A stretch of 53,391 bases of DNA from the NCBI GenBank assembly GCA_028691965.1, contig JAQUYE010000011.1:1-53391 (forward strand), written 5' to 3'. Both the position numbers and the translations under genes were made by a program. Of this stretch, positions 1 through 53,391 are shown in pieces (the stretch's first letter is position 1; each line of letters begins with the position of its first letter). Below the pieces are notes generated by a model that saw only the letters and a program-made list of their open reading frames with translations, was not told the DNA's origin and made no database searches. The stretch is from Paludibacter sp. GTDB taxonomy: Bacteria; Bacteroidota; Bacteroidia; Bacteroidales; Paludibacteraceae.

Positions 1-2910
1 ATCTGCAGCAAGTTTCGGAGCCGTCCAGTTCTCACTCCCTTTATCTTTTCGCGATACATAAATACACACATCGGGATGCCCTTCACGGGTACCACCAAAG
101 AATGCAGTCAACAGATCACCCTTTGTTGTTTCAACAATGGTTGCTGAATGGCATTGCGGAAAATCAGCTTTTGTATACACATATTCCTGAACAACAACCT
201 TTGAAGGTTGAGGAACCGGAAATTCAAAACGGTAGGTACCGGATCCGATTTTGCGTATCTTTCCATTAGGCAGGTGCAGCTCGGCAGTGCTGTTTGCAGG
301 GATCTCCACCTCCCACTCTACCTTCATCAGCGTTTTCTTCCAGTTACTTACCACCTTACCATAGGGAGTTTCGTAACCTGCATCCACAAATTCCAGGTCG
401 GGTACAGTAAAGTCGGGTTTCATAATCAGGTGACGGAAAGCCGGCTGTTCCGGATCTGTCTTTATCCCTGCCAGGTCTTCAAACACCCAGGGCAGGAAAT
501 CTCCCAGCAACATAACATGGTTACCCGAATTCATCCCCGGGTCGGCTGTATTTCCATTCCATAACTCCCATATGGTGGTTGCACCATTAGCCGCCATATA
601 CCCCCAGGATGGATAGCTCTGCGAACTTGCCAGTTTAAAGGCAACATCCCCGCGACCCATTTTTCTGAGTTCCTTCATAATCCATTGGGTTCCGATTACT
701 CCGGTCGGAATAGCTGCATTATATCCGTTGATAATTTTAGAGATTATATGTGCTTCAACCGTATCGGCATACTGTGAGGGAACGATCCCAAAAGCCAGGG
801 GTAACAGGTTCGAAGTAGTTGAATTGTTACCGTAATACAGGGAATCTGTATGGAAGAACTGCTTATTAAATCCTTCTTTTACCTTTTCTGCCATCGCTAT
901 CCATTCTTTCTCCTCAGCTGACAGTCCCTGTAACCGGGCAAACTTAGCCATTAATCCCGACAGGTGGTAATAATAGGCAGTCGACAACAACGCACCGTCG
1001 GTTTTACGCAGGGGATCGCGACTATGAATCAACTCAGGACTTTCGGGGGGTACGCACCAATCACCGTACTGGTCTTTCGTCACCACATAATCAGCTGTCA
1101 TATAGGTGCGTGCTATATGCTTCATCCAGGTTTCAATGGCTCTGTAATGTTCGCGAACCGGACGGGTATCACCAAATTGCTGATACATCATATTAACCGT
1201 CATCGGGAAGGCTGCCGGCCAGGTTACATTATCACTGTAATAATTCCAAAAAGCAGGAGCCACATCGGGAATAGCTCCGTCGTAGCGTTGCGCCTCGCTG
1301 ATATCTTCGGCCCACTTGGCATACATGGCTTTATTGTCGAACAAAAAGCTCTCACCCAGACTTCCCATGGTTCGGTCGCCCAGCCAGGGCTGACGCTCGT
1401 TGCGTTGCGGGCAGTCGACCGGCATTCCCTTGTAATTACCACGGATACCCCAGAAGGCATTGCGGATAACTGTGTTTAGTACCCGGTTGGAAGTGTTTAT
1501 CGAACCGGTATGCGCCATTTCATCTTCCACCACTTCACCCAGGAAATTATCAACTGTAGGTTGGTACCTGTATCCCTGAACTTCAACATAGCGAAAACCG
1601 TGGTAAACAAATACCGGAGCCCAGCTCTCGCCCGATGGATCGCCTTTCAGGATATATTCGTCGGTAACCCGTGCATCCCGCAGGTTTCTGGTAAATAATT
1701 CTCCGTTATCCTGTAAGGTTTCTGCAAACCGAAGCCGGATGGTATCACCGGCCTGTCCTTTTACCTGAATACGCAACCACCCTACCATATTCTGACCCAT
1801 ATCCAGGATATAGCGTTCGGAAGCAGAAGATGTTGCATCCAGTCTTTTTATGCTCAGGGGTTTAATCGTTTCAGTTATCTTCATACCCGGCATCAGCTGC
1901 GCTTTCATCCGACCGATGGGAATACTTACCCGCTCGGCTGCCATCCACTTACTGTCGTCGTAACCGGGCTTAGTCCAGTTACCTAACTCCCTGCGTGCAT
2001 CATAAATCTCGCCATCGTATTCGTTGTTCGAGCGAATAGGGCCATCTGCATTCAGCTTCCAGCTGGCATTGCTGACTATCTCTTCTTTACTTCCATCGGT
2101 ATACTCAACTGTTAGGTTCAGTCGTAGCTTAGGATATCCAAAGGTGTTGATTTTGTAGGGCTTGTAGGCTTGTCGCATCGTATAATAGCGGCCGTTCCCC
2201 AGCGCAACACCAATAGCATTTTGTCCCTCCTGCACCTGAGAAGTAACATCATAACTGTTGTACAACACTGATTTGCGGTAATCGGTAGGCGCAGGTGCTA
2301 GCACCTGATCCCCAACACGCTGCCCGTTAATAAACAGTTCGTACAAGCCCAGGCCGGAGATATACACGCGGGCACTCTTCACCTTTTTGGAAGTTGAAAA
2401 CTCCTTACGCAGGTAACGGGCCGAGAGTCGGCTCCACTGCGTTTCACTATCGTGAGGCATTGCCCTGTCGAGCCCTATCCACTGCGCTTTCCAGTCCGAA
2501 TCGGCCAACAATCCCATACTCCAGAAGGCCGGCTTCGAAAACTCACTTACTCCTTTGTTGGTCCATACCTTTACTTTCCAGTATGCCGGCTGTTTCGACT
2601 GCAGCGCTTTCCCCTGATAGGAAATCCACAGTTGTTCACCTGATTTTAGCTTTCCTGAATCCCACAGGTCGTAGTCGCCTTTCTCCAGCGATTCCTGCGA
2701 CGAAGACACCACAATCTGATAGGCTTTCTGAACTACATCCTGAAGACCCTCCGCCTCCGTCTTCCAGCTAAAACGGGGCAACCTGACATCAATACCTTCG
2801 GGATTAACAAGCCCTTCGGTGGTAAGGTCGGACACCCGGATCGACTGTGCTACAGCCAGGGAGGGAAATAGAAAAACGATAAGCAGTGAGATACGAATAA
2901 GGGTTTTCAT
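1..2910 (-). CDS. GH78 alpha-L-rhamnosidase fused to a C-terminal sialidase-like (BNR) domain, partial
   Basis: Reading frame stays open from ATG (2908-2910) to the window edge, so the C-terminus is missing (at least 970 residues). Residues 1-21 form a type I signal peptide. The start of the mature protein (LVNPEGIDVRLPRFSW) is the usual entry into GH78. The general-acid region DCPQRNERQPWLGD is at about 499-512 and the C-terminal TTIWELWNG, with the general-base Glu, at about 778-786, so the rhamnosidase module looks intact. From about residue 910 a second module starts: FPQCHSATIVE, then FFGGTREGHPDVCIY and a BNR-like SRKDKGSENW. This matches the start of a sialidase-type beta-propeller (BNR_2/GH33-like). 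It is the last gene of the operon visible here. Expected role: removing rhamnose and possibly a following keto-sugar acid from pectin fragments in the periplasm. The second activity is inferred. Confidence 0.88.
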   Translation of the reverse strand, partial: MKTLIRISLLIVFLFPSLAVAQSIRVSDLTTEGLVNPEGIDVRLPRFSWKTEAEGLQDVVQKAYQIVVSSSQESLEKGDYDLWDSGKLKSGEQLWISYQGKALQSKQPAYWKVKVWTNKGVSEFSKPAFWSMGLLADSDWKAQWIGLDRAMPHDSETQWSRLSARYLRKEFSTSKKVKSARVYISGLGLYELFINGQRVGDQVLAPAPTDYRKSVLYNSYDVTSQVQEGQNAIGVALGNGRYYTMRQAYKPYKINTFGYPKLRLNLTVEYTDGSKEEIVSNASWKLNADGPIRSNNEYDGEIYDARRELGNWTKPGYDDSKWMAAERVSIPIGRMKAQLMPGMKITETIKPLSIKRLDATSSASERYILDMGQNMVGWLRIQVKGQAGDTIRLRFAETLQDNGELFTRNLRDARVTDEYILKGDPSGESWAPVFVYHGFRYVEVQGYRYQPTVDNFLGEVVEDEMAHTGSINTSNRVLNTVIRNAFWGIRGNYKGMPVDCPQRNERQPWLGDRTMGSLGESFLFDNKAMYAKWAEDISEAQRYDGAIPDVAPAFWNYYSDNVTWPAAFPMTVNMMYQQFGDTRPVREHYRAIETWMKHIARTYMTADYVVTKDQYGDWCVPPESPELIHSRDPLRKTDGALLSTAYYYHLSGLMAKFARLQGLSAEEKEWIAMAEKVKEGFNKQFFHTDSLYYGNNSTTSNLLPLAFGIVPSQYADTVEAHIISKIINGYNAAIPTGVIGTQWIMKELRKMGRGDVAFKLASSQSYPSWGYMAANGATTIWELWNGNTADPGMNSGNHVMLLGDFLPWVFEDLAGIKTDPEQPAFRHLIMKPDFTVPDLEFVDAGYETPYGKVVSNWKKTLMKVEWEVEIPANSTAELHLPNGKIRKIGSGTYRFEFPVPQPSKVVVQEYVYTKADFPQCHSATIVETTKGDLLTAFFGGTREGHPDVCIYVSRKDKGSENWTAPKLAAD

Positions 2911-2938
2911 ACAGGAGTTGTATTAAAAATAAATCTGA

Positions 2939-4375
2939 TTAATTAGAACCGGCAACAATCATTGTATCGGTTGCCTTAAGATAGTCTTTTCCTTTTTCAA
3001 CAGCGATTAATACGCGATCGTGACCTAACATATAGGGAACATCGGCCTGAAAAGCATGCACCTTGTTGCCGGCAAATTCGCCGATGTATTCAAGTGCACC
3101 AGTTGCAGGCACAAACCACCAGCATTCCTTGTCAGCTCCGCTGATCTTCGAAAGATCGAGCTGCATCGGGCGACCGGAATAATTGTATGCCAGCAGATAA
3201 TCCTTTCCACAGGTAGCCACTACACGGTCGTAACGCTCCCCATTAACACCGGCTACGATCGACTGATCAGGAACACGTTCGAAGAAGGGGAATTTAAGCA
3301 TCAGCTGTTTCAGGTGCTGCATCTGATTAAATCCGGGATCTTCGAGGCAATCGTACCAGTACTTACCGGGGAAGAAAGAGCCTCCCACACCGGGCTTGTA
3401 GAACTGCATAATGGAATTATGACCGTACGTATGACCGAACGAACCGGCAAAAACCGACCAGTAAGCGTACCGACGTACATCATTGTCGGTCCAGCGTGCT
3501 TCATGTTCTTCGTGCAAACCATGTGGAATATCTTCGTAAATAGGTTCAGCATCAATAACAGGTTTAAGAGGAGTCATCGCCTGACTGCGCTCCACAAACC
3601 GCCAGTTATCTTCTTCTGTATTTTCTTCAATGGGATAATCACCATCGCCTTTACGCTGACCATAACGACGGTGACCGCTCTGGAACATGTTAAAGTCCAT
3701 CCACTCCTCACCATTAAACCAGGTTGCCGAAGTAGTTCTTCCCCGTGGGTGGAAGGTCATCAAATGATCAGGGTCGATCTTACGAATACTATGTGCCAGG
3801 GCTTCCCATACATCTGTTTTCATATCACCACGGATATCGCCACCTATCACCCAAATGATGTTCGGTGAGTTTTTATAGCGTTCGGCCAGGAACTTTCCAT
3901 AGCTGCGCGCCTGATCCGCATTCATTAATCCGGCGTTTACCGGACTGCCCCATACGCATACCATGGCGATATAAATACCATTCCGCTCAGCGGTCTTAAT
4001 AATATAATCCATATGATCCCAGTAGCCATACACTCCTTTTTGATTGATTTTGCTGAAATCAAAGCCATTCGGCATCGACGACTGACCGTAGGCATTATAA
4101 GCCGGGATACCGTCGATGGTTTGTACCTGTACTACATTGTAACCCCGTCGACTGCACTGACCGAGGTAGTAGGAAGCTTCACTCCGATCGAGGCGCTCGG
4201 GCAACAACCAACCGGTCTCACCCAACCAAAAGAACGGTTCGCCGTTGGCAAATTTAAGGTAACGACCTTCCTCACTCACCATCAGACGACCTTTTTTGAA
4301 AAGATCAGCGTTGCCCTGCGCTCCTGCACCTGTCAGCAGAACGAGCATTAAAAAAAGACTAACAATACGATTCAT
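2939..4375 (-). CDS. GH140-type apiosidase (DUF4038 domain plus collagen-binding-like C-terminus)
   Basis: A 478-residue secreted protein with signal peptide (cleavage near GAGAQ, residue 20). The body is the apiosidase-like DUF4038 TIM barrel, followed from about residue 385 by a small beta domain of the PF12904 type. Two carboxylates stand where GH140 needs them: Asp180 in IGGDIRGD and Glu277 in VIDAEPIYED. Their 97-residue spacing equals that of the catalytic pair recalled for B. thetaiotaomicron BT1012, the RG-II apiosidase. GH140 cuts the apiose-galacturonic acid bond that fixes side chains A and B to the RG-II backbone. It lies 27 nt downstream of the GH95-GH105 gene and 28 nt upstream of the GH78 fusion in the same operon. 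Other DUF4038 activities cannot be excluded, but the context supports RG-II. Confidence 0.87.
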   Translation of the reverse strand: MNRIVSLFLMLVLLTGAGAQGNADLFKKGRLMVSEEGRYLKFANGEPFFWLGETGWLLPERLDRSEASYYLGQCSRRGYNVVQVQTIDGIPAYNAYGQSSMPNGFDFSKINQKGVYGYWDHMDYIIKTAERNGIYIAMVCVWGSPVNAGLMNADQARSYGKFLAERYKNSPNIIWVIGGDIRGDMKTDVWEALAHSIRKIDPDHLMTFHPRGRTTSATWFNGEEWMDFNMFQSGHRRYGQRKGDGDYPIEENTEEDNWRFVERSQAMTPLKPVIDAEPIYEDIPHGLHEEHEARWTDNDVRRYAYWSVFAGSFGHTYGHNSIMQFYKPGVGGSFFPGKYWYDCLEDPGFNQMQHLKQLMLKFPFFERVPDQSIVAGVNGERYDRVVATCGKDYLLAYNYSGRPMQLDLSKISGADKECWWFVPATGALEYIGEFAGNKVHAFQADVPYMLGHDRVLIAVEKGKDYLKATDTMIVAGSN

Positions 4376-4402
4376 AAGAAGTTATTTTATGTAGGATTAT
4401 TT

Positions 4403-7400
4403 TTATTCGTGCATCAGTTTTTCATATTCCATCATCGCCAGGATAAACGAACCTGTTGATTTCGGGTCGTTGAGAATGATTGGTTCGCTGATGTAATAAG
4501 CAAAGCTACCATCGCGGCGTGTACCACCACCTCCCAGTCCGGCTACCGAACAACACTTGGTAATATCATACCAACCCTTGTCGTTCTTAACAATGAATTC
4601 GGCAAGTACTCCATCGTAGGCTTTTTTCACCTGCGGAATAAAGCTGTGATCGATATAGCCCTGTCGAACCGACTTGCTCAGGAAATACAGGAACATCGAG
4701 CTGGCCGACGATTCAAGGTAATTTCCCTCATGTTCGGGCTGATCGGGCACCTGGTACCACACACCCTTTTGGGGATGCTGGTACTTAATCAAAGCGCTTG
4801 CCAGTGTTTTAACACGTGCAATCAATTCGTTGCGTTGCGGATGATTGGCAGGCAGAAAATCAAGCACATCGACCATAGCCATCGCGTACCAACCGATACT
4901 GCGACTCCAGAAGGAGGGCGACAGGCCGGTCTTCTTATCGGCCCAGAACTGCTCGCGACTTTCATCCCATCCGTGGTAGTTGAGTCCTGTAGCCGGATCA
5001 AAGGTATGCTGATGAATCAGTTGAAGTTGTAACATCGCCTCTTCCATCGCTTTCGGGTCGTTGAAATCAACACTATACTGAGCCAGGAAGGGAGCTGCCA
5101 TGTACAACCCATCGAGCCACATCTGATGCGTATACTTGAGCTTATGCCAGAACCCACCCTGTGAGGTACGGGGTTGCTGGTCGAGTTGCTTCATCAGCGT
5201 ATCAATAGCTGTCTTGTAACGCTTATCCTTTTCCTGTTTATAGAGTTCAAAGAGAATTTTACCCGGTTTTACATTGTCCAGGTTATAAGTGAGAAATTGC
5301 ATACGGATCTTACCCTGCGCATTAATCGTTGAGTCGGCATACAATTTGGCATAGTCGTAATAACGTTTATCACCCGTGTGTACTGCCAGATCCTGCACTG
5401 CTTTTGCAACCAGACCGTGGGTATATCCCCACCGCGGACTGCGGGCATTTTCTATTTGCCAGGCTTCGGGGAATCGTTTCATTTCCGACTCCGCCATCCT
5501 CACCGACCAGCGTGCGGGAAGTTCATCACCTGCCACCAGTACATACTCTCCACCTTTGCTGGTATTCAGATCGTACAGGCGGGTGGGAGTTAATTCCAGT
5601 GGTTTAAAGAAGGATGGGTCGTTGATACGGGCTGCAGGTGTTTCAGGAAACTGAAACAACGGATTCGGATTAGGACCTGCTGCTTCGCGTAACCCCTCAC
5701 CCTTCAGGGGAGAAGCCATTCTCAGGCGCAGCACACCACCATTCCGTGAATGTACTTTCAACTTCGTTACCTTACCTTCCTTCCAGGCCATATCGATAAC
5801 AAAACCGCCACGGGCCACCAGACCGGTAACTTCACCGGTATCCCATACCGAGGGAAGGGCCGGCAGCAGGTATACAAAACCATCATGACTCTGCATCAGC
5901 ATTTCGGCAATACCGGCAGTACATCCGAAGTTACCATCAATCTGGAAGGGCGGATGCGCATCAAATAAGTTAGGATAGGTACCACCTCGTTTAGGTTCGT
6001 CGCGCACCAGCGAGAGCTGATCGGTAATTAGTTTATAGGCATGGTCGCCGTCGAGCAAACGCGCCCACAGACACACTTTCCAACCCATACTCCATCCCGT
6101 CGACGGATCACCGCGGGCGATGAGTGAATTTTGGGCTGCCTGAAACAGCTCCGGTGTACGATAGGGAGAGATCTGATTACCGGGGAACAAGCCATACAAA
6201 TGGGAAACATGACGATGCTTGTCATCCTGCAGGTCCCAGTCGTGCATCCATTCCTGCAACTGACCCCACTTGCCGGTCTGCATAGGCGCCATTTCAGCAA
6301 GCTTTTTGCGTAGGCGGGGAACCAGCTCATCGTTAATAGAAAGGATACGTGCACTTTCAATCACCGAATGCCACAGGTCGAAAATCAGCTGATTATCCAT
6401 GGTTACCCCAGCAGCAATGGTTGCTTTCTTTCCGCTACCGGCATGTGAATTCTCCGGCGAGTTGGATGGGTTCACTACCAGCCAGTTGTTTTCGGGCTCG
6501 TACATCATCACTTCATCAAAGAAGACAGCCGACTCGCGCATAATGGGATACACCGAACGCAGGAAGGCAGTATCGCCCGTATAAAGGTAATGTTCCTGTA
6601 AATGGCGACACAGCCAGGCTCCGCCCGAGGGCCACATTCCGGAGGCTGCACGGTCGATTCCACCGGTTACACGCCATACATCCGTATTGTGATGCATCAC
6701 CCAGCCATCAACACCATACATAATTCTGGCTGCCTCCCGTCCGCTTTCACTCACCTCGCGGGTAAGTCGCAACAAAGGCTCATACAGCTCGCTCAGGTTG
6801 GTAACTTCAGCCGGCCAGTAGTTCATTTCCACATTTATATTGGCTGTATACTTACTGTCCCAGGGAGGAAACACCTTGTCGTTCCATATTCCCTGCAGAT
6901 TGGCTGCTTGTCCGCCGGGTTGCGACGAGCAAATCAACAGATAACGACCAAACTGATAGTAAGTTGCTACCAGCTGATTATCGTTGGAAGTTGCAAACTG
7001 CTCCACACGCTTATCGGTAGTCAGCTGCTTGTACTTGTTATCGCCCAGGTAAAGCGTCGAGCGATCGTAATATTGCTTATAAAAGTCGATGTGAGCACGA
7101 CGGGATGTACTAAAGTCCTTGTGTACAGCTTTAGAGAGTATATCCTTTGCTTTGGCAACCTCATCGATGTCGATATTCTTATAATCTCGGAAGTTAGTGG
7201 CGATGGAAACCATCAGCACAACTTCATCGGCCTTATCCACTACCAGCACGCCATCGCGGGTAGTCAGTTTTCCACCTTTAATTTTTGCAGTCACCCGACC
7301 GTGAAACTCCACCTTGCCGCGCAGTCGCTCGTGAGTCGGGGTAACCCCACTCAGCGTAATCTCATTCTCTTCGGTAGTAATCTTAACATCCTGATGCGGC

Positions 7401-8014
7401 GATGTAAGCAGTGCGTGAAAACTAATCTGTTTCTTCTTAGAGGCAGTAAGACGCATCATCACCACCTGATCGGGGAAAGAAGTAAATACTTCCCGCTGAA
7501 ATTCGACGCCTTTCACTTTATAGCTTACGCGGGCAATAGCCGAATCGAGACTCAGCTCGCGGTAGTAGTCGGTATAGGCCGAATGTCCCGGAAACGACAG
7601 GCGCAGGTCGCCAAAACTCTGATAAGGCATCCCTGAATTGGTTTGCGACATTACCTTTTCGGTGGCTAATTGCTCTGCTTCTATATACTGACCGGCAAAT
7701 ACCATATCCCTGATTTTCGGGAGGTATTCCAGTGCAGCAGGATTCGGATTGTTATTGGGCTGTCCGGCCCATATCGTTTCTTCATTCAGCTGAATATGCT
7801 CCTGTGCCGGATTCCCGTACACCATGGCACCCAGGCGCCCGTTTCCTATTGGAAGGGCTTCTACCCAGAGGGATGCCGGACGATCGTACCACAACAGGTG
7901 TTCGTTGTTACCCGGCTGGTGGGCCGGCTTCCCGGCAGCTACTGCCGAAAGGCCCGTTACCATTAACAGAAGGAGTATTCCTGCAATTCTCACTATTCTT
8001 TTCTGTACTCGCAT
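4403..8014 (-). CDS. Bifunctional GH95 (alpha-L-fucosidase/galactosidase) - GH105 (unsaturated glycuronyl hydrolase)
   Basis: A 1203-residue secreted protein with signal peptide (to about SAVAA, 27). Residues 38-770 are a full GH95: N-terminal LWYDRPASLWVEALPIGNGR, the paired Asn residues in ANINVEMNYW (392, 394), LQEWMHDW (586-593) and QIDGNFGCTAGIAEML with Asp693. Residues about 835-1203 are a full GH105 alpha/alpha barrel: RWGYTHGLVAKA, MWLDGLYMAAPF with the likely catalytic Asp968, LNYHGWDES, WSRSIGWYAMAMVDVL and the terminal CSVAGLGG...YYISEPII. Either module alone is the size of a normal single enzyme. In RG-II degradation GH95 (BT1010 in B. thetaiotaomicron) removes terminal L-galactose from side chain A. 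GH105 enzymes hydrate terminal unsaturated uronic acids left by lyases. The linker near 767-785 has an odd low-complexity composition (see findings). Exact substrates are inferred. Confidence 0.9.
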   Translation of the reverse strand: MRVQKRIVRIAGILLLLMVTGLSAVAAGKPAHQPGNNEHLLWYDRPASLWVEALPIGNGRLGAMVYGNPAQEHIQLNEETIWAGQPNNNPNPAALEYLPKIRDMVFAGQYIEAEQLATEKVMSQTNSGMPYQSFGDLRLSFPGHSAYTDYYRELSLDSAIARVSYKVKGVEFQREVFTSFPDQVVMMRLTASKKKQISFHALLTSPHQDVKITTEENEITLSGVTPTHERLRGKVEFHGRVTAKIKGGKLTTRDGVLVVDKADEVVLMVSIATNFRDYKNIDIDEVAKAKDILSKAVHKDFSTSRRAHIDFYKQYYDRSTLYLGDNKYKQLTTDKRVEQFATSNDNQLVATYYQFGRYLLICSSQPGGQAANLQGIWNDKVFPPWDSKYTANINVEMNYWPAEVTNLSELYEPLLRLTREVSESGREAARIMYGVDGWVMHHNTDVWRVTGGIDRAASGMWPSGGAWLCRHLQEHYLYTGDTAFLRSVYPIMRESAVFFDEVMMYEPENNWLVVNPSNSPENSHAGSGKKATIAAGVTMDNQLIFDLWHSVIESARILSINDELVPRLRKKLAEMAPMQTGKWGQLQEWMHDWDLQDDKHRHVSHLYGLFPGNQISPYRTPELFQAAQNSLIARGDPSTGWSMGWKVCLWARLLDGDHAYKLITDQLSLVRDEPKRGGTYPNLFDAHPPFQIDGNFGCTAGIAEMLMQSHDGFVYLLPALPSVWDTGEVTGLVARGGFVIDMAWKEGKVTKLKVHSRNGGVLRLRMASPLKGEGLREAAGPNPNPLFQFPETPAARINDPSFFKPLELTPTRLYDLNTSKGGEYVLVAGDELPARWSVRMAESEMKRFPEAWQIENARSPRWGYTHGLVAKAVQDLAVHTGDKRYYDYAKLYADSTINAQGKIRMQFLTYNLDNVKPGKILFELYKQEKDKRYKTAIDTLMKQLDQQPRTSQGGFWHKLKYTHQMWLDGLYMAAPFLAQYSVDFNDPKAMEEAMLQLQLIHQHTFDPATGLNYHGWDESREQFWADKKTGLSPSFWSRSIGWYAMAMVDVLDFLPANHPQRNELIARVKTLASALIKYQHPQKGVWYQVPDQPEHEGNYLESSASSMFLYFLSKSVRQGYIDHSFIPQVKKAYDGVLAEFIVKNDKGWYDITKCCSVAGLGGGGTRRDGSFAYYISEPIILNDPKSTGSFILAMMEYEKLMHE

Positions 8015-8017
8015 AGT

Positions 8018-10018
8018 TTAGTTGTTTTTATTTTTCTCTGCTGCTGCCTTCGCCGCTTTTTCTGCTTTTATCTTATCGGTAAACTCCTTGTACATTTGTC
8101 GCCAGTTACGACCGTTGGCATTCAGGTACTGTTCGCAATTGGTTTTGTAAATCTCAAAGATGGCCGATATGGCTTTCATTCGCTTGTAGTCGACTGCCTG
8201 TTCGCGCGCCAGCCTCAGTTGTTTCAAAATAAACTCTTCTTCCTTAGCAGTCATATTCGGAACAATAGCTTTAAAGCCCCTCATGGTAAAGTCAACTTTC
8301 CCAATCGTATAGAAATCAAGTATTTTCTCTACCTGTTCTTCGGTAAGGTCCTTGCGTAAACCGCTCATCAGGTCGGTATGTACCGAAGCGGGTTTTCCAG
8401 AGTTGGCAATCACCTCGCGGTCAATCTCATTCAAAGGCTTTCCATTGAGGGGATTGATTCCTGCCGGCACGGTAGTGTAGGGATGATCATTGTGCCAGTC
8501 GCGTACTATCTTCATGTGTTTCATCACCACTGCTCTTACGCGCGCTTCCTTAGCCGGATCGTTGAGCTTCAACGAGTCAATCCATACCTTTGATTTCTTT
8601 TCTATGTCGAGATCCGAACTGATGGCCGCAGCCGTTTTCTTATTCAGGTGCTGATCTACTTCCTTTAACGAGCGTACTGCATTAGCGGGAAGGTTGTCAA
8701 CCTGGCCTCCAAAACTCTGCATCATTTCCTTTGGTTCGATGGTAATGCCCGACTCATCAGCGCTGGTTGCTTTCAGCTTGAAATAGCGGGCAAAGAACCC
8801 GTATACTGCTTTGCGTTTGTTGGGACCGAAATCATGTCCTTCATCAGCAAGGTGTACATTCGAGAGTTGTTCGGTTGCATTATAAAAACCATATACCCGT
8901 TGCAGGTATGGATATTCCAGCTCAGGCACCGATGCTGTCCAGTCCTTCCCGTCGGATATCACACAGAGCGGTTTGGGCGCATAGGCAGCCAGTATCTCCG
9001 CATTGTTGGTTCCGCCACAGGCCAGCGATACAGGCATACCACTTTCGCAGGGACACCCACCATCAAAATGGGAAGCCAGATTTACAGTCGGACAAGCAGC
9101 CGTAATCCTGTCATCGAGGAAGCTCAGCATCACCACCTGCGATCCACCACCCGAACCTCCGTTGGCGCCGATGCGTGTCGCATCTACCTCCTTGCGGGTA
9201 AGCATGTAGTCGAGTACAGCAACACCATTCAGCAACTGTACGATATGGGCCGTCGGCGTACGGTGCGCAGCTGCCCCTACCATTAATTCCGATTCGCCCC
9301 ATCCGAACAGGTCGTAACTAACACTGATAACACCCATCCTCGCCAGCGTGGCAAAGCGGGTTTGCTCGTCTTTGTTATAGCGACCATCAGGCCAGTGACC
9401 GTTAGGCATCAGTATTACCGGATAGCTTCCTTTCTTTTTAGGCAGGTAAATCGATCCCGTAACATAATAACCCGGCAGGGATTCGATGGCAAAGTTCTGC
9501 ACTTTATAGCCATCGTAGGTACGTATTTTCGACAAGAGAGGCTTCGGGTTTAGCACTTTTTTTGAAAGTGCCTGCTCCCAGTTCAGGTTCTTCTTCACTT
9601 CAGTGCGCAGGCACTCACGGCGTTTCTCCCATTCCTGCTGATTAGCGTACAGGGTATTCAGGAAGTTGAGCATCTTGCGACCATCTTCCGGGGTGCGACG
9701 CATGTATTCGTATTTCTTTATTTTGTACGAACCATCGGGCTGTACAAGTGCTTTATAGTCGAACACCGACAACACACTGCTTAGTGATTCTTCCAGCGAA
9801 TACGGACGAATGCGGAAATCGGCCCAGGGCACCAGCTTGCCAACAGTGTCCACTTCCACTTTCAGCTTCACGTCGAAACGGGAACTAAGTTCGTTAATAA
9901 CGGTTCCGAGGGGACGGACAAACTGATTCTCAAACGACTGTGCTTCCGCTAGCAGTGCAACACTCAGCAACAGTGATAGTGCCTGTGGTTTGAGCAATTG
10001 AATACTATAGTTCTTCAT
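8018..10018 (-). CDS. Secreted esterase (CE19/BT1017-like alpha/beta hydrolase) with STN-like N-terminus and DUF3826 C-terminus
   Basis: The frame also opens at a TTG six bases earlier (10024); ATG at 10016-10018 is preferred (666 residues). After the signal peptide, residues about 32-105 resemble the STN domain of TonB-type receptors. Residues about 165-415 are an alpha/beta hydrolase: nucleophile elbow GGSGGG (Ser near 289), VISDGKDW (Asp near 356) and DEGHDFG (His near 395), plus a Cys-rich loop GGCPCES. This resembles the BT1017 pectin methylesterase (CE19) and its acetyl-xylan-esterase-like relatives. Residues about 470-650 match DUF3826 (KVWIDSLKLNDPAKEARV, IRDWHND-type, RKDLTEEQVEKILD, ending CEQYLNANGRNWRQMY), a domain of unknown function seen in Bacteroidetes pectin loci. 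The gene sits 3 nt before GH95-GH105. Likely role: removing ester groups that block RG-II glycosidases. Confidence 0.82.
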   Translation of the reverse strand: MKNYSIQLLKPQALSLLLSVALLAEAQSFENQFVRPLGTVINELSSRFDVKLKVEVDTVGKLVPWADFRIRPYSLEESLSSVLSVFDYKALVQPDGSYKIKKYEYMRRTPEDGRKMLNFLNTLYANQQEWEKRRECLRTEVKKNLNWEQALSKKVLNPKPLLSKIRTYDGYKVQNFAIESLPGYYVTGSIYLPKKKGSYPVILMPNGHWPDGRYNKDEQTRFATLARMGVISVSYDLFGWGESELMVGAAAHRTPTAHIVQLLNGVAVLDYMLTRKEVDATRIGANGGSGGGSQVVMLSFLDDRITAACPTVNLASHFDGGCPCESGMPVSLACGGTNNAEILAAYAPKPLCVISDGKDWTASVPELEYPYLQRVYGFYNATEQLSNVHLADEGHDFGPNKRKAVYGFFARYFKLKATSADESGITIEPKEMMQSFGGQVDNLPANAVRSLKEVDQHLNKKTAAAISSDLDIEKKSKVWIDSLKLNDPAKEARVRAVVMKHMKIVRDWHNDHPYTTVPAGINPLNGKPLNEIDREVIANSGKPASVHTDLMSGLRKDLTEEQVEKILDFYTIGKVDFTMRGFKAIVPNMTAKEEEFILKQLRLAREQAVDYKRMKAISAIFEIYKTNCEQYLNANGRNWRQMYKEFTDKIKAEKAAKAAAEKNKNN

Positions 10019-10042
10019 ATACAACAGGTATTTATTAACTTT

Positions 10043-11392
10043 TTATTTCTGTTCGTGTAATTCCAGCTTAGCACCATTTATATATACCTCGTTTAGCTGT
10101 AGGCGCTCGAAATTGTAGAATTCGGGTTTCTGTCGACCTTGCAGATAGATATTGGTAAGCGACACATCCTGTATCGGCGACTCTTCCAGTCCGCGTATAA
10201 AAACAGGTACATTCACATCGGTACCTGTCACATTACTGATGTGGATATTGCGGAAGACAGGGGTACGCTCTGATACCGGTTCTTCCGGCATTCGGCTGTA
10301 CCGTAAATCCATGATAATAGCTTCTTTCTGAATGTTACGCATCACCACATTGCTTACGCTGATGTTCTCCACCACTCCACCGCGACCACGTGTCGATTTC
10401 AGACGAATACCACGATCGGTACCATCAAACACACAGTTGGTGATGGTGATGTTGCGCACACTTCCACTCATCTCACTTCCAATAACCACGCCACCGTGAC
10501 CGGCAAGCATGGTGCAGTTGGTAATGGTAATATTCTCACAGGGTGTATTATAGCGTCTTCCCTGAGCATCACGACCGCTCTTGATGGTGATGCAGTCGTC
10601 GCCCACCGTAATATGGCTATCCGAAATCCGCACATTCTTACACGACTCGGGATTGATACCATCCGTGTTCGGCGAATCTACATTATCGATGGTAATACCG
10701 CTGATGGTGATGTTTTCGCAGAAGTTCGGATTGATCGTCCAGAAAGGGGAGTTGGTAAACTTCACTCCCTGAATGGTAATACGTTTACTATTCAGGAACT
10801 GCACGAATGGCGGACGGAAGAAGCGACGTTTCAGGGTTCCTGTATAATCTTCGTTGGTTTCGGCATACAGGGCTTTCACATCGTTTTGCTCGTCCCACAT
10901 AGCCTGGTATTTATTCACATTCTGCACTCCGTTCTTTTGCAGGTCAACCAATACCCTGAAGAATTCGTCCCACCATGCCTTCCCCTGCCCGTCGAGGGTT
11001 CCTTCTCCTTTTATGGCGATATTCTCGGCATTTTCAGCATAAATCAGGGGCGAAAAGCTCTTCATCATTACACCTTCGTAGCGCATGTCCACAAAAGGCA
11101 GGTAATCATCAAAATTATCGGAGAACAACAAGGTAGCTCCGGCCGATAATTCAAGGGTGATATTACTTTTCATGCGTATCGGACCAGTAAGATAGGTGCC
11201 GGCAGGAAAGTACAGGGTACCGCCTCCTTTGGAATGTAAGCGGTCGATCGTGTAGTTAATCACCCTGGTGTTTAACTTCTTACCATCGGCCTTAGCACCG
11301 GCCTTTCGCATATCTACTACCGATGCCTGCACCAGCAGGGTGGTTAATAACAAAGTGATTGTAAGCACATTCTTGAAAAAGGATCTGTTCAT
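10043..11392 (-). CDS. GH28 polygalacturonase/exo-galacturonidase
   Basis: Start placed at ATG 11390-11392, which opens a normal signal peptide (MNRSFFKNVLTITLLLTTLL); the longer frame starts only at TTG 11419. Product 449 residues. The right-handed beta-helix shows all GH28 signatures in order: NTDGI (about 243-247), GDDCITIKSG (about 264-273), GHGGVVIGSE (about 298-307) and the RGIRLKS version of the RIK motif (about 327). These supply the three catalytic aspartates, the His and the substrate-binding Arg/Lys. The enzyme hydrolyses alpha-1,4 galacturonic acid bonds of a pectin backbone. Its place between the GH78 and CE19-like genes matches the BT1019-BT1018-BT1017 order as I recall it, so it likely trims the RG-II homogalacturonan backbone. 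Confidence 0.92.
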   Translation of the reverse strand: MNRSFFKNVLTITLLLTTLLVQASVVDMRKAGAKADGKKLNTRVINYTIDRLHSKGGGTLYFPAGTYLTGPIRMKSNITLELSAGATLLFSDNFDDYLPFVDMRYEGVMMKSFSPLIYAENAENIAIKGEGTLDGQGKAWWDEFFRVLVDLQKNGVQNVNKYQAMWDEQNDVKALYAETNEDYTGTLKRRFFRPPFVQFLNSKRITIQGVKFTNSPFWTINPNFCENITISGITIDNVDSPNTDGINPESCKNVRISDSHITVGDDCITIKSGRDAQGRRYNTPCENITITNCTMLAGHGGVVIGSEMSGSVRNITITNCVFDGTDRGIRLKSTRGRGGVVENISVSNVVMRNIQKEAIIMDLRYSRMPEEPVSERTPVFRNIHISNVTGTDVNVPVFIRGLEESPIQDVSLTNIYLQGRQKPEFYNFERLQLNEVYINGAKLELHEQK

Positions 11393-11424
11393 ATCGGATT
11401 GTTTTATTCTGAGTTGCAAGTATA

Positions 11425-14193
11425 CTAATTAATTGAATCGGGCAAGGTAGTTGTGAACGAATGTGTACCACTTCCTACCAATTGATCTGATAAACCGGGA
11501 AGGCGTACCGTCGCACGGGTATTAACGGGTAGGATAACCGTCAGGTCGACCTGCTTTCCGCTTCGTTTCCAGTGAACGCTTACTTCCCCGTAAATGGTTC
11601 CGGTGGATGCCTTTACATGACTGAGTTCGCCCACGATCCGGGGTTCGATAATGATGTGTTTATAGCCCTGCTCCGGACGAATACCTGCCAGCGAGGCAAA
11701 GAACCATTCGTCGATCTGTCCCATCATAAAGTGATTCCACGACGAACCCATGCGCGGATCCCATTGCTCGGTAAGTGTTGTAGCTCCAAACTGAAGCTGA
11801 AAGCCATAACCCGGTGCTTCGTAGTGATGGTGCATGTCGTACATCAGCTCATTGAGTCCGTTGGTAGCCAGCACCTGAAACAAATACCGGTTCCCTACAT
11901 CCCCCGTTGTAAGGCGGTTGCCCTTTTCCTGAATAGCTTGTACAAGGCGGTCGAGTACAGGCTTACGGTACTGTGGTTCAACAATATCGAGGTAAACGGC
12001 CAGTGCCAGGGCGGTCTGACTGCCGGTAGCATAGCTGGCTGTAGCAGCATCGAACCAGCGTTCGTTAAATCGCTCACGAACGGCTGTTGCCAGTTCGCCA
12101 AACAGCTTCGCATCGAGCTTATTCCCCACTCGTACAGCCAGGGCGGCCATCAGTTTTAAGTCGTAGTAATAGTAGGCAGTAGCCACATAAGGCACAGGAG
12201 TATTCCGTGAATATCCGGCCCTGAAGTCACCATAGTCGTACCAATCGCCCAGCCCGAAACTCAACTCATGATCTTCCGCCCGTGAAATCAGGTATTCCAT
12301 GTAGCGGCGCATGTGTGGATAATAGTCGAACAGCAGGGTGGAATCACCGTAAAACTCTTCGTACATATGCGGAAAGATGATAAAGGTACTACCCCACTCC
12401 GGTGAATCACCGAACTCGTCGAAACCACCGTTGGCAGTGCCAAAGATATTGTAAAGGGGTGCAGTGGTGGGCACCATCCCGTTGGGTTGCTGTGCATCGG
12501 CCATATCGCGCATTATCTTTGGCCCGAAGCGGGTAAGGTCGTAATTATACAGCAAACCGGGACCGTTGAGATGAACCTGTTCGAGCCATCCGAGCTTTTC
12601 ACGGTGCGGACAATCCGTAAACACTGCCTGCATATTACTTTTCACAGCCATCTCTATCAGGCGGTGTGTCTTGTTAAACAAATCGGAGGAGGTCTCGAAA
12701 GTCGACAACTTAGTAACGGAGTTATGGACAAAGCAGGACTGCAACCCGGTGAGTACCGGTAGTTTACGGGGATTAGGATCGCCTTTCTGAACGGCTCCTT
12801 CTACCTGTATGTACCGAAATCCGTAATAGCTGAACCGCGGTCGCCAGCTCTCTTCTCCCTCACCCTTTAACACATAGCGGTAGTAATGTGGCCGGCCGGT
12901 CTGCCGTTGATCGCAAGCCCCTTCAGGGGTTAGTGCTTCCGAAACGAATATAATAATTTCATCTCCTTTCCTGCCGCGCACCTTAATCTCCGGAAATCCC
13001 GAAAGGTTCTGTCCCATGTCAAATACCATGGCCGACGCATCCAGTCTGCGTTTAGTTTTTTTCGAAGCTGAGTCGAGTTCCTGCTGTATAAACAGCTTGC
13101 GGGAAACGGGTTGGTAGCGACTCATAATCTTTACCGGGTCCGACTGCTGGGGAGTGAGTTCACCGGCAGGGGCATCCTGTAACACAACGGGTTTCCAGTT
13201 CGCAGCCGTAAAACCGGGTTTATCCCATCCTTTCTGCTCCAGGCGGGCATCGTAATCTTCACCACCGTAGGTATCGTTAAAGACAATTGGACTAAGATCA
13301 TACTTCCAACTTTCGTCGGTACGTATCAGTTCCACACTACCGTCGTCGTACCTTAGCTCGGTGACCATCCACAGTGTAGGAGCTCCGAAGGAAACCTTCA
13401 GCTTGGTGTACCTGCCACCCTGAACATTGTAAAAACCATTTCCAAGCAGTACTCCGAACACATTCTCACCCTTCTTCAGTAAAGCACTGATATCGTAGCT
13501 ATTGTAGTAAACCGTCTTTACATAGTCACTCCACAGGGGCGCAAATTCGCTGTCGCCAACCTTCACGCCATTCACCGTGAGCTCATAATGACCAAGACCG
13601 CTAATATGAGTGATGGCTTCCACCACCTTTTTGGTGGTTACAAACGATTTGCGTAGCTGAATGCTTTTACGCGACAGACTATCAATTCCGGCCCATACAG
13701 CGCGGTATTCGGGGGTGCGCATCTCACGACTGTAAAAACGTTTCCCTGCAGGTATACCTGCACTATCGCTGCGGATAGCTCCAATCCAGCTTTGCTCACC
13801 CAGTTGCTTCAGGTCAGGTGCAGTACGAAACCGGGCAGTCCTGCTCCAGGCCGACACCTTTCCGGCGGCATCCCACACCCTTACTCTCCAGCTATATGCG
13901 GTAGCAGGGCTGAGTGGAAGTCCGGAGTAAGTTACATGCTGACTGGCATCCGAGTTCACTTTACCACTTTGCCATACTGCTGTTTGGGTGTAGGTAGTGA
14001 TCACTTCAATCTCGTAGGCCGATTGAAGCACATTCGGTTCGGCAGCACTCAGCTGCCATCCGAAACGAGGCTGAAAGGTAGTAAGTGCAAGCGCCTCCTC
14101 CTGGTATTCACAGCTTACCTTACTCACTTTTATCGCGTTAGCAGGGATTACCAGCAACAACAGAACTATCAGCAACAAACTACTCTTTCTCAT
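11425..14193 (-). CDS. GH78 alpha-L-rhamnosidase
   Basis: A 922-residue secreted protein; signal peptide MRKSSLLLIVLLLLVIPANA (1-20). Domain order is that of family 78: N-terminal fibronectin-like and carbohydrate-binding beta domains (about 21-500), an alpha/alpha barrel (about 505-845) and a C-terminal beta-sandwich. The general acid is expected to be Glu532 in FTDCPHREKLGW and the general base Glu809 in TTLTEQWDP; both are present. It differs from the first GH78 of the operon, which has the DCPQRNER version, so the two are not recent copies and probably act on different rhamnose linkages. It starts 4 nt after the GH143-GH142 stop and ends 32 nt before the GH28 ATG. Role inferred: releasing rhamnose from RG-II side-chain fragments in the periplasm. 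Confidence 0.92.
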   Translation of the reverse strand: MRKSSLLLIVLLLLVIPANAIKVSKVSCEYQEEALALTTFQPRFGWQLSAAEPNVLQSAYEIEVITTYTQTAVWQSGKVNSDASQHVTYSGLPLSPATAYSWRVRVWDAAGKVSAWSRTARFRTAPDLKQLGEQSWIGAIRSDSAGIPAGKRFYSREMRTPEYRAVWAGIDSLSRKSIQLRKSFVTTKKVVEAITHISGLGHYELTVNGVKVGDSEFAPLWSDYVKTVYYNSYDISALLKKGENVFGVLLGNGFYNVQGGRYTKLKVSFGAPTLWMVTELRYDDGSVELIRTDESWKYDLSPIVFNDTYGGEDYDARLEQKGWDKPGFTAANWKPVVLQDAPAGELTPQQSDPVKIMSRYQPVSRKLFIQQELDSASKKTKRRLDASAMVFDMGQNLSGFPEIKVRGRKGDEIIIFVSEALTPEGACDQRQTGRPHYYRYVLKGEGEESWRPRFSYYGFRYIQVEGAVQKGDPNPRKLPVLTGLQSCFVHNSVTKLSTFETSSDLFNKTHRLIEMAVKSNMQAVFTDCPHREKLGWLEQVHLNGPGLLYNYDLTRFGPKIMRDMADAQQPNGMVPTTAPLYNIFGTANGGFDEFGDSPEWGSTFIIFPHMYEEFYGDSTLLFDYYPHMRRYMEYLISRAEDHELSFGLGDWYDYGDFRAGYSRNTPVPYVATAYYYYDLKLMAALAVRVGNKLDAKLFGELATAVRERFNERWFDAATASYATGSQTALALAVYLDIVEPQYRKPVLDRLVQAIQEKGNRLTTGDVGNRYLFQVLATNGLNELMYDMHHHYEAPGYGFQLQFGATTLTEQWDPRMGSSWNHFMMGQIDEWFFASLAGIRPEQGYKHIIIEPRIVGELSHVKASTGTIYGEVSVHWKRSGKQVDLTVILPVNTRATVRLPGLSDQLVGSGTHSFTTTLPDSIN

Positions 14194-14197
14194 TCCT

Positions 14198-17100
14198 TTA
14201 CGGATTAATATTACATTTCAACAAGCCCAGAGTCTCTCTGCTGCCCATCTCTTTTCCATCTACGAGTATCCGCAGTCCTTTTCCAAGGTGATAACGATCA
14301 CCGTGCCTGTCCCATATAATGGTAAGGTTTTTTCCCTGGTACAACACATTGTCGAGACAGAACCAGTCCCATTTATCTTCGGGTAAAAGCGGATTAATTT
14401 CAAGCACATCACCTGCCGAAGGACGCAAGCCCACCAGGCCGGTAATAATCAGGTCGTTGAAGGTAGAATGGTTGTAATAACGGGCACGCTCCTGATCACC
14501 TTTCAACCAGTAACCGGTCACTTCGTCGAGGTATTCGCCGATGTAGGGGCGACCGCGATGCGACTGCGACTCAACCAGTTTCTCGAGATGCGTGAAGTAC
14601 AATTGTTTGTCGACTACCTGCTGCGGATAGCGATGCATGAAGTTAGCCATGGCAGTAAGGGTTTGCGAAGTGGCAAAAGGCCATATGGCTCCGTCCCACT
14701 CACATTTGCCCACACCACGGGTGCGGAACTCCGGATGTCTCCGTTCGGCAGTAGTATGTCCGTAAGGTGCCATAAAGCCCTCGTCGTCGCCCAGCTGCAC
14801 CCAGGCGCTGTCGAACTTACTTTCGGCAGGCAGGTTGAAATACCAGGGTATATAACCGATGGCTTCACGGGCATTGGCCAATGAATCGGTTCGACGGGTT
14901 TCAAAGAACTGGTTCTTTGAGTTCCATAGCAGTGTTTCCACCAGGTTCTTGAGAGTGTCGGCTTTTGCAGTGTAGAGCTGTTGCTTCTCAGTATCACCCG
15001 CCATACCAAAGATGGTGGCAAGTGCACGGGCATTACCATACATATAACTGTTGATGGTGGGGCGTGCGTACTTTTTACGCCTACCGCCACTGATGGATTC
15101 TTCCATTCCGTCCTGCACATCACCCTGCCAGTATAACTTGTTAGGCAGACGATTACGGCCTTCCCAGTTTTGGTATTCCTGTTCCATATCACTCAGCATG
15201 TCCATCAGGAATGCTGTATCGCGACTCACATAAAAACGATTCAGCTGTGCATCTATATTCCACGAACTGAAGTTCATCATCCTTGCCATGGGCTTACCTT
15301 CATTACCGCGGTACCAGGTACGGATAATCTGATTCAGGTAGGTGGAGTCGCGCATCCAGCGACTTTCGTATATATGGTGTCCAATGGCACAGGCAATCAG
15401 GTTGAACTTATCAGCATAGGAGCGGTTGACCAGAAATTCGGTCATACCGTAGCCTACCGGAGTGTTCTTGATGTGCTTGCGCAGCGACCACCAGCGGAAA
15501 TAATAGATCTCTTCAAAATTTTGTTGCGGACATTCAAACAGGGGAATGTTTTGCTCCATCCACTCAGCCGATTGTGCATTCGGTATCGCCTGTACGATGT
15601 TCTCGTCTTCCATGGTATTGAAATAATCCACATAATGACGGAAGTTATCGAACTTCAATACTGCTGCCGAGGCATTCGTATCGAGCGAACGGGTTTTCAG
15701 ACTACCAATACGGAACATGGCAAGTGCTTCCTGCTCACCGGCACCCGGCACATCATAGTCCATATCGGCAGGAGTATCGATGGTGGGATAGTCGCGCGGA
15801 GCACCTGTATAAAAGGCCACCCGTTCGATGGAAGCTACAGGAGCATAGAACATGCGCACACCGGCTTGTTTTCCGTCGATAAATACGGTGATACTACGGT
15901 TGGCGACCGACAAGCGGGCAGTTACTTCGTAGCTTCGGTTGGGTTCGTACTGCATCAGGCGACCAAAACGGGCTCCTCCCTTGGCACGAAACTCACCTTC
16001 GGGAGTAAATTCGAGGCGCGAACAAGCAATACCCTTGTCGTCGAGGAACTCAATCCGCAAGAGGCCTTTGTCGTTCTGACCGGCACGGACTTCAAACGTC
16101 ACTTCCAGCTCTTTCGAGGCAGGTAGCTTATGTTCAACCTTTGCATAATCAAAGGGATCCTTATCCCTGAGAGTCAACCAGGTGCGACCGGCTTCCTGCT
16201 CCAGAGATACCGGAGCCCAGAGGGGCGAATAGATATTCCAGGAAGTAAGATCACTCAGGTGCTGACCGGCTTTAAAACTTGCATCAGCATGAGCCGTAGC
16301 CCTGGCCTGAACAGGAACAGGAATACGGGATACCCACATATCTTCTTTGTTAACACTATAACTCACCCACATATCCTTGTCGGCCGGAACTCCATTACCT
16401 TCCTGAATACCACGCACATATTGCGGGCCGTTCGACTTGTAATTGCCCCCGTAGCGCATACGGGTAATCTCTCCGTGAACCAGGTTGAGTGTTGTATAAT
16501 TCCAGCCATCGGCCGATGTGGATATAGCTAAAGGCCAACGGTATTCCGAAGGATTATAAACGGTAGCATAACTACCATCACTAAGGCGTTGTCCCCATAT
16601 CTTGGCATTGCTGTTTACAAAACCTTTTGCACGCAACACAGGCTCTGCCCAGGTGTTTCCTCCGTCTTTACTAACCGAGGTAAGGGCGTGTTTCCACAGA
16701 CTGGCAACAGTTCCGTCGGGCAGATGATAGTAATTAAAGGCTTTGTAGCCTTTATGAAGCGGAATAATCGGGTCGTTGCGATCGGCTTCTTCCACCCATT
16801 GCATACGGTAAAGCGGGTTGTCAAGGATCTCCTGACAGGCTTTACGAAATTCCTTATCACGGCTTTTTGTAAAATAGGGGTAATCGGTATTTTTGGCCGA
16901 GAAGTCGTGATTATAGTAGATAAAATAAACCGGACCAAACGATCCGTCCTTGTAAATCTCACGAATAACCCGTCCGATACCGTTTCCATCGTTGGGATCG
17001 TCTTTCTTATCCAGGGCCACACCATAATTGGCCATGGTAAGCAGGCGGCCCGATTTGGAAACATAAAAACCAACCCGCTGGTGCATGATAGCAGTCAGGT

Positions 17101-17521
17101 TAGTTGCAACATCCGTGCGACCGGGTTTTGTAAATCCATCAGGCACCTTATAGATAGGGAACAGCACCTGTGGCTCCGACCAGTTATAACCATCCGCAGA
17201 GGTCTGCAGGAAAGTCTGTGAAGGCGGTATATGCTCTCCCACCTCACCACTCAGGTATTGCAGGTAAAACATTCCGTTGTGATAGGCCAGCATCGGCTGA
17301 TGATGGTATGTCCATCCGTTACAGTTGGCCGCTTCGGGATATTCACGGTTAGCGCGCATGGTCTGGATGTTGTGCACTCCGACTACAGGCGACAACTGTC
17401 CGTCGTGATAAGCAGGATTGGCCAGGGTTGTTCCGGTGTAGTGGATACGCTGATCACCGGCCTGCACCATGGCAAGTGTAAGGATCAGTGAAAGAAGTAG
17501 ATGTGTTGTTTTCTTCATCAT
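14198..17521 (-). CDS. GH143-GH142 bimodular enzyme (DHA hydrolase + beta-L-arabinofuranosidase), BT1020-like
   Basis: A 1107-residue secreted protein with signal peptide (to about MVQAG, 22). Residues about 25-405 form a sialidase-like propeller with LSPVVGVHNIQTMRANREYP, HIPPSQTFLQTSADGYNWSE and WKHALTSVSKDGGNTWAEP. Residues about 410-600 look like a concanavalin-type beta-sandwich. Residues about 625-1090 form an alpha/alpha barrel of the MGH1-like type. This order and the opening sequence agree with B. thetaiotaomicron BT1020, whose N-terminal GH143 removes 3-deoxy-lyxo-heptulosaric acid (DHA) and whose C-terminal GH142 removes beta-L-arabinofuranose. Together the two modules dismantle RG-II side chain D. 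This is the strongest single marker that the operon targets RG-II. Identity is by recollection of the family; a search against GH142/GH143 would settle it. Confidence 0.85.
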   Translation of the reverse strand: MMKKTTHLLLSLILTLAMVQAGDQRIHYTGTTLANPAYHDGQLSPVVGVHNIQTMRANREYPEAANCNGWTYHHQPMLAYHNGMFYLQYLSGEVGEHIPPSQTFLQTSADGYNWSEPQVLFPIYKVPDGFTKPGRTDVATNLTAIMHQRVGFYVSKSGRLLTMANYGVALDKKDDPNDGNGIGRVIREIYKDGSFGPVYFIYYNHDFSAKNTDYPYFTKSRDKEFRKACQEILDNPLYRMQWVEEADRNDPIIPLHKGYKAFNYYHLPDGTVASLWKHALTSVSKDGGNTWAEPVLRAKGFVNSNAKIWGQRLSDGSYATVYNPSEYRWPLAISTSADGWNYTTLNLVHGEITRMRYGGNYKSNGPQYVRGIQEGNGVPADKDMWVSYSVNKEDMWVSRIPVPVQARATAHADASFKAGQHLSDLTSWNIYSPLWAPVSLEQEAGRTWLTLRDKDPFDYAKVEHKLPASKELEVTFEVRAGQNDKGLLRIEFLDDKGIACSRLEFTPEGEFRAKGGARFGRLMQYEPNRSYEVTARLSVANRSITVFIDGKQAGVRMFYAPVASIERVAFYTGAPRDYPTIDTPADMDYDVPGAGEQEALAMFRIGSLKTRSLDTNASAAVLKFDNFRHYVDYFNTMEDENIVQAIPNAQSAEWMEQNIPLFECPQQNFEEIYYFRWWSLRKHIKNTPVGYGMTEFLVNRSYADKFNLIACAIGHHIYESRWMRDSTYLNQIIRTWYRGNEGKPMARMMNFSSWNIDAQLNRFYVSRDTAFLMDMLSDMEQEYQNWEGRNRLPNKLYWQGDVQDGMEESISGGRRKKYARPTINSYMYGNARALATIFGMAGDTEKQQLYTAKADTLKNLVETLLWNSKNQFFETRRTDSLANAREAIGYIPWYFNLPAESKFDSAWVQLGDDEGFMAPYGHTTAERRHPEFRTRGVGKCEWDGAIWPFATSQTLTAMANFMHRYPQQVVDKQLYFTHLEKLVESQSHRGRPYIGEYLDEVTGYWLKGDQERARYYNHSTFNDLIITGLVGLRPSAGDVLEINPLLPEDKWDWFCLDNVLYQGKNLTIIWDRHGDRYHLGKGLRILVDGKEMGSRETLGLLKCNINP

Positions 17522-17527
17522 AGGTAA

Positions 17528-18448
17528 TTAATGCTTTTGTGCTGCTTTCAACAAATTCTTTACAAGGGATTCAGGGGCTTTAAATACCGTACCGTGCTTA
17601 TGCCCTTTCGGGAACACAGCCTCTTCGCCCATATAGCGGAAGGACTTGAAATCGGTAGTCTGAACGGCACCATAACTAAAGTCCCGGTATTCGTCGAAAT
17701 AAATATAGTTGTTTTCGCCACTTTGTGCAACTGTAGGACCCTCGCAATACGAAGCTGTAAAGGGCTCGGATACGGTATGATAGGGACCTTCGGCATCGGA
17801 AGCAAAAGCCACCTTCAGGTTGCGGTTCGGACGGGTATTATCTTTAAACACCATAACATAATCCTGTGGTGCCCGTTTCACAAGGGTTGCATCTATTGAA
17901 CTGAAGCCCGGATCAATTAACAATTTCGTTTCCGAGAAGGTCTCAAAGTCCTTCGTAGTCACGTAAAACAAGCGATGATTATTTTTGAGTTCTTCCTGTC
18001 CGAGGTCGAAGCGACCGGGAATAGTTGAAGCCCATATTACCATGTATTGTTGCTTTGCATCGTCGTAAAACAATTCAGGGGCCCATACATTCACGGTAGT
18101 GGGTTCGTGAGTCATTACCTCTACCAGTTTGGGTTCCGACCAATTGATAAGGTCGGTCGACTGAGCATAACCAAATCCCATATCCCCTTTCCAGCTGGAA
18201 GTCCACACCAGGTGATAAACACCTTCGGGAGAGCGAACGATGGAAGGATCGCGCATCACCTGTTGGTTGCCGACTGAAGGTTTCAACCACACACCGGGAA
18301 TACTGTCCCAGTGCAATCCATCCTCACTGTAAATAAACTTCAGCCCGGCATCAGCAGGCTCTCTGAACGACGTGGAAACATACATTTCCTTTTCTCCTCC
18401 GCAGGAAAGGAAAAACAGAACAGCAATTAATGCAAAATAGTACTTCAT
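17528..18448 (-). CDS. GH43-like five-bladed propeller glycosidase, lipoprotein
   Basis: A 306-residue protein with a lipoprotein signal (lipobox FLSC, Cys16), so it is membrane-anchored, unlike the other seven operon products. The fold looks like the GH43/GH32/GH117 five-bladed propeller, with the three acidic residues expected for GH43: Asp67 in MRDPS, Asp186 in SSIDATL and Glu236 in YCEGPTV, plus NVWAPELFYD. GH43 enzymes are mostly arabinofuranosidases or xylosidases. Which pentose bond this one cuts cannot be told from sequence. It is the first gene of the RG-II operon, 6 nt before the GH143-GH142 gene, and divergent from recO. The 106-nt gap upstream has no clear TAnnTTTG box on this strand, which would suit a promoter that depends on an activator. 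Confidence 0.78.
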   Translation of the reverse strand: MKYYFALIAVLFFLSCGGEKEMYVSTSFREPADAGLKFIYSEDGLHWDSIPGVWLKPSVGNQQVMRDPSIVRSPEGVYHLVWTSSWKGDMGFGYAQSTDLINWSEPKLVEVMTHEPTTVNVWAPELFYDDAKQQYMVIWASTIPGRFDLGQEELKNNHRLFYVTTKDFETFSETKLLIDPGFSSIDATLVKRAPQDYVMVFKDNTRPNRNLKVAFASDAEGPYHTVSEPFTASYCEGPTVAQSGENNYIYFDEYRDFSYGAVQTTDFKSFRYMGEEAVFPKGHKHGTVFKAPESLVKNLLKAAQKH

Positions 18449-18529
18449 AAATTGTTCAATAGAATTTCATTACCATGACGGTTGAAATCCTATTTTGTAC
18501 TGAACATCTACAGTTGGAAAATTAATTCT

Positions 18530-18537
18530 TACTTTTG
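18530..18537 (+). promoter_or_regulatory. -7 box TACTTTTG for recO
   Basis: Perfect match to Bacteroidetes TAnnTTTG, 17 nt before the recO ATG. The nearest upstream TTG (18514-18516) is closer than usual, so only the -7 element is well supported. Confidence 0.45.
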
Positions 18538-18554
18538 CATTCTTAGAATTATTT

Positions 18555-19277
18555 ATGCTCATTACTACAAAAGCGATCGTATTACGGACGGTCAAATATT
18601 CCGACAAAGCATCGGCTGTAACAGTGTTTACGAGCGACTACGGACGTATTGGTCTGGTAGCCTATGGGATATCCGGCAGGAAGGGAAGCGGGAAAGCTGC
18701 ATTACTCCAACCTTTGTCGCTGGTTGAACTAACCATGAGCTATCATCCGGGAAAGGAGTTGCAGCAACTGAAAGAAGTTCGTTCGGAAACAAATCTGGCA
18801 GGCATCAGTGCCCATCCGCTAAAAAATGCAATAGCCCTGTTTATTGCCGAGTTGCTGAGTAAGACACTCCGACAGCAAGAGGGGGAGCAGGATTTGTTCG
18901 ACTTTCTGCATCATGCACTCGAATGGCTGAACGAATCACAAGAGGGTATCGCTAACTTTCACATTATATTTATGTACAAGCTAACCCGTTTCCTTGGTTT
19001 TGAGCCGAATACCGAACTCAGGGATGCCCGCTGGTTTGATTTGATGAACGGCTGTTATTCGGTGAACCGCCCCCTGCATGTGCATTTCGTGCAACCGGAA
19101 CTAATGCCCTGTTTTACGGCTATGACCGACTGCAACTTCGCAACCCTGCAGCACCTGCGCTTATCGCGCGAACAACGGAACGGGTTGCTGAATACCTTAC
19201 TGGAATATTACAAACTCCACCTTCCGGAATTTCATACCCTGCAGTCGACAGCAATACTGCGCGAATTGTTTAATTAA
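18555..19277 (+). CDS. recO: DNA repair protein RecO
   Basis: A 240-residue protein with the RecO N-terminal OB-fold opening (ITTKAIVLRTVKYSDKASAVTVFTSDYGRIGLVAYG, split here only for description) and the helical C-terminal domain. RecO works with RecR to load RecA onto SSB-coated single-stranded DNA in RecF-pathway gap repair. The OB domain covers roughly residues 1-80. No zinc-finger cysteine set is seen in the C-terminal part. The gene stands alone on plus, divergent from the pectin operon, and its stop overlaps the stop of the LD-carboxypeptidase gene by 8 bp in a convergent arrangement, with no room for a hairpin terminator between them. Confidence 0.93.
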   Translation: MLITTKAIVLRTVKYSDKASAVTVFTSDYGRIGLVAYGISGRKGSGKAALLQPLSLVELTMSYHPGKELQQLKEVRSETNLAGISAHPLKNAIALFIAELLSKTLRQQEGEQDLFDFLHHALEWLNESQEGIANFHIIFMYKLTRFLGFEPNTELRDARWFDLMNGCYSVNRPLHVHFVQPELMPCFTAMTDCNFATLQHLRLSREQRNGLLNTLLEYYKLHLPEFHTLQSTAILRELFN

Positions 19278-20178
19278 AGTCGATCAGCGTTTCTGTTTCG
19301 CCAACTTCCAGTCGAACCTGTGCCCCCAGAATAAGCGGATAATTGTCGGGTTCATGCCCGGCAGGGAAATCAAAGCATACCGGATAGGAAGTCCCTTCGG
19401 CAGCATCACGAATAATCCCGGCTATGCTTTGTTGCATGGAACTATCTTCGGGACAATCGGTAAACCGGCCCACGATAATACCGGCAAGCTGCTGTAACAC
19501 ACCACCCATGCGCAGGTTTTGCATCATCCGGTCAATATGATAGGGCTCTTCGCCCACCTCTTCGAGGAATAAAACGGCACCTTTCCAGTCGGGTTCGTAG
19601 GGAGTACCCCTTACCGACATCAGCACCGAGAGGTTACCACCGATCAGCGTTGCTGAGGCCTTTCCGGGGCGGTTCATCGGGTGAGCAGGAAGGAGGTAGG
19701 TGGGAAGGTGACCTTCGAGCAGGTTCTGCAAACTCATCAGGGAAGGATCATCGTCGGGCAATTCGGCCAGGTAGCGGGCCATACTTCCGTGAATCGACGG
19801 CACCCCCAGGCGGGAAAGTGCACAGTGAAGTACGGTAACATCGCTAAAGCCCACCAGCCATTTCGGAAAGTTGAGAAAGGCCGAGAAGTCGACTTTGTCG
19901 ATAATCCGCGACAAGCCATACCCTCCCCTGCTACACAGAATAACTTCAAGGGTAGGATCATCCAGCGCTAACTGCAAATCATACAAGCGTTGCTCGTCGG
20001 TACCGGCAAAGCGCCCGTGCGACGAAAGAGCATATTTTCCGGTCGACACTTCATAGCCCCGGTGCCCAAGCACATCGGCAGCAGCCATTATATACTCCGG
20101 TTGAATAGCACCCGATGGTGAAATAATACGCAGTTTGCGCGATTTCACCATCGGGTTGATACCCTTGTTGAGGATCAT
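19270..20178 (-). CDS. LD-carboxypeptidase (peptidase family S66)
   Basis: A 302-residue protein of the LdcA/MccF family. Visible features: SRGGYG (83-88), the nucleophile Ser112 in VGFSDVT, IHGSM (129-133), the Glu-rich FLEEVGEEPYHIDRMM strand with the triad Glu, and PAGHEPDN near the C-terminus with the triad His. These proteins cleave the L-D bond of tetrapeptide stems in cytoplasmic murein recycling; a few members inactivate microcin C instead. ATG 20176-20178 overlaps the permease stop as ATGA, which supports this start over an internal Met10. It is the last gene of the radC-ABC operon. The link with the transporter may only reflect operon packing. Confidence 0.9.
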   Translation of the reverse strand: MILNKGINPMVKSRKLRIISPSGAIQPEYIMAAADVLGHRGYEVSTGKYALSSHGRFAGTDEQRLYDLQLALDDPTLEVILCSRGGYGLSRIIDKVDFSAFLNFPKWLVGFSDVTVLHCALSRLGVPSIHGSMARYLAELPDDDPSLMSLQNLLEGHLPTYLLPAHPMNRPGKASATLIGGNLSVLMSVRGTPYEPDWKGAVLFLEEVGEEPYHIDRMMQNLRMGGVLQQLAGIIVGRFTDCPEDSSMQQSIAGIIRDAAEGTSYPVCFDFPAGHEPDNYPLILGAQVRLEVGETETLIDFN

Positions 20179-21500
20179 GATTTTTCTTTATAGGTTACCC
20201 ATTTAATCATTTCTTTCCAGGTCACTTTCTTTCCGTACATAAGAATACCGGTACGATAAATCTTAGCAGCTACCCAGGTACTACCCAGGAAGGAGAGAAT
20301 CAGAATACCGATGGAAAGGGCGATTTGCCAGAAGTCGACTCCGAAAGGCAGTCGCACCATCATCACAATCGGCGAGGTAAACGGAATCATGGAACACCAG
20401 AAGGCCAGGGGGCCATCGGGATTCTCGGCACTATAGATGGCCGCGTAAACGGCAAAAATAATGGGCAGTGTTAATGGCAGGGAGAACTGCTGGGTATCGG
20501 TTTCGTTATCCACCGCCGATCCTACGGCAGCAAACAGGGAAGCATACAAGAGATAACCACCCAGGAAGTAGACTACAAACAAAATACCTGTCTCAACAAA
20601 GTTAAAGTTAGCAAGTGCTGTAAGCAATTCGGGCATTACCCCCTCTTCGGAAACAGGAAGTGCAGTTGCGGTCATGTTCATACCCTGTACCTGCTGATAA
20701 CTGTCCATGTCCACTGAAGTCCCGAATACGGCAGTCAGCGAGGAAACAATAATCAGGGTAAGAATTACCCATAATGCAAATTGCGTGAGACCGACCATCG
20801 CTATACCGACAATTTTGCCCATCATCAATTCGAAAGGTTTAACGGAGGATATGATTACTTCAACGATTCGGCTGGTTTTCTCCTGCACTACGCCCGACAT
20901 AACCTGAGCACCGTACACTACGATGAACATGTAGATTACAAAGGCGGCTATCATACCGATAATAATGGCCAGCTCTGCCGAGCCCATCTTTTCCTCCCCG
21001 TCTTTTCCCCAGCGAACGGTTTTCACGTCGACGTCGGATTTAATTTCATCAGCTATCTTCTTGAAATCAGGGATGTTGAGTGCTGCCAGCTTTTGTTCTT
21101 CAACGAAGGCATCCAGCTGACCTGCAACAAAGGATTTTAAGTCGACGCCCACCTGTTGATCAGAATAAAGGGTAGCTGCTGAGGGATTAACCGACAGATC
21201 GGCAGTAATTAACAAAATAGCAGCAAAGGATTTATCTTCCTGTTCGCGGTAGGTCTCAATGGGCTGATCGGAGTACTCGAACGCATACTTTTCGTTGCCT
21301 TCAAATACCTCCCGGTACATGCCGGTCTGATCGATTACTACAATATTATTCACCGTATCATCTTCAATCTGAGCAAGAAACAACGGCAACATAATCATCC
21401 CTGCTATCAGCACAGGGGTTAGAAAAGTGAGGAGAATAAACGAGGGCTTCATCACCCTGGTGGTATATTCACGCTTAATAATTAAGGATATCTTACTCAT
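20175..21500 (-). CDS. ABC transporter permease, NatB/ABC-2 type
   Basis: A 441-residue membrane protein. One helix near the N-terminus (about 20-43) is followed by a long extracytoplasmic part (about 45-175) and then five or six helices (about 178-415). The conserved VYGAQVMSGVVQEKTSRIVEVIISSVKPFELMMGK-type stretch, around residue 200-230, is the ABC-2 permease signature seen in NatB-like sodium exporters and related efflux pumps. It overlaps both neighbours by 4 bp (ATGA), so it is translationally coupled to the ATPase upstream and the LD-carboxypeptidase downstream. Cargo is unknown: sodium, a drug or a peptide are all possible. Confidence 0.88.
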   Translation of the reverse strand: MSKISLIIKREYTTRVMKPSFILLTFLTPVLIAGMIMLPLFLAQIEDDTVNNIVVIDQTGMYREVFEGNEKYAFEYSDQPIETYREQEDKSFAAILLITADLSVNPSAATLYSDQQVGVDLKSFVAGQLDAFVEEQKLAALNIPDFKKIADEIKSDVDVKTVRWGKDGEEKMGSAELAIIIGMIAAFVIYMFIVVYGAQVMSGVVQEKTSRIVEVIISSVKPFELMMGKIVGIAMVGLTQFALWVILTLIIVSSLTAVFGTSVDMDSYQQVQGMNMTATALPVSEEGVMPELLTALANFNFVETGILFVVYFLGGYLLYASLFAAVGSAVDNETDTQQFSLPLTLPIIFAVYAAIYSAENPDGPLAFWCSMIPFTSPIVMMVRLPFGVDFWQIALSIGILILSFLGSTWVAAKIYRTGILMYGKKVTWKEMIKWVTYKEKS

Positions 21501-22405
21501 GACTGACGATTGGAAGAGGTTACTACATCAATAAAAATATCGTTCATCGAAGGCAGCAGTTCTTCAAAAACCACTACTTCCGAGAGAGAGGCTACCTGCG
21601 TAAGCAGTTCGTTATTAGTCTGTCCGGGTTTCGCTTTCACCGTATACTCTACCAGGCGGGTTCTGTCGCGGGTATCCAGAATTTCAACACCTGCAGGCTG
21701 GATGGGTGTACGGGTAACAATGCGATAGGTACCGGTGGCATGGGCTGCACGGATATCCTCCACATTTCCCTGCAACACAATCCGGGAATGATCGATCAGT
21801 GAAATCGTATCACAGAGTTCTTCGACCGACGCCATATTGTGCGTTGAAAAGATGATGGTGGCACCCTGATCTTTCAGACTGAGGATTTCCCGTTTCAACA
21901 GATCCGTATTAACGGGGTCGAAACCACTGAAAGGCTCATCAAAGATCAGCAGATCCGGTTTATGTAAAATAGTAGTAACAAACTGCACTTTCTGAGCCAT
22001 CCCTTTCGACAACTCTTCAACTTTTTTGTTCCACCACGCCTGAATTTCGAATTTTTCAAACCAGAACTTCAGGGCTTTCAGGGCATCGTTTTTGGTCATA
22101 CCCTTTAGTTGCGCCAGGTACAAGGCTTGTTCGCCTACTTTCATCTTCTTATACAAGCCACGTTCTTCGGGAAGGTAACCGATTCGCTGCACAGCTTGCG
22201 GCGTCAGCCGTTTACCGTTTAAAAACACTTCACCGCTATCGGGTGCGGTGATACAATTGATGATCCTGATCAGGGTCGTTTTTCCGGCCCCGTTTGGTCC
22301 GAGCAGTCCGTATACCGAATTCTCCGGTATGTCGAGCGACACCCTGTCGAGCGCCAAATGACCTGAATACTGCTTTACTACCTCTTTAACTTCTAAATGA
22401 TTCAC
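21497..22405 (-). CDS. ABC transporter ATP-binding protein, NatA type
   Basis: A 302-residue ATPase with Walker A GPNGAGKT (36-43), signature LSKGMAQK (132-139), Walker B LLIFDEP (152-158) and the H-loop His189 in FSTHNM. About 85 residues follow the nucleotide domain, as is usual for NatA-type ATPases. It energises the permease encoded next to it (4-bp overlap). The gene begins 28 nt after radC and is probably co-transcribed with it. Confidence 0.93.
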   Translation of the reverse strand: MNHLEVKEVVKQYSGHLALDRVSLDIPENSVYGLLGPNGAGKTTLIRIINCITAPDSGEVFLNGKRLTPQAVQRIGYLPEERGLYKKMKVGEQALYLAQLKGMTKNDALKALKFWFEKFEIQAWWNKKVEELSKGMAQKVQFVTTILHKPDLLIFDEPFSGFDPVNTDLLKREILSLKDQGATIIFSTHNMASVEELCDTISLIDHSRIVLQGNVEDIRAAHATGTYRIVTRTPIQPAGVEILDTRDRTRLVEYTVKAKPGQTNNELLTQVASLSEVVVFEELLPSMNDIFIDVVTSSNRQS

Positions 22406-22433
22406 TATGATTTATGTATTAATAATGATGATT

Positions 22434-23135
22434 CTATAATTTACCTTCATCACAAAAGCTATAATAATTACCCCTGGCGATTATAATATGATCCAGCAAT
22501 CGTATTCCGACCGCTTCGCAACCGGACTTAATCCGTTGCGTTACTTTTTCATCCTCGCGACTCGGGAAATTCTGACCGGAGGGGTGGTTGTGGGCCACTG
22601 CCACACATACCGACGACCGTTCCAGCGCATTTTTCAACAACATCGGCACATCCACCACCGTATGTTGCATTCCACCCTGCGTTAACTTCCGCACTTCCAT
22701 CACATTGTTGCCATTATCCATGTATGCTACCCAAAACTCCTCGTGCAAAAGGTCGATCAGTAAGGGTTCAAATACTGACTGCAGGTTAGCACTGGAGGTA
22801 ATTTTTGGTCTGACTACGGCATCACGGGTATTGCGTCGCTTCCCTAATTCGAGCGAAGCAACAATACTCAATGCCTTGGCATCACCAATGCCCTTAAACT
22901 CGCGGGTCAGGTCCCTGACACTTTTACGGGCGAGCTCGTTGAGGTTGTGATGGCAGGCAGCCAAAATTCGTTTAGCTACATCTACGGCCGATTCGTTACG
23001 ATTGCCGGATGCAATTAGTATAGCAAGCAATTCGGCATCCGAGAGGGCCACTGCCCCTTTCTGTAACATTTTTTCTCTTGGCCGGTCTTCTTCCGACCAC
23101 TCACGTATGGTGAGGTGTTTTCCTTCCAACGACAT
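22434..23135 (-). CDS. radC: RadC-family JAB-domain protein
   Basis: A 233-residue member of the RadC/UPF0758 family: N-terminal helix-hairpin-helix-like part (EKMLQKGAVALSDAELLAILIASG; GIGDAKALSIVASLELGKR) and a C-terminal JAB/MPN domain with the metal site HNHPSG (182-187) and Asp195. The old link with RadC radiation repair in E. coli was withdrawn, and the true function is unknown. It starts the minus-strand operon radC-ABC-ABC-LD-carboxypeptidase. Upstream on minus there is a weak -7-like TTAATTTA about 45 nt before the start. Confidence 0.92.
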   Translation of the reverse strand: MSLEGKHLTIREWSEEDRPREKMLQKGAVALSDAELLAILIASGNRNESAVDVAKRILAACHHNLNELARKSVRDLTREFKGIGDAKALSIVASLELGKRRNTRDAVVRPKITSSANLQSVFEPLLIDLLHEEFWVAYMDNGNNVMEVRKLTQGGMQHTVVDVPMLLKNALERSSVCVAVAHNHPSGQNFPSREDEKVTQRIKSGCEAVGIRLLDHIIIARGNYYSFCDEGKL

Positions 23136-23323
23136 ATCTTCACAATAAACAGGTTTAGTTAAAATTTGGCTGCTAAATTAAGAAAAAATAGATTATAACA
23201 AGTACAAAGGACCAGGCAAAACGTAAAAAACAGGATGCAAATCAGCAATTAAGCAAATTAAATACCTTTATATATTTCATATTCGTTAGAAAAACGGTAT
23301 TTTCGCAGAAAAATACACTTTAT

Positions 23324-23941
23324 ATGCTCATTATTGGAATAGCAGGAGGCACCGGCTCCGGAAAAACTACGGTAGTAAAGAAAATTCAGGAACGTTTACC
23401 CTCCAGTCAGGTTGTCATTCTTCCGCAAGACTCTTACTATAAGGATAGTAGCGATAAGCCATTGGAAGAACGTCTCGAAATGAATTTCGACCATCCTGAT
23501 TCCATCGAATGGGAATTACTTGTAAAGCATCTCTCAGAGCTCAGGGAAGGAAAAGAAATTCAGCAACCCATTTACTCCTACCTTACCTGTACACGTGCAA
23601 CGGAGACTATTCCTATCAAACCCTGTAAAGTAGTAATCGTTGAAGGCATATTGGTGCTCACCAATCCGGAGTTGCGCCAGCTGCTCGATCTGAAGGTTTT
23701 TGTTGATGCAGATGCCGACGACCGGCTGATTCGGGTCATCAACCGCGATATTGTAGAAAGAGGTCGCTCGGTAAACAAGGTTATGGAACGCTATGAGCTG
23801 ACTGTAAAGCCGATGCACGAACAATTTATCGAACCTACAAAACGATTTGCCGATATCATCGTACCCCAGGGTGGCAATAATCACATTGCCATCGACATTC
23901 TCACCAAATTTATTCTCGATTTTTTAAAGAAAGATAAGTAG
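23324..23941 (+). CDS. udk: Uridine/cytidine kinase
   Basis: A 205-residue P-loop kinase with GGTGSGKT at 8-15, the LPQDSYYKD substrate strand (about 37-45), NFDHPDSIEW and the lid region with DIVERGRS. It phosphorylates uridine and cytidine in pyrimidine salvage. The length is typical of bacterial Udk. A near-consensus -7 box TATTTTCG lies at 23299-23306, 17 nt before the ATG. Downstream the gene runs into the 22-bp palindromic array and a two-way terminator that it shares with secDF. Confidence 0.95.
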   Translation: MLIIGIAGGTGSGKTTVVKKIQERLPSSQVVILPQDSYYKDSSDKPLEERLEMNFDHPDSIEWELLVKHLSELREGKEIQQPIYSYLTCTRATETIPIKPCKVVIVEGILVLTNPELRQLLDLKVFVDADADDRLIRVINRDIVERGRSVNKVMERYELTVKPMHEQFIEPTKRFADIIVPQGGNNHIAIDILTKFILDFLKKDK

Positions 23942-24030
23942 CAGCAAGCCTCCGGCATATTCCTGTCGACCCTGAAAGACCTGTTGCTACCGGCTTAATC
24001 CTCATTATAGGAAAGGCGCTGAAATCTGCG

Positions 24031-24192
24031 TTGCGAATGTAGATGAGCTGCATTGCGAATGTAGGTGGTCTACATTGCGAATGTAGGCGGGCTGCATTGC
24101 GAATGTAGGCGGGCTACATTGCGAATGTAGATGAGCTGCATTGCGAATGTAGGTGGTCTACATTGCCGATGCAGATGGGCTACATTGCCGAT
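24031..24192. repeat. Tandem array of a 22-bp palindromic unit (7 copies plus a partial eighth)
   Basis: Units start at 24031, 24053, 24075, 24097, 24119, 24141 and 24163, with 8 bases of an eighth at 24185. Across unit boundaries each forms the palindrome CTACATTGCGAATGTAG: 7-bp arms around GCG. A 5-bp variable spacer (ATGAG, GTGGT, GCGGG, GCGGG, ATGAG, GTGGT, ATGGG) follows. The third arm base alternates G/A from unit to unit for units 1-6, giving a 44-bp super-repeat; units 1-2 and 5-6 are identical over 44 bp. The last unit has diverged. The period is not a multiple of three and no gene spans it. The array lies between the convergent ends of udk and secDF. Confidence 0.97.
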
Positions 24193-24195
24193 AAA

Positions 24196-24227
24196 AAAGA
24201 CCGGCAGTTCAATGAACGCCGGTCTTT
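24196..24227. terminator. Bidirectional intrinsic terminator between udk and secDF
   Basis: Perfect 10-bp arms AAAGACCGGC (24196-24205) and GCCGGTCTTT (24218-24227), with a further GTTC/GAAC pairing inside the loop. A run of A precedes and T-rich sequence follows, so it can work in both directions for the convergent genes. Confidence 0.9.
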
Positions 24228-24259
24228 CTTGCTTTTATAAAAATCGGAAATCTAAAAAA

Positions 24260-27235
24260 CTATTTAACCAGTTCTTCTTTCTTTTTGTCTTTCTTGTGAA
24301 GCTCATAGGTAATAGGAGCAGCAATAAAGATAGAAGAATAAGTACCAATCACGATACCGAACAACATTGCGAAGATAAATCCGCGAATGGTTTCGCCACC
24401 AAAGACAAAGATGATAAGCAGTACTAAGATGGTACTCACAGAGGTACTAAAGGTACGACTCAACATCGCATTGATTGCATCGTTCATTACCAGACGACGT
24501 TCGCGTTTCGGATACAGTCCGATAAACTCACGGATACGGTCGAAGATAATCACGGTATCGTTCACCGAATAACCCACCACAGTAAGAATAGCCGCTATAA
24601 ACGCCTGGTCGATTTCCATCGAGAACGGCATTATGCTGTATAGCAACGAATAAACTCCGAGGGTAATTATCGTATCGTGTGCCAGGGCGATGATAGAACC
24701 AAGTGAATAACTGTACGACCTGAATCGGATAAGAATGTAAAGTCCGATTGCCAGAATGGCGAACAATACAGCCCAGACAGCGGCACGTTTGATATCATCA
24801 GCAATGGTAGGACCTACTTTCTGAGAACTTTGAATGTGTTCATCCTTGAACTCATCCAGACTGGCATCCTTTAACAGCGGTTTTAATCCGTTGTACAGAA
24901 TTGCTTCAATCTCGTCGTCGATAGTCTCCGAGTTCTCGTCAATCTTATACTTGGTAGATATACGAACCTGATTTTCGGAACCAATGGTGATTACCTGAAC
25001 AGCAGTTCCATCAAAGTCGTCGGCTAATAAATCGCGAACATCCTGCGTTTTAACCGGCTCATCAAAACGAACCACATAGTTACGACCGCCACTGAAGTCG
25101 ATACCCAGGCTGAAACCACGGGTTACGAACGAAAGCACACTCACCACAATCAGCACACCTGAAATAATATAGGCGATTTTACGACCACCGATAAAATTAA
25201 GGTTTACGTTCTGGAACCAGTCTTTGGTAAGCTTGGTTGTAAAGGGAAGTTCTTTGGCCTCCTTACGGTTCACATACCAGTCGAGCATCAGACGGGTAAG
25301 GAATACAGCAGAGATAAAGGAAGTGATAATACCGATAATCAGGGTATTTGCAAAACCTTTGATAGGACCTGTACCGAACACAGCAAGTACAATACCCGTA
25401 ATCAGGGTTGTAACGTTGGCATCAATAATAGCTGAAATAGCACCACTGAAACCATCGTTAACAGCTCGTTTCATCGACTTGCCTGCTTTCATTTCCTCCC
25501 GGATACGCTCGTAGATAAGTACGTTCGCATCCACGGCCATACCCATCGTCAGTACGATACCGGCAATACCGGGCAAGGTAAGAACAGCCGAGAAGGAAGC
25601 AAGAATACCAAACAGGAAGAAGATATTAGCCAGCAAGGCAAGGTCGGCAATAATACCCGGAGTAAATCCGTAGTAGAAAATCATGTACACCATTACCAGC
25701 AGGAAGGCGATTGCGAAAGAGATCAAACCACTGTTGATTGCTTCCTGTCCGAGCGACGGACCAACAACATCTTCCTGAATAATGCGGGCAGGTGCAGGCA
25801 TCTTACCCGATTTCAGCGTGTTTGCAAGGTCTTTTGCTTCTTCAACAGTAAAGTTTCCGGTAATCTGTGATTGGCCACCGGTAATTTCGGTGTTAACAGT
25901 AGGGAACGAGTAAATATAACCATCCAATGCGATAGCAATGGATTTACCAATATTTTCCTTGGTCATACGTGCCCAGGTCTTTGCTCCTTCACTGTTCATG
26001 CTCATGGATACATTGGCATAAGCAGAAGCCTGAGTAAAGTCGGCACGTGCATCAGTTACCGCATCACCACTCAGTGGAGCACGGTTGTCGCGGTTGGTTT
26101 TAATGGCAACCAGCTGGTAAATATCGCCCCGTTCGTTGATGGCTTTAACCGACCAGCGCAAACCGAGGTTAGCCGGCATAACTTCTCTTACAACACGTTG
26201 GTTGAAATAGCTGTTTATACGGGCAGTATCTTTATAGTGTGCAAAACCTACTACCGGACCACGTGAAATCTGACCGGTTTCGATACCGGGGATTGACAGT
26301 ACGGCGAGTAAAGGATGATCCTTGCGGAACTGAGCCTGTAATTTGGCAGTATCGGTTTCTTCAGTCTGTCCTTTCTTAAGAGCAGCGATAAGACTATCCG
26401 GTTCGTTAGCTTCAACTGCAGCCGTGTCGACAGCAGCAACGGCTACTTCAGCAGAATCTACAGGCGATACCACCTGAGCCAACAGACGATCAGCTTCCAT
26501 CAGGTTGGAAACAATTTCAGAAAGTTCGTAGGTTTCCCAGAATTCAAGATTAGCCGAACCCTGCAGGAGCTTACGTACACGTTCAGGATCTTTCACACCC
26601 GGAAGTTCAATAAGAATACGACCGGTATTGTTGTTGTCGCGCTGAATGTTAGGCTGAACCACACCGAAACGGTCGATACGGGTACGCAATACATTGAATG
26701 AATTGCTGATAGCACCATCAATTTCGGTTGCAAGAATTGCTTTAACCTCCTGGTTGGTTGATTTTAGTGATACCTGTTCTTTAAGTTCCATCGTGCTGAA
26801 CACTGAAGCAAGTTGACCACCTGGGTTCACTTCTTCAAATGCGGATACAAATAAATCAAGGTATTGAACCTGACTGTTTGTTTTTTGACGTTCGGAAGCT
26901 AATTGAATAGCCTGGGTGAACTCAGGAGCATTGTTGTAACCGGATAACGCGCGAAGAATATCAGCAACTGATACTTCGAGAGTTACGTTCATACCTCCTT
27001 TTAAGTCGAGCCCTAAGTTGATTTCCTTTTCACGACATTCTTTCAGTGTGTAACCAAAGTAAACTTCTTCACCGGAGAGGGAATCCAGGTACTGATATTC
27101 CTTCTGTTTATCACCTGCAGCATAGTCCTGGGCTTTACGGTTATAAGTACCGGTAACAACTGAAAATGAAAGGTAAAACAAACTTACTAAGGCCAGCAAA
27201 ATTGCTAAAACTCTTACAATACCTTTGTTTTGCAT
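24260..27235 (-). CDS. secDF: Fused protein-export membrane protein SecDF
   Basis: A 991-residue fusion of SecD and SecF, the proton-driven partners of SecYEG that pull exported proteins across the inner membrane. SecD half: first helix (about 9-28), LGLDLKGGMNVTLEVSVAD near 75-93, a long periplasmic P1 region with an Asp/Glu/Ala-rich insert (about 255-310), then five helices (about 500-660) with GMAVDANVLIYERIREE. SecF half (about 665-991): a new helix, FSGGRNYVVRFD, a short periplasmic domain and five helices with VGYSVNDTVIIFDRIRE. Fusion is common in Bacteroidetes. A -7 box lies at 27291-27298. Transcription ends at the shared hairpin with udk. Confidence 0.96.
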   Translation of the reverse strand: MQNKGIVRVLAILLALVSLFYLSFSVVTGTYNRKAQDYAAGDKQKEYQYLDSLSGEEVYFGYTLKECREKEINLGLDLKGGMNVTLEVSVADILRALSGYNNAPEFTQAIQLASERQKTNSQVQYLDLFVSAFEEVNPGGQLASVFSTMELKEQVSLKSTNQEVKAILATEIDGAISNSFNVLRTRIDRFGVVQPNIQRDNNNTGRILIELPGVKDPERVRKLLQGSANLEFWETYELSEIVSNLMEADRLLAQVVSPVDSAEVAVAAVDTAAVEANEPDSLIAALKKGQTEETDTAKLQAQFRKDHPLLAVLSIPGIETGQISRGPVVGFAHYKDTARINSYFNQRVVREVMPANLGLRWSVKAINERGDIYQLVAIKTNRDNRAPLSGDAVTDARADFTQASAYANVSMSMNSEGAKTWARMTKENIGKSIAIALDGYIYSFPTVNTEITGGQSQITGNFTVEEAKDLANTLKSGKMPAPARIIQEDVVGPSLGQEAINSGLISFAIAFLLVMVYMIFYYGFTPGIIADLALLANIFFLFGILASFSAVLTLPGIAGIVLTMGMAVDANVLIYERIREEMKAGKSMKRAVNDGFSGAISAIIDANVTTLITGIVLAVFGTGPIKGFANTLIIGIITSFISAVFLTRLMLDWYVNRKEAKELPFTTKLTKDWFQNVNLNFIGGRKIAYIISGVLIVVSVLSFVTRGFSLGIDFSGGRNYVVRFDEPVKTQDVRDLLADDFDGTAVQVITIGSENQVRISTKYKIDENSETIDDEIEAILYNGLKPLLKDASLDEFKDEHIQSSQKVGPTIADDIKRAAVWAVLFAILAIGLYILIRFRSYSYSLGSIIALAHDTIITLGVYSLLYSIMPFSMEIDQAFIAAILTVVGYSVNDTVIIFDRIREFIGLYPKRERRLVMNDAINAMLSRTFSTSVSTILVLLIIFVFGGETIRGFIFAMLFGIVIGTYSSIFIAAPITYELHKKDKKKEELVK

Positions 27236-27498
27236 GGGAACTTTTTTATCTTTAAAATTTATATATTAATATGTATTTCGAAACGAGCCGCAAATATAAT
27301 ATTTTTTTTTGGATTTATCAGCTTTTAAGCGTAAATCTGTAATGCATATTCCGTTTATATACTGTGATATGTGCTTTCCCTGAACCTTAGATTAGATGCC
27401 ATTAAAAAAGTTGACTTCAACCACTCAGTAATCTTTGTTTGATTATCAATACATTAACCACACCTACAAATTAAATCACACAAAAATCAGCACAAACA
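27236..27498. other. Intergenic space upstream of secDF and the tRNA
   Basis: AT-rich. It holds the secDF promoter match near 27291; I see no gene, repeat or strong hairpin in the rest. Confidence 0.6.
27291..27298 (-). promoter_or_regulatory. -7 box TATATTTG for secDF
   Basis: Perfect TAnnTTTG on minus, about 56 nt before the secDF ATG. No good TTG at the expected -33 distance, so support rests on one element. Confidence 0.5.
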
Positions 27499-27529
27499 TT
27501 TGATTATTCAAATAATTGTCTTATCTTTG
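27499..27529 (+). promoter_or_regulatory. Promoter of the initiator tRNA gene
   Basis: TTTG at 27499-27502 and TATCTTTG at 27522-27529 with a 19-nt gap: a full match to the Bacteroidetes -33/-7 pattern. It ends 12 nt before the tRNA. Confidence 0.85.
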
Positions 27530-27541
27530 CAGTCCAATAAT

Positions 27542-27613
<72 letters not shown>

Positions 27614-27618
27614 CAAAG

Positions 27619-27648
27619 AAAAGGCTGTCTCTCAGGAGGCAGCCTTTT
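27619..27648 (+). terminator. Terminator of the tRNA gene
   Basis: Arms AAAAGGCTGTCTC (27619-27631) and GAGGCAGCCTTTT (27636-27648, one G-U pair), loop TCAG, followed by more T. It may also serve serA from the other strand's side. Confidence 0.88.
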
Positions 27649-27695
27649 TATTTTTCCATCCACGACACCCGAGTGTAAGGTGCCGGCAAACCAAC

Positions 27696-28619
27696 TTAGT
27701 TAACTCTGAATCGTTGTGTTCCGTTCTTAAAGAAGTCGACAATCTGACAGGCAGCTGCGATTCCGGCGTTTACATTTGCTTCGGAGGTTTGAGCTCCCAT
27801 CTTTTTAGGGGTTGAGAAATAACGACCCTGAAACTTCTGAGCCATTTCTTCATGATTACCCGGTAAGATGTCGGTCAGGTATTTAAAATCGGCACGTTCT
27901 TCCATCAGCTCTACCATTTCTGCCTCGTTGATTACTTCCTTGCGGGCAGTATTTACCAGCACTGCTCCTTTAGGCATCAGCGAAAGCAATTCCTTGTTGA
28001 TCGTGTTTTTAGTTTCAGGAGTAGCAGGGATGTGGAGTGATACGATATCGCATTTCTCGTACAGGGCTTTTTTCGACGACATAGGTATAACTCCATCGTT
28101 GTGGATGAGCTCGTCGCTGCAGTACATATCAAAGGCATACAACTGCATTCCGAATCCCTTGGCAATACGGGCCACATTCCGTCCTACATTACCATAGGCA
28201 TGAATTCCGAGCTTTTTACCTTTTAACTCCGTTCCGGAAGTTCCGTTATAGAAGTTTCGAATCGCATAAATCAGCATCCCGAATACCAGCTCGGCAACGG
28301 CATTGGCGTTCTGACCCGGCGTATTCATCACGCATACACCCGCGGCTGTGGCAGCCACCAGGTCGATATTATCGTAACCGGCACCGGCACGTACCACAAT
28401 CTTAAGATTAGGGGCAGCAGCGATTACTTCAGCATCAATGATATCACTTCGCACGATGATTGCGTTTACATCGGCAACCGCTTCGAGTAATTGTTGTTTT
28501 TGCGTGTATTTTTCCAATAGAACCAACTCAAAGCCTGCAGCTTCAAGTTCTTTTTTAATACCGTCGACCGCTACTTTGGCGAAAGGTTTATCAGTTGCAA
28601 CCAGTACTTTCATAATCAT
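27696..28619 (-). CDS. serA: D-3-phosphoglycerate dehydrogenase, lysine-type (type IIIK)
   Basis: A 307-residue short-form enzyme without ACT or other regulatory domain. It oxidises 3-phosphoglycerate with NAD+ in the first step of serine synthesis. The Rossmann fold reads GKKLGIHAYGNVGRNVA (134-150). The catalytic Arg226 is in NTARKEV. Where most relatives have a catalytic His in TPHIG, this protein has TPKKMGAQT with Lys272/273, as in the type IIIK enzymes known from Entamoeba and Bacteroidetes. Two ATGs lie close together (28619 and 28613); the second gives the usual MKVLVATDKP start. It follows serC after 55 nt, and both are probably co-transcribed. Confidence 0.92.
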   Translation of the reverse strand: MIMKVLVATDKPFAKVAVDGIKKELEAAGFELVLLEKYTQKQQLLEAVADVNAIIVRSDIIDAEVIAAAPNLKIVVRAGAGYDNIDLVAATAAGVCVMNTPGQNANAVAELVFGMLIYAIRNFYNGTSGTELKGKKLGIHAYGNVGRNVARIAKGFGMQLYAFDMYCSDELIHNDGVIPMSSKKALYEKCDIVSLHIPATPETKNTINKELLSLMPKGAVLVNTARKEVINEAEMVELMEERADFKYLTDILPGNHEEMAQKFQGRYFSTPKKMGAQTSEANVNAGIAAACQIVDFFKNGTQRFRVN

Positions 28620-28674
28620 ATTATTTTAAATGACAAAAGGACGCCTATACCGCGCCCTTTTTATCATTAGTATA

Positions 28675-29748
28675 TTAGTTAGTGTGTAATTTTTCAAATT
28701 CCTGCATGCAATCCACCAATGCCTGAACACTTTCAATTTCCATTGCATTATAGATAGAAGCGCGGAATCCACCGACCGAACGATGTCCTTTTATACCCAC
28801 CATACCCCTTTCGGTAGCATATTTCTGGAAGTCGGCTTCGAGGGCAGCATATTCGGGTTTCATTACAAAGCATACATTCATGCGTGAACGATCTTCGACG
28901 GCTGCTGTGCCTACAAACAATTCGTTTCTGTCGATTTCGTTGTACAGTAAATCAGCTTTTGCTTTGTTGCGCTTTTCCATTCCTTCAACACCTCCGTTGG
29001 CCTTAATCCAGCGAAGGGTTTCCATTGCACTGTAGATAGGTAATACCGGCGGGGTATTAAACATGGAGCCATTGTCGATATGGGTCTGGTAACTTAACAT
29101 AGTAGGGATATACCGTGTTACCTTGCCTAATGCCTCGTTTTTCACAATCACAAAGGTAAGTCCGGCAGGCGCAAGGTTCTTTTGAGCTCCTCCGTAAATC
29201 AACGCATACTTTGAAACATCGATGGGGCGTGAAAAGATATCCGACGACATATCAGCAATCAGGGGAACAGGAGAATCCATATCCGAAAGCACCTCGGTTC
29301 CGAAGATGGTATTATTGGTAGTAATGTGAAAATAATCGGCATCGGCAGGGATGGAATAGCCTTTTGGAATGTAGCAATAGTTTTCTCCCTTCGACGAGGC
29401 AACTTCAACTACTTCGCCAAATCCTTTTGCTTCTTTAAGTGCTTTTGCTGCCCAGGTACCTGTATTCAGATAAGCAGCCTTCTTCTCCATAAAGTTAAAG
29501 GGAACCATGCAGAACTGCATACTGGCACCTCCTCCTAAAAATAATACGGAATAACCTTCGGGGATGTTAAGAATTTCCTTAAACAATGCTACTGCTTCGT
29601 CGACAACCGGCTGAAAATCCTTTGCACGGTGCGAGATTTCAAGAATTGAAAGCCCTGAACCGTTGAAGTCGGATACAGCCTGAGCCGTTTTTTCAATCAC
29701 TTCGCGAGGCAGTATCGACGGTCCCGCATTAAAATTATGCTTCTTCAT
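28675..29748 (-). CDS. serC: Phosphoserine aminotransferase
   Basis: Start set at ATG 29746-29748 ([17 protein letters not shown]), the normal SerC opening; the frame runs 231 bases further upstream but that part is not family-like and covers the promoter. Product 357 residues, the usual length. FNAGPSILP (5-14), [10 protein letters not shown] and [12 protein letters not shown] with the PLP-binding Lys are visible, and [11 protein letters not shown] near the end. It converts 3-phosphohydroxypyruvate and glutamate to phosphoserine, right after the SerA step. First gene of serC-serA. Confidence 0.95.
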
Positions 29749-29813
29749 ACGTGTAAAATATATAAAAGTGTGTTCGATAGAATCTGTGATTTTCTCATCT
29801 TTTTTTGGAGCTG

Positions 29814-29821
29814 CAAAGTTA
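29814..29821 (-). promoter_or_regulatory. -7 box TAACTTTG for serC-serA
   Basis: Perfect TAnnTTTG on minus, about 65 nt before the serC ATG. It argues for the shorter serC start, because the long frame would begin upstream of the promoter. No clear -33. Confidence 0.55.
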
Positions 29822-30004
29822 CTGTTTTTTTTGTATATACGTTTAAAAAGTTTGATTTTCTGCATATAAGCCGAACAAAAAATGCAATTCGTAAGCAGTC
29901 GAAAATTATTCGGTATATTTTCTTCATTTATATTAAATACGCCGCTTTTTTTTTTACTTTTACTGCCGATAACATTCAATCTATCTTCTTAAATCTTATA
30001 GTAT

Positions 30005-31087
30005 ATGATCGTAGGATTACCGAAAGAAATCAAGAACAATGAGAACAGGGTGGCACTCACTCCATCAGGAGTGTTCAGCTTAGTGAAAAACGGGCATACA
30101 GTGTATGTAGAAACCAATGCAGGAATAAACAGTGGCTTTACCGATGAGAGCTATGTGCACGCCGGGGCTTCCATTCTGGCTACTGCGAAAGAGGTGTTCG
30201 ACCGCGCAGAGATGATTATGAAGGTGAAAGAACCGATTCCTCAGGAATACGACCTGATCCGGCCCGGACAGTTGGTATTTACGTATTTTCACTTTGCTTC
30301 GAACGAAGAACTGACACGTGCCATGATTAAAAGCGGGTCGGTGTGCCTTGCCTACGAAACAGTGGAAGTGAACCGCACGCTTCCTTTACTGATTCCCATG
30401 TCGGAAGTGGCCGGACGAATGTCGATTCAGCAGGGTGCCAAGTTCCTCGAACGTCCTATGGGTGGTAAAGGAATCCTGCTGGGTGGTGTTCCGGGTGTAA
30501 ATCCGGCGCATGTACTTATTCTGGGTGGAGGCATCGTAGGAACTCATGCTGCCTGGATGGCTGCCGGCCTGGGCGCTCACGTTACCATAGCCGATATCTC
30601 CTTACCGCGTTTACGCCAGCTGGATGAAATAATGCCGGCCAATGTCGACACGATGATGTCGTCGCAATATAATATTGAAGAAATACTCCCGCGTACCGAC
30701 CTGGTAATCGGCGCTGTATTAATTCCGGGTGCTAAGGCTCCTCACCTGATTACCCGTGAGATGCTGCAACTATTACCCAAAGGGGCTGTATTGGTGGACG
30801 TGGCGATCGACCAGGGAGGGTGTTTTGAAACTTCCAAACCGACTACCCATGCTAACCCCGTGTATGAAGTGGATGGCATTTTGCATTATTGCGTGGCCAA
30901 TATCCCGGGTGCTGTACCCTATACTTCGACCCTTGCACTGACCAATGCCACCCTGCCCTATGCGCTTAAATTAGCCGACATGGGATGGGAAAAGGCCTGT
31001 GCGGAGCACAAAGACCTGCAATTGGGGCTTAACATCGTACATGGAAAGGTAGTATGCGAAGCGGTACGGGAAACCTTTAAGTTGTAA
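30005..31087 (+). CDS. ald: Alanine dehydrogenase
   Basis: A 360-residue NAD-dependent enzyme that interconverts L-alanine and pyruvate plus ammonia. Family landmarks: MIVGLPKEIKNNENRVALTP with the substrate Arg15, MKVKEP (Lys near 75), YFHFAS (His near 96), nucleotide site ILGGGIVGTHAA (about 172-183) and VDVAIDQGGCFETS with the catalytic Asp near 270. Length is typical. It stands alone on plus between divergent serC and convergent mutS (7-nt gap). Upstream is only a weak -7-like TACTTTTA at 29955-29962. Confidence 0.96.
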   Translation: MIVGLPKEIKNNENRVALTPSGVFSLVKNGHTVYVETNAGINSGFTDESYVHAGASILATAKEVFDRAEMIMKVKEPIPQEYDLIRPGQLVFTYFHFASNEELTRAMIKSGSVCLAYETVEVNRTLPLLIPMSEVAGRMSIQQGAKFLERPMGGKGILLGGVPGVNPAHVLILGGGIVGTHAAWMAAGLGAHVTIADISLPRLRQLDEIMPANVDTMMSSQYNIEEILPRTDLVIGAVLIPGAKAPHLITREMLQLLPKGAVLVDVAIDQGGCFETSKPTTHANPVYEVDGILHYCVANIPGAVPYTSTLALTNATLPYALKLADMGWEKACAEHKDLQLGLNIVHGKVVCEAVRETFKL

Positions 31088-31094
31088 AGCGCTT

Positions 31095-33707
31095 TTACTT
31101 CCCTGTTATAATTCTCCTGATATCATTGAGCTTGTTCAAAGCTTCCAATGGTGTCAGGGAATTTATATTCAGTCCTTTTATCTCGTCGCGAATCTGTTCC
31201 AGTACCGGATCGTCGAGCTGAAAGAAACTTAACTGCATCCCTTCACGTTGTGCAGCAAGCTCTCCGACCGGCTTTGCTACTCCGTTTTGCCGGTTATCGG
31301 TCTCCAGCTGCTTCAGGATTTGCTCCGAGCGCTTTACGATGCTCTTTGGCATTCCTGCCATGCGGGCCACGTGGATACCGAAGCTATGTTCACTCCCACC
31401 CCGTTCGAGTTTACGCAGAAAGATGATTTTCTTGTCCACTTCCCGTACCGAGACATGGTAGTTTTTAATCCTCGGAAAGGATTTCTCCATCTCGTTAAGT
31501 TCGTGGTAATGGGTGGCAAAAAGGGTTTTAGCCTGACAGGAAGCATTTTCGTGAATGTATTCAACGATCGACCAGGCTATGGATATACCATCGTAGGTGG
31601 AGGTTCCCCGCCCTAACTCATCGAATAAGATCAGACTACGGTGCGAAAGGTTATTAAGAATGCTGGCTGCTTCGTTCATCTCGACCATAAAGGTGGATTC
31701 TCCCTGCGATATATTATCACTGGCGCCCACACGTACGAAGATCTTGTCGACTACCCCGATGCTTGCCCGCTCAACGGGGACAAAACTACCCATCTGAGCC
31801 ATCAGGGTGATCAGGGCTGTCTGCCGCAGCAGGGCCGACTTACCCGACATATTCGGACCAGTAACTATGATTACCTGTTGTGAGCTACTGTCGAGGTAAA
31901 CATCGTTGGCCACATACGATTCGCCGGGTGGAAGTTGCTTCTCAATCACGGGATGGCGCCCCTGACGGATGTCGATTACTTCCGAGTCGTTGATCTCAGG
32001 ACGAACGTACTTATTCTCGGTCGCCACCCTGGTCATCGATACCAGACAATCGAGCTGTGCTATCAGCGACGAATCCAGCTGGATGGCAGTAATGTATTCG
32101 GCCAGGCTCATCACCAGTTCGGTGTAGATACGTGTTTCAATTACCAGCAACTTCTCTTCAGCACCAAGGATCTTTTCTTCGTAGTCTTTGAGCTCCTGTG
32201 TAATGTAGCGTTCGGCGTTCACCAGGGTTTGCTTGCGAATCCACCCTTCGGGTACTTTATCCTTGTGGGTGTTTCTGACTTCAATATAATAGCCGAATAC
32301 ATTGTTGAAGCTGATCTTCAAACTGGGGATGCCGGTCGACTGGCTCTCTCTTTCCTGGATTTTCTGCAGAAACTCTTTTCCGGAGAAGGCGAGGCCGCGT
32401 AATTCATCGAGATCGGCATCAACGCCTTCGCGGATTACATTCCCCTTATTGATTAAAGCAGGAGGATCGGGCTGGAGTTCGCGTTCAATTTTGGCAGCCA
32501 TCTCCCGGCAACTGTTCAACTGATCGCCTATCCGGCGCAGGGTCGGGTTGTCCGACTCCGATATAGCCTGCTTAATGGGTTCGATTGCATTCAGAGCTAC
32601 CTTAAGCTGAACCACCTCTCGGGGATTGATACGGCCAACAGCCACCTTGGAGATGATGCGCTCCAGGTCGCCTAACAGCGACAGCTGCTGAATAAGCAAG
32701 TCTTTTAATTCAGGATTCTTAAAAAAATGCTCCACAATACTTAGTCGCTCGTCGATAGGCTTAACATCCTTCAGCGGGAAGGCCACCCACCGTTTTAGCA
32801 GACGGGAGCCCATCGGTGAGATGGTACGGTCGAGCACTTCGACCAGGCTGCGACCACCTTCGTTGATGGATCCGTACAACTCCAGGTTCCGTACCGTAAA
32901 CCGGTCGAGCCACACATAGCGGTCTTCTTCAATACGCGCCAGCTGGGTTATATGACCGGTCTGCTGATGATGCGTAAGATCGAGGTAATGCAGAATAGCT
33001 CCTGCTGCCACCACCGCCATGGAAAGGTTTTCAACGCCGAAGCCCTTGAGTGTACGTGTTTCGAACTGCTTCAGCAATCGATCGTGGGCCGATTCGGGCG
33101 TAAACACCCAGTCTTCGAGGGTATAGGTAAAAAACTTTGTTCCGAAGAATTCTTCAAACTGGTTGCGTTTCGAGCGATCGAACAATACTTCTTTGGGTGA
33201 AAAGCTGTTCAGCAGCTTATCTATGTATTCGGGTGTACCTTCGGCAACCAGGAATTCACCCGTCGAAATATCCAGAAAGGAAACCCCGACTTGTTTCTTT
33301 ACGAAATGAATGGCAGCAAGAAAGGTGTTTTCCTTATGACTTAAGGTAGTATCGCTGTAGGATACACCCGGAGTTACCAGCTCAGTCACCCCGCGTTTCA
33401 CCAGTTTCTTTGTAAGCTTGGGATCTTCGAGCTGATCGCAAATGGCAACCCGCATCCCGGCTCTTACCAGTTTAGGAAGATAGGTATCGAGTGCATGGTG
33501 AGGAAAGCCGGCCAGCTCCACACTTCTTGCCGAGCCGTTGGCTCTTCGTGTGAGTGTAATCCCAAGTATTTCGGATGCCTTAATGGCATCGTCGGAAAAG
33601 GTTTCGTAGAAATCACCGCAGCGAAACAACAAGACCGCATCGGGATGTTGCGATTTGATCTCGAAGAACTGCTTCATCAGGGGGGTTTCTACTATATCGT
33701 TGTTCAT
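31095..33707 (-). CDS. mutS: DNA mismatch repair protein MutS
   Basis: An 870-residue MutS. The mismatch-reading Phe-x-Glu is present in the N-terminal domain (Phe33, Glu35 in CGDFYETF). The connector, lever and clamp regions follow, then the ATPase with Walker A GPNMSGKS (617-624), Walker [11 protein letters not shown] (692-701) and [11 protein letters not shown]. It binds mismatches and small loops and recruits MutL. It is the second gene of a pair: its ATG is 1 nt after the stop of the GT4 gene, so the two are coupled. Confidence 0.97.
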
Positions 33708-33708
33708 G

Positions 33709-34827
33709 TTAAATCGAATTTATTGCCGTGGTCATTTTCGACCAGGCGTACTTTTTCTTTTCTTCGCGGATATTGCCGATAAACTCTTCACTTCGCTTAT
33801 TGGCGTAAAAATCGTAGAGGGCATCCGCTATCTTTTTGGTATCGACCTCTACTACATAGCCCACTTTATTATGCGGAACTATCTCTGCAAGTCCGCCTAC
33901 ATCAGTTACCAGCATCGGGTTTTCATAATGATAGGCTATCTGGCTCACCCCGCTTTGAGTAGCCGACCGGTAGGGCTGTGCAACAATATCGGCCAGACTG
34001 AAATAATTACTTACGTCTTTATCAGCAATAAAGCGGGTACGTAATTCGATACGACTTTCCAGTTTAAGTTTATTAATCAACTTCAGATAGGGCTCAGGGT
34101 TTTCGTAAAACTCGCCGGCAATGATTAATTTAAGGGGAAATTCCCTGAGTCGCTCATCGGCAAAAGCTTCGATCAGCAAATCCAGCCCTTTGTAATGCCG
34201 TATAAATCCGAAAAAGAGAATGTAATTATCCTGTTCGTGCAAGCCCAGTTTCATGGCGGCAAGTGTTCGGTCGGGCTTCTCGCCATAATGATCGTACACC
34301 GGATGGGGAGATACCTTTTTAGGTTTCAGGTCCTGATCAAATAAATTGATATCGGCAACTACCGATTCGGCCATCGCCACAAACCCATCCATTGCCTTTA
34401 CAAAATAACGCGGGAAAAGCCGGTCGAGCACTGTAGGCTCATGGGGTATCATATTATGAATAAGTCCGATCATCTTAGTATTCCCACTACGGGCATAGCG
34501 GGCTATCGTTCCGAAGGCAGGGGCTACGAAGGCCATCCAGTAACAAAATATAACCTTATCAGGAGCCTTTTTACGAATGGCTTTACCGGTGCGTATCCAA
34601 CTTAACGGGTTCAGGGTATTGATCATTCGGGTGATTTTCAGGTCGTCGGGTTTCTGCTCGGACGAATACTGGGTTTTACCCGGAAACAGCAAGGTGGGGT
34701 ACTGAAGGGTAAAGGTTATAATCTCTACTTCATGACCCTGACTACTGTATTCTCTTGCCAGTCGTTCGCTATATGCTGCTAATCCTCCCCGGTAGGGATA
34801 GGCTGTTCCTACTATTAGTATGCGCAT
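33709..34827 (-). CDS. GT4-family glycosyltransferase
   Basis: A 372-residue GT-B glycosyltransferase. The N-terminal glycine-rich stretch ([20 protein letters not shown]), the mid-protein phosphate-binding [18 protein letters not shown] (about 212-229) and the C-terminal donor site with [20 protein letters not shown] are GT4 hallmarks; the E-x7-E motif is only partly kept. No signal peptide; it probably acts at the inner membrane on a lipid-linked or surface glycan. Donor and acceptor cannot be told. Coupling to mutS gives no clue to function. A -7 box lies about 40 nt upstream. Confidence 0.88.
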
Positions 34828-34867
34828 GGTATAAAAAATTGATGTTTTCGAGTCCTGTGCCTGTCTG

Positions 34868-34875
34868 CAAATTTA
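34868..34875 (-). promoter_or_regulatory. -7 box TAAATTTG for the GT4-mutS pair
   Basis: Perfect TAnnTTTG on minus about 41 nt before the glycosyltransferase ATG; no TTG at the ideal -33 spacing. Confidence 0.5.
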
Positions 34876-34944
34876 CAAAATAATTCAAAGGCATCGACTA
34901 CAACAGAGATTTTGACTTCAAATTTAATCTTTTTAGAGGAAAAA

Positions 34945-34976
34945 TTTGATTACTCCATAAAAAATCACTTAATTTG
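34945..34976 (+). promoter_or_regulatory. Promoter of the small membrane protein gene
   Basis: TTTG at 34945-34948 and TTAATTTG at 34969-34976 (one mismatch to TAnnTTTG), 20-nt gap, 46 nt before the ATG. Confidence 0.55.
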
Positions 34977-35022
34977 CAGGCTAATAAAGCAAGCTGTAGT
35001 GATCAATTAAAACTCCGTTATA

Positions 35023-35193
35023 ATGAAAAACTTTTTAAAATACTTAGGTCCCCTTCTTCTGCTGATCGGTACAATCGTGATTGCGTTTTACTTCTTCAAT
35101 CCCAGTTCGGAAAACACGCTGCTAATGGTAGCCGGAGCTTTAATGGTTATTGGATTGATAGTACATGTGATCATCAATAAGTTTGTTGAATAA
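35023..35193 (+). CDS. Small two-helix membrane protein, 56 residues
   Basis: A short gene of 56 codons: MKNFLKYLGPLLLLIGTIVI begins the first hydrophobic helix (about 8-25), a short polar turn (NPSSENT) follows, then a second helix (about 34-51) and a charged end NKFVE. Both helices and the positively charged N-terminus are typical of small inner-membrane proteins. A good promoter lies just upstream, and the gene occupies the only plus-strand space between the GT4 gene and metH. Its function is unknown. I have the impression that similar 55-60 residue proteins are common in Bacteroidales, but could not check. Confidence 0.78.
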   Translation: MKNFLKYLGPLLLLIGTIVIAFYFFNPSSENTLLMVAGALMVIGLIVHVIINKFVE

Positions 35194-35213
35194 CACGTAC
35201 GGTTTACAACGCA

Positions 35214-37952
35214 TTAAAACAAAGCGGGTTTACGTCGTTTGGCATCGTCCAGCGAGAGTAAATCTGCTTTTTTTGTTTGCTTATCTCTCAGGTTTTGATA
35301 TTCTTCTGCTACTGAAGCAGCAAAACTAACTGATGTTTTGCTATTCATGAGATTCGCTACTATATTGGTATTCACCGAAGCATCTTTTACATACACTACC
35401 GGCGCCGAATAATTCGGAGCGATCTTAACGGCAGTATGTACCTTGGAAGTTGTTGCTCCCCCTATCAGCAAGGGTATTCTTAATCCCGCCTTTTCCATCT
35501 CAGAAGCTACATTGGTCATTTCTTCCAGCGATGGGGTAATCAACCCGCTCAGGCCCAGCATATCCACCTTTTCGTCGATCGCTGTACGGATTATCTTATC
35601 GGTGGGCACCATGACACCCAAATCGATTACTTCGTAGTTATTGCAGGCCAGTACCACGGCAACGATGTTTTTGCCGATATCGTGCACATCACCTTTTACG
35701 GTAGCTATAAGGAACTTACCCGCCGACGAGCTTTGTCCCGGTACCTTCTGTGCTTCAATATGGGGCTGCAGGATAGCCACTGCCTTTTTCATGGTGCGGG
35801 CTGTTTTCACAACCTGCGGAAGAAACATCTTCCCGGCGCCAAACAGATCACCCACGATACGCATGCCGCTCATCAGGGGTTGCTCAATAATTTCGAGTGC
35901 TGTATCGTATTTCTGTAACGCTTCTTCAAGATCTTCGTCCATATAGTCGCTAATGCCTTTTATCAGCGCATATTCCAGTCGACCTTCCAGCTCACGGGTA
36001 CGCCACTCGTCAACTTTGGTGGTATCGGTAACTCCGGAGGCCTCGGCTTTAATCTTTTCGGCATAGCTAATCATGCGCTCGGTAGCATCCGGCCGGCGGT
36101 TGAGTACTATATCCTCTACATGTTCGAGAAGTTCGGCAGGTATTTCTTCGTAAATCTGCAGCATACCGGCGTTTACGATTCCCATTTGCAAACCTTCGCG
36201 GATCGCATGATACAGGAAGGCAGAATGGATGGCCTCACGTACTACATTATTACCCCGGAACGAGAAAGAAAGGTTGCTTATTCCACCACTTACACGGGTG
36301 TAGGGAAGGTTTTTCTTTATCCAGCGAACGGTATTAATAAAATCAACTCCGTAATTATTGTGTTCTTCGATTCCCGTTGCTATGGCAAGCACGTTAGGAT
36401 CGAAGATAATATCGGCAGCAGGGAACCCTATTTTCTGCGTCAGTAAATCGTAGGCCCGCTGGCAAATAGCTGTTTTTCGTTCGAAGGAGTCGGCCTGTCC
36501 GGTTTCATCAAATGCCATCACTACAACGGCAGCTCCGTAGGATTTTATCTTGCGCGCCTTGTCGAGGAAATCTTCCTCCCCTTCCTTCAGACTGATTGAA
36601 TTCACGATGCATTTCCCCTGCAGGCATTTGAGTCCGGCTTCAATTACTTCCCATTTCGACGAATCGATCATCACCGGAACTCTTGAAATATCCGGCTCAG
36701 AGGCAATGTAGTTCAGGAAGGTAATCATTTCCTGTTTCGAATCGAGCATGGCATCGTCCATGTTCACATCGATAACCTGCGCTCCTTCTTCCACCTGTTT
36801 ACGGGCGATGGTAAGTGCTTCTTCGTACTGTTTGGCATTGATAAGTCGCAGGAACTGTTTCGAACCGGCCACATTACAGCGTTCGCCTATGTTTACAAAC
36901 AGTGCATCGGGTTGAATATCCAGGTGTTCGAGCCCCGAGAGGCGAAGTACTCCTTCAAACCGATCGGTAACCGGTAAGGGGCGTGGGTTGGCTGTGATAA
37001 GTAATTGCTGGTAGGCAGCTATATGATCGGGTGTTGTTCCGCAACATCCGCCGATGATGTTGACCAGACCTTCGTCGAAGTATTCTTTCACCTGAGCAGC
37101 CATTAGTTCCGGACTCTCATCGTATTCGCCGAACTGATTCGGCAATCCGGCATTCGGATAGGCACTGACATAGGTATTGCTGTAGGCCGCAATTTCCTGC
37201 AGATAGGGTTTCAAGTCCCGTGCACCGAAGGAGCAGTTGAGCCCGATCGACAGCAAATCAGCATGAGCAATGGAATTCAGGAAAGCACGGATGGTTTGTC
37301 CCGAAAGGGTTCGTCCGCTGGCATCGGCTACAGTAGCCGAAATCATCAGCTCCACCCGTCGCCCTGCTTTCAGCATGGCTTCTTCGGCAGCAAACAGCGC
37401 TGCCTTGGCATTCAGCGTATCAAAGATTGTTTCAATAAGTAACGCATCCACCCCTCCTTCGATCAGGGCGAGCATTTGCTCTACATAGGCTTCCACTAAT
37501 CCATCGAAGGAAACAGCACGGTAGGCCGGATTATTCACATCGGGCGACATAGAAGCCGTCTTGTTGGTCGGACCGATAGCTCCGGCTACAAAGCGCGGTT
37601 TATCGGGAGTGAGCTTCGTTTGCTCATCAGCGGCTTTACGGGCAAGGCGGGCAGCAGCGAGGTTTATCTCGCGTACATACCCGGCCATTCCGTAATCTTC
37701 CATCGAAATGCGTTGAGCATTAAAGGTATCGGTTTCGATGATGTCGGCACCCGCCTGCAGGTACTCACGATGAATGCCCCCGATAACCCCGGGCTTCGTA
37801 AGTACCAGCAAATCATTGTTTCCCTTTTGGGGAATGGATGCATCTGCAAAACGGTCGCCACGATAGTCTGCTTCCACCAACTTATGTCGCTGGATCATTG
37901 TACCCATCGCACCGTCCAACACCAATATCCTCTTCTTTAATTGCTCTCTCAT
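35214..37952 (-). CDS. metH: Cobalamin-dependent methionine synthase lacking the reactivation domain
   Basis: A 912-residue MetH. Domains in order: homocysteine-binding barrel (1-325) with the zinc ligands Cys240, Cys303 and Cys304 ([15 protein letters not shown]); pterin-binding barrel (about 340-620) with GERCNVAGS and DVNMDDAM; cobalamin cap and binding domains (about 640-880) with DVHDIG (Asp755, His757, Gly760), LSGLITPSL and GGATTSK. The protein ends soon after the cobalamin domain, at [13 protein letters not shown], exactly where longer MetH proteins go on into the S-adenosylmethionine reactivation domain of about 300 residues. The enzyme should still make methionine, but needs reactivation in trans. 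It follows gpmI by 15 nt; no cobalamin riboswitch is visible. Confidence 0.95.
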
Positions 37953-37967
37953 TTCAGCTTGTTAAAA

Positions 37968-39494
37968 TTAAAACGACAATAATCCTTTACCGGTCATTTC
38001 GGCCGGTTTCGGGATATCCAGTATCTGACAAATGGAAGGTGCCACATCGGCTAATATTCCGTTTGTTACCGCTGCATTCGGACGTTCGGTTACATATACA
38101 ATAGGCACCGGATTGAGTGAGTGAGCTGTATTCGGTGATCCGTCGCTGTTAACTGCATTGTCGGCGTTTCCGTGATCGGCAATCACAATTACTTCGTAGC
38201 CATTGGCGATGGCCGACTGCACTACTTTGTACGAGCACTCATCGATGGTACGTACGGCCTTTTCGACTGCTTCGTAAACACCGGTATGACCCACCATATC
38301 GCCATTGGCAAAGTTGAGACAAATAAAATCGTGTTTCTTCTTATCCAATTCGGCCACCAGGGCATCGGTGATTTCGTAGGCCGACATTTCGGGCTTCAAA
38401 TCGTAGGTAGCCACTTTAGGTGAAGGAATTAGGATACGCTCTTCGCCCTCGAATTCTTTTTCACGGCCTCCGGAGAAGAAGAAGGTTACATGCGCAAACT
38501 TTTCAGTTTCGGCAATACGCAACTGCTTCAATCCAAGCGACGACAGGTGTTCACCCAGCGTGTTCTGCACATTGTCTTTATCGAACATAACATTCAATCC
38601 CCTGAACGATGAATCATAAGGAGTCATACAGTAATATTCAAGGGGAAGGGTATGCATATCAAATTCGTGCATATCTTCCTGAGTAAGCACGATGGTAAGT
38701 TCTTTAGCACGGTCGTTACGGTAGTTGAAGAAAATCACCACATCGCCGGCTTCAATGGTAGCCAGTGGTTTACCTGCATCATCGGTAATAACGACAGGTT
38801 TTACAAATTCATCAGTAACACCTGCGTCGTAGGAAGCCTGCATGGCAGCTACGGGATCGGTAGAAGGAGTACCTTTTCCTTTTACCAGCAAATCGTAGGC
38901 ATCTTTTACCCGTTCCCAGCGTTTGTCACGGTCCATCGCATAATAACGACCGATAACAGACGCAATCTTACCGGTGGAATACTGGGTATGCGCTTCGAGT
39001 TGTTCGATAAAGCCCTTACCACTTTTCGGATCGGTATCGCGACCGTCCATAAAGCAATGAACAAAGGAATCTTCGATGCCGTATTCTTTGGCTATATCCA
39101 GTAATTTAAACAGGTGATCGAGCGAAGAATGCACACCACCATCAGAAACCAACCCGAGGAAATGCATTTTCTTCTTGTTATCGCGTGCGTAAGAATAAGC
39201 CTTTATTACTGCAGGATTCTGCAGAATTGAATTATCGCGGCAGGCAATATTAATTTTTACAAGATCCTGATAAACAACCCGTCCGGCACCTATATTCAGG
39301 TGACCTACTTCCGAGTTACCCATTTGTCCGTCGGGCAACCCTACATGTTCGCCCGAAGCCAGCAGGTAAGAGTTTGGATAACTGGCAACCAGCTTATCCC
39401 AATTAGGAGTTGGAGTGCTTGAAATCACATCCGAAGATGTTCCGTTACCGATTCCCCAGCCATCGAGGATCATTAATAAGGCTTTTTTTTGCAT
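37968..39494 (-). CDS. gpmI: 2,3-bisphosphoglycerate-independent phosphoglycerate mutase
   Basis: A 508-residue metalloenzyme of the alkaline phosphatase superfamily that interconverts 3- and 2-phosphoglycerate in glycolysis. The first metal site LMILDGWG (7-14), the phosphoserine Ser61 in [34 protein letters not shown], the substrate-binding [10 protein letters not shown] and the C-terminal metal ligands in [12 protein letters not shown] and VIADHGNAD are all present. First gene of gpmI-metH. Confidence 0.97.
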
Positions 39495-39550
39495 ATGCTT
39501 TTGATTTTTATTGATTTATCGTTGAACTAATACCTGTGATTTTCAGGCTG

Positions 39551-39558
39551 CAAAGGTA
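39551..39558 (-). promoter_or_regulatory. -7 box TACCTTTG for gpmI-metH
   Basis: Perfect TAnnTTTG on minus, about 57 nt before the gpmI ATG; the -33 region (TTTCGTTTCG) is only a loose match. Confidence 0.6.
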
Positions 39559-39678
39559 AGGAATTTTCATCGAAACGAAAAGAGGAGTTGAGCTTATCCC
39601 TGCCAACCGGAAAACATTAAGGCATAACAAATCAAAAGGCGGGATGGTTCGTTAGCATGTGTACCTTTGGGATAGAAT

Positions 39679-39710
39679 TTTGCGATATCAGGGATTTTTG
39701 AGTAAATTTG
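39679..39710 (+). promoter_or_regulatory. Promoter of fumarase
   Basis: TTTG at 39679-39682 and TAAATTTG at 39703-39710 with a 20-nt gap, 26 nt before the ATG. A second perfect -7 box, TACCTTTG, lies upstream at 39662-39669 and could give a tandem promoter. Confidence 0.75.
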
Positions 39711-39735
39711 TGCCACATTATTAAAACATCCACAC

Positions 39736-41367
39736 ATGGCAAAAGAATTTAATTATCAGGATCCTTTCCCTACCGGAAAAGACAACACGGAATACTATTT
39801 ATTAACCGACAAGCATGTTGGTGTATCCTCGTTCAACGGACAGGAAATGCTTACAGTCGAAAAAGAAGGTCTCACTAAGATGGCTCGTGCTGCCATGCGC
39901 GATTGTTCATTTATGCTTCGTCCCGAACATCAGCAGCAGGTAGCCAACATCCTTAACGACCCCGAAGCCAGTGAAAACGATAAGTTTGTGGCAGTAACCA
40001 TGCTCCGTAATGCTGAGATATCCGCAAAAGGAGTACTTCCTTTTTGTCAGGATACCGGTACAGCAACTGTGTATGCAAAGAAAGGAAATTTAGTATTTAC
40101 CGATGGTTCGGATGAGGAAGCTATCTCGAAGGGGATTTACGAAACCTACCAGGAAGAAAACCTGCGCTATTCGATGAATGCTGCGCTTAATATGTACGAT
40201 GAAGTAAATACAGGTACCAACCTGCCTGCACAGATTGATTTGATGGCCAGTCACGGGGATGAATATAAATTCCTGTTTATCGCAAAAGGTGGAGGTTCGT
40301 CGAACAAGACTTATCTGTTTCAGGAAACCAAGGCCTTACTGAATCCGGTATCACTGGAGAAGTTCCTAACTGAGAAAATGAAAACATTGGGCACAGCTGC
40401 TTGTCCGCCCTACCACCTCGCCTTTGTTATCGGCGGCACTTCGGCAGATGCCAACCTGAAGACGGTTAAACTGGCTGCAACTAAATATTACGACACCCTG
40501 CCCACCGAAGGTAACGAACTGGGACAAGCCTTCAGGGATATTGAAATGGAACAAAAGATTCTGAAAGCAACTCAGGACTTCGGGATGGGAGCTCAATTCG
40601 GCGGCAAGTACTTTGCTCACGATATTCGAATCGTACGTTTACCCCGTCATGGTGCCTCCTGCTTTGTAGGAATGGCAGTATCCTGTTCGGCCGACCGTAA
40701 CATTAAGGCTAAGATTAACAAAAAGGGTATCTGGATTGAGAAGATGGAGGATAATCCGGGTCGCTTTATCCCTGAAGAATACCGTCAGGCTACCGAAGGA
40801 AAGGTGGTTAAGATTAACCTGAATCAACCCATGAAGGAGATTCTGGCTACACTGACCCAATACCCGGTTTCAACCCGCTTATCGCTGACCGGAACTATCG
40901 TTGTTGGTCGCGACATAGCCCATGCCAAGCTGAAAGAACTACTTGATGCCGGGGAGGAATTACCTCAGTACATTAAAGATCATCCGATCTACTATGCAGG
41001 ACCGGCAAAAACTCCTAAGGGAATGCCTTCTGGTTCGTTCGGACCGACCACTGCCGGACGTATGGACTCCTATGTGGATCTACTTCAGGAGAATGGCGGC
41101 AGCATGGTGATGATAGCAAAAGGAAACAGAAGTGTGCAGGTAACCGAAGCATGTAAGAAACACGGAGGTTTCTATTTGGGTTCGATTGGCGGACCGGCAG
41201 CTATCCTGGCCGAACAAAGCATTCGCAAGGTGGAATGTCTCGCTTATCCTGAATTAGGTATGGAAGCCATCTGGAAAATAGAAGTAGAAGATTTCCCTGC
41301 CTTTATTCTGGTGGATGATAAAGGGAATGACTTCTTTGAAGTGATAAAGAAACAGGGGTTTAACTAA
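39736..41367 (+). CDS. fum: Fumarate hydratase, class I (4Fe-4S)
   Basis: A 543-residue class I fumarase with N- and C-terminal domains joined in one chain. The three cysteines that hold the 4Fe-4S cluster are visible: Cys104 in PFCQDTGTA, Cys223 in AACPPYHLA and Cys317 in [24 protein letters not shown] and [11 protein letters not shown] mark the C-terminal domain. It interconverts fumarate and malate; in Bacteroidales it belongs to the reductive branch from oxaloacetate to succinate. The cluster makes it oxygen-sensitive, in line with an anaerobe. It stands alone, followed by a strong two-way terminator. Confidence 0.96.
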
Positions 41368-41412
41368 AATAAATCCGCGAAACCTGCTTTATCATAAAGC
41401 GTATAAAAAAAC

Positions 41413-41446
41413 AAAAGACCTGTCTGACGAATCAGACAGGTCTTTT
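41413..41446. terminator. Bidirectional terminator between fumarase and the SusC/D operon
   Basis: Perfect 15-bp arms AAAAGACCTGTCTGA (41413-41427) and TCAGACAGGTCTTTT (41432-41446), loop CGAA, A run before and T run after. Confidence 0.95.
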
Positions 41447-41467
41447 TAGTTATATCTACTCAGTTAC

Positions 41468-42409
41468 TTAGAGTACTTTTAATCCGAGAGCACCAATCAA
41501 ATCGAAGCCAGGGAATGCAAGGTAAACCTGATTAGCACCAAAGCCACCTAATCCGTCGATGTAATAGATCGGAGTTAACGACATGTAACGGATATTGCCG
41601 TCGTCGTCGCGTACTAACTTACAGTTTTCAGCACCATCCGAATTACGGGCAGTTGGATGATACGCCTTGATATCCTGACCAGCACCTCCCTGATAGAGCA
41701 GACTGGTATACCAGAAACCACCTTCCCAGGTTACGAGGTCATCGCCATCAACTGTAAAGAGAATGTTAGCCTGTGTAGAACCACCGGTCCAACCCACCCA
41801 GTCGGCAGCAACCAGAATATCTTCTGAATACGGATAGTTGATACGATAAATCTCAGGCTTGTCGTCGCGTTGTTGCAGGGTAACCATCTTGGCGAACATA
41901 TTGTCGGCATTGAGCATAAACACGAAGTTATCGTAGAAGGCAACTTCACCAAGGTTGTTCCATTTAATAATAGACACATTTCCGGTAAAGATTCCGTACG
42001 AACCAGCGTAACTGTAGATATCCACAGCAGCATCATCGAGTTTAATTTCGAATGGTAGAGTAACACCTGTTGGAGCAGTTGTTTTAGCTGTCACATTCAG
42101 GATGGCAACCGAATCACCGGCAGCAAAGCTAACTGTAGCAGGAATCACAAAATGTTCTCCTTCGTTTTTCACTACAGATACTGCCACCTGTGCAGCTGCC
42201 TGAGTGTTACTACGAACCACCTTAAGCGGAATAACCAGCTCGTTGGAGGGGTCAAGTTCGAAGACTGTCTTGTTGAGCAGGGAGAAATGAGCCCCAACGA
42301 TACCGGCAGGTACTTCCGGACTCGGAACAACAACATCTTCATATTCATCGCAAGCAGTTAGTACTGTTGCGCTAAGCAATAATGCTATAAATATTTTATG
42401 TAATTTCAT
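41468..42409 (-). CDS. Surface lipoprotein of a SusC/SusD locus, unknown domain
   Basis: A 313-residue lipoprotein (lipobox LTAC, Cys20). Residues about 40-130 read as a beta-sandwich of the Calx-beta/DUF4843-like kind (repeated strands with SVVKNEGEHFVIP and FAAGDSVAILNV). The rest (about 140-313) is rich in aromatic residues and Gly/Asp and does not call up a known family. No enzyme motif is seen. It lies 24 nt after susD, in the place usually taken by SusE/SusF-like glycan-binding proteins. Likely role: binding the ligand taken up by the neighbouring pair. Confidence 0.75.
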   Translation of the reverse strand: MKLHKIFIALLLSATVLTACDEYEDVVVPSPEVPAGIVGAHFSLLNKTVFELDPSNELVIPLKVVRSNTQAAAQVAVSVVKNEGEHFVIPATVSFAAGDSVAILNVTAKTTAPTGVTLPFEIKLDDAAVDIYSYAGSYGIFTGNVSIIKWNNLGEVAFYDNFVFMLNADNMFAKMVTLQQRDDKPEIYRINYPYSEDILVAADWVGWTGGSTQANILFTVDGDDLVTWEGGFWYTSLLYQGGAGQDIKAYHPTARNSDGAENCKLVRDDDGNIRYMSLTPIYYIDGLGGFGANQVYLAFPGFDLIGALGLKVL

Positions 42410-42433
42410 ATGTGTACGTATTTAATGTGTTTA

Positions 42434-44044
42434 TTATTCTTCGTCAGCTACAGGATCCGGAGTTGGAGCAGATGGGTTGTTATCTGAATCTTCAAGTGAT
42501 GGGTTAGCCTGAATTTCAGCTTCAGGAATTCTCCACAACAACAGCGGCGATTTAGCAGGAATGTTGAAGATCATAGTAGCATTCGGGAAACCTCCACCTC
42601 TACGATCAACCGGTTTGTTAAGACGCATAACGTCGAACCAGTTCAGACCTTCACCCCAAAGTTCTATACGACGATGACGGAACACTTCTTCCTGTACATC
42701 AGCAGCAGAACTTACCATACATACATACTCAGGGTCACGATAGGTTTTGATGAAATTTTCGAGGGTTGATTTACCATCCTGTCCGGCCATCGCTTCAGCT
42801 TCAGCCTTAATCAGGTACATTTCCTCAATACGCATCAGCGGCATATCGTTGGCATTTGTTGAAGTACCAACTTCGTTCGCATAAGGAGCAAACTTAATCT
42901 GGGTATAAGGTCCGTAATACTGATCAATAAACGCTTTCTGTTCGTTGGTAAGGACAGGAGATACTCCGTCTTTATCTAACCACCAGTTTTTACGAATATC
43001 AGATGCAGGAATAGTATTGTACAATTTCTTATTGATCTGACGACCACCGGAGAAGTTTGCATAACCATAGTTGAGTGAACCCATATGCGAAATCCAGTTT
43101 ACGATACCTGAAGTTACTACACGGTCGGTTTCGGCAACAACAATACCCCACATCCAGTTCTTTTCAGTTGAACTCATGAAACTTGGTTTGTTTACATCGG
43201 TCAGACCGGCTGGCTGGGCATCTGAAACCTCGATTGCTTTTGCAGCATCAGCTGCAGCAGCAGGCCAGTTTTGCATAGTCAGATTAACGCGGGCACGAAG
43301 ACCATACGCTACAGCAAGACTGATGTAACGTCTGTCGGCACGGGTTACACCGTTTTCTTCAGCATCAGTAAGCAAATCAACTGCAGCATCAAGATCATCC
43401 TTAATAAGTGTATACACCTCTTCAACAGTTGAGCGAGGAGCACCATTAACTGCAACTTCATTTGAGTTCAAATCAGTTACGATAGGCACACAAGGATCGT
43501 TTTTATGTTCTGCATAGTTGAACTGGTACAGCTGCGCAAGTACGAAATAACTAAATGCACGAACTGAAAGACCCTGTGCCAGGTAATACTTGGAGGTGTT
43601 TTCTTCAGTTTCTCTGTCAATAGCCGTAATCACATTGTTTGCAGCATAAATCATGGCATACATATCGTTCCACAAAATCTGCGATTCACGTGAAGTATTT
43701 ACACGATCAGAAAAATCAAGGTTATTACCGGCCCAGTTATACCCATTATCATCAGATACCATGTCATAACCATTTGCATCGGTAAACATCATTACGGAAG
43801 GATAACCGAAGTCGTTGTGACGCTCTGCACCTAATGCAGTAGCGTTGGGCATATACTGATTAAACTGAGCAAAAATTGCGTTTACCCCTGCAATTGCTTT
43901 TCCGGGGTCCAATTTTAATACTTCTTCTTTTTGAGCAGAAGTCAGGGTATTACCGGCAGGCATAGTGTCCAGGTCTTCGCAAGCAGTAAATCCCAGGGAA
44001 AGTGATGCTGCTAAAGCATATATATATATCTTTTTCATATACAT
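42434..44044 (-). CDS. SusD-like outer-membrane lipoprotein
   Basis: A 536-residue RagB/SusD protein with lipobox (SLGFTACED). The N-terminal helical part with RESQILWNDMYAMIYAANNVI and the TPR-like LAQGLSVRAFSYFVLAQLYQ is typical, as is the C-terminal RIEEMYLIKAEAEAMAG and HRRIELWGEGLNWFDVMRLNKP. It acts as the lid over the SusC barrel and binds the ligand at the cell surface. A second ATG six bases in (MKKIYIYA) is an equally good start. The operon order is susC-susD-lipoprotein. The ligand is unknown. Confidence 0.95.
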   Translation of the reverse strand: MYMKKIYIYALAASLSLGFTACEDLDTMPAGNTLTSAQKEEVLKLDPGKAIAGVNAIFAQFNQYMPNATALGAERHNDFGYPSVMMFTDANGYDMVSDDNGYNWAGNNLDFSDRVNTSRESQILWNDMYAMIYAANNVITAIDRETEENTSKYYLAQGLSVRAFSYFVLAQLYQFNYAEHKNDPCVPIVTDLNSNEVAVNGAPRSTVEEVYTLIKDDLDAAVDLLTDAEENGVTRADRRYISLAVAYGLRARVNLTMQNWPAAAADAAKAIEVSDAQPAGLTDVNKPSFMSSTEKNWMWGIVVAETDRVVTSGIVNWISHMGSLNYGYANFSGGRQINKKLYNTIPASDIRKNWWLDKDGVSPVLTNEQKAFIDQYYGPYTQIKFAPYANEVGTSTNANDMPLMRIEEMYLIKAEAEAMAGQDGKSTLENFIKTYRDPEYVCMVSSAADVQEEVFRHRRIELWGEGLNWFDVMRLNKPVDRRGGGFPNATMIFNIPAKSPLLLWRIPEAEIQANPSLEDSDNNPSAPTPDPVADEE

Positions 44045-44060
44045 TGTAATTTTATTTTAT

Positions 44061-47000
44061 TTAAAACGTCAAACTAATACCTCCGGACACAGTTCGGATA
44101 GGAGTGTAAAGAGCTGTAGTTGCTGAAATATAACTCTGACGTGGGTCTAACCCTTTACGGCTTGACAGTAAGGCTACGTTATCAGCAGCTAAATAAACAC
44201 GCAACTGGCTAATTTCGAGTTTACGAACCAGGTTAGTTGGCAATGAATAACCAATAGTAATGTTATTTAAACTCAGGTAGTCGGAGCTTGTAAGGAAGCG
44301 TGTCGAAGTTGAGTTGGCATAACGGTCGTTAGCATTCAATCGAGGTACGTCGGTGTTAGTGTTTTCAGGAGTCCATGCATTGTAGATATCCTTGTGCCAG
44401 TTACGACCGGCATTCGAAGAGGTACCACTGTGCATTAATCCCTGATAACCGGAGTCGTAAATTTGACCACCCAGCTGATAAGCCAACTGAACAGAAGCAT
44501 CAAAACCAAAGGCTTCGATACCGGTTCCGAATCCACCGTATACATTCGGCAGCAAATCATCAGTAGATATTTTGTAGTTCTGAGCTATTGTATAGTCATT
44601 TGTTTTGATAGCTGCATCGTTAGCATCTTTTGCCCAATATTCAGCAAGCCCTGTTTCAGCATTTACACCTGCGTAATCAACAAGGTACATGCGATACATA
44701 GATTCTCCTTCTTCGTAAATACGGGTACCATCAATTAACTGACCTTCCAGGTCGGGGTGCAGTTCATTAATTGTATTTTTGATAAGGGTTGCATTAGCAT
44801 AAACATTCCATGCAAAGTTACGGGTCTTAACAACATTCCAGTTCAAGTCGATTTCAAGACCGGAGTTAGTCATAGAGCCGATGTTCATTGGAATTTCGGT
44901 ATATCCTGAAATAGCCTGTACCGGTTTGTAATAAAGCATATCAGCCGACTTACGTCCGAAGTATTCAACACTACCCGACAATTTATCACGTAATAAGGAG
45001 AAGTCCAGACCGATGTTGTACGAAGTAGAAGTTTCCCAGGTCAAATCAGGGTTGCCTTTATAAATAAGCGTACCATCAGAGAATACACCGTTAGCACCCG
45101 TCAATCTGAACTGATCGAGGTATGCGTAGTAGTTACCAATATTATCGTTCCCTTGTTGTCCGTACGAACCTTTCAGTTTCAACATGCTCACCCAATCAAG
45201 ATCAGCCATAAAATCTTCTTTGGTTAATAACCAGGCAGCACTGGCCGACCAGAAATCACCCCAGCGATTTTCAGGACTGAAACGGGAAGAAGCATCACGA
45301 CGATAGGATACGTTTGCAATATAGGTGTCGTTGTACGAATAGTTTACACGTCCGAAGAAACCCTGAGTTGCATATTCAGAGTAGGTACCACCACCACGCA
45401 GCTGGTCAATAGCATTGCTTACGTAATAACTTTCAGGGTTATAGAGGTTTTGACCGCTGGCATATACATTCTGAGTATTATAAGAATATCCATCGTAACC
45501 GGCAGTAATATCCACGTGCTGGAAGTCGGCGATATTAAACTGATAGTTAGCAATGTATTGCTGGTTGAAACCGGTTACACGGGTCTGATCCTGATAAGCA
45601 GTACCACCATACGCTAAACTTTGTCCCATGTACGCATTACCAAGGTCGTTGTAACGGGTATTGTCAACATTCAGACCGTAACGGGCTGTCAGCATCAAAC
45701 CTTTCATTGGGGTAAGCTCAGCAAACCAGGTAGAGTTAACGATATCCATTATATAATCAGTCTTGTTGTAGATAAGGTCACCCGATGGGTTAGCAATCGA
45801 CATGAATGAACGTGAACGGTTAGTGCTTACGCCATCACCATAATCATACACCTTACGACCGTTGTTAAGCATAATCTGCTGTGAGTCAGCATCGCGAACA
45901 TAGAGCGGATAAATTGGTGCAATATTGTTTGCAAGGAAGAAGGCGTTACCCGAAGAACTTGTATTTACCTGTTCACCCGGATAGTTACTGTTCACATTAT
46001 TGTAGTTCACATTACCACCTACTTTTAACCATTCGCGTATTTTATAATCAGCTTTGAAACGACCTGAAATACGTGTAAATCCGGAACCCGAAATCACACC
46101 CTGATCATCGAGGTAACCAAAGGAAAGGTAGAAGTTACTATTTTCCTGAGCACCTGAGAAGGTAAGGTTATATTCCTGACGCATGTTGTTCTGGAACGTT
46201 TCGTCGGCCCAGTTGTCGGGAGTATAGAAATAGTTTGCATCCTTATAACCCAGCGTTGCGGCAGGATTCAATTTACCATTCGAACCAATCAGCATATCGC
46301 CCTGAGGAACGGTATATACCTGATATCCGGAACCCCCTTCAGTTTTGGTAACTAATTTTTCGTTAGCATACTGATGAGCTCTGTAAGGAGAATAGTTCAG
46401 GTTATAAATACCTGCATTATAGATTGCCTCATATGATTTCTCGAGGTAATTCTGTGGACTGGTCATCACTTCGTAGTTCTTAATTGAACGCGAGTTAACA
46501 CCCCATTTAGAGTCTACTTTAATTACTGCTTTACCGGTTGCACCTTTTTTAGTAGTAATCATAATGATACCATTCGCACCACGAGCACCATAAAGTGCAG
46601 TAGAAGCAGCATCCTTCAATACAGTCATCGTTTCAATATCCGAAGTATTGATAGATGACAGATCTCCGTCGAAAGGAATTCCATCAATAACGTACAGAGG
46701 AGCAGAACTAGCATTAATAGAACCTACACCACGAATACGTACAGTTGCCGAAGAACCCGGCTGACCGTTAGCGCTCAATGTCTGAACCCCTGCAACAGCA
46801 CCCGAAAGAGCGTTGGAAAGGTTAGAAACCTGACGCTTTTCAATTTTATCAGATTTTATCTGTGCTGCCGAACCGGTATAGGTACCTTTGGTAGATGTAC
46901 CGTACGCAACCACAAGAACTTCATCAAGAACTTCAGTGTCTGATTCAAGTCGTACTACCATATTCTGCGTAGCCTGAACTTCAACAGCTTTCATTCCGAC

Positions 47001-47222
47001 ATAGGTAATCACCAGTGTACGGTTACTACCCGGAACGGCTAATGTAAAATTACCATCCACGTTGGTAATGGTACCTGCAGTTGTACCTTTCACCATCACT
47101 GTTGCCCCCACAATTGGCTCACCGTCTTCTGCGGAAATAACCTTTCCAGAGTAATTGGTCTGAGCCAGAACTACACTCACACTCATTATTAAGAGAGCGA
47201 GTAAGAACGTTAGTTTTCTCAT
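44061..47222 (-). CDS. SusC-like TonB-dependent transporter
   Basis: A 1053-residue outer-membrane receptor. Signal peptide 1-20, carboxypeptidase-regulatory-like domain about 22-100 (VISAEDGEPIVGATVMVKG), TonB box region LDEVLVVAYGT, plug domain about 115-230 with VRIRGVGSINASSAPLYVIDG and LKDAASTALYGARGANGIIM, then the 22-strand barrel ending in ISLTF. It imports a ligand under TonB energy together with the SusD next to it (16 nt apart). There is no STN domain, so no direct anti-sigma signalling is expected. A full promoter lies upstream. Confidence 0.96.
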   Translation of the reverse strand: MRKLTFLLALLIMSVSVVLAQTNYSGKVISAEDGEPIVGATVMVKGTTAGTITNVDGNFTLAVPGSNRTLVITYVGMKAVEVQATQNMVVRLESDTEVLDEVLVVAYGTSTKGTYTGSAAQIKSDKIEKRQVSNLSNALSGAVAGVQTLSANGQPGSSATVRIRGVGSINASSAPLYVIDGIPFDGDLSSINTSDIETMTVLKDAASTALYGARGANGIIMITTKKGATGKAVIKVDSKWGVNSRSIKNYEVMTSPQNYLEKSYEAIYNAGIYNLNYSPYRAHQYANEKLVTKTEGGSGYQVYTVPQGDMLIGSNGKLNPAATLGYKDANYFYTPDNWADETFQNNMRQEYNLTFSGAQENSNFYLSFGYLDDQGVISGSGFTRISGRFKADYKIREWLKVGGNVNYNNVNSNYPGEQVNTSSSGNAFFLANNIAPIYPLYVRDADSQQIMLNNGRKVYDYGDGVSTNRSRSFMSIANPSGDLIYNKTDYIMDIVNSTWFAELTPMKGLMLTARYGLNVDNTRYNDLGNAYMGQSLAYGGTAYQDQTRVTGFNQQYIANYQFNIADFQHVDITAGYDGYSYNTQNVYASGQNLYNPESYYVSNAIDQLRGGGTYSEYATQGFFGRVNYSYNDTYIANVSYRRDASSRFSPENRWGDFWSASAAWLLTKEDFMADLDWVSMLKLKGSYGQQGNDNIGNYYAYLDQFRLTGANGVFSDGTLIYKGNPDLTWETSTSYNIGLDFSLLRDKLSGSVEYFGRKSADMLYYKPVQAISGYTEIPMNIGSMTNSGLEIDLNWNVVKTRNFAWNVYANATLIKNTINELHPDLEGQLIDGTRIYEEGESMYRMYLVDYAGVNAETGLAEYWAKDANDAAIKTNDYTIAQNYKISTDDLLPNVYGGFGTGIEAFGFDASVQLAYQLGGQIYDSGYQGLMHSGTSSNAGRNWHKDIYNAWTPENTNTDVPRLNANDRYANSTSTRFLTSSDYLSLNNITIGYSLPTNLVRKLEISQLRVYLAADNVALLSSRKGLDPRQSYISATTALYTPIRTVSGGISLTF

Positions 47223-47285
47223 AAATTTACCATTTTTTGTTTAACTTCAAGTTTCTTTTTATTGTTAATTTCTTTTCATGAAATG

Positions 47286-47315
47286 CAAAAGTAAAAATAA
47301 AATCTAATAATACAA
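47286..47315 (-). promoter_or_regulatory. Proximal promoter of the susC operon
   Basis: On minus: TTG (47315-47313) and TACTTTTG (47293-47286), 19-nt gap: full match to the Bacteroidetes pattern. Predicted leader about 55 nt. Confidence 0.75.
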
Positions 47316-47360
47316 CAGCATTCCTGCAAAACTGAAATTTTTTTTGATTAATATGCAGTA

Positions 47361-47384
47361 AAATGATGCTTTTTAGCATCATTT
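47361..47384. repeat. Perfect 10-bp inverted repeat upstream of the susC promoter
   Basis: AAATGATGCT (47361-47370), loop TTTT, AGCATCATTT (47375-47384). No T run follows on either strand beyond the arm itself, so an operator or RNA hairpin fits better than a terminator. Confidence 0.7.
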
Positions 47385-47445
47385 GCAATCAATCATTGAT
47401 TTTATGTTAACAAGAATAGTCTGAATAAGTTCTCTTTATCTGTGT

Positions 47446-47480
47446 TAAAACTAATAAATATTTACATTTTATTAGTTTTA
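47446..47480. repeat. Perfect 13-bp AT-rich inverted repeat
   Basis: TAAAACTAATAAA (47446-47458) and TTTATTAGTTTTA (47468-47480) around a 9-nt loop. It lies between the distal and proximal promoters of susC. Confidence 0.7.
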
Positions 47481-47557
47481 GTACGCTTAGAGAGCAAATC
47501 AAACCTGTTTGTTACCGTTGTTTCCTTACTATACCTTACGATTACATTCACAGCCGG

Positions 47558-47588
47558 CAAAGATAAGTGATAGTTTTCTATCACACAA
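47558..47588 (-). promoter_or_regulatory. Distal promoter match upstream of susC
   Basis: On minus: TTG (47588-47586) and TATCTTTG (47565-47558), 20-nt gap. It would start RNA near 47551, some 330 nt before susC, with no gene directly behind it. Confidence 0.6.
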
Positions 47589-47648
47589 GAGCAGATAATA
47601 TCATATTGCACCACAATAAAAGAAATATCTACAATTAAGATAATAAAA

Positions 47649-47677
47649 AAGTGACATTTCAAATCGAAATGTCACTT
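47649..47677 (-). terminator. Terminator of the xseB operon
   Basis: Perfect 12-bp arms AAGTGACATTTC (47649-47660) and GAAATGTCACTT (47666-47677). On minus the hairpin is followed by a run of T, so it ends the sugar transferase-ClC-xseB transcript. Confidence 0.9.
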
Positions 47678-47725
47678 ACAGTTCTTCATCTAAACTATCA
47701 TCTGATGACTAAAAATTGTATTTTA

Positions 47726-47926
47726 CTACAATTCTTCCACCATTTTACGCAATTCTTCGTCAATTGTATGAAGCTGCTTTTTACAAAACTCCATTAATTC
47801 GGTAGCACGCTTAACATGAGCTGCAATTTTATCCAGATTTACTATCTCTCCACCTTCCAGCTCTTTAAGCAGAGTTTCCAACTCCTGCACTGCCTGAGTG
47901 TACGTAAGACTATTTGTTTCTTTCAT
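47726..47926 (-). CDS. xseB: Exodeoxyribonuclease VII small subunit
   Basis: A 66-residue helical protein with the XseB core LTYTQAVQELETLLKELEGG and LDKIAAHVKRATELMEFCK. Several copies bind XseA to form exonuclease VII, which degrades single-stranded DNA. Length and sequence are normal. The usual partner xseA is not adjacent: the gene upstream is the ClC transporter (15-nt gap). It closes the operon before a strong terminator. Confidence 0.92.
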   Translation of the reverse strand: MKETNSLTYTQAVQELETLLKELEGGEIVNLDKIAAHVKRATELMEFCKKQLHTIDEELRKMVEEL

Positions 47927-47941
47927 AGGTACTAATTTTTA

Positions 47942-49720
47942 CTATTCGTCGCTAAAATGAACCAGCACATGCCGGTAAGTACTAAAAATTTTTGATTTGG
48001 ACACATAACCCACATACCGCTGATGTTCATCAACCACCGGTAAATTCCACGCGCCCGTATCTTCAAAGATTTGCATTACCTTTTCCATCGTAAGATTCTG
48101 CTGGATAGTCGCAGGTGGCGATATCATCAGTTTACGCACTGTAAAGCGATTGTATAATTCAGGACGGAACATAATATTACGTACTTCATCAAGAAGTACT
48201 ATCCCCTGCAAACGCTGCGAGTCGGAATCAACTACCGGGAAAATGTTACGACGCGACTTTGATATCACCTTTACCAATTCGCCAAGCGACATATCCGGAC
48301 TTAGAATCTGAAGATCGGTTTCAATTACATTCTCCATTTTCATCAGGGTAAGTACTGCCTTATCTTTGTTGTGCGTCAGAAGTTCTCCCTTTTCGGCCAG
48401 TCGCATGGCATACAGACTGTGCTTTTCGAATACAATTATAGTAAGATAGGATACCGTGGATACAATCATCAGAGCCATGAACAGGCTATAACTACCCGTA
48501 AGTTCGGCTATCAGAAAAATCCCGGTGAGCGGTGCATGCATAACTGCCGACATAACACCCGACATCCCTGCCAGCGAAAAATTCACCGGCGATGCATCAA
48601 AGCCTGTCATATTAATAAGCGTTGCTACAACAAAACCAGTAATACTTCCAAGGAATAATGAGGGTGCAAAGATACCTCCTACTCCTCCGGCACCATTGGT
48701 AGCAGCAGTGGCAAGTACCTTAAATAACACAATAAAGACGAGGTAAATAACCATTATCCATATCCCCCCGCCGAAGTTAAGGAATACACTGTTATCCATC
48801 ACCTGGTATGCATCACCGTTGATCAACGCTTCTATCGTATTATAACCTTCTCCGTACAGGGGAGGAAACACAAATATTAATATACTTAATATCGAACCGG
48901 CAGCAACCAGTTTCCAAACCGGCTTCTTAATCCGCTTAAAAAAGTTTTCGGCCTTCATCATCCCACGGGTAAAATAAAGGGAAACGATACCGCAAACTAT
49001 ACCTAATATTATAAATTGTGGTATGCGCTCTACAACGAAGGGTTGGTAATGACTAAAGTTAAACATGAAGGCACTTCCGGCAAAGATATAGGTAAAAGTG
49101 GTAGCAGTTACCGATGCCAACAGAATGGGCACTACCGATGCCATGGTCATATCGAGCATCAATACCTCCAGCGTAAATACCAGTCCGGCTATGGGAGCCT
49201 TAAAGATTCCTCCGATTGCACCGGCTGCTCCACATCCGACCAACAGCATTAAGGTCTTTTGATCCATCTTGAAGAATTTCCCAAGGTTGGATCCAATAGC
49301 CGATCCGGTTAATACGATAGGGGCTTCCGCTCCAACCGATCCTCCAAAACCAATGGTAAGAGAACTACCTACCAGCGACGACCAGGTGTTGTGAAGTTTA
49401 AGAATGCTCTTTCGCTGGGATATCGCATATAAAATACGGGTTACCCCATGACTGATATCATCTTTTACAATATACCTTACAAACAGCGAAGCTAAAAGTA
49501 TACCAACGGAGGGAAATACCAGGTACCAATAGTTTAGTTCGAAGCTGGAAGCGCTTTCGGTTACAAAATTCTGAATGAAATGGATGATACCCTTCAGAAT
49601 ATTAGCCGCAACCGAACACATAAATCCAACTATCACACTTAAAATAAGTATAAACTGACGCTGACCAATGTGCTTCTCACGCCACTGAATCATCCGTATA
49701 TACCTGTCGCTATTCTCCAT
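47942..49720 (-). CDS. ClC-family chloride channel/transporter with C-terminal CBS pair
   Basis: A 592-residue protein with about ten to twelve membrane segments (30-440) and two CBS domains (about 465-585; HLPV-type VVDSDSQRLQGIV and VVDEHQRYVGYV). The chloride-path motifs are ISHGV (89-93, in place of GSGIP), GSVGAEAP with the gating Glu132, and GGIFAPS. At the spot of the inner proton glutamate of E. coli ClC (the second Glu of the IIEE motif) it has Val186 (TLEVLML), as in true chloride channels. Whether it is a channel or an exchanger is therefore open. CBS domains suggest nucleotide control. It is coupled to the sugar transferase gene (4-nt gap). Confidence 0.92.
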   Translation of the reverse strand: MENSDRYIRMIQWREKHIGQRQFILILSVIVGFMCSVAANILKGIIHFIQNFVTESASSFELNYWYLVFPSVGILLASLFVRYIVKDDISHGVTRILYAISQRKSILKLHNTWSSLVGSSLTIGFGGSVGAEAPIVLTGSAIGSNLGKFFKMDQKTLMLLVGCGAAGAIGGIFKAPIAGLVFTLEVLMLDMTMASVVPILLASVTATTFTYIFAGSAFMFNFSHYQPFVVERIPQFIILGIVCGIVSLYFTRGMMKAENFFKRIKKPVWKLVAAGSILSILIFVFPPLYGEGYNTIEALINGDAYQVMDNSVFLNFGGGIWIMVIYLVFIVLFKVLATAATNGAGGVGGIFAPSLFLGSITGFVVATLINMTGFDASPVNFSLAGMSGVMSAVMHAPLTGIFLIAELTGSYSLFMALMIVSTVSYLTIIVFEKHSLYAMRLAEKGELLTHNKDKAVLTLMKMENVIETDLQILSPDMSLGELVKVISKSRRNIFPVVDSDSQRLQGIVLLDEVRNIMFRPELYNRFTVRKLMISPPATIQQNLTMEKVMQIFEDTGAWNLPVVDEHQRYVGYVSKSKIFSTYRHVLVHFSDE

Positions 49721-49724
49721 ACCC

Positions 49725-51128
49725 TTATACCCCTTTACCTTTAAATATTATCTCAACTGTCTGGACCAGTATCTTTAAATCGGTCATCAGCGACATATTG
49801 TCAAGATAGATAATATCATAATTTAATCGTTCAATCATTTTTTCAACTGTATCAGAATAACCAATACGAATAGGGCCCCAGGATGTTAGTCCGGGACGTA
49901 TCTTGTACAACAGGCAATAATAGGGAGCCTCGTCGATAATCTGATCAATAAAATACCTGCGTTCGGGTCGGGGCCCGACTACACTCATATCACCTTTAAG
50001 GATGTTCCACAATTGCGGTAACTCATCAATCCGGTATTTTCGCAAGATGCGCCCGACAGGAGTAATACGTTCATCGTTAGCACTACTTAATCGGGGTGTT
50101 CCATTTTCAGCCCCCTGGTACATAGTCCTGAATTTGATCATACGAAAGGGCTTGCCCAGGTAACCAATTCGCTCCTGCAGGAAGAAAACAGGACCGGGAG
50201 AGTCCAGTTTAACCCGCAACATAGCAAACAACATCAGCGGACTCAACACAACCAGCATGATAAATGCGAAGACAATATCAAAATAGCGCTTAACACTGAA
50301 TTGCCAATCGGGCATGTTCAGCGTGGTGATATTCACCAGCGGACTTGCACCCAGCATGCGGATACGGGATCCTCCTGTAAGAATTTCGTACAGGCGGGGA
50401 GTGAAGCGAATATCCACATCGTAACTATACATGGCATTTATCAACCGGAACAGTTGGTGCTCGTCGGTTTCATCCAGCGAGATAATAACATCTTTGATGG
50501 TGTGTTTCTGAATAACGTCACCGATTCCGTTTAAATAACCTATTACCATCTCACGCGGAACCTCATTCAACTGATTTTCGACATGAATAAATCCTTTCAG
50601 GGTATATTCCTCCGCATTCTTTTCGATTTCCTGAGCCATCGCCCATGCCTTTTTCCCTGTACCTATTATTAATGTATTAATGGTATAGCGTTTTGTTCGG
50701 TAGGCCTGCCGGATGGCATAAAACTGAACCAGGCGAAAAGTCAATGTTACGAAAAACAATAAGCTGAACAATACAAGCAGCGAGTAATAATAATATTTGT
50801 ACGACACAACAATATCATCGAGCATCAGCACAAAGAAAATCACGATGGAAACAATCAGCGACGAAACAAAGGTGGTAAAGACAGCCAGCAAGGTAGTCTG
50901 TCGCTCCGGACGTCGGTAGAAACCGGAAAGCGAATGTACAAACAGACAACTCAGCGGAAAGAAAATAAATCCGGAAACAAAGTCGTAGTTCGGCACAAAA
51001 ATCTTCACATTACTAAAGATTTGCGCATCAACAACAGTCTTTCTGAAAACCATGAACAACAACCACACAATTAGTGCAGCCAGTACGTCGAAGGTGACAA
51101 ATTTTATGAGCAGTGTTCGTTTATCCAT
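49725..51128 (-). CDS. Polyprenyl-phosphate glycosyl-1-phosphate transferase (exopolysaccharide/capsule initiation)
   Basis: A 467-residue membrane protein of the WbaP/WcaJ type. Four N-terminal helices (about 10-125), a Rossmann-like CoA-binding_3 domain (about 130-255), a fifth reentrant helix (KRYFDIVFAFIMLVVLSPLMLF, about 270-290) and the cytoplasmic catalytic domain with FRTMYQGAE, RKYRIDELPQLWNILKGDM and VVGPRPERRYF. It moves a sugar-1-phosphate onto undecaprenyl phosphate, the first step of a surface glycan. No other glycan genes are beside it. First gene of a three-gene operon. Confidence 0.93.
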   Translation of the reverse strand: MDKRTLLIKFVTFDVLAALIVWLLFMVFRKTVVDAQIFSNVKIFVPNYDFVSGFIFFPLSCLFVHSLSGFYRRPERQTTLLAVFTTFVSSLIVSIVIFFVLMLDDIVVSYKYYYYSLLVLFSLLFFVTLTFRLVQFYAIRQAYRTKRYTINTLIIGTGKKAWAMAQEIEKNAEEYTLKGFIHVENQLNEVPREMVIGYLNGIGDVIQKHTIKDVIISLDETDEHQLFRLINAMYSYDVDIRFTPRLYEILTGGSRIRMLGASPLVNITTLNMPDWQFSVKRYFDIVFAFIMLVVLSPLMLFAMLRVKLDSPGPVFFLQERIGYLGKPFRMIKFRTMYQGAENGTPRLSSANDERITPVGRILRKYRIDELPQLWNILKGDMSVVGPRPERRYFIDQIIDEAPYYCLLYKIRPGLTSWGPIRIGYSDTVEKMIERLNYDIIYLDNMSLMTDLKILVQTVEIIFKGKGV

Positions 51129-51165
51129 TCATTGAATTCGGCAGAGCGCATTCTATGCACTCCTG

Positions 51166-51173
51166 CAAAGATA
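51166..51173 (-). promoter_or_regulatory. -7 box TATCTTTG for the sugar transferase operon
   Basis: Perfect TAnnTTTG on minus, about 38 nt before the ATG. The nearest TTTG is 23 nt upstream, slightly far. Confidence 0.55.
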
Positions 51174-51186
51174 AGGATTTTTCTTA

Positions 51187-51217
51187 TTGGTTGCATCAAA
51201 AAAAAATACTACCTTTA
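51187..51217 (+). promoter_or_regulatory. Candidate recJ promoter
   Basis: TTG at 51187-51189 and TACCTTTA at 51210-51217 (one mismatch), 20-nt gap, 23 nt before the ATG. Confidence 0.45.
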
Positions 51218-51240
51218 CAACTTTAAAAAAAACATATCAA

Positions 51241-52956
51241 ATGACTCCCAAATGGATAATAAAACAGTCTACAAATCAGCAAATTGAAACCCAACGCGAA
51301 TTAGCCGCATCTCTGAACATAAGTCCGGTACTGGCGCAGCTGTTAGTGCAACGGGGAATAAATAGTTTTGAAGAAGCGCGGAGTTATTTCCGGCCCGACT
51401 TCTCCGGATTACACGATCCCTTTCTAATGGCCGACATGGACAAAGCAGTGATACGACTTACCGCAGCTATCAGGGAAAATGAAAAGATACTGATTTATGG
51501 TGACTACGACGTAGATGGTACTACTTCCGTCTCGCTCGTTTATAAATTTCTTAAAAAGTTTTACAGCAACGTAGAGTTTTACATTCCGGATCGCTACAAC
51601 GAAGGCTACGGCATCTCCCATCAGGGAATTAATTTTGCTTCGGAGCTGGGATGTAAATTAATCATCGCCCTCGATTGTGGTATAAAGGCTATTGAAAAAG
51701 TAGAATATGCCAAAGAAGCAGGTATTGATTTTGTAATCTGCGACCACCACACTCCCGATCTTCAACTACCCAATGCCGTTGCAGTGCTCGACCCTAAGCG
51801 CTCCGACTGCCCCTATCCGTATAAGCATTTATCCGGATGTGGTGTAGGATTTAAATTGCTGCAGGCTTTTTCTATCCGCAACAACATTCCTTTCACGGAA
51901 TTAATTCCCCTGCTCGATCTGCTGGCGCTGAGTATAGCTTCCGATATCGTGCCCATTACCGGCGAAAACCGGATTCTGGCTTACTACGGGTTAAAGCAAC
52001 TCAATTCCAATCCGAGTATAGGGGTGAAAAGTATACTGGAGGTATGCGGACTGGCTGAAAAAGAAATTACAATTAGTGATATTGTATTTAAAATAGGCCC
52101 CCGCATCAACGCTTCCGGTCGCATGAAACTGGCCACCGAGGCAGTAGAGTTGATGGTATCGAACGATATGAGCTTTGCAAAAGTGAAGAGCGGTACGATT
52201 AACGAATACAATAACGACCGGAAGGACCTGGATAAGAACATCACCGACGAAGCTATACAACTTATCGCCTCGAATGCTGAATACAAGGAACGTAAATCAA
52301 TCGTTGTTTACAAGCCCGACTGGCACAAAGGAGTAATCGGAATTGTAGCATCCCGACTGGCTGAAGAGTTTTACAAACCTTCGATTGTACTTACCTTTTC
52401 AAACGGGATGGCATCGGGTTCGGCCCGATCAGTCCCCGGCTTTGATGTATATCAGGCCATAGACTCCTGTCGCGATTTACTGGAAAACTTTGGCGGGCAC
52501 CGCTATGCTGCCGGTTTATCCATGCTCGAGAAGAATGTACCCATCTTCACACAACGCATTGAAGAGTATGTGGCGAAAAACATTACGGAAGACCAGTTGT
52601 CGCCTCAAATAGATATCGATGCCCTGATCACGTTCAGCGACATCACCCCCAAGTTCTTCAGCGTACTTAAGCAGTTTAGTCCGTTTGGCCCCGGTAACCT
52701 GAAACCTGTATTTGCTACCCATGGTGTAATGGATTACGGTTCCAGTCGACTCGTAGGCAAGGAACAGGAACACCTGAAAATGGAATTAGTGGATGCGAGT
52801 TCCGAAAATGTAATGAACGGAATCGCCTTCGGCATGCACAAATACAATGATCACCTGAAATCCCTGAAGCCGCTCGACATTTGTTATACGCTCGAAGAAA
52901 ACACCTTCAACGGGAATACCAGCATTCAGCTATTAATAAAAGACATTCAGGTCTGA
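51241..52956 (+). CDS. recJ: Single-stranded-DNA-specific exonuclease RecJ
   Basis: Start set at ATG 51241 (MTPKWIIKQ); the frame also opens at a TTG 54 bases upstream but that lies on the promoter. Product 571 residues. DHH-family motifs in order: IYGDYDVDGTTS (about 85-96), IALDCG, ICDHHTPDLQLP with the DHH triad, NASGRM, then the DHHA1 part with GGHRYAAGLSM (about 420) and the C-terminal OB domain. RecJ degrades single-stranded DNA 5' to 3' in recombination, mismatch and base-excision repair. The gene is alone on plus and shares a terminator with pfkA. Confidence 0.95.
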   Translation: MTPKWIIKQSTNQQIETQRELAASLNISPVLAQLLVQRGINSFEEARSYFRPDFSGLHDPFLMADMDKAVIRLTAAIRENEKILIYGDYDVDGTTSVSLVYKFLKKFYSNVEFYIPDRYNEGYGISHQGINFASELGCKLIIALDCGIKAIEKVEYAKEAGIDFVICDHHTPDLQLPNAVAVLDPKRSDCPYPYKHLSGCGVGFKLLQAFSIRNNIPFTELIPLLDLLALSIASDIVPITGENRILAYYGLKQLNSNPSIGVKSILEVCGLAEKEITISDIVFKIGPRINASGRMKLATEAVELMVSNDMSFAKVKSGTINEYNNDRKDLDKNITDEAIQLIASNAEYKERKSIVVYKPDWHKGVIGIVASRLAEEFYKPSIVLTFSNGMASGSARSVPGFDVYQAIDSCRDLLENFGGHRYAAGLSMLEKNVPIFTQRIEEYVAKNITEDQLSPQIDIDALITFSDITPKFFSVLKQFSPFGPGNLKPVFATHGVMDYGSSRLVGKEQEHLKMELVDASSENVMNGIAFGMHKYNDHLKSLKPLDICYTLEENTFNGNTSIQLLIKDIQV

Positions 52957-52964
52957 AACTAAAA

Positions 52965-52994
52965 AAAAGGTCAGTGAGCAATCACTGACCTTTT
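52965..52994. terminator. Bidirectional terminator between recJ and pfkA
   Basis: Perfect 13-bp arms AAAAGGTCAGTGA (52965-52977) and TCACTGACCTTTT (52982-52994), loop GCAA, A run before it. Confidence 0.92.
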
Positions 52995-52997
52995 ATA

Positions 52998-53391
52998 TTA
53001 TATAGATAGTATCTGCAAAACCTGCAGCAATTGCTCGTTGACAGGCTTATCGTCTTTGATCGCTTTCGCCAGCGGCACATGAACAATTTCATTGTTCACA
53101 ATTCCGATCATAATATTACGCAAACCATCCATCAGGGCATCAATAGCAGCCACCCCCATCCGACCTGCAATAATACGGTCGTAGGCCGTCGGCGAACCAC
53201 CCCGCTGTATATGACCTAAAATGGATACCCGCACATCGTATTCCGGATGCTCGTTACGCATACGCTCAGCCAGTCCGTTGGCCCCACCGGTAACTTCACT
53301 TTCCGATACAATTACGATACTACTGTTTTTAGATTTACGGAATCCGTTTTTAATCAGCTCTTCGAGTTGGTCGACTTTTGTTTCTCTTTCA
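52998..53391 (-). CDS. pfkA: 6-phosphofructokinase, C-terminal part
   Basis: The frame runs off the right edge, so the start and the ATP site are outside the window; about 131 codons are seen. [13 protein letters not shown], then [20 protein letters not shown] with the Arg/His of the fructose-6-phosphate site, and [14 protein letters not shown] are typical of ATP-dependent PfkA. It phosphorylates fructose-6-phosphate in glycolysis. The tail after LGHIQRGG has normal length. Confidence 0.93.

Follow-up and report, generated by a model that had tools for sequence, protein, structure and literature searches.

The window, a stretch of 53,391 nucleotides from Paludibacter sp., carries between positions 1 and 18448 a run of eight co-directional genes, all on the minus strand and separated by intergenic gaps of 3-28 bp:

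17528-18448, minus strand: GH43-like gene, lipoprotein-type, first in the operon, BT1021-type by order and family (NCBIfam, Pfam, gene order)
14198-17521, minus strand: GH143+GH142 fusion, BT1020 type (5mqr, 1906 bits; Beta-prop_BT_1020, 394 bits)
11425-14193, minus strand: GH78 alpha-L-rhamnosidase, second copy, in the place of BT1019 (five rhamnosidase domains; 6i60, 421 bits)
10043-11419, minus strand: GH28, BT1018 type, backbone alpha-galacturonidase (Pfam GH28, 171 bits; 3jur, 273 bits)
8018-10024, minus strand: esterase with DUF3826, BT1017-type pectin methylesterase (6goc, 859 bits; DUF3826, 217 bits)
4403-8014, minus strand: GH95+GH105 fusion, 1203 aa (Pfam GH95, 581 bits; GH88/105, 391 bits)
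2939-4375, minus strand: GH140 apiosidase, BT1012 type (Pfam Apiosidase, 389 bits; 3kzs/5msy, 781 bits)
1-2910, minus strand: GH78 + sialidase-like (BNR) fusion, cut at the contig end, with the rest on contig C133 at 26291-27340

This layout bears out the coordinates and gene order of a first-pass annotation, whose domain calls Pfam also confirmed, with the qualification that the GH78+sialidase-like gene lies only partly inside the window. Its frame reaches the contig edge at base 1 after 40 of the 277 BNR_2 positions (33.8 bits in Pfam). The end of C133, from the same assembly, overlaps the window start over 207 bp, of which 202 are identical, and the join rests on this overlap with its 5 mismatches. 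C133 holds the remainder of the fusion, where BNR_2 reaches 272 bits, which rules out a chance match behind the low score in the window. The GH28 and esterase frames both start at TTG, with the first ATG at codon 10 and codon 3, respectively, and the 6goc alignment covers esterase residues 25-659. The GH43-like gene, missing from the earlier gene list, scores 98.6 bits with the NCBIfam alpha-arabinofuranosidase model (below its cut-off of 500) and 27.5 bits with Pfam BT_3657-like_N, and it adjoins GH143 likewise in five related loci (L022, L025, L027, L028 and L047). When the proteins encoded in the window were run against NCBIfam, no equivalog exceeded its cut-off.

RG-II is the most complex plant pectin. 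The set that defines loci for its breakdown (GH140, GH143/GH142, GH28, a BT1017-type esterase and GH95) is present in full, and both set and order recur in Phocaeicola, Bacteroides and other RG-II loci. Gene content and order thus support an RG-II degradation operon, as had been proposed, of a type common in Bacteroidales. The eight genes would form one transcription unit, set-wise orthologous to Bacteroides RG-II genes, with members of the BT1010, BT1012, BT1017, BT1018, BT1020 and BT1021 types; genes of the BT1011, BT1013 and BT1019 types are, from their place, what we take three further modules to be. Exo-enzymes, secreted by predicted signal peptides, would remove the side chains and degrade the backbone. 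Published work gives roles for BT1010, BT1012, BT1017, BT1018 and BT1021, including BT1021 as the chain F alpha-L-arabinofuranosidase and BT1018 as the backbone alpha-galacturonidase, together with the domain layout of BT1017. A literature search on BT1011/BT1013 and Kdo hydrolases found nothing useful.

The first-pass annotation had further proposed that each fusion removes one terminal disaccharide of a side chain, and that the present bacterium has in this way packed end-chain removal into one polypeptide per chain. If true, such a rule would allow function to be read from gene fusions. For chain D, the pairing is indeed the BT1020 case: 5mqr aligns with residues 18-1104 of the GH143+GH142 protein, so that both modules are present with similarity over the whole length, and Pfam finds the BT1020-type propeller, MGH1-like and GH65C domains. 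We take the BT1020-type activities to be those of a Dha hydrolase (GH143) and a beta-L-arabinofuranosidase (GH142); GH143 would free Dha, and GH142 the L-arabinofuranose attached to it. The packing itself is not special to this organism. Related loci were retrieved with the fusion found in the window, and the best 80 of 594 were kept, a sample that favours near kin. In it, GH78 and BNR are fused in 28 of the 33 loci that bear GH140. GH143 and GH142 occur as separate genes in L039 and L046, and the GH143+GH142 and GH78+BNR fusions are usual in Bacteroidales RG-II operons.

The GH95+GH105 protein is a different matter. GH95 extends to about residue 826 and GH105 begins at about residue 836 of the 1203-aa frame, with the join (...GEYVLVAG-DELPARWSVRMAESE...) at about window positions 5551-5506. 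In a tree from which rows shorter than 600 aa were dropped, the GH95 module clusters with its counterparts from the RG-II loci of Paludibacter and Bacteroides, indicating BT1010-type orthology, and it would take L-galactose from chain A. It carries Thr at the place of 4ufc Thr370, presumably typical of GH95 L-galactosidases; as 77 of the 80 rows share this Thr, in RG-II loci or not, it does not discriminate and we dropped it as a marker. The GH105 module belongs to the GH88/105 fold family, aligns with YteR across the module (272 bits) and keeps the catalytic Asp143 site of YteR (QMWLDGLYM), which is Asn in the substrate-complex mutant 2gh4; YteR-type enzymes are its nearest solved kin. One report gives GH105 the role of an unsaturated galacturonidase in pectin use (PMC8002723). 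According to a second, BT1010 takes L-Gal from chain A and the GH2 module of BT0996 then removes GlcA (PMC9843283). The present genome (G000) encodes a BT0996 equivalog on contig C144 (NF049877, 2342 bits, cut-off 1800) and a BT0997-type alpha-galacturonidase (NF049878, 1416 bits, cut-off 1300).

These observations bear directly on the proposal that GH95+GH105 strips chain A of L-Gal first and of GlcA second. The published role of BT0996, its equivalog in this genome, the retained unsaturated-uronyl-hydrolase Asp and the 12 of 33 GH140-bearing loci in which GH95 stands without GH105 in the fetched stretch led us to reject GH105 as the chain A glucuronidase, and the fusion probably does not do the proposed job. 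This spares GH105 a mistaken annotation as an enzyme for GlcA removal. The broader terminal-disaccharide rule is fitted by GH143+GH142 and may be fitted by GH78+BNR, and a GH95+GH105 fusion that arose twice speaks in its favour; it fails for chain A, and it is contradicted by BT0996, a single protein active on both chain A and chain B, and by the backbone-directed GH28+esterase fusions of L045 and L047. We regard it, with its chain A corollary, as very improbable.

We consider it probable instead that fusions in these RG-II loci unite adjacent co-directional operon genes, with no rule of one chain per protein, that GH105 acts on unsaturated uronic ends and that GlcA is removed by a BT0996-type protein. 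GH95 and GH105 are fused also in L008 and L015 and are separate in 20 of the 33 GH140 loci; the fusion is rare, and the GH105 and GH95 trees, which give two origins, show that it came about on at least two occasions. Of 25 stand-alone GH105 proteins, 19 have a start resembling a lipobox, and GH105 would have become joined to GH95 when the stop codon and its own, mostly lipoprotein-like, N-terminal signal were lost. The GlcA below L-galactose would then fall to the GH2 module of the protein encoded on C144, and the fused GH105 would hydrolyse Delta4,5-unsaturated uronic acid ends left where pectate lyases, for example those of C133, have cut. That contig encodes a pectinesterase, SusC, SusD and a pair of PelZ-like lyases, which score 126 and 138 bits and so stay below the curated cut-off of 840; in the relative L008, the genes after GH78+BNR differ from these.

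A more specific role for GH105 is also conceivable, namely action on a uronic acid particular to RG-II, for example the unsaturated backbone end left when a lyase cuts the flanking homogalacturonan, with the fusion tethering GH105 there. The GH105 of RG-II loci forms its own clade (97 SH-aLRT, two outlying rows being placed unsurely), and in 20 loci it neighbours GH95 and GH140. The nearest solved enzymes are of the YteR type and 12 of 33 loci manage with no GH105 in the fetched stretch, and we hold this role to be possible rather than likely. It is a narrower version of the preferred explanation. GH105 could also have switched substrate; its nearest solved kin act on unsaturated rhamnogalacturonan rather than homogalacturonan ends. 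The emergence of GH95-GH105 fusions at least twice could mean that the two modules share a substrate and are not simply neighbours.

Chain C is served, in the proposed scheme, by GH78+BNR acting on rhamnose and Kdo, and this pairing is plausible. L008 has the complete fusion in one frame of 1255 aa. Its BNR module, modelled at pLDDT 88.5, best matches 1eur (E 2.2e-15) and forms a six-bladed sialidase propeller, such that the sialidase-like reading, made from 40 residues, was right at the level of fold. Aligned to four canonical sialidases, all 30 BNR rows (the L045 row, cut by the locus end, was left out) keep the Tyr nucleophile, and two Arg of the site are invariant; in the same 30 rows of the sequence alignment, His occupies the place of the first Arg (RIP motif), leaving the three-Arg carboxylate site incomplete, and the Glu that partners Tyr is Gln in place of the Glu of GH33. 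These replacements would suit an inactive or binding propeller, or an enzyme for a sugar other than Kdo, as would the stand-alone BNR genes of L190 and L193, which adjoin GH142, GH143 and esterase genes rather than GH78. Such a role seems unlikely to us given the invariant Tyr and Arg pair, the retention of BNR, fused, in most RG-II loci and the need for a hydrolase of Kdo, the second ulosonic acid of RG-II. We therefore describe BNR as a sialidase-fold protein with an altered active site, non-canonical relative to GH33, that is retained in most RG-II loci read; GH78+BNR would probably handle chain C rhamnose and Kdo, where we infer Kdo as the BNR substrate.

C133 additionally carries a five-gene set that encodes an NAL-type aldolase, a symporter, an Fe-ADH, PdxA and a DUF1537 kinase. 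Within the sampled order, the set occurs in 9 of 15 genomes with GH143 and in 0 of 280 without it, several times inside RG-II loci; across a phylum-wide sample the link is weaker (3 of 21 versus 2 of 374). These counts include G328, with four of the five genes (no Fe-ADH listed), and G401, with four on a 4.1-kb contig, and leave out G296, which has only remote PdxA and DUF1537; absence from four DUF1537 genomes lacking GH143 was judged from fetched stretches of 6-16 kb. As linked DUF1537 genes accompany OiaX-like RuBisCO-like genes in Flavobacteriia, DUF1537 alone was dropped as a marker of Dha use and only sets with aldolase and PdxA were counted. The aldolase has GTTGE, Tyr and the Schiff-base Lys in 18 of 18 rows (the window organism's own gene counted twice), and a relative's protein, modelled at pLDDT 92.8, has N-acetylneuraminate lyase as its best fold match, while on the C133 aldolase every single curated model stays below its cut-off. 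The C133 PdxA scores 354 bits with TIGR00557 (cut-off 290) and 370 bits with the D-threonate-4-phosphate dehydrogenase model (below 583).

We put at about even chances that bacteria with GH143 carry this linked set for catabolism of Dha, the predicted substrate, by way of pyruvate and D-threonate to DHAP. Dha (3-deoxy-D-lyxo-2-heptulosarate) would be imported by the symporter and cleaved by the aldolase to pyruvate and a C4 aldehydo acid, which Fe-ADH would reduce to D-threonate; the DUF1537 kinase would phosphorylate D-threonate, and PdxA would oxidatively decarboxylate the product to DHAP. The chemistry fits, and D-lyxo Dha yields exactly D-threonate. The set may alternatively be read as serving apiose or free threonate: apionate is also a substrate of DUF1537 kinases, OiaK- and OiaX-like proteins (427 and 497 bits, cut-offs 700) are encoded in a GH143-bearing Flavobacteriia genome, and in seven phylum-sample genomes DUF1537 lies on the GH143 contig at a distance of 8-51 kb, with a RuBisCO-like neighbour in four. 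This we find rather doubtful. Apionate routes, to our knowledge, require neither aldolase nor PdxA, both of which the set has; free threonate use requires no aldolase or reductase; and the best model for the C133 kinase is D-threonate kinase, albeit at 90 bits and far below the cut-off of 450. In loci of the Dysgonomonas type, a second type of aldolase, encoded ahead of GH28 and adjoining the BT0996 equivalog, may act on Kdo, giving pyruvate and D-arabinose. No description of bacterial Dha catabolism appeared among the literature matches listed, and for the fate of this RG-II sugar acid the aldolase-reductase-kinase-PdxA set provides a specific explanation open to testing.

Compared with known systems, the GH143+GH142 protein shows no difference from BT1020. 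BT0996 (GH2-GH137), with its equivalog on C144, is a published RG-II fusion of two activities whose modules act on two chains, contrary to the proposed rule (PMC9843283). The BNR module shares with GH33 sialidases the propeller, the Tyr and two Arg, and differs in its His and Gln. GH105 shares the catalytic Asp site with YteR, an unsaturated rhamnogalacturonyl hydrolase, and differs by its fusion to GH95. For D-threonate catabolism, which we take to comprise a DUF1537 kinase and PdxA2, the C133 set has the same two families side by side, falls below both curated cut-offs, is linked to GH143 and has three further members (aldolase, Fe-ADH and symporter). The window's order GH95, GH105, GH140, GH78+BNR is found likewise in P. 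vulgatus and B. finegoldii. B. thetaiotaomicron has the same enzymes by family and best solved match in BT1010-BT1013 and BT1017-BT1021, with GH105, GH78+BNR and the second GH78 numbered by our own assignment; relative to that organism, which lies outside the loci read, the window has a single eight-gene co-directional run and a GH95 fused to GH105.

The window, contig C63 of an assembly of 3.04 Mb and 167 contigs, opens on an RG-II operon of eight genes set head to tail and separated by 3 to 28 bp.

18448 to 1, minus strand: from 18448 down, GH43-like, GH143+GH142, GH78, GH28, esterase+DUF3826, GH95+GH105, GH140, and GH78 fused to a sialidase-like BNR module (Pfam)

recO and other housekeeping genes lie to its right. 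The top solved matches are 5mqr, which we take to be BT1020, for GH143+GH142 (1906 bits), 6goc for the esterase (859 bits), 3kzs/5msy (5msy presumably BT1012) for GH140 (781 bits), 4ufc for the GH95 module (790 bits), and 4wu0 (332 bits) and YteR (272 bits) for the GH105 module; Pfam names the propeller of the GH143+GH142 protein BT_1020-like. Place and weak matches suggest the GH43-like identity. Another SusC/SusD pair stands apart, 23 kb from the operon amid housekeeping genes (41468-47222), and is accompanied by a gene that has no Pfam match.

The GH78+BNR frame leaves the window at base 1 with 40 of 277 BNR_2 positions. The BNR module of Paludibacter sp. 47-17 (L008) matched the extreme end of contig C133 in the same assembly at 75% identity, the C133 and C63 ends align over 207 bp with 202 identical, and BNR_2 is complete in the C133 frame (277 of 277 positions, 272 bits). 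We read the pieces as probably one gene split by assembly, the five mismatches being strain differences. As first proposed, GH143+GH142 and GH95+GH105 are two-module genes; so is GH78+BNR, but only part of it is in the window and the rest is on C133. C133 also encodes SusC- and SusD-type proteins, a pectinesterase, a DUF3826 protein, two lyases resembling PelZ (126 and 138 bits, under the cut-off of 840) and two further gene groups.

C133:4052-10182, co-directional: DapA/NanA-family aldolase, SSS symporter, Fe-ADH, PdxA, DUF1537 kinase (the five-gene set)
C133:10196-13265 (L095:1197-4266), minus strand: three genes, Zn-ADH, amidohydrolase and one that by eye resembles an aldo/keto reductase

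The Zn-ADH scores 192 bits with model PRK10083 (cut-off 376) and the amidohydrolase 119 bits, with only 21 bits for the L-fuconolactonase model; these three genes possibly oxidise L-galactose or L-fucose, both RG-II sugars.

Our data show that the five-gene set keeps company with RG-II genes. From the 594 loci of a scan with the GH95+GH105 protein as query, the best 80 were retained; among them L042, L045 and L083 carry all five set genes, and L018 and L036 carry two apiece. These five loci all belong to the 38 RG-II-type loci, defined here by GH140, GH142 or the fusion's GH78, and PdxA, DUF1537 or Fe-ADH of the set's kind was found in 0 of the remaining 42. Across an order sample of 295 genomes, GH143 is present in 15, DUF1537 in 14 and both in 10, versus 0.7 expected (Fisher 2.4e-12; 3.4e-11 without the window's own genome). 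The set, counted as all five genes or as four in G328 and G401, occurs in 9 of 15 GH143 genomes versus 0 of 280 others (1.2e-13; 8 of 14 and 2.4e-12 without the own genome), where Fisher values ignore kinship and the nine set-bearing genomes span eight family codes. The 280 comprise 276 without any DUF1537 match and four whose fetched stretch lacks the remaining set genes. In three of the set-bearing genomes the gene order is as follows.

G229: GH43, GH143, GH142, LacI-type regulator, aldolase, SSS, Fe-ADH, PdxA, DUF1537, GH28
G328: GH143, GH142, aldolase, SSS, PdxA, DUF1537, GH28, esterase
G185: the set begins a run extending to GH140, GH43, GH143, GH142, GH78

Five GH143 genomes of the order sample (G141, G144, G189, G254, G285) gave no DUF1537 match, and G296 has remote PdxA and DUF1537 only. 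A long BT1020-type frame occurs in G141, G189, G254 and one GH143 copy of G285, all without DUF1537; therefore many Bacteroides-type degraders must manage without the set. A phylum sample of 395 genomes, some shared with the order sample, holds GH143 in 21, DUF1537 in 17 and both in nine (9.7e-9; 9.6e-8 without the own genome), with most DUF1537 genes of its GH143 genomes not of the five-gene set. The set proper occurs in 3 of 21 genomes with GH143 (the window's own, G444, G446) versus 2 of 374 without (G487, G589; p 0.0012, or 0.014 without the own genome). A RuBisCO-like neighbour was seen in four of seven Flavobacteriia stretches with DUF1537 and GH143, and the single pair scanned (L196) is OiaK-like (427 bits) and OiaX-like (497 bits; cut-offs 700), which suggests apionate use. 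In the Flavobacteriia-type loci L193, L196, L198 and L200, a distance of 8 to 51 kb separates GH143 from RuBisCO-like and DUF1537 genes, apiose use apparently being tied to RG-II.

We propose that the set serves Dha catabolism. Retro-aldol cleavage of Dha (3-deoxy-D-lyxo-2-heptulosarate) would release pyruvate and a C4 aldehydo acid, whose reduction would, from the stereochemistry we worked out, yield D-threonate, the proposed substrate for the DUF1537 kinase paired with PdxA; every gene in the set can thereby be given a step. DUF1537 kinases that pair with PdxA2 act on D-threonate, and the same stereochemical logic applied to Kdo yields D-arabinose, the known product from that sugar. Among curated models for the set's steps only PdxA passed; the best curated match of the C133 kinase is D-threonate kinase, at 90 bits (cut-off 450).

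GTTGE, Tyr and the Schiff-base Lys are conserved in all 18 aligned rows of the set aldolases, two of which are the window genome's own gene. E269, with R270 and R274 (Arg in 17 of 18 each), adjoins the Lys and is, like them, missing from a second aldolase type; an Arg here could grip the second carboxylate of Dha. The predicted fold, shared with N-acetylneuraminate lyase and dihydrodipicolinate synthase, does not separate substrates.

L123:14639-16499 (contig C144 of the window's genome): second DapA-family aldolase, then an apparent SSS symporter, downstream of a BT0996 equivalog

In L013, L014, L015, L035 and L041 this second type precedes GH28 or the esterase, and in L036 it precedes GH140; its relatives are found in RG-II loci of Dysgonomonas type. 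One of the two aldolase types may serve Dha and the other Kdo, in either assignment.

The first-pass annotation had each fusion remove one terminal disaccharide of one side chain, with GH105 taking GlcA on chain A. That part does not hold: the step belongs in print to the GH2 of BT0996, a beta-D-glucuronidase on chain A once BT1010 has removed L-Gal (PMC9843283), and in the window's genome C144 encodes an equivalog of BT0996 (2342 bits, cut-off 1800) adjoined by a BT0997-type alpha-galacturonidase (1416 bits, cut-off 1300). The GH105 module aligns with YteR across the catalytic Asp, a site that is Asn in the 2gh4 mutant. Published accounts describe BT1010 as a GH95 acting on chain A (PMC10154630) and GH105 as removing 4,5-unsaturated galacturonate (PMC8002723). 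Other fusions also break the rule, namely BT0996, whose GH137 acts on chain B (PMC9843283), GH28+esterase in L045 and L047, and GH78+BNR+PF01261 in L013 and L041. Elsewhere the genome carries GH141 and GH127 (C134) and GH106 (C33 and C32).

For chain C, the sialidase-like reading of the BNR module is borne out by fold and only in part by active site. Foldseek on the predicted L008 module (30 rows, pLDDT 88.5) places GH33-type sialidases first (1eur, E 2.2e-15, 17% identity). Aligned by sequence, not superposed coordinates, with four canonical sialidases (L161, L162, L164, L166), the module appears to keep the Tyr and two Arg, with His19 for the RIP Arg and Gln220 for the Glu, a pattern that all 30 rows show and that the C133 sequence shares. 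Because of these two replacements we do not file it as GH33, and it may nonetheless act GH33-like on Kdo. In L190 and L193, stand-alone BNR genes have an esterase, GH142 or GH143 as neighbour, which counts against a strict tie to GH78.

GH140 is also present in 33 of the best 80 (of 594) loci. Within these 33, GH78 and BNR share one frame in 28 and occupy two in L039 and L045, with GH78 alone seen in L017, L023 and L046; GH143 and GH142 share one frame in 11 and occupy two in L039 and L046, with GH142 alone in two and neither in the stretch in 18. GH95 and GH105 are joined only in L008, separate in 20, and GH105 was not found in the stretch in 12. Outside the 33, L015 also has GH95+GH105 in one frame; in a same-family sample of 120 genomes (54 with a match), the window's own genome alone has such a frame. 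In the GH105 tree (31 rows) and the GH95 tree (80 rows) the window groups with L008, and L015 joins loci of Dysgonomonas type; the starred branches force at least two changes for this fusion. The window's modules join directly (GH95 ...GEYVLVAG into GH105 ...WSVRMAESE), and the L015 linker is longer. By a crude pattern, 19 of 25 stand-alone GH105 and 1 of 22 GH95 have a lipobox-like start. Further frames are as follows.

L015:2766-6479: linker containing SPLKGEREKSPLGDLGVAPFRGLG, resembling a translated repeat element (presumably one common in Bacteroidota), perhaps the origin of this independent fusion
L047:6866-9838 (991 aa) and L045:6926-9943 (1006 aa): GH28 and BT1017-type esterase, backbone enzymes in a single frame
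L013:15123-19796 and L041:15184-19806: GH78+BNR with an extra xylose-isomerase-like TIM barrel (PF01261), which is unexpected in a glycosidase that is exported; frames of similar length occur in L014, L035 and L036

In the mainly non-subscription literature covered by our search, we met no published description of a GH95+GH105 fusion, and among the matches listed none joins heptulosaric with threonate or DUF1537. The operon and its GH143+GH142 and GH78+BNR fusions are of a known kind.
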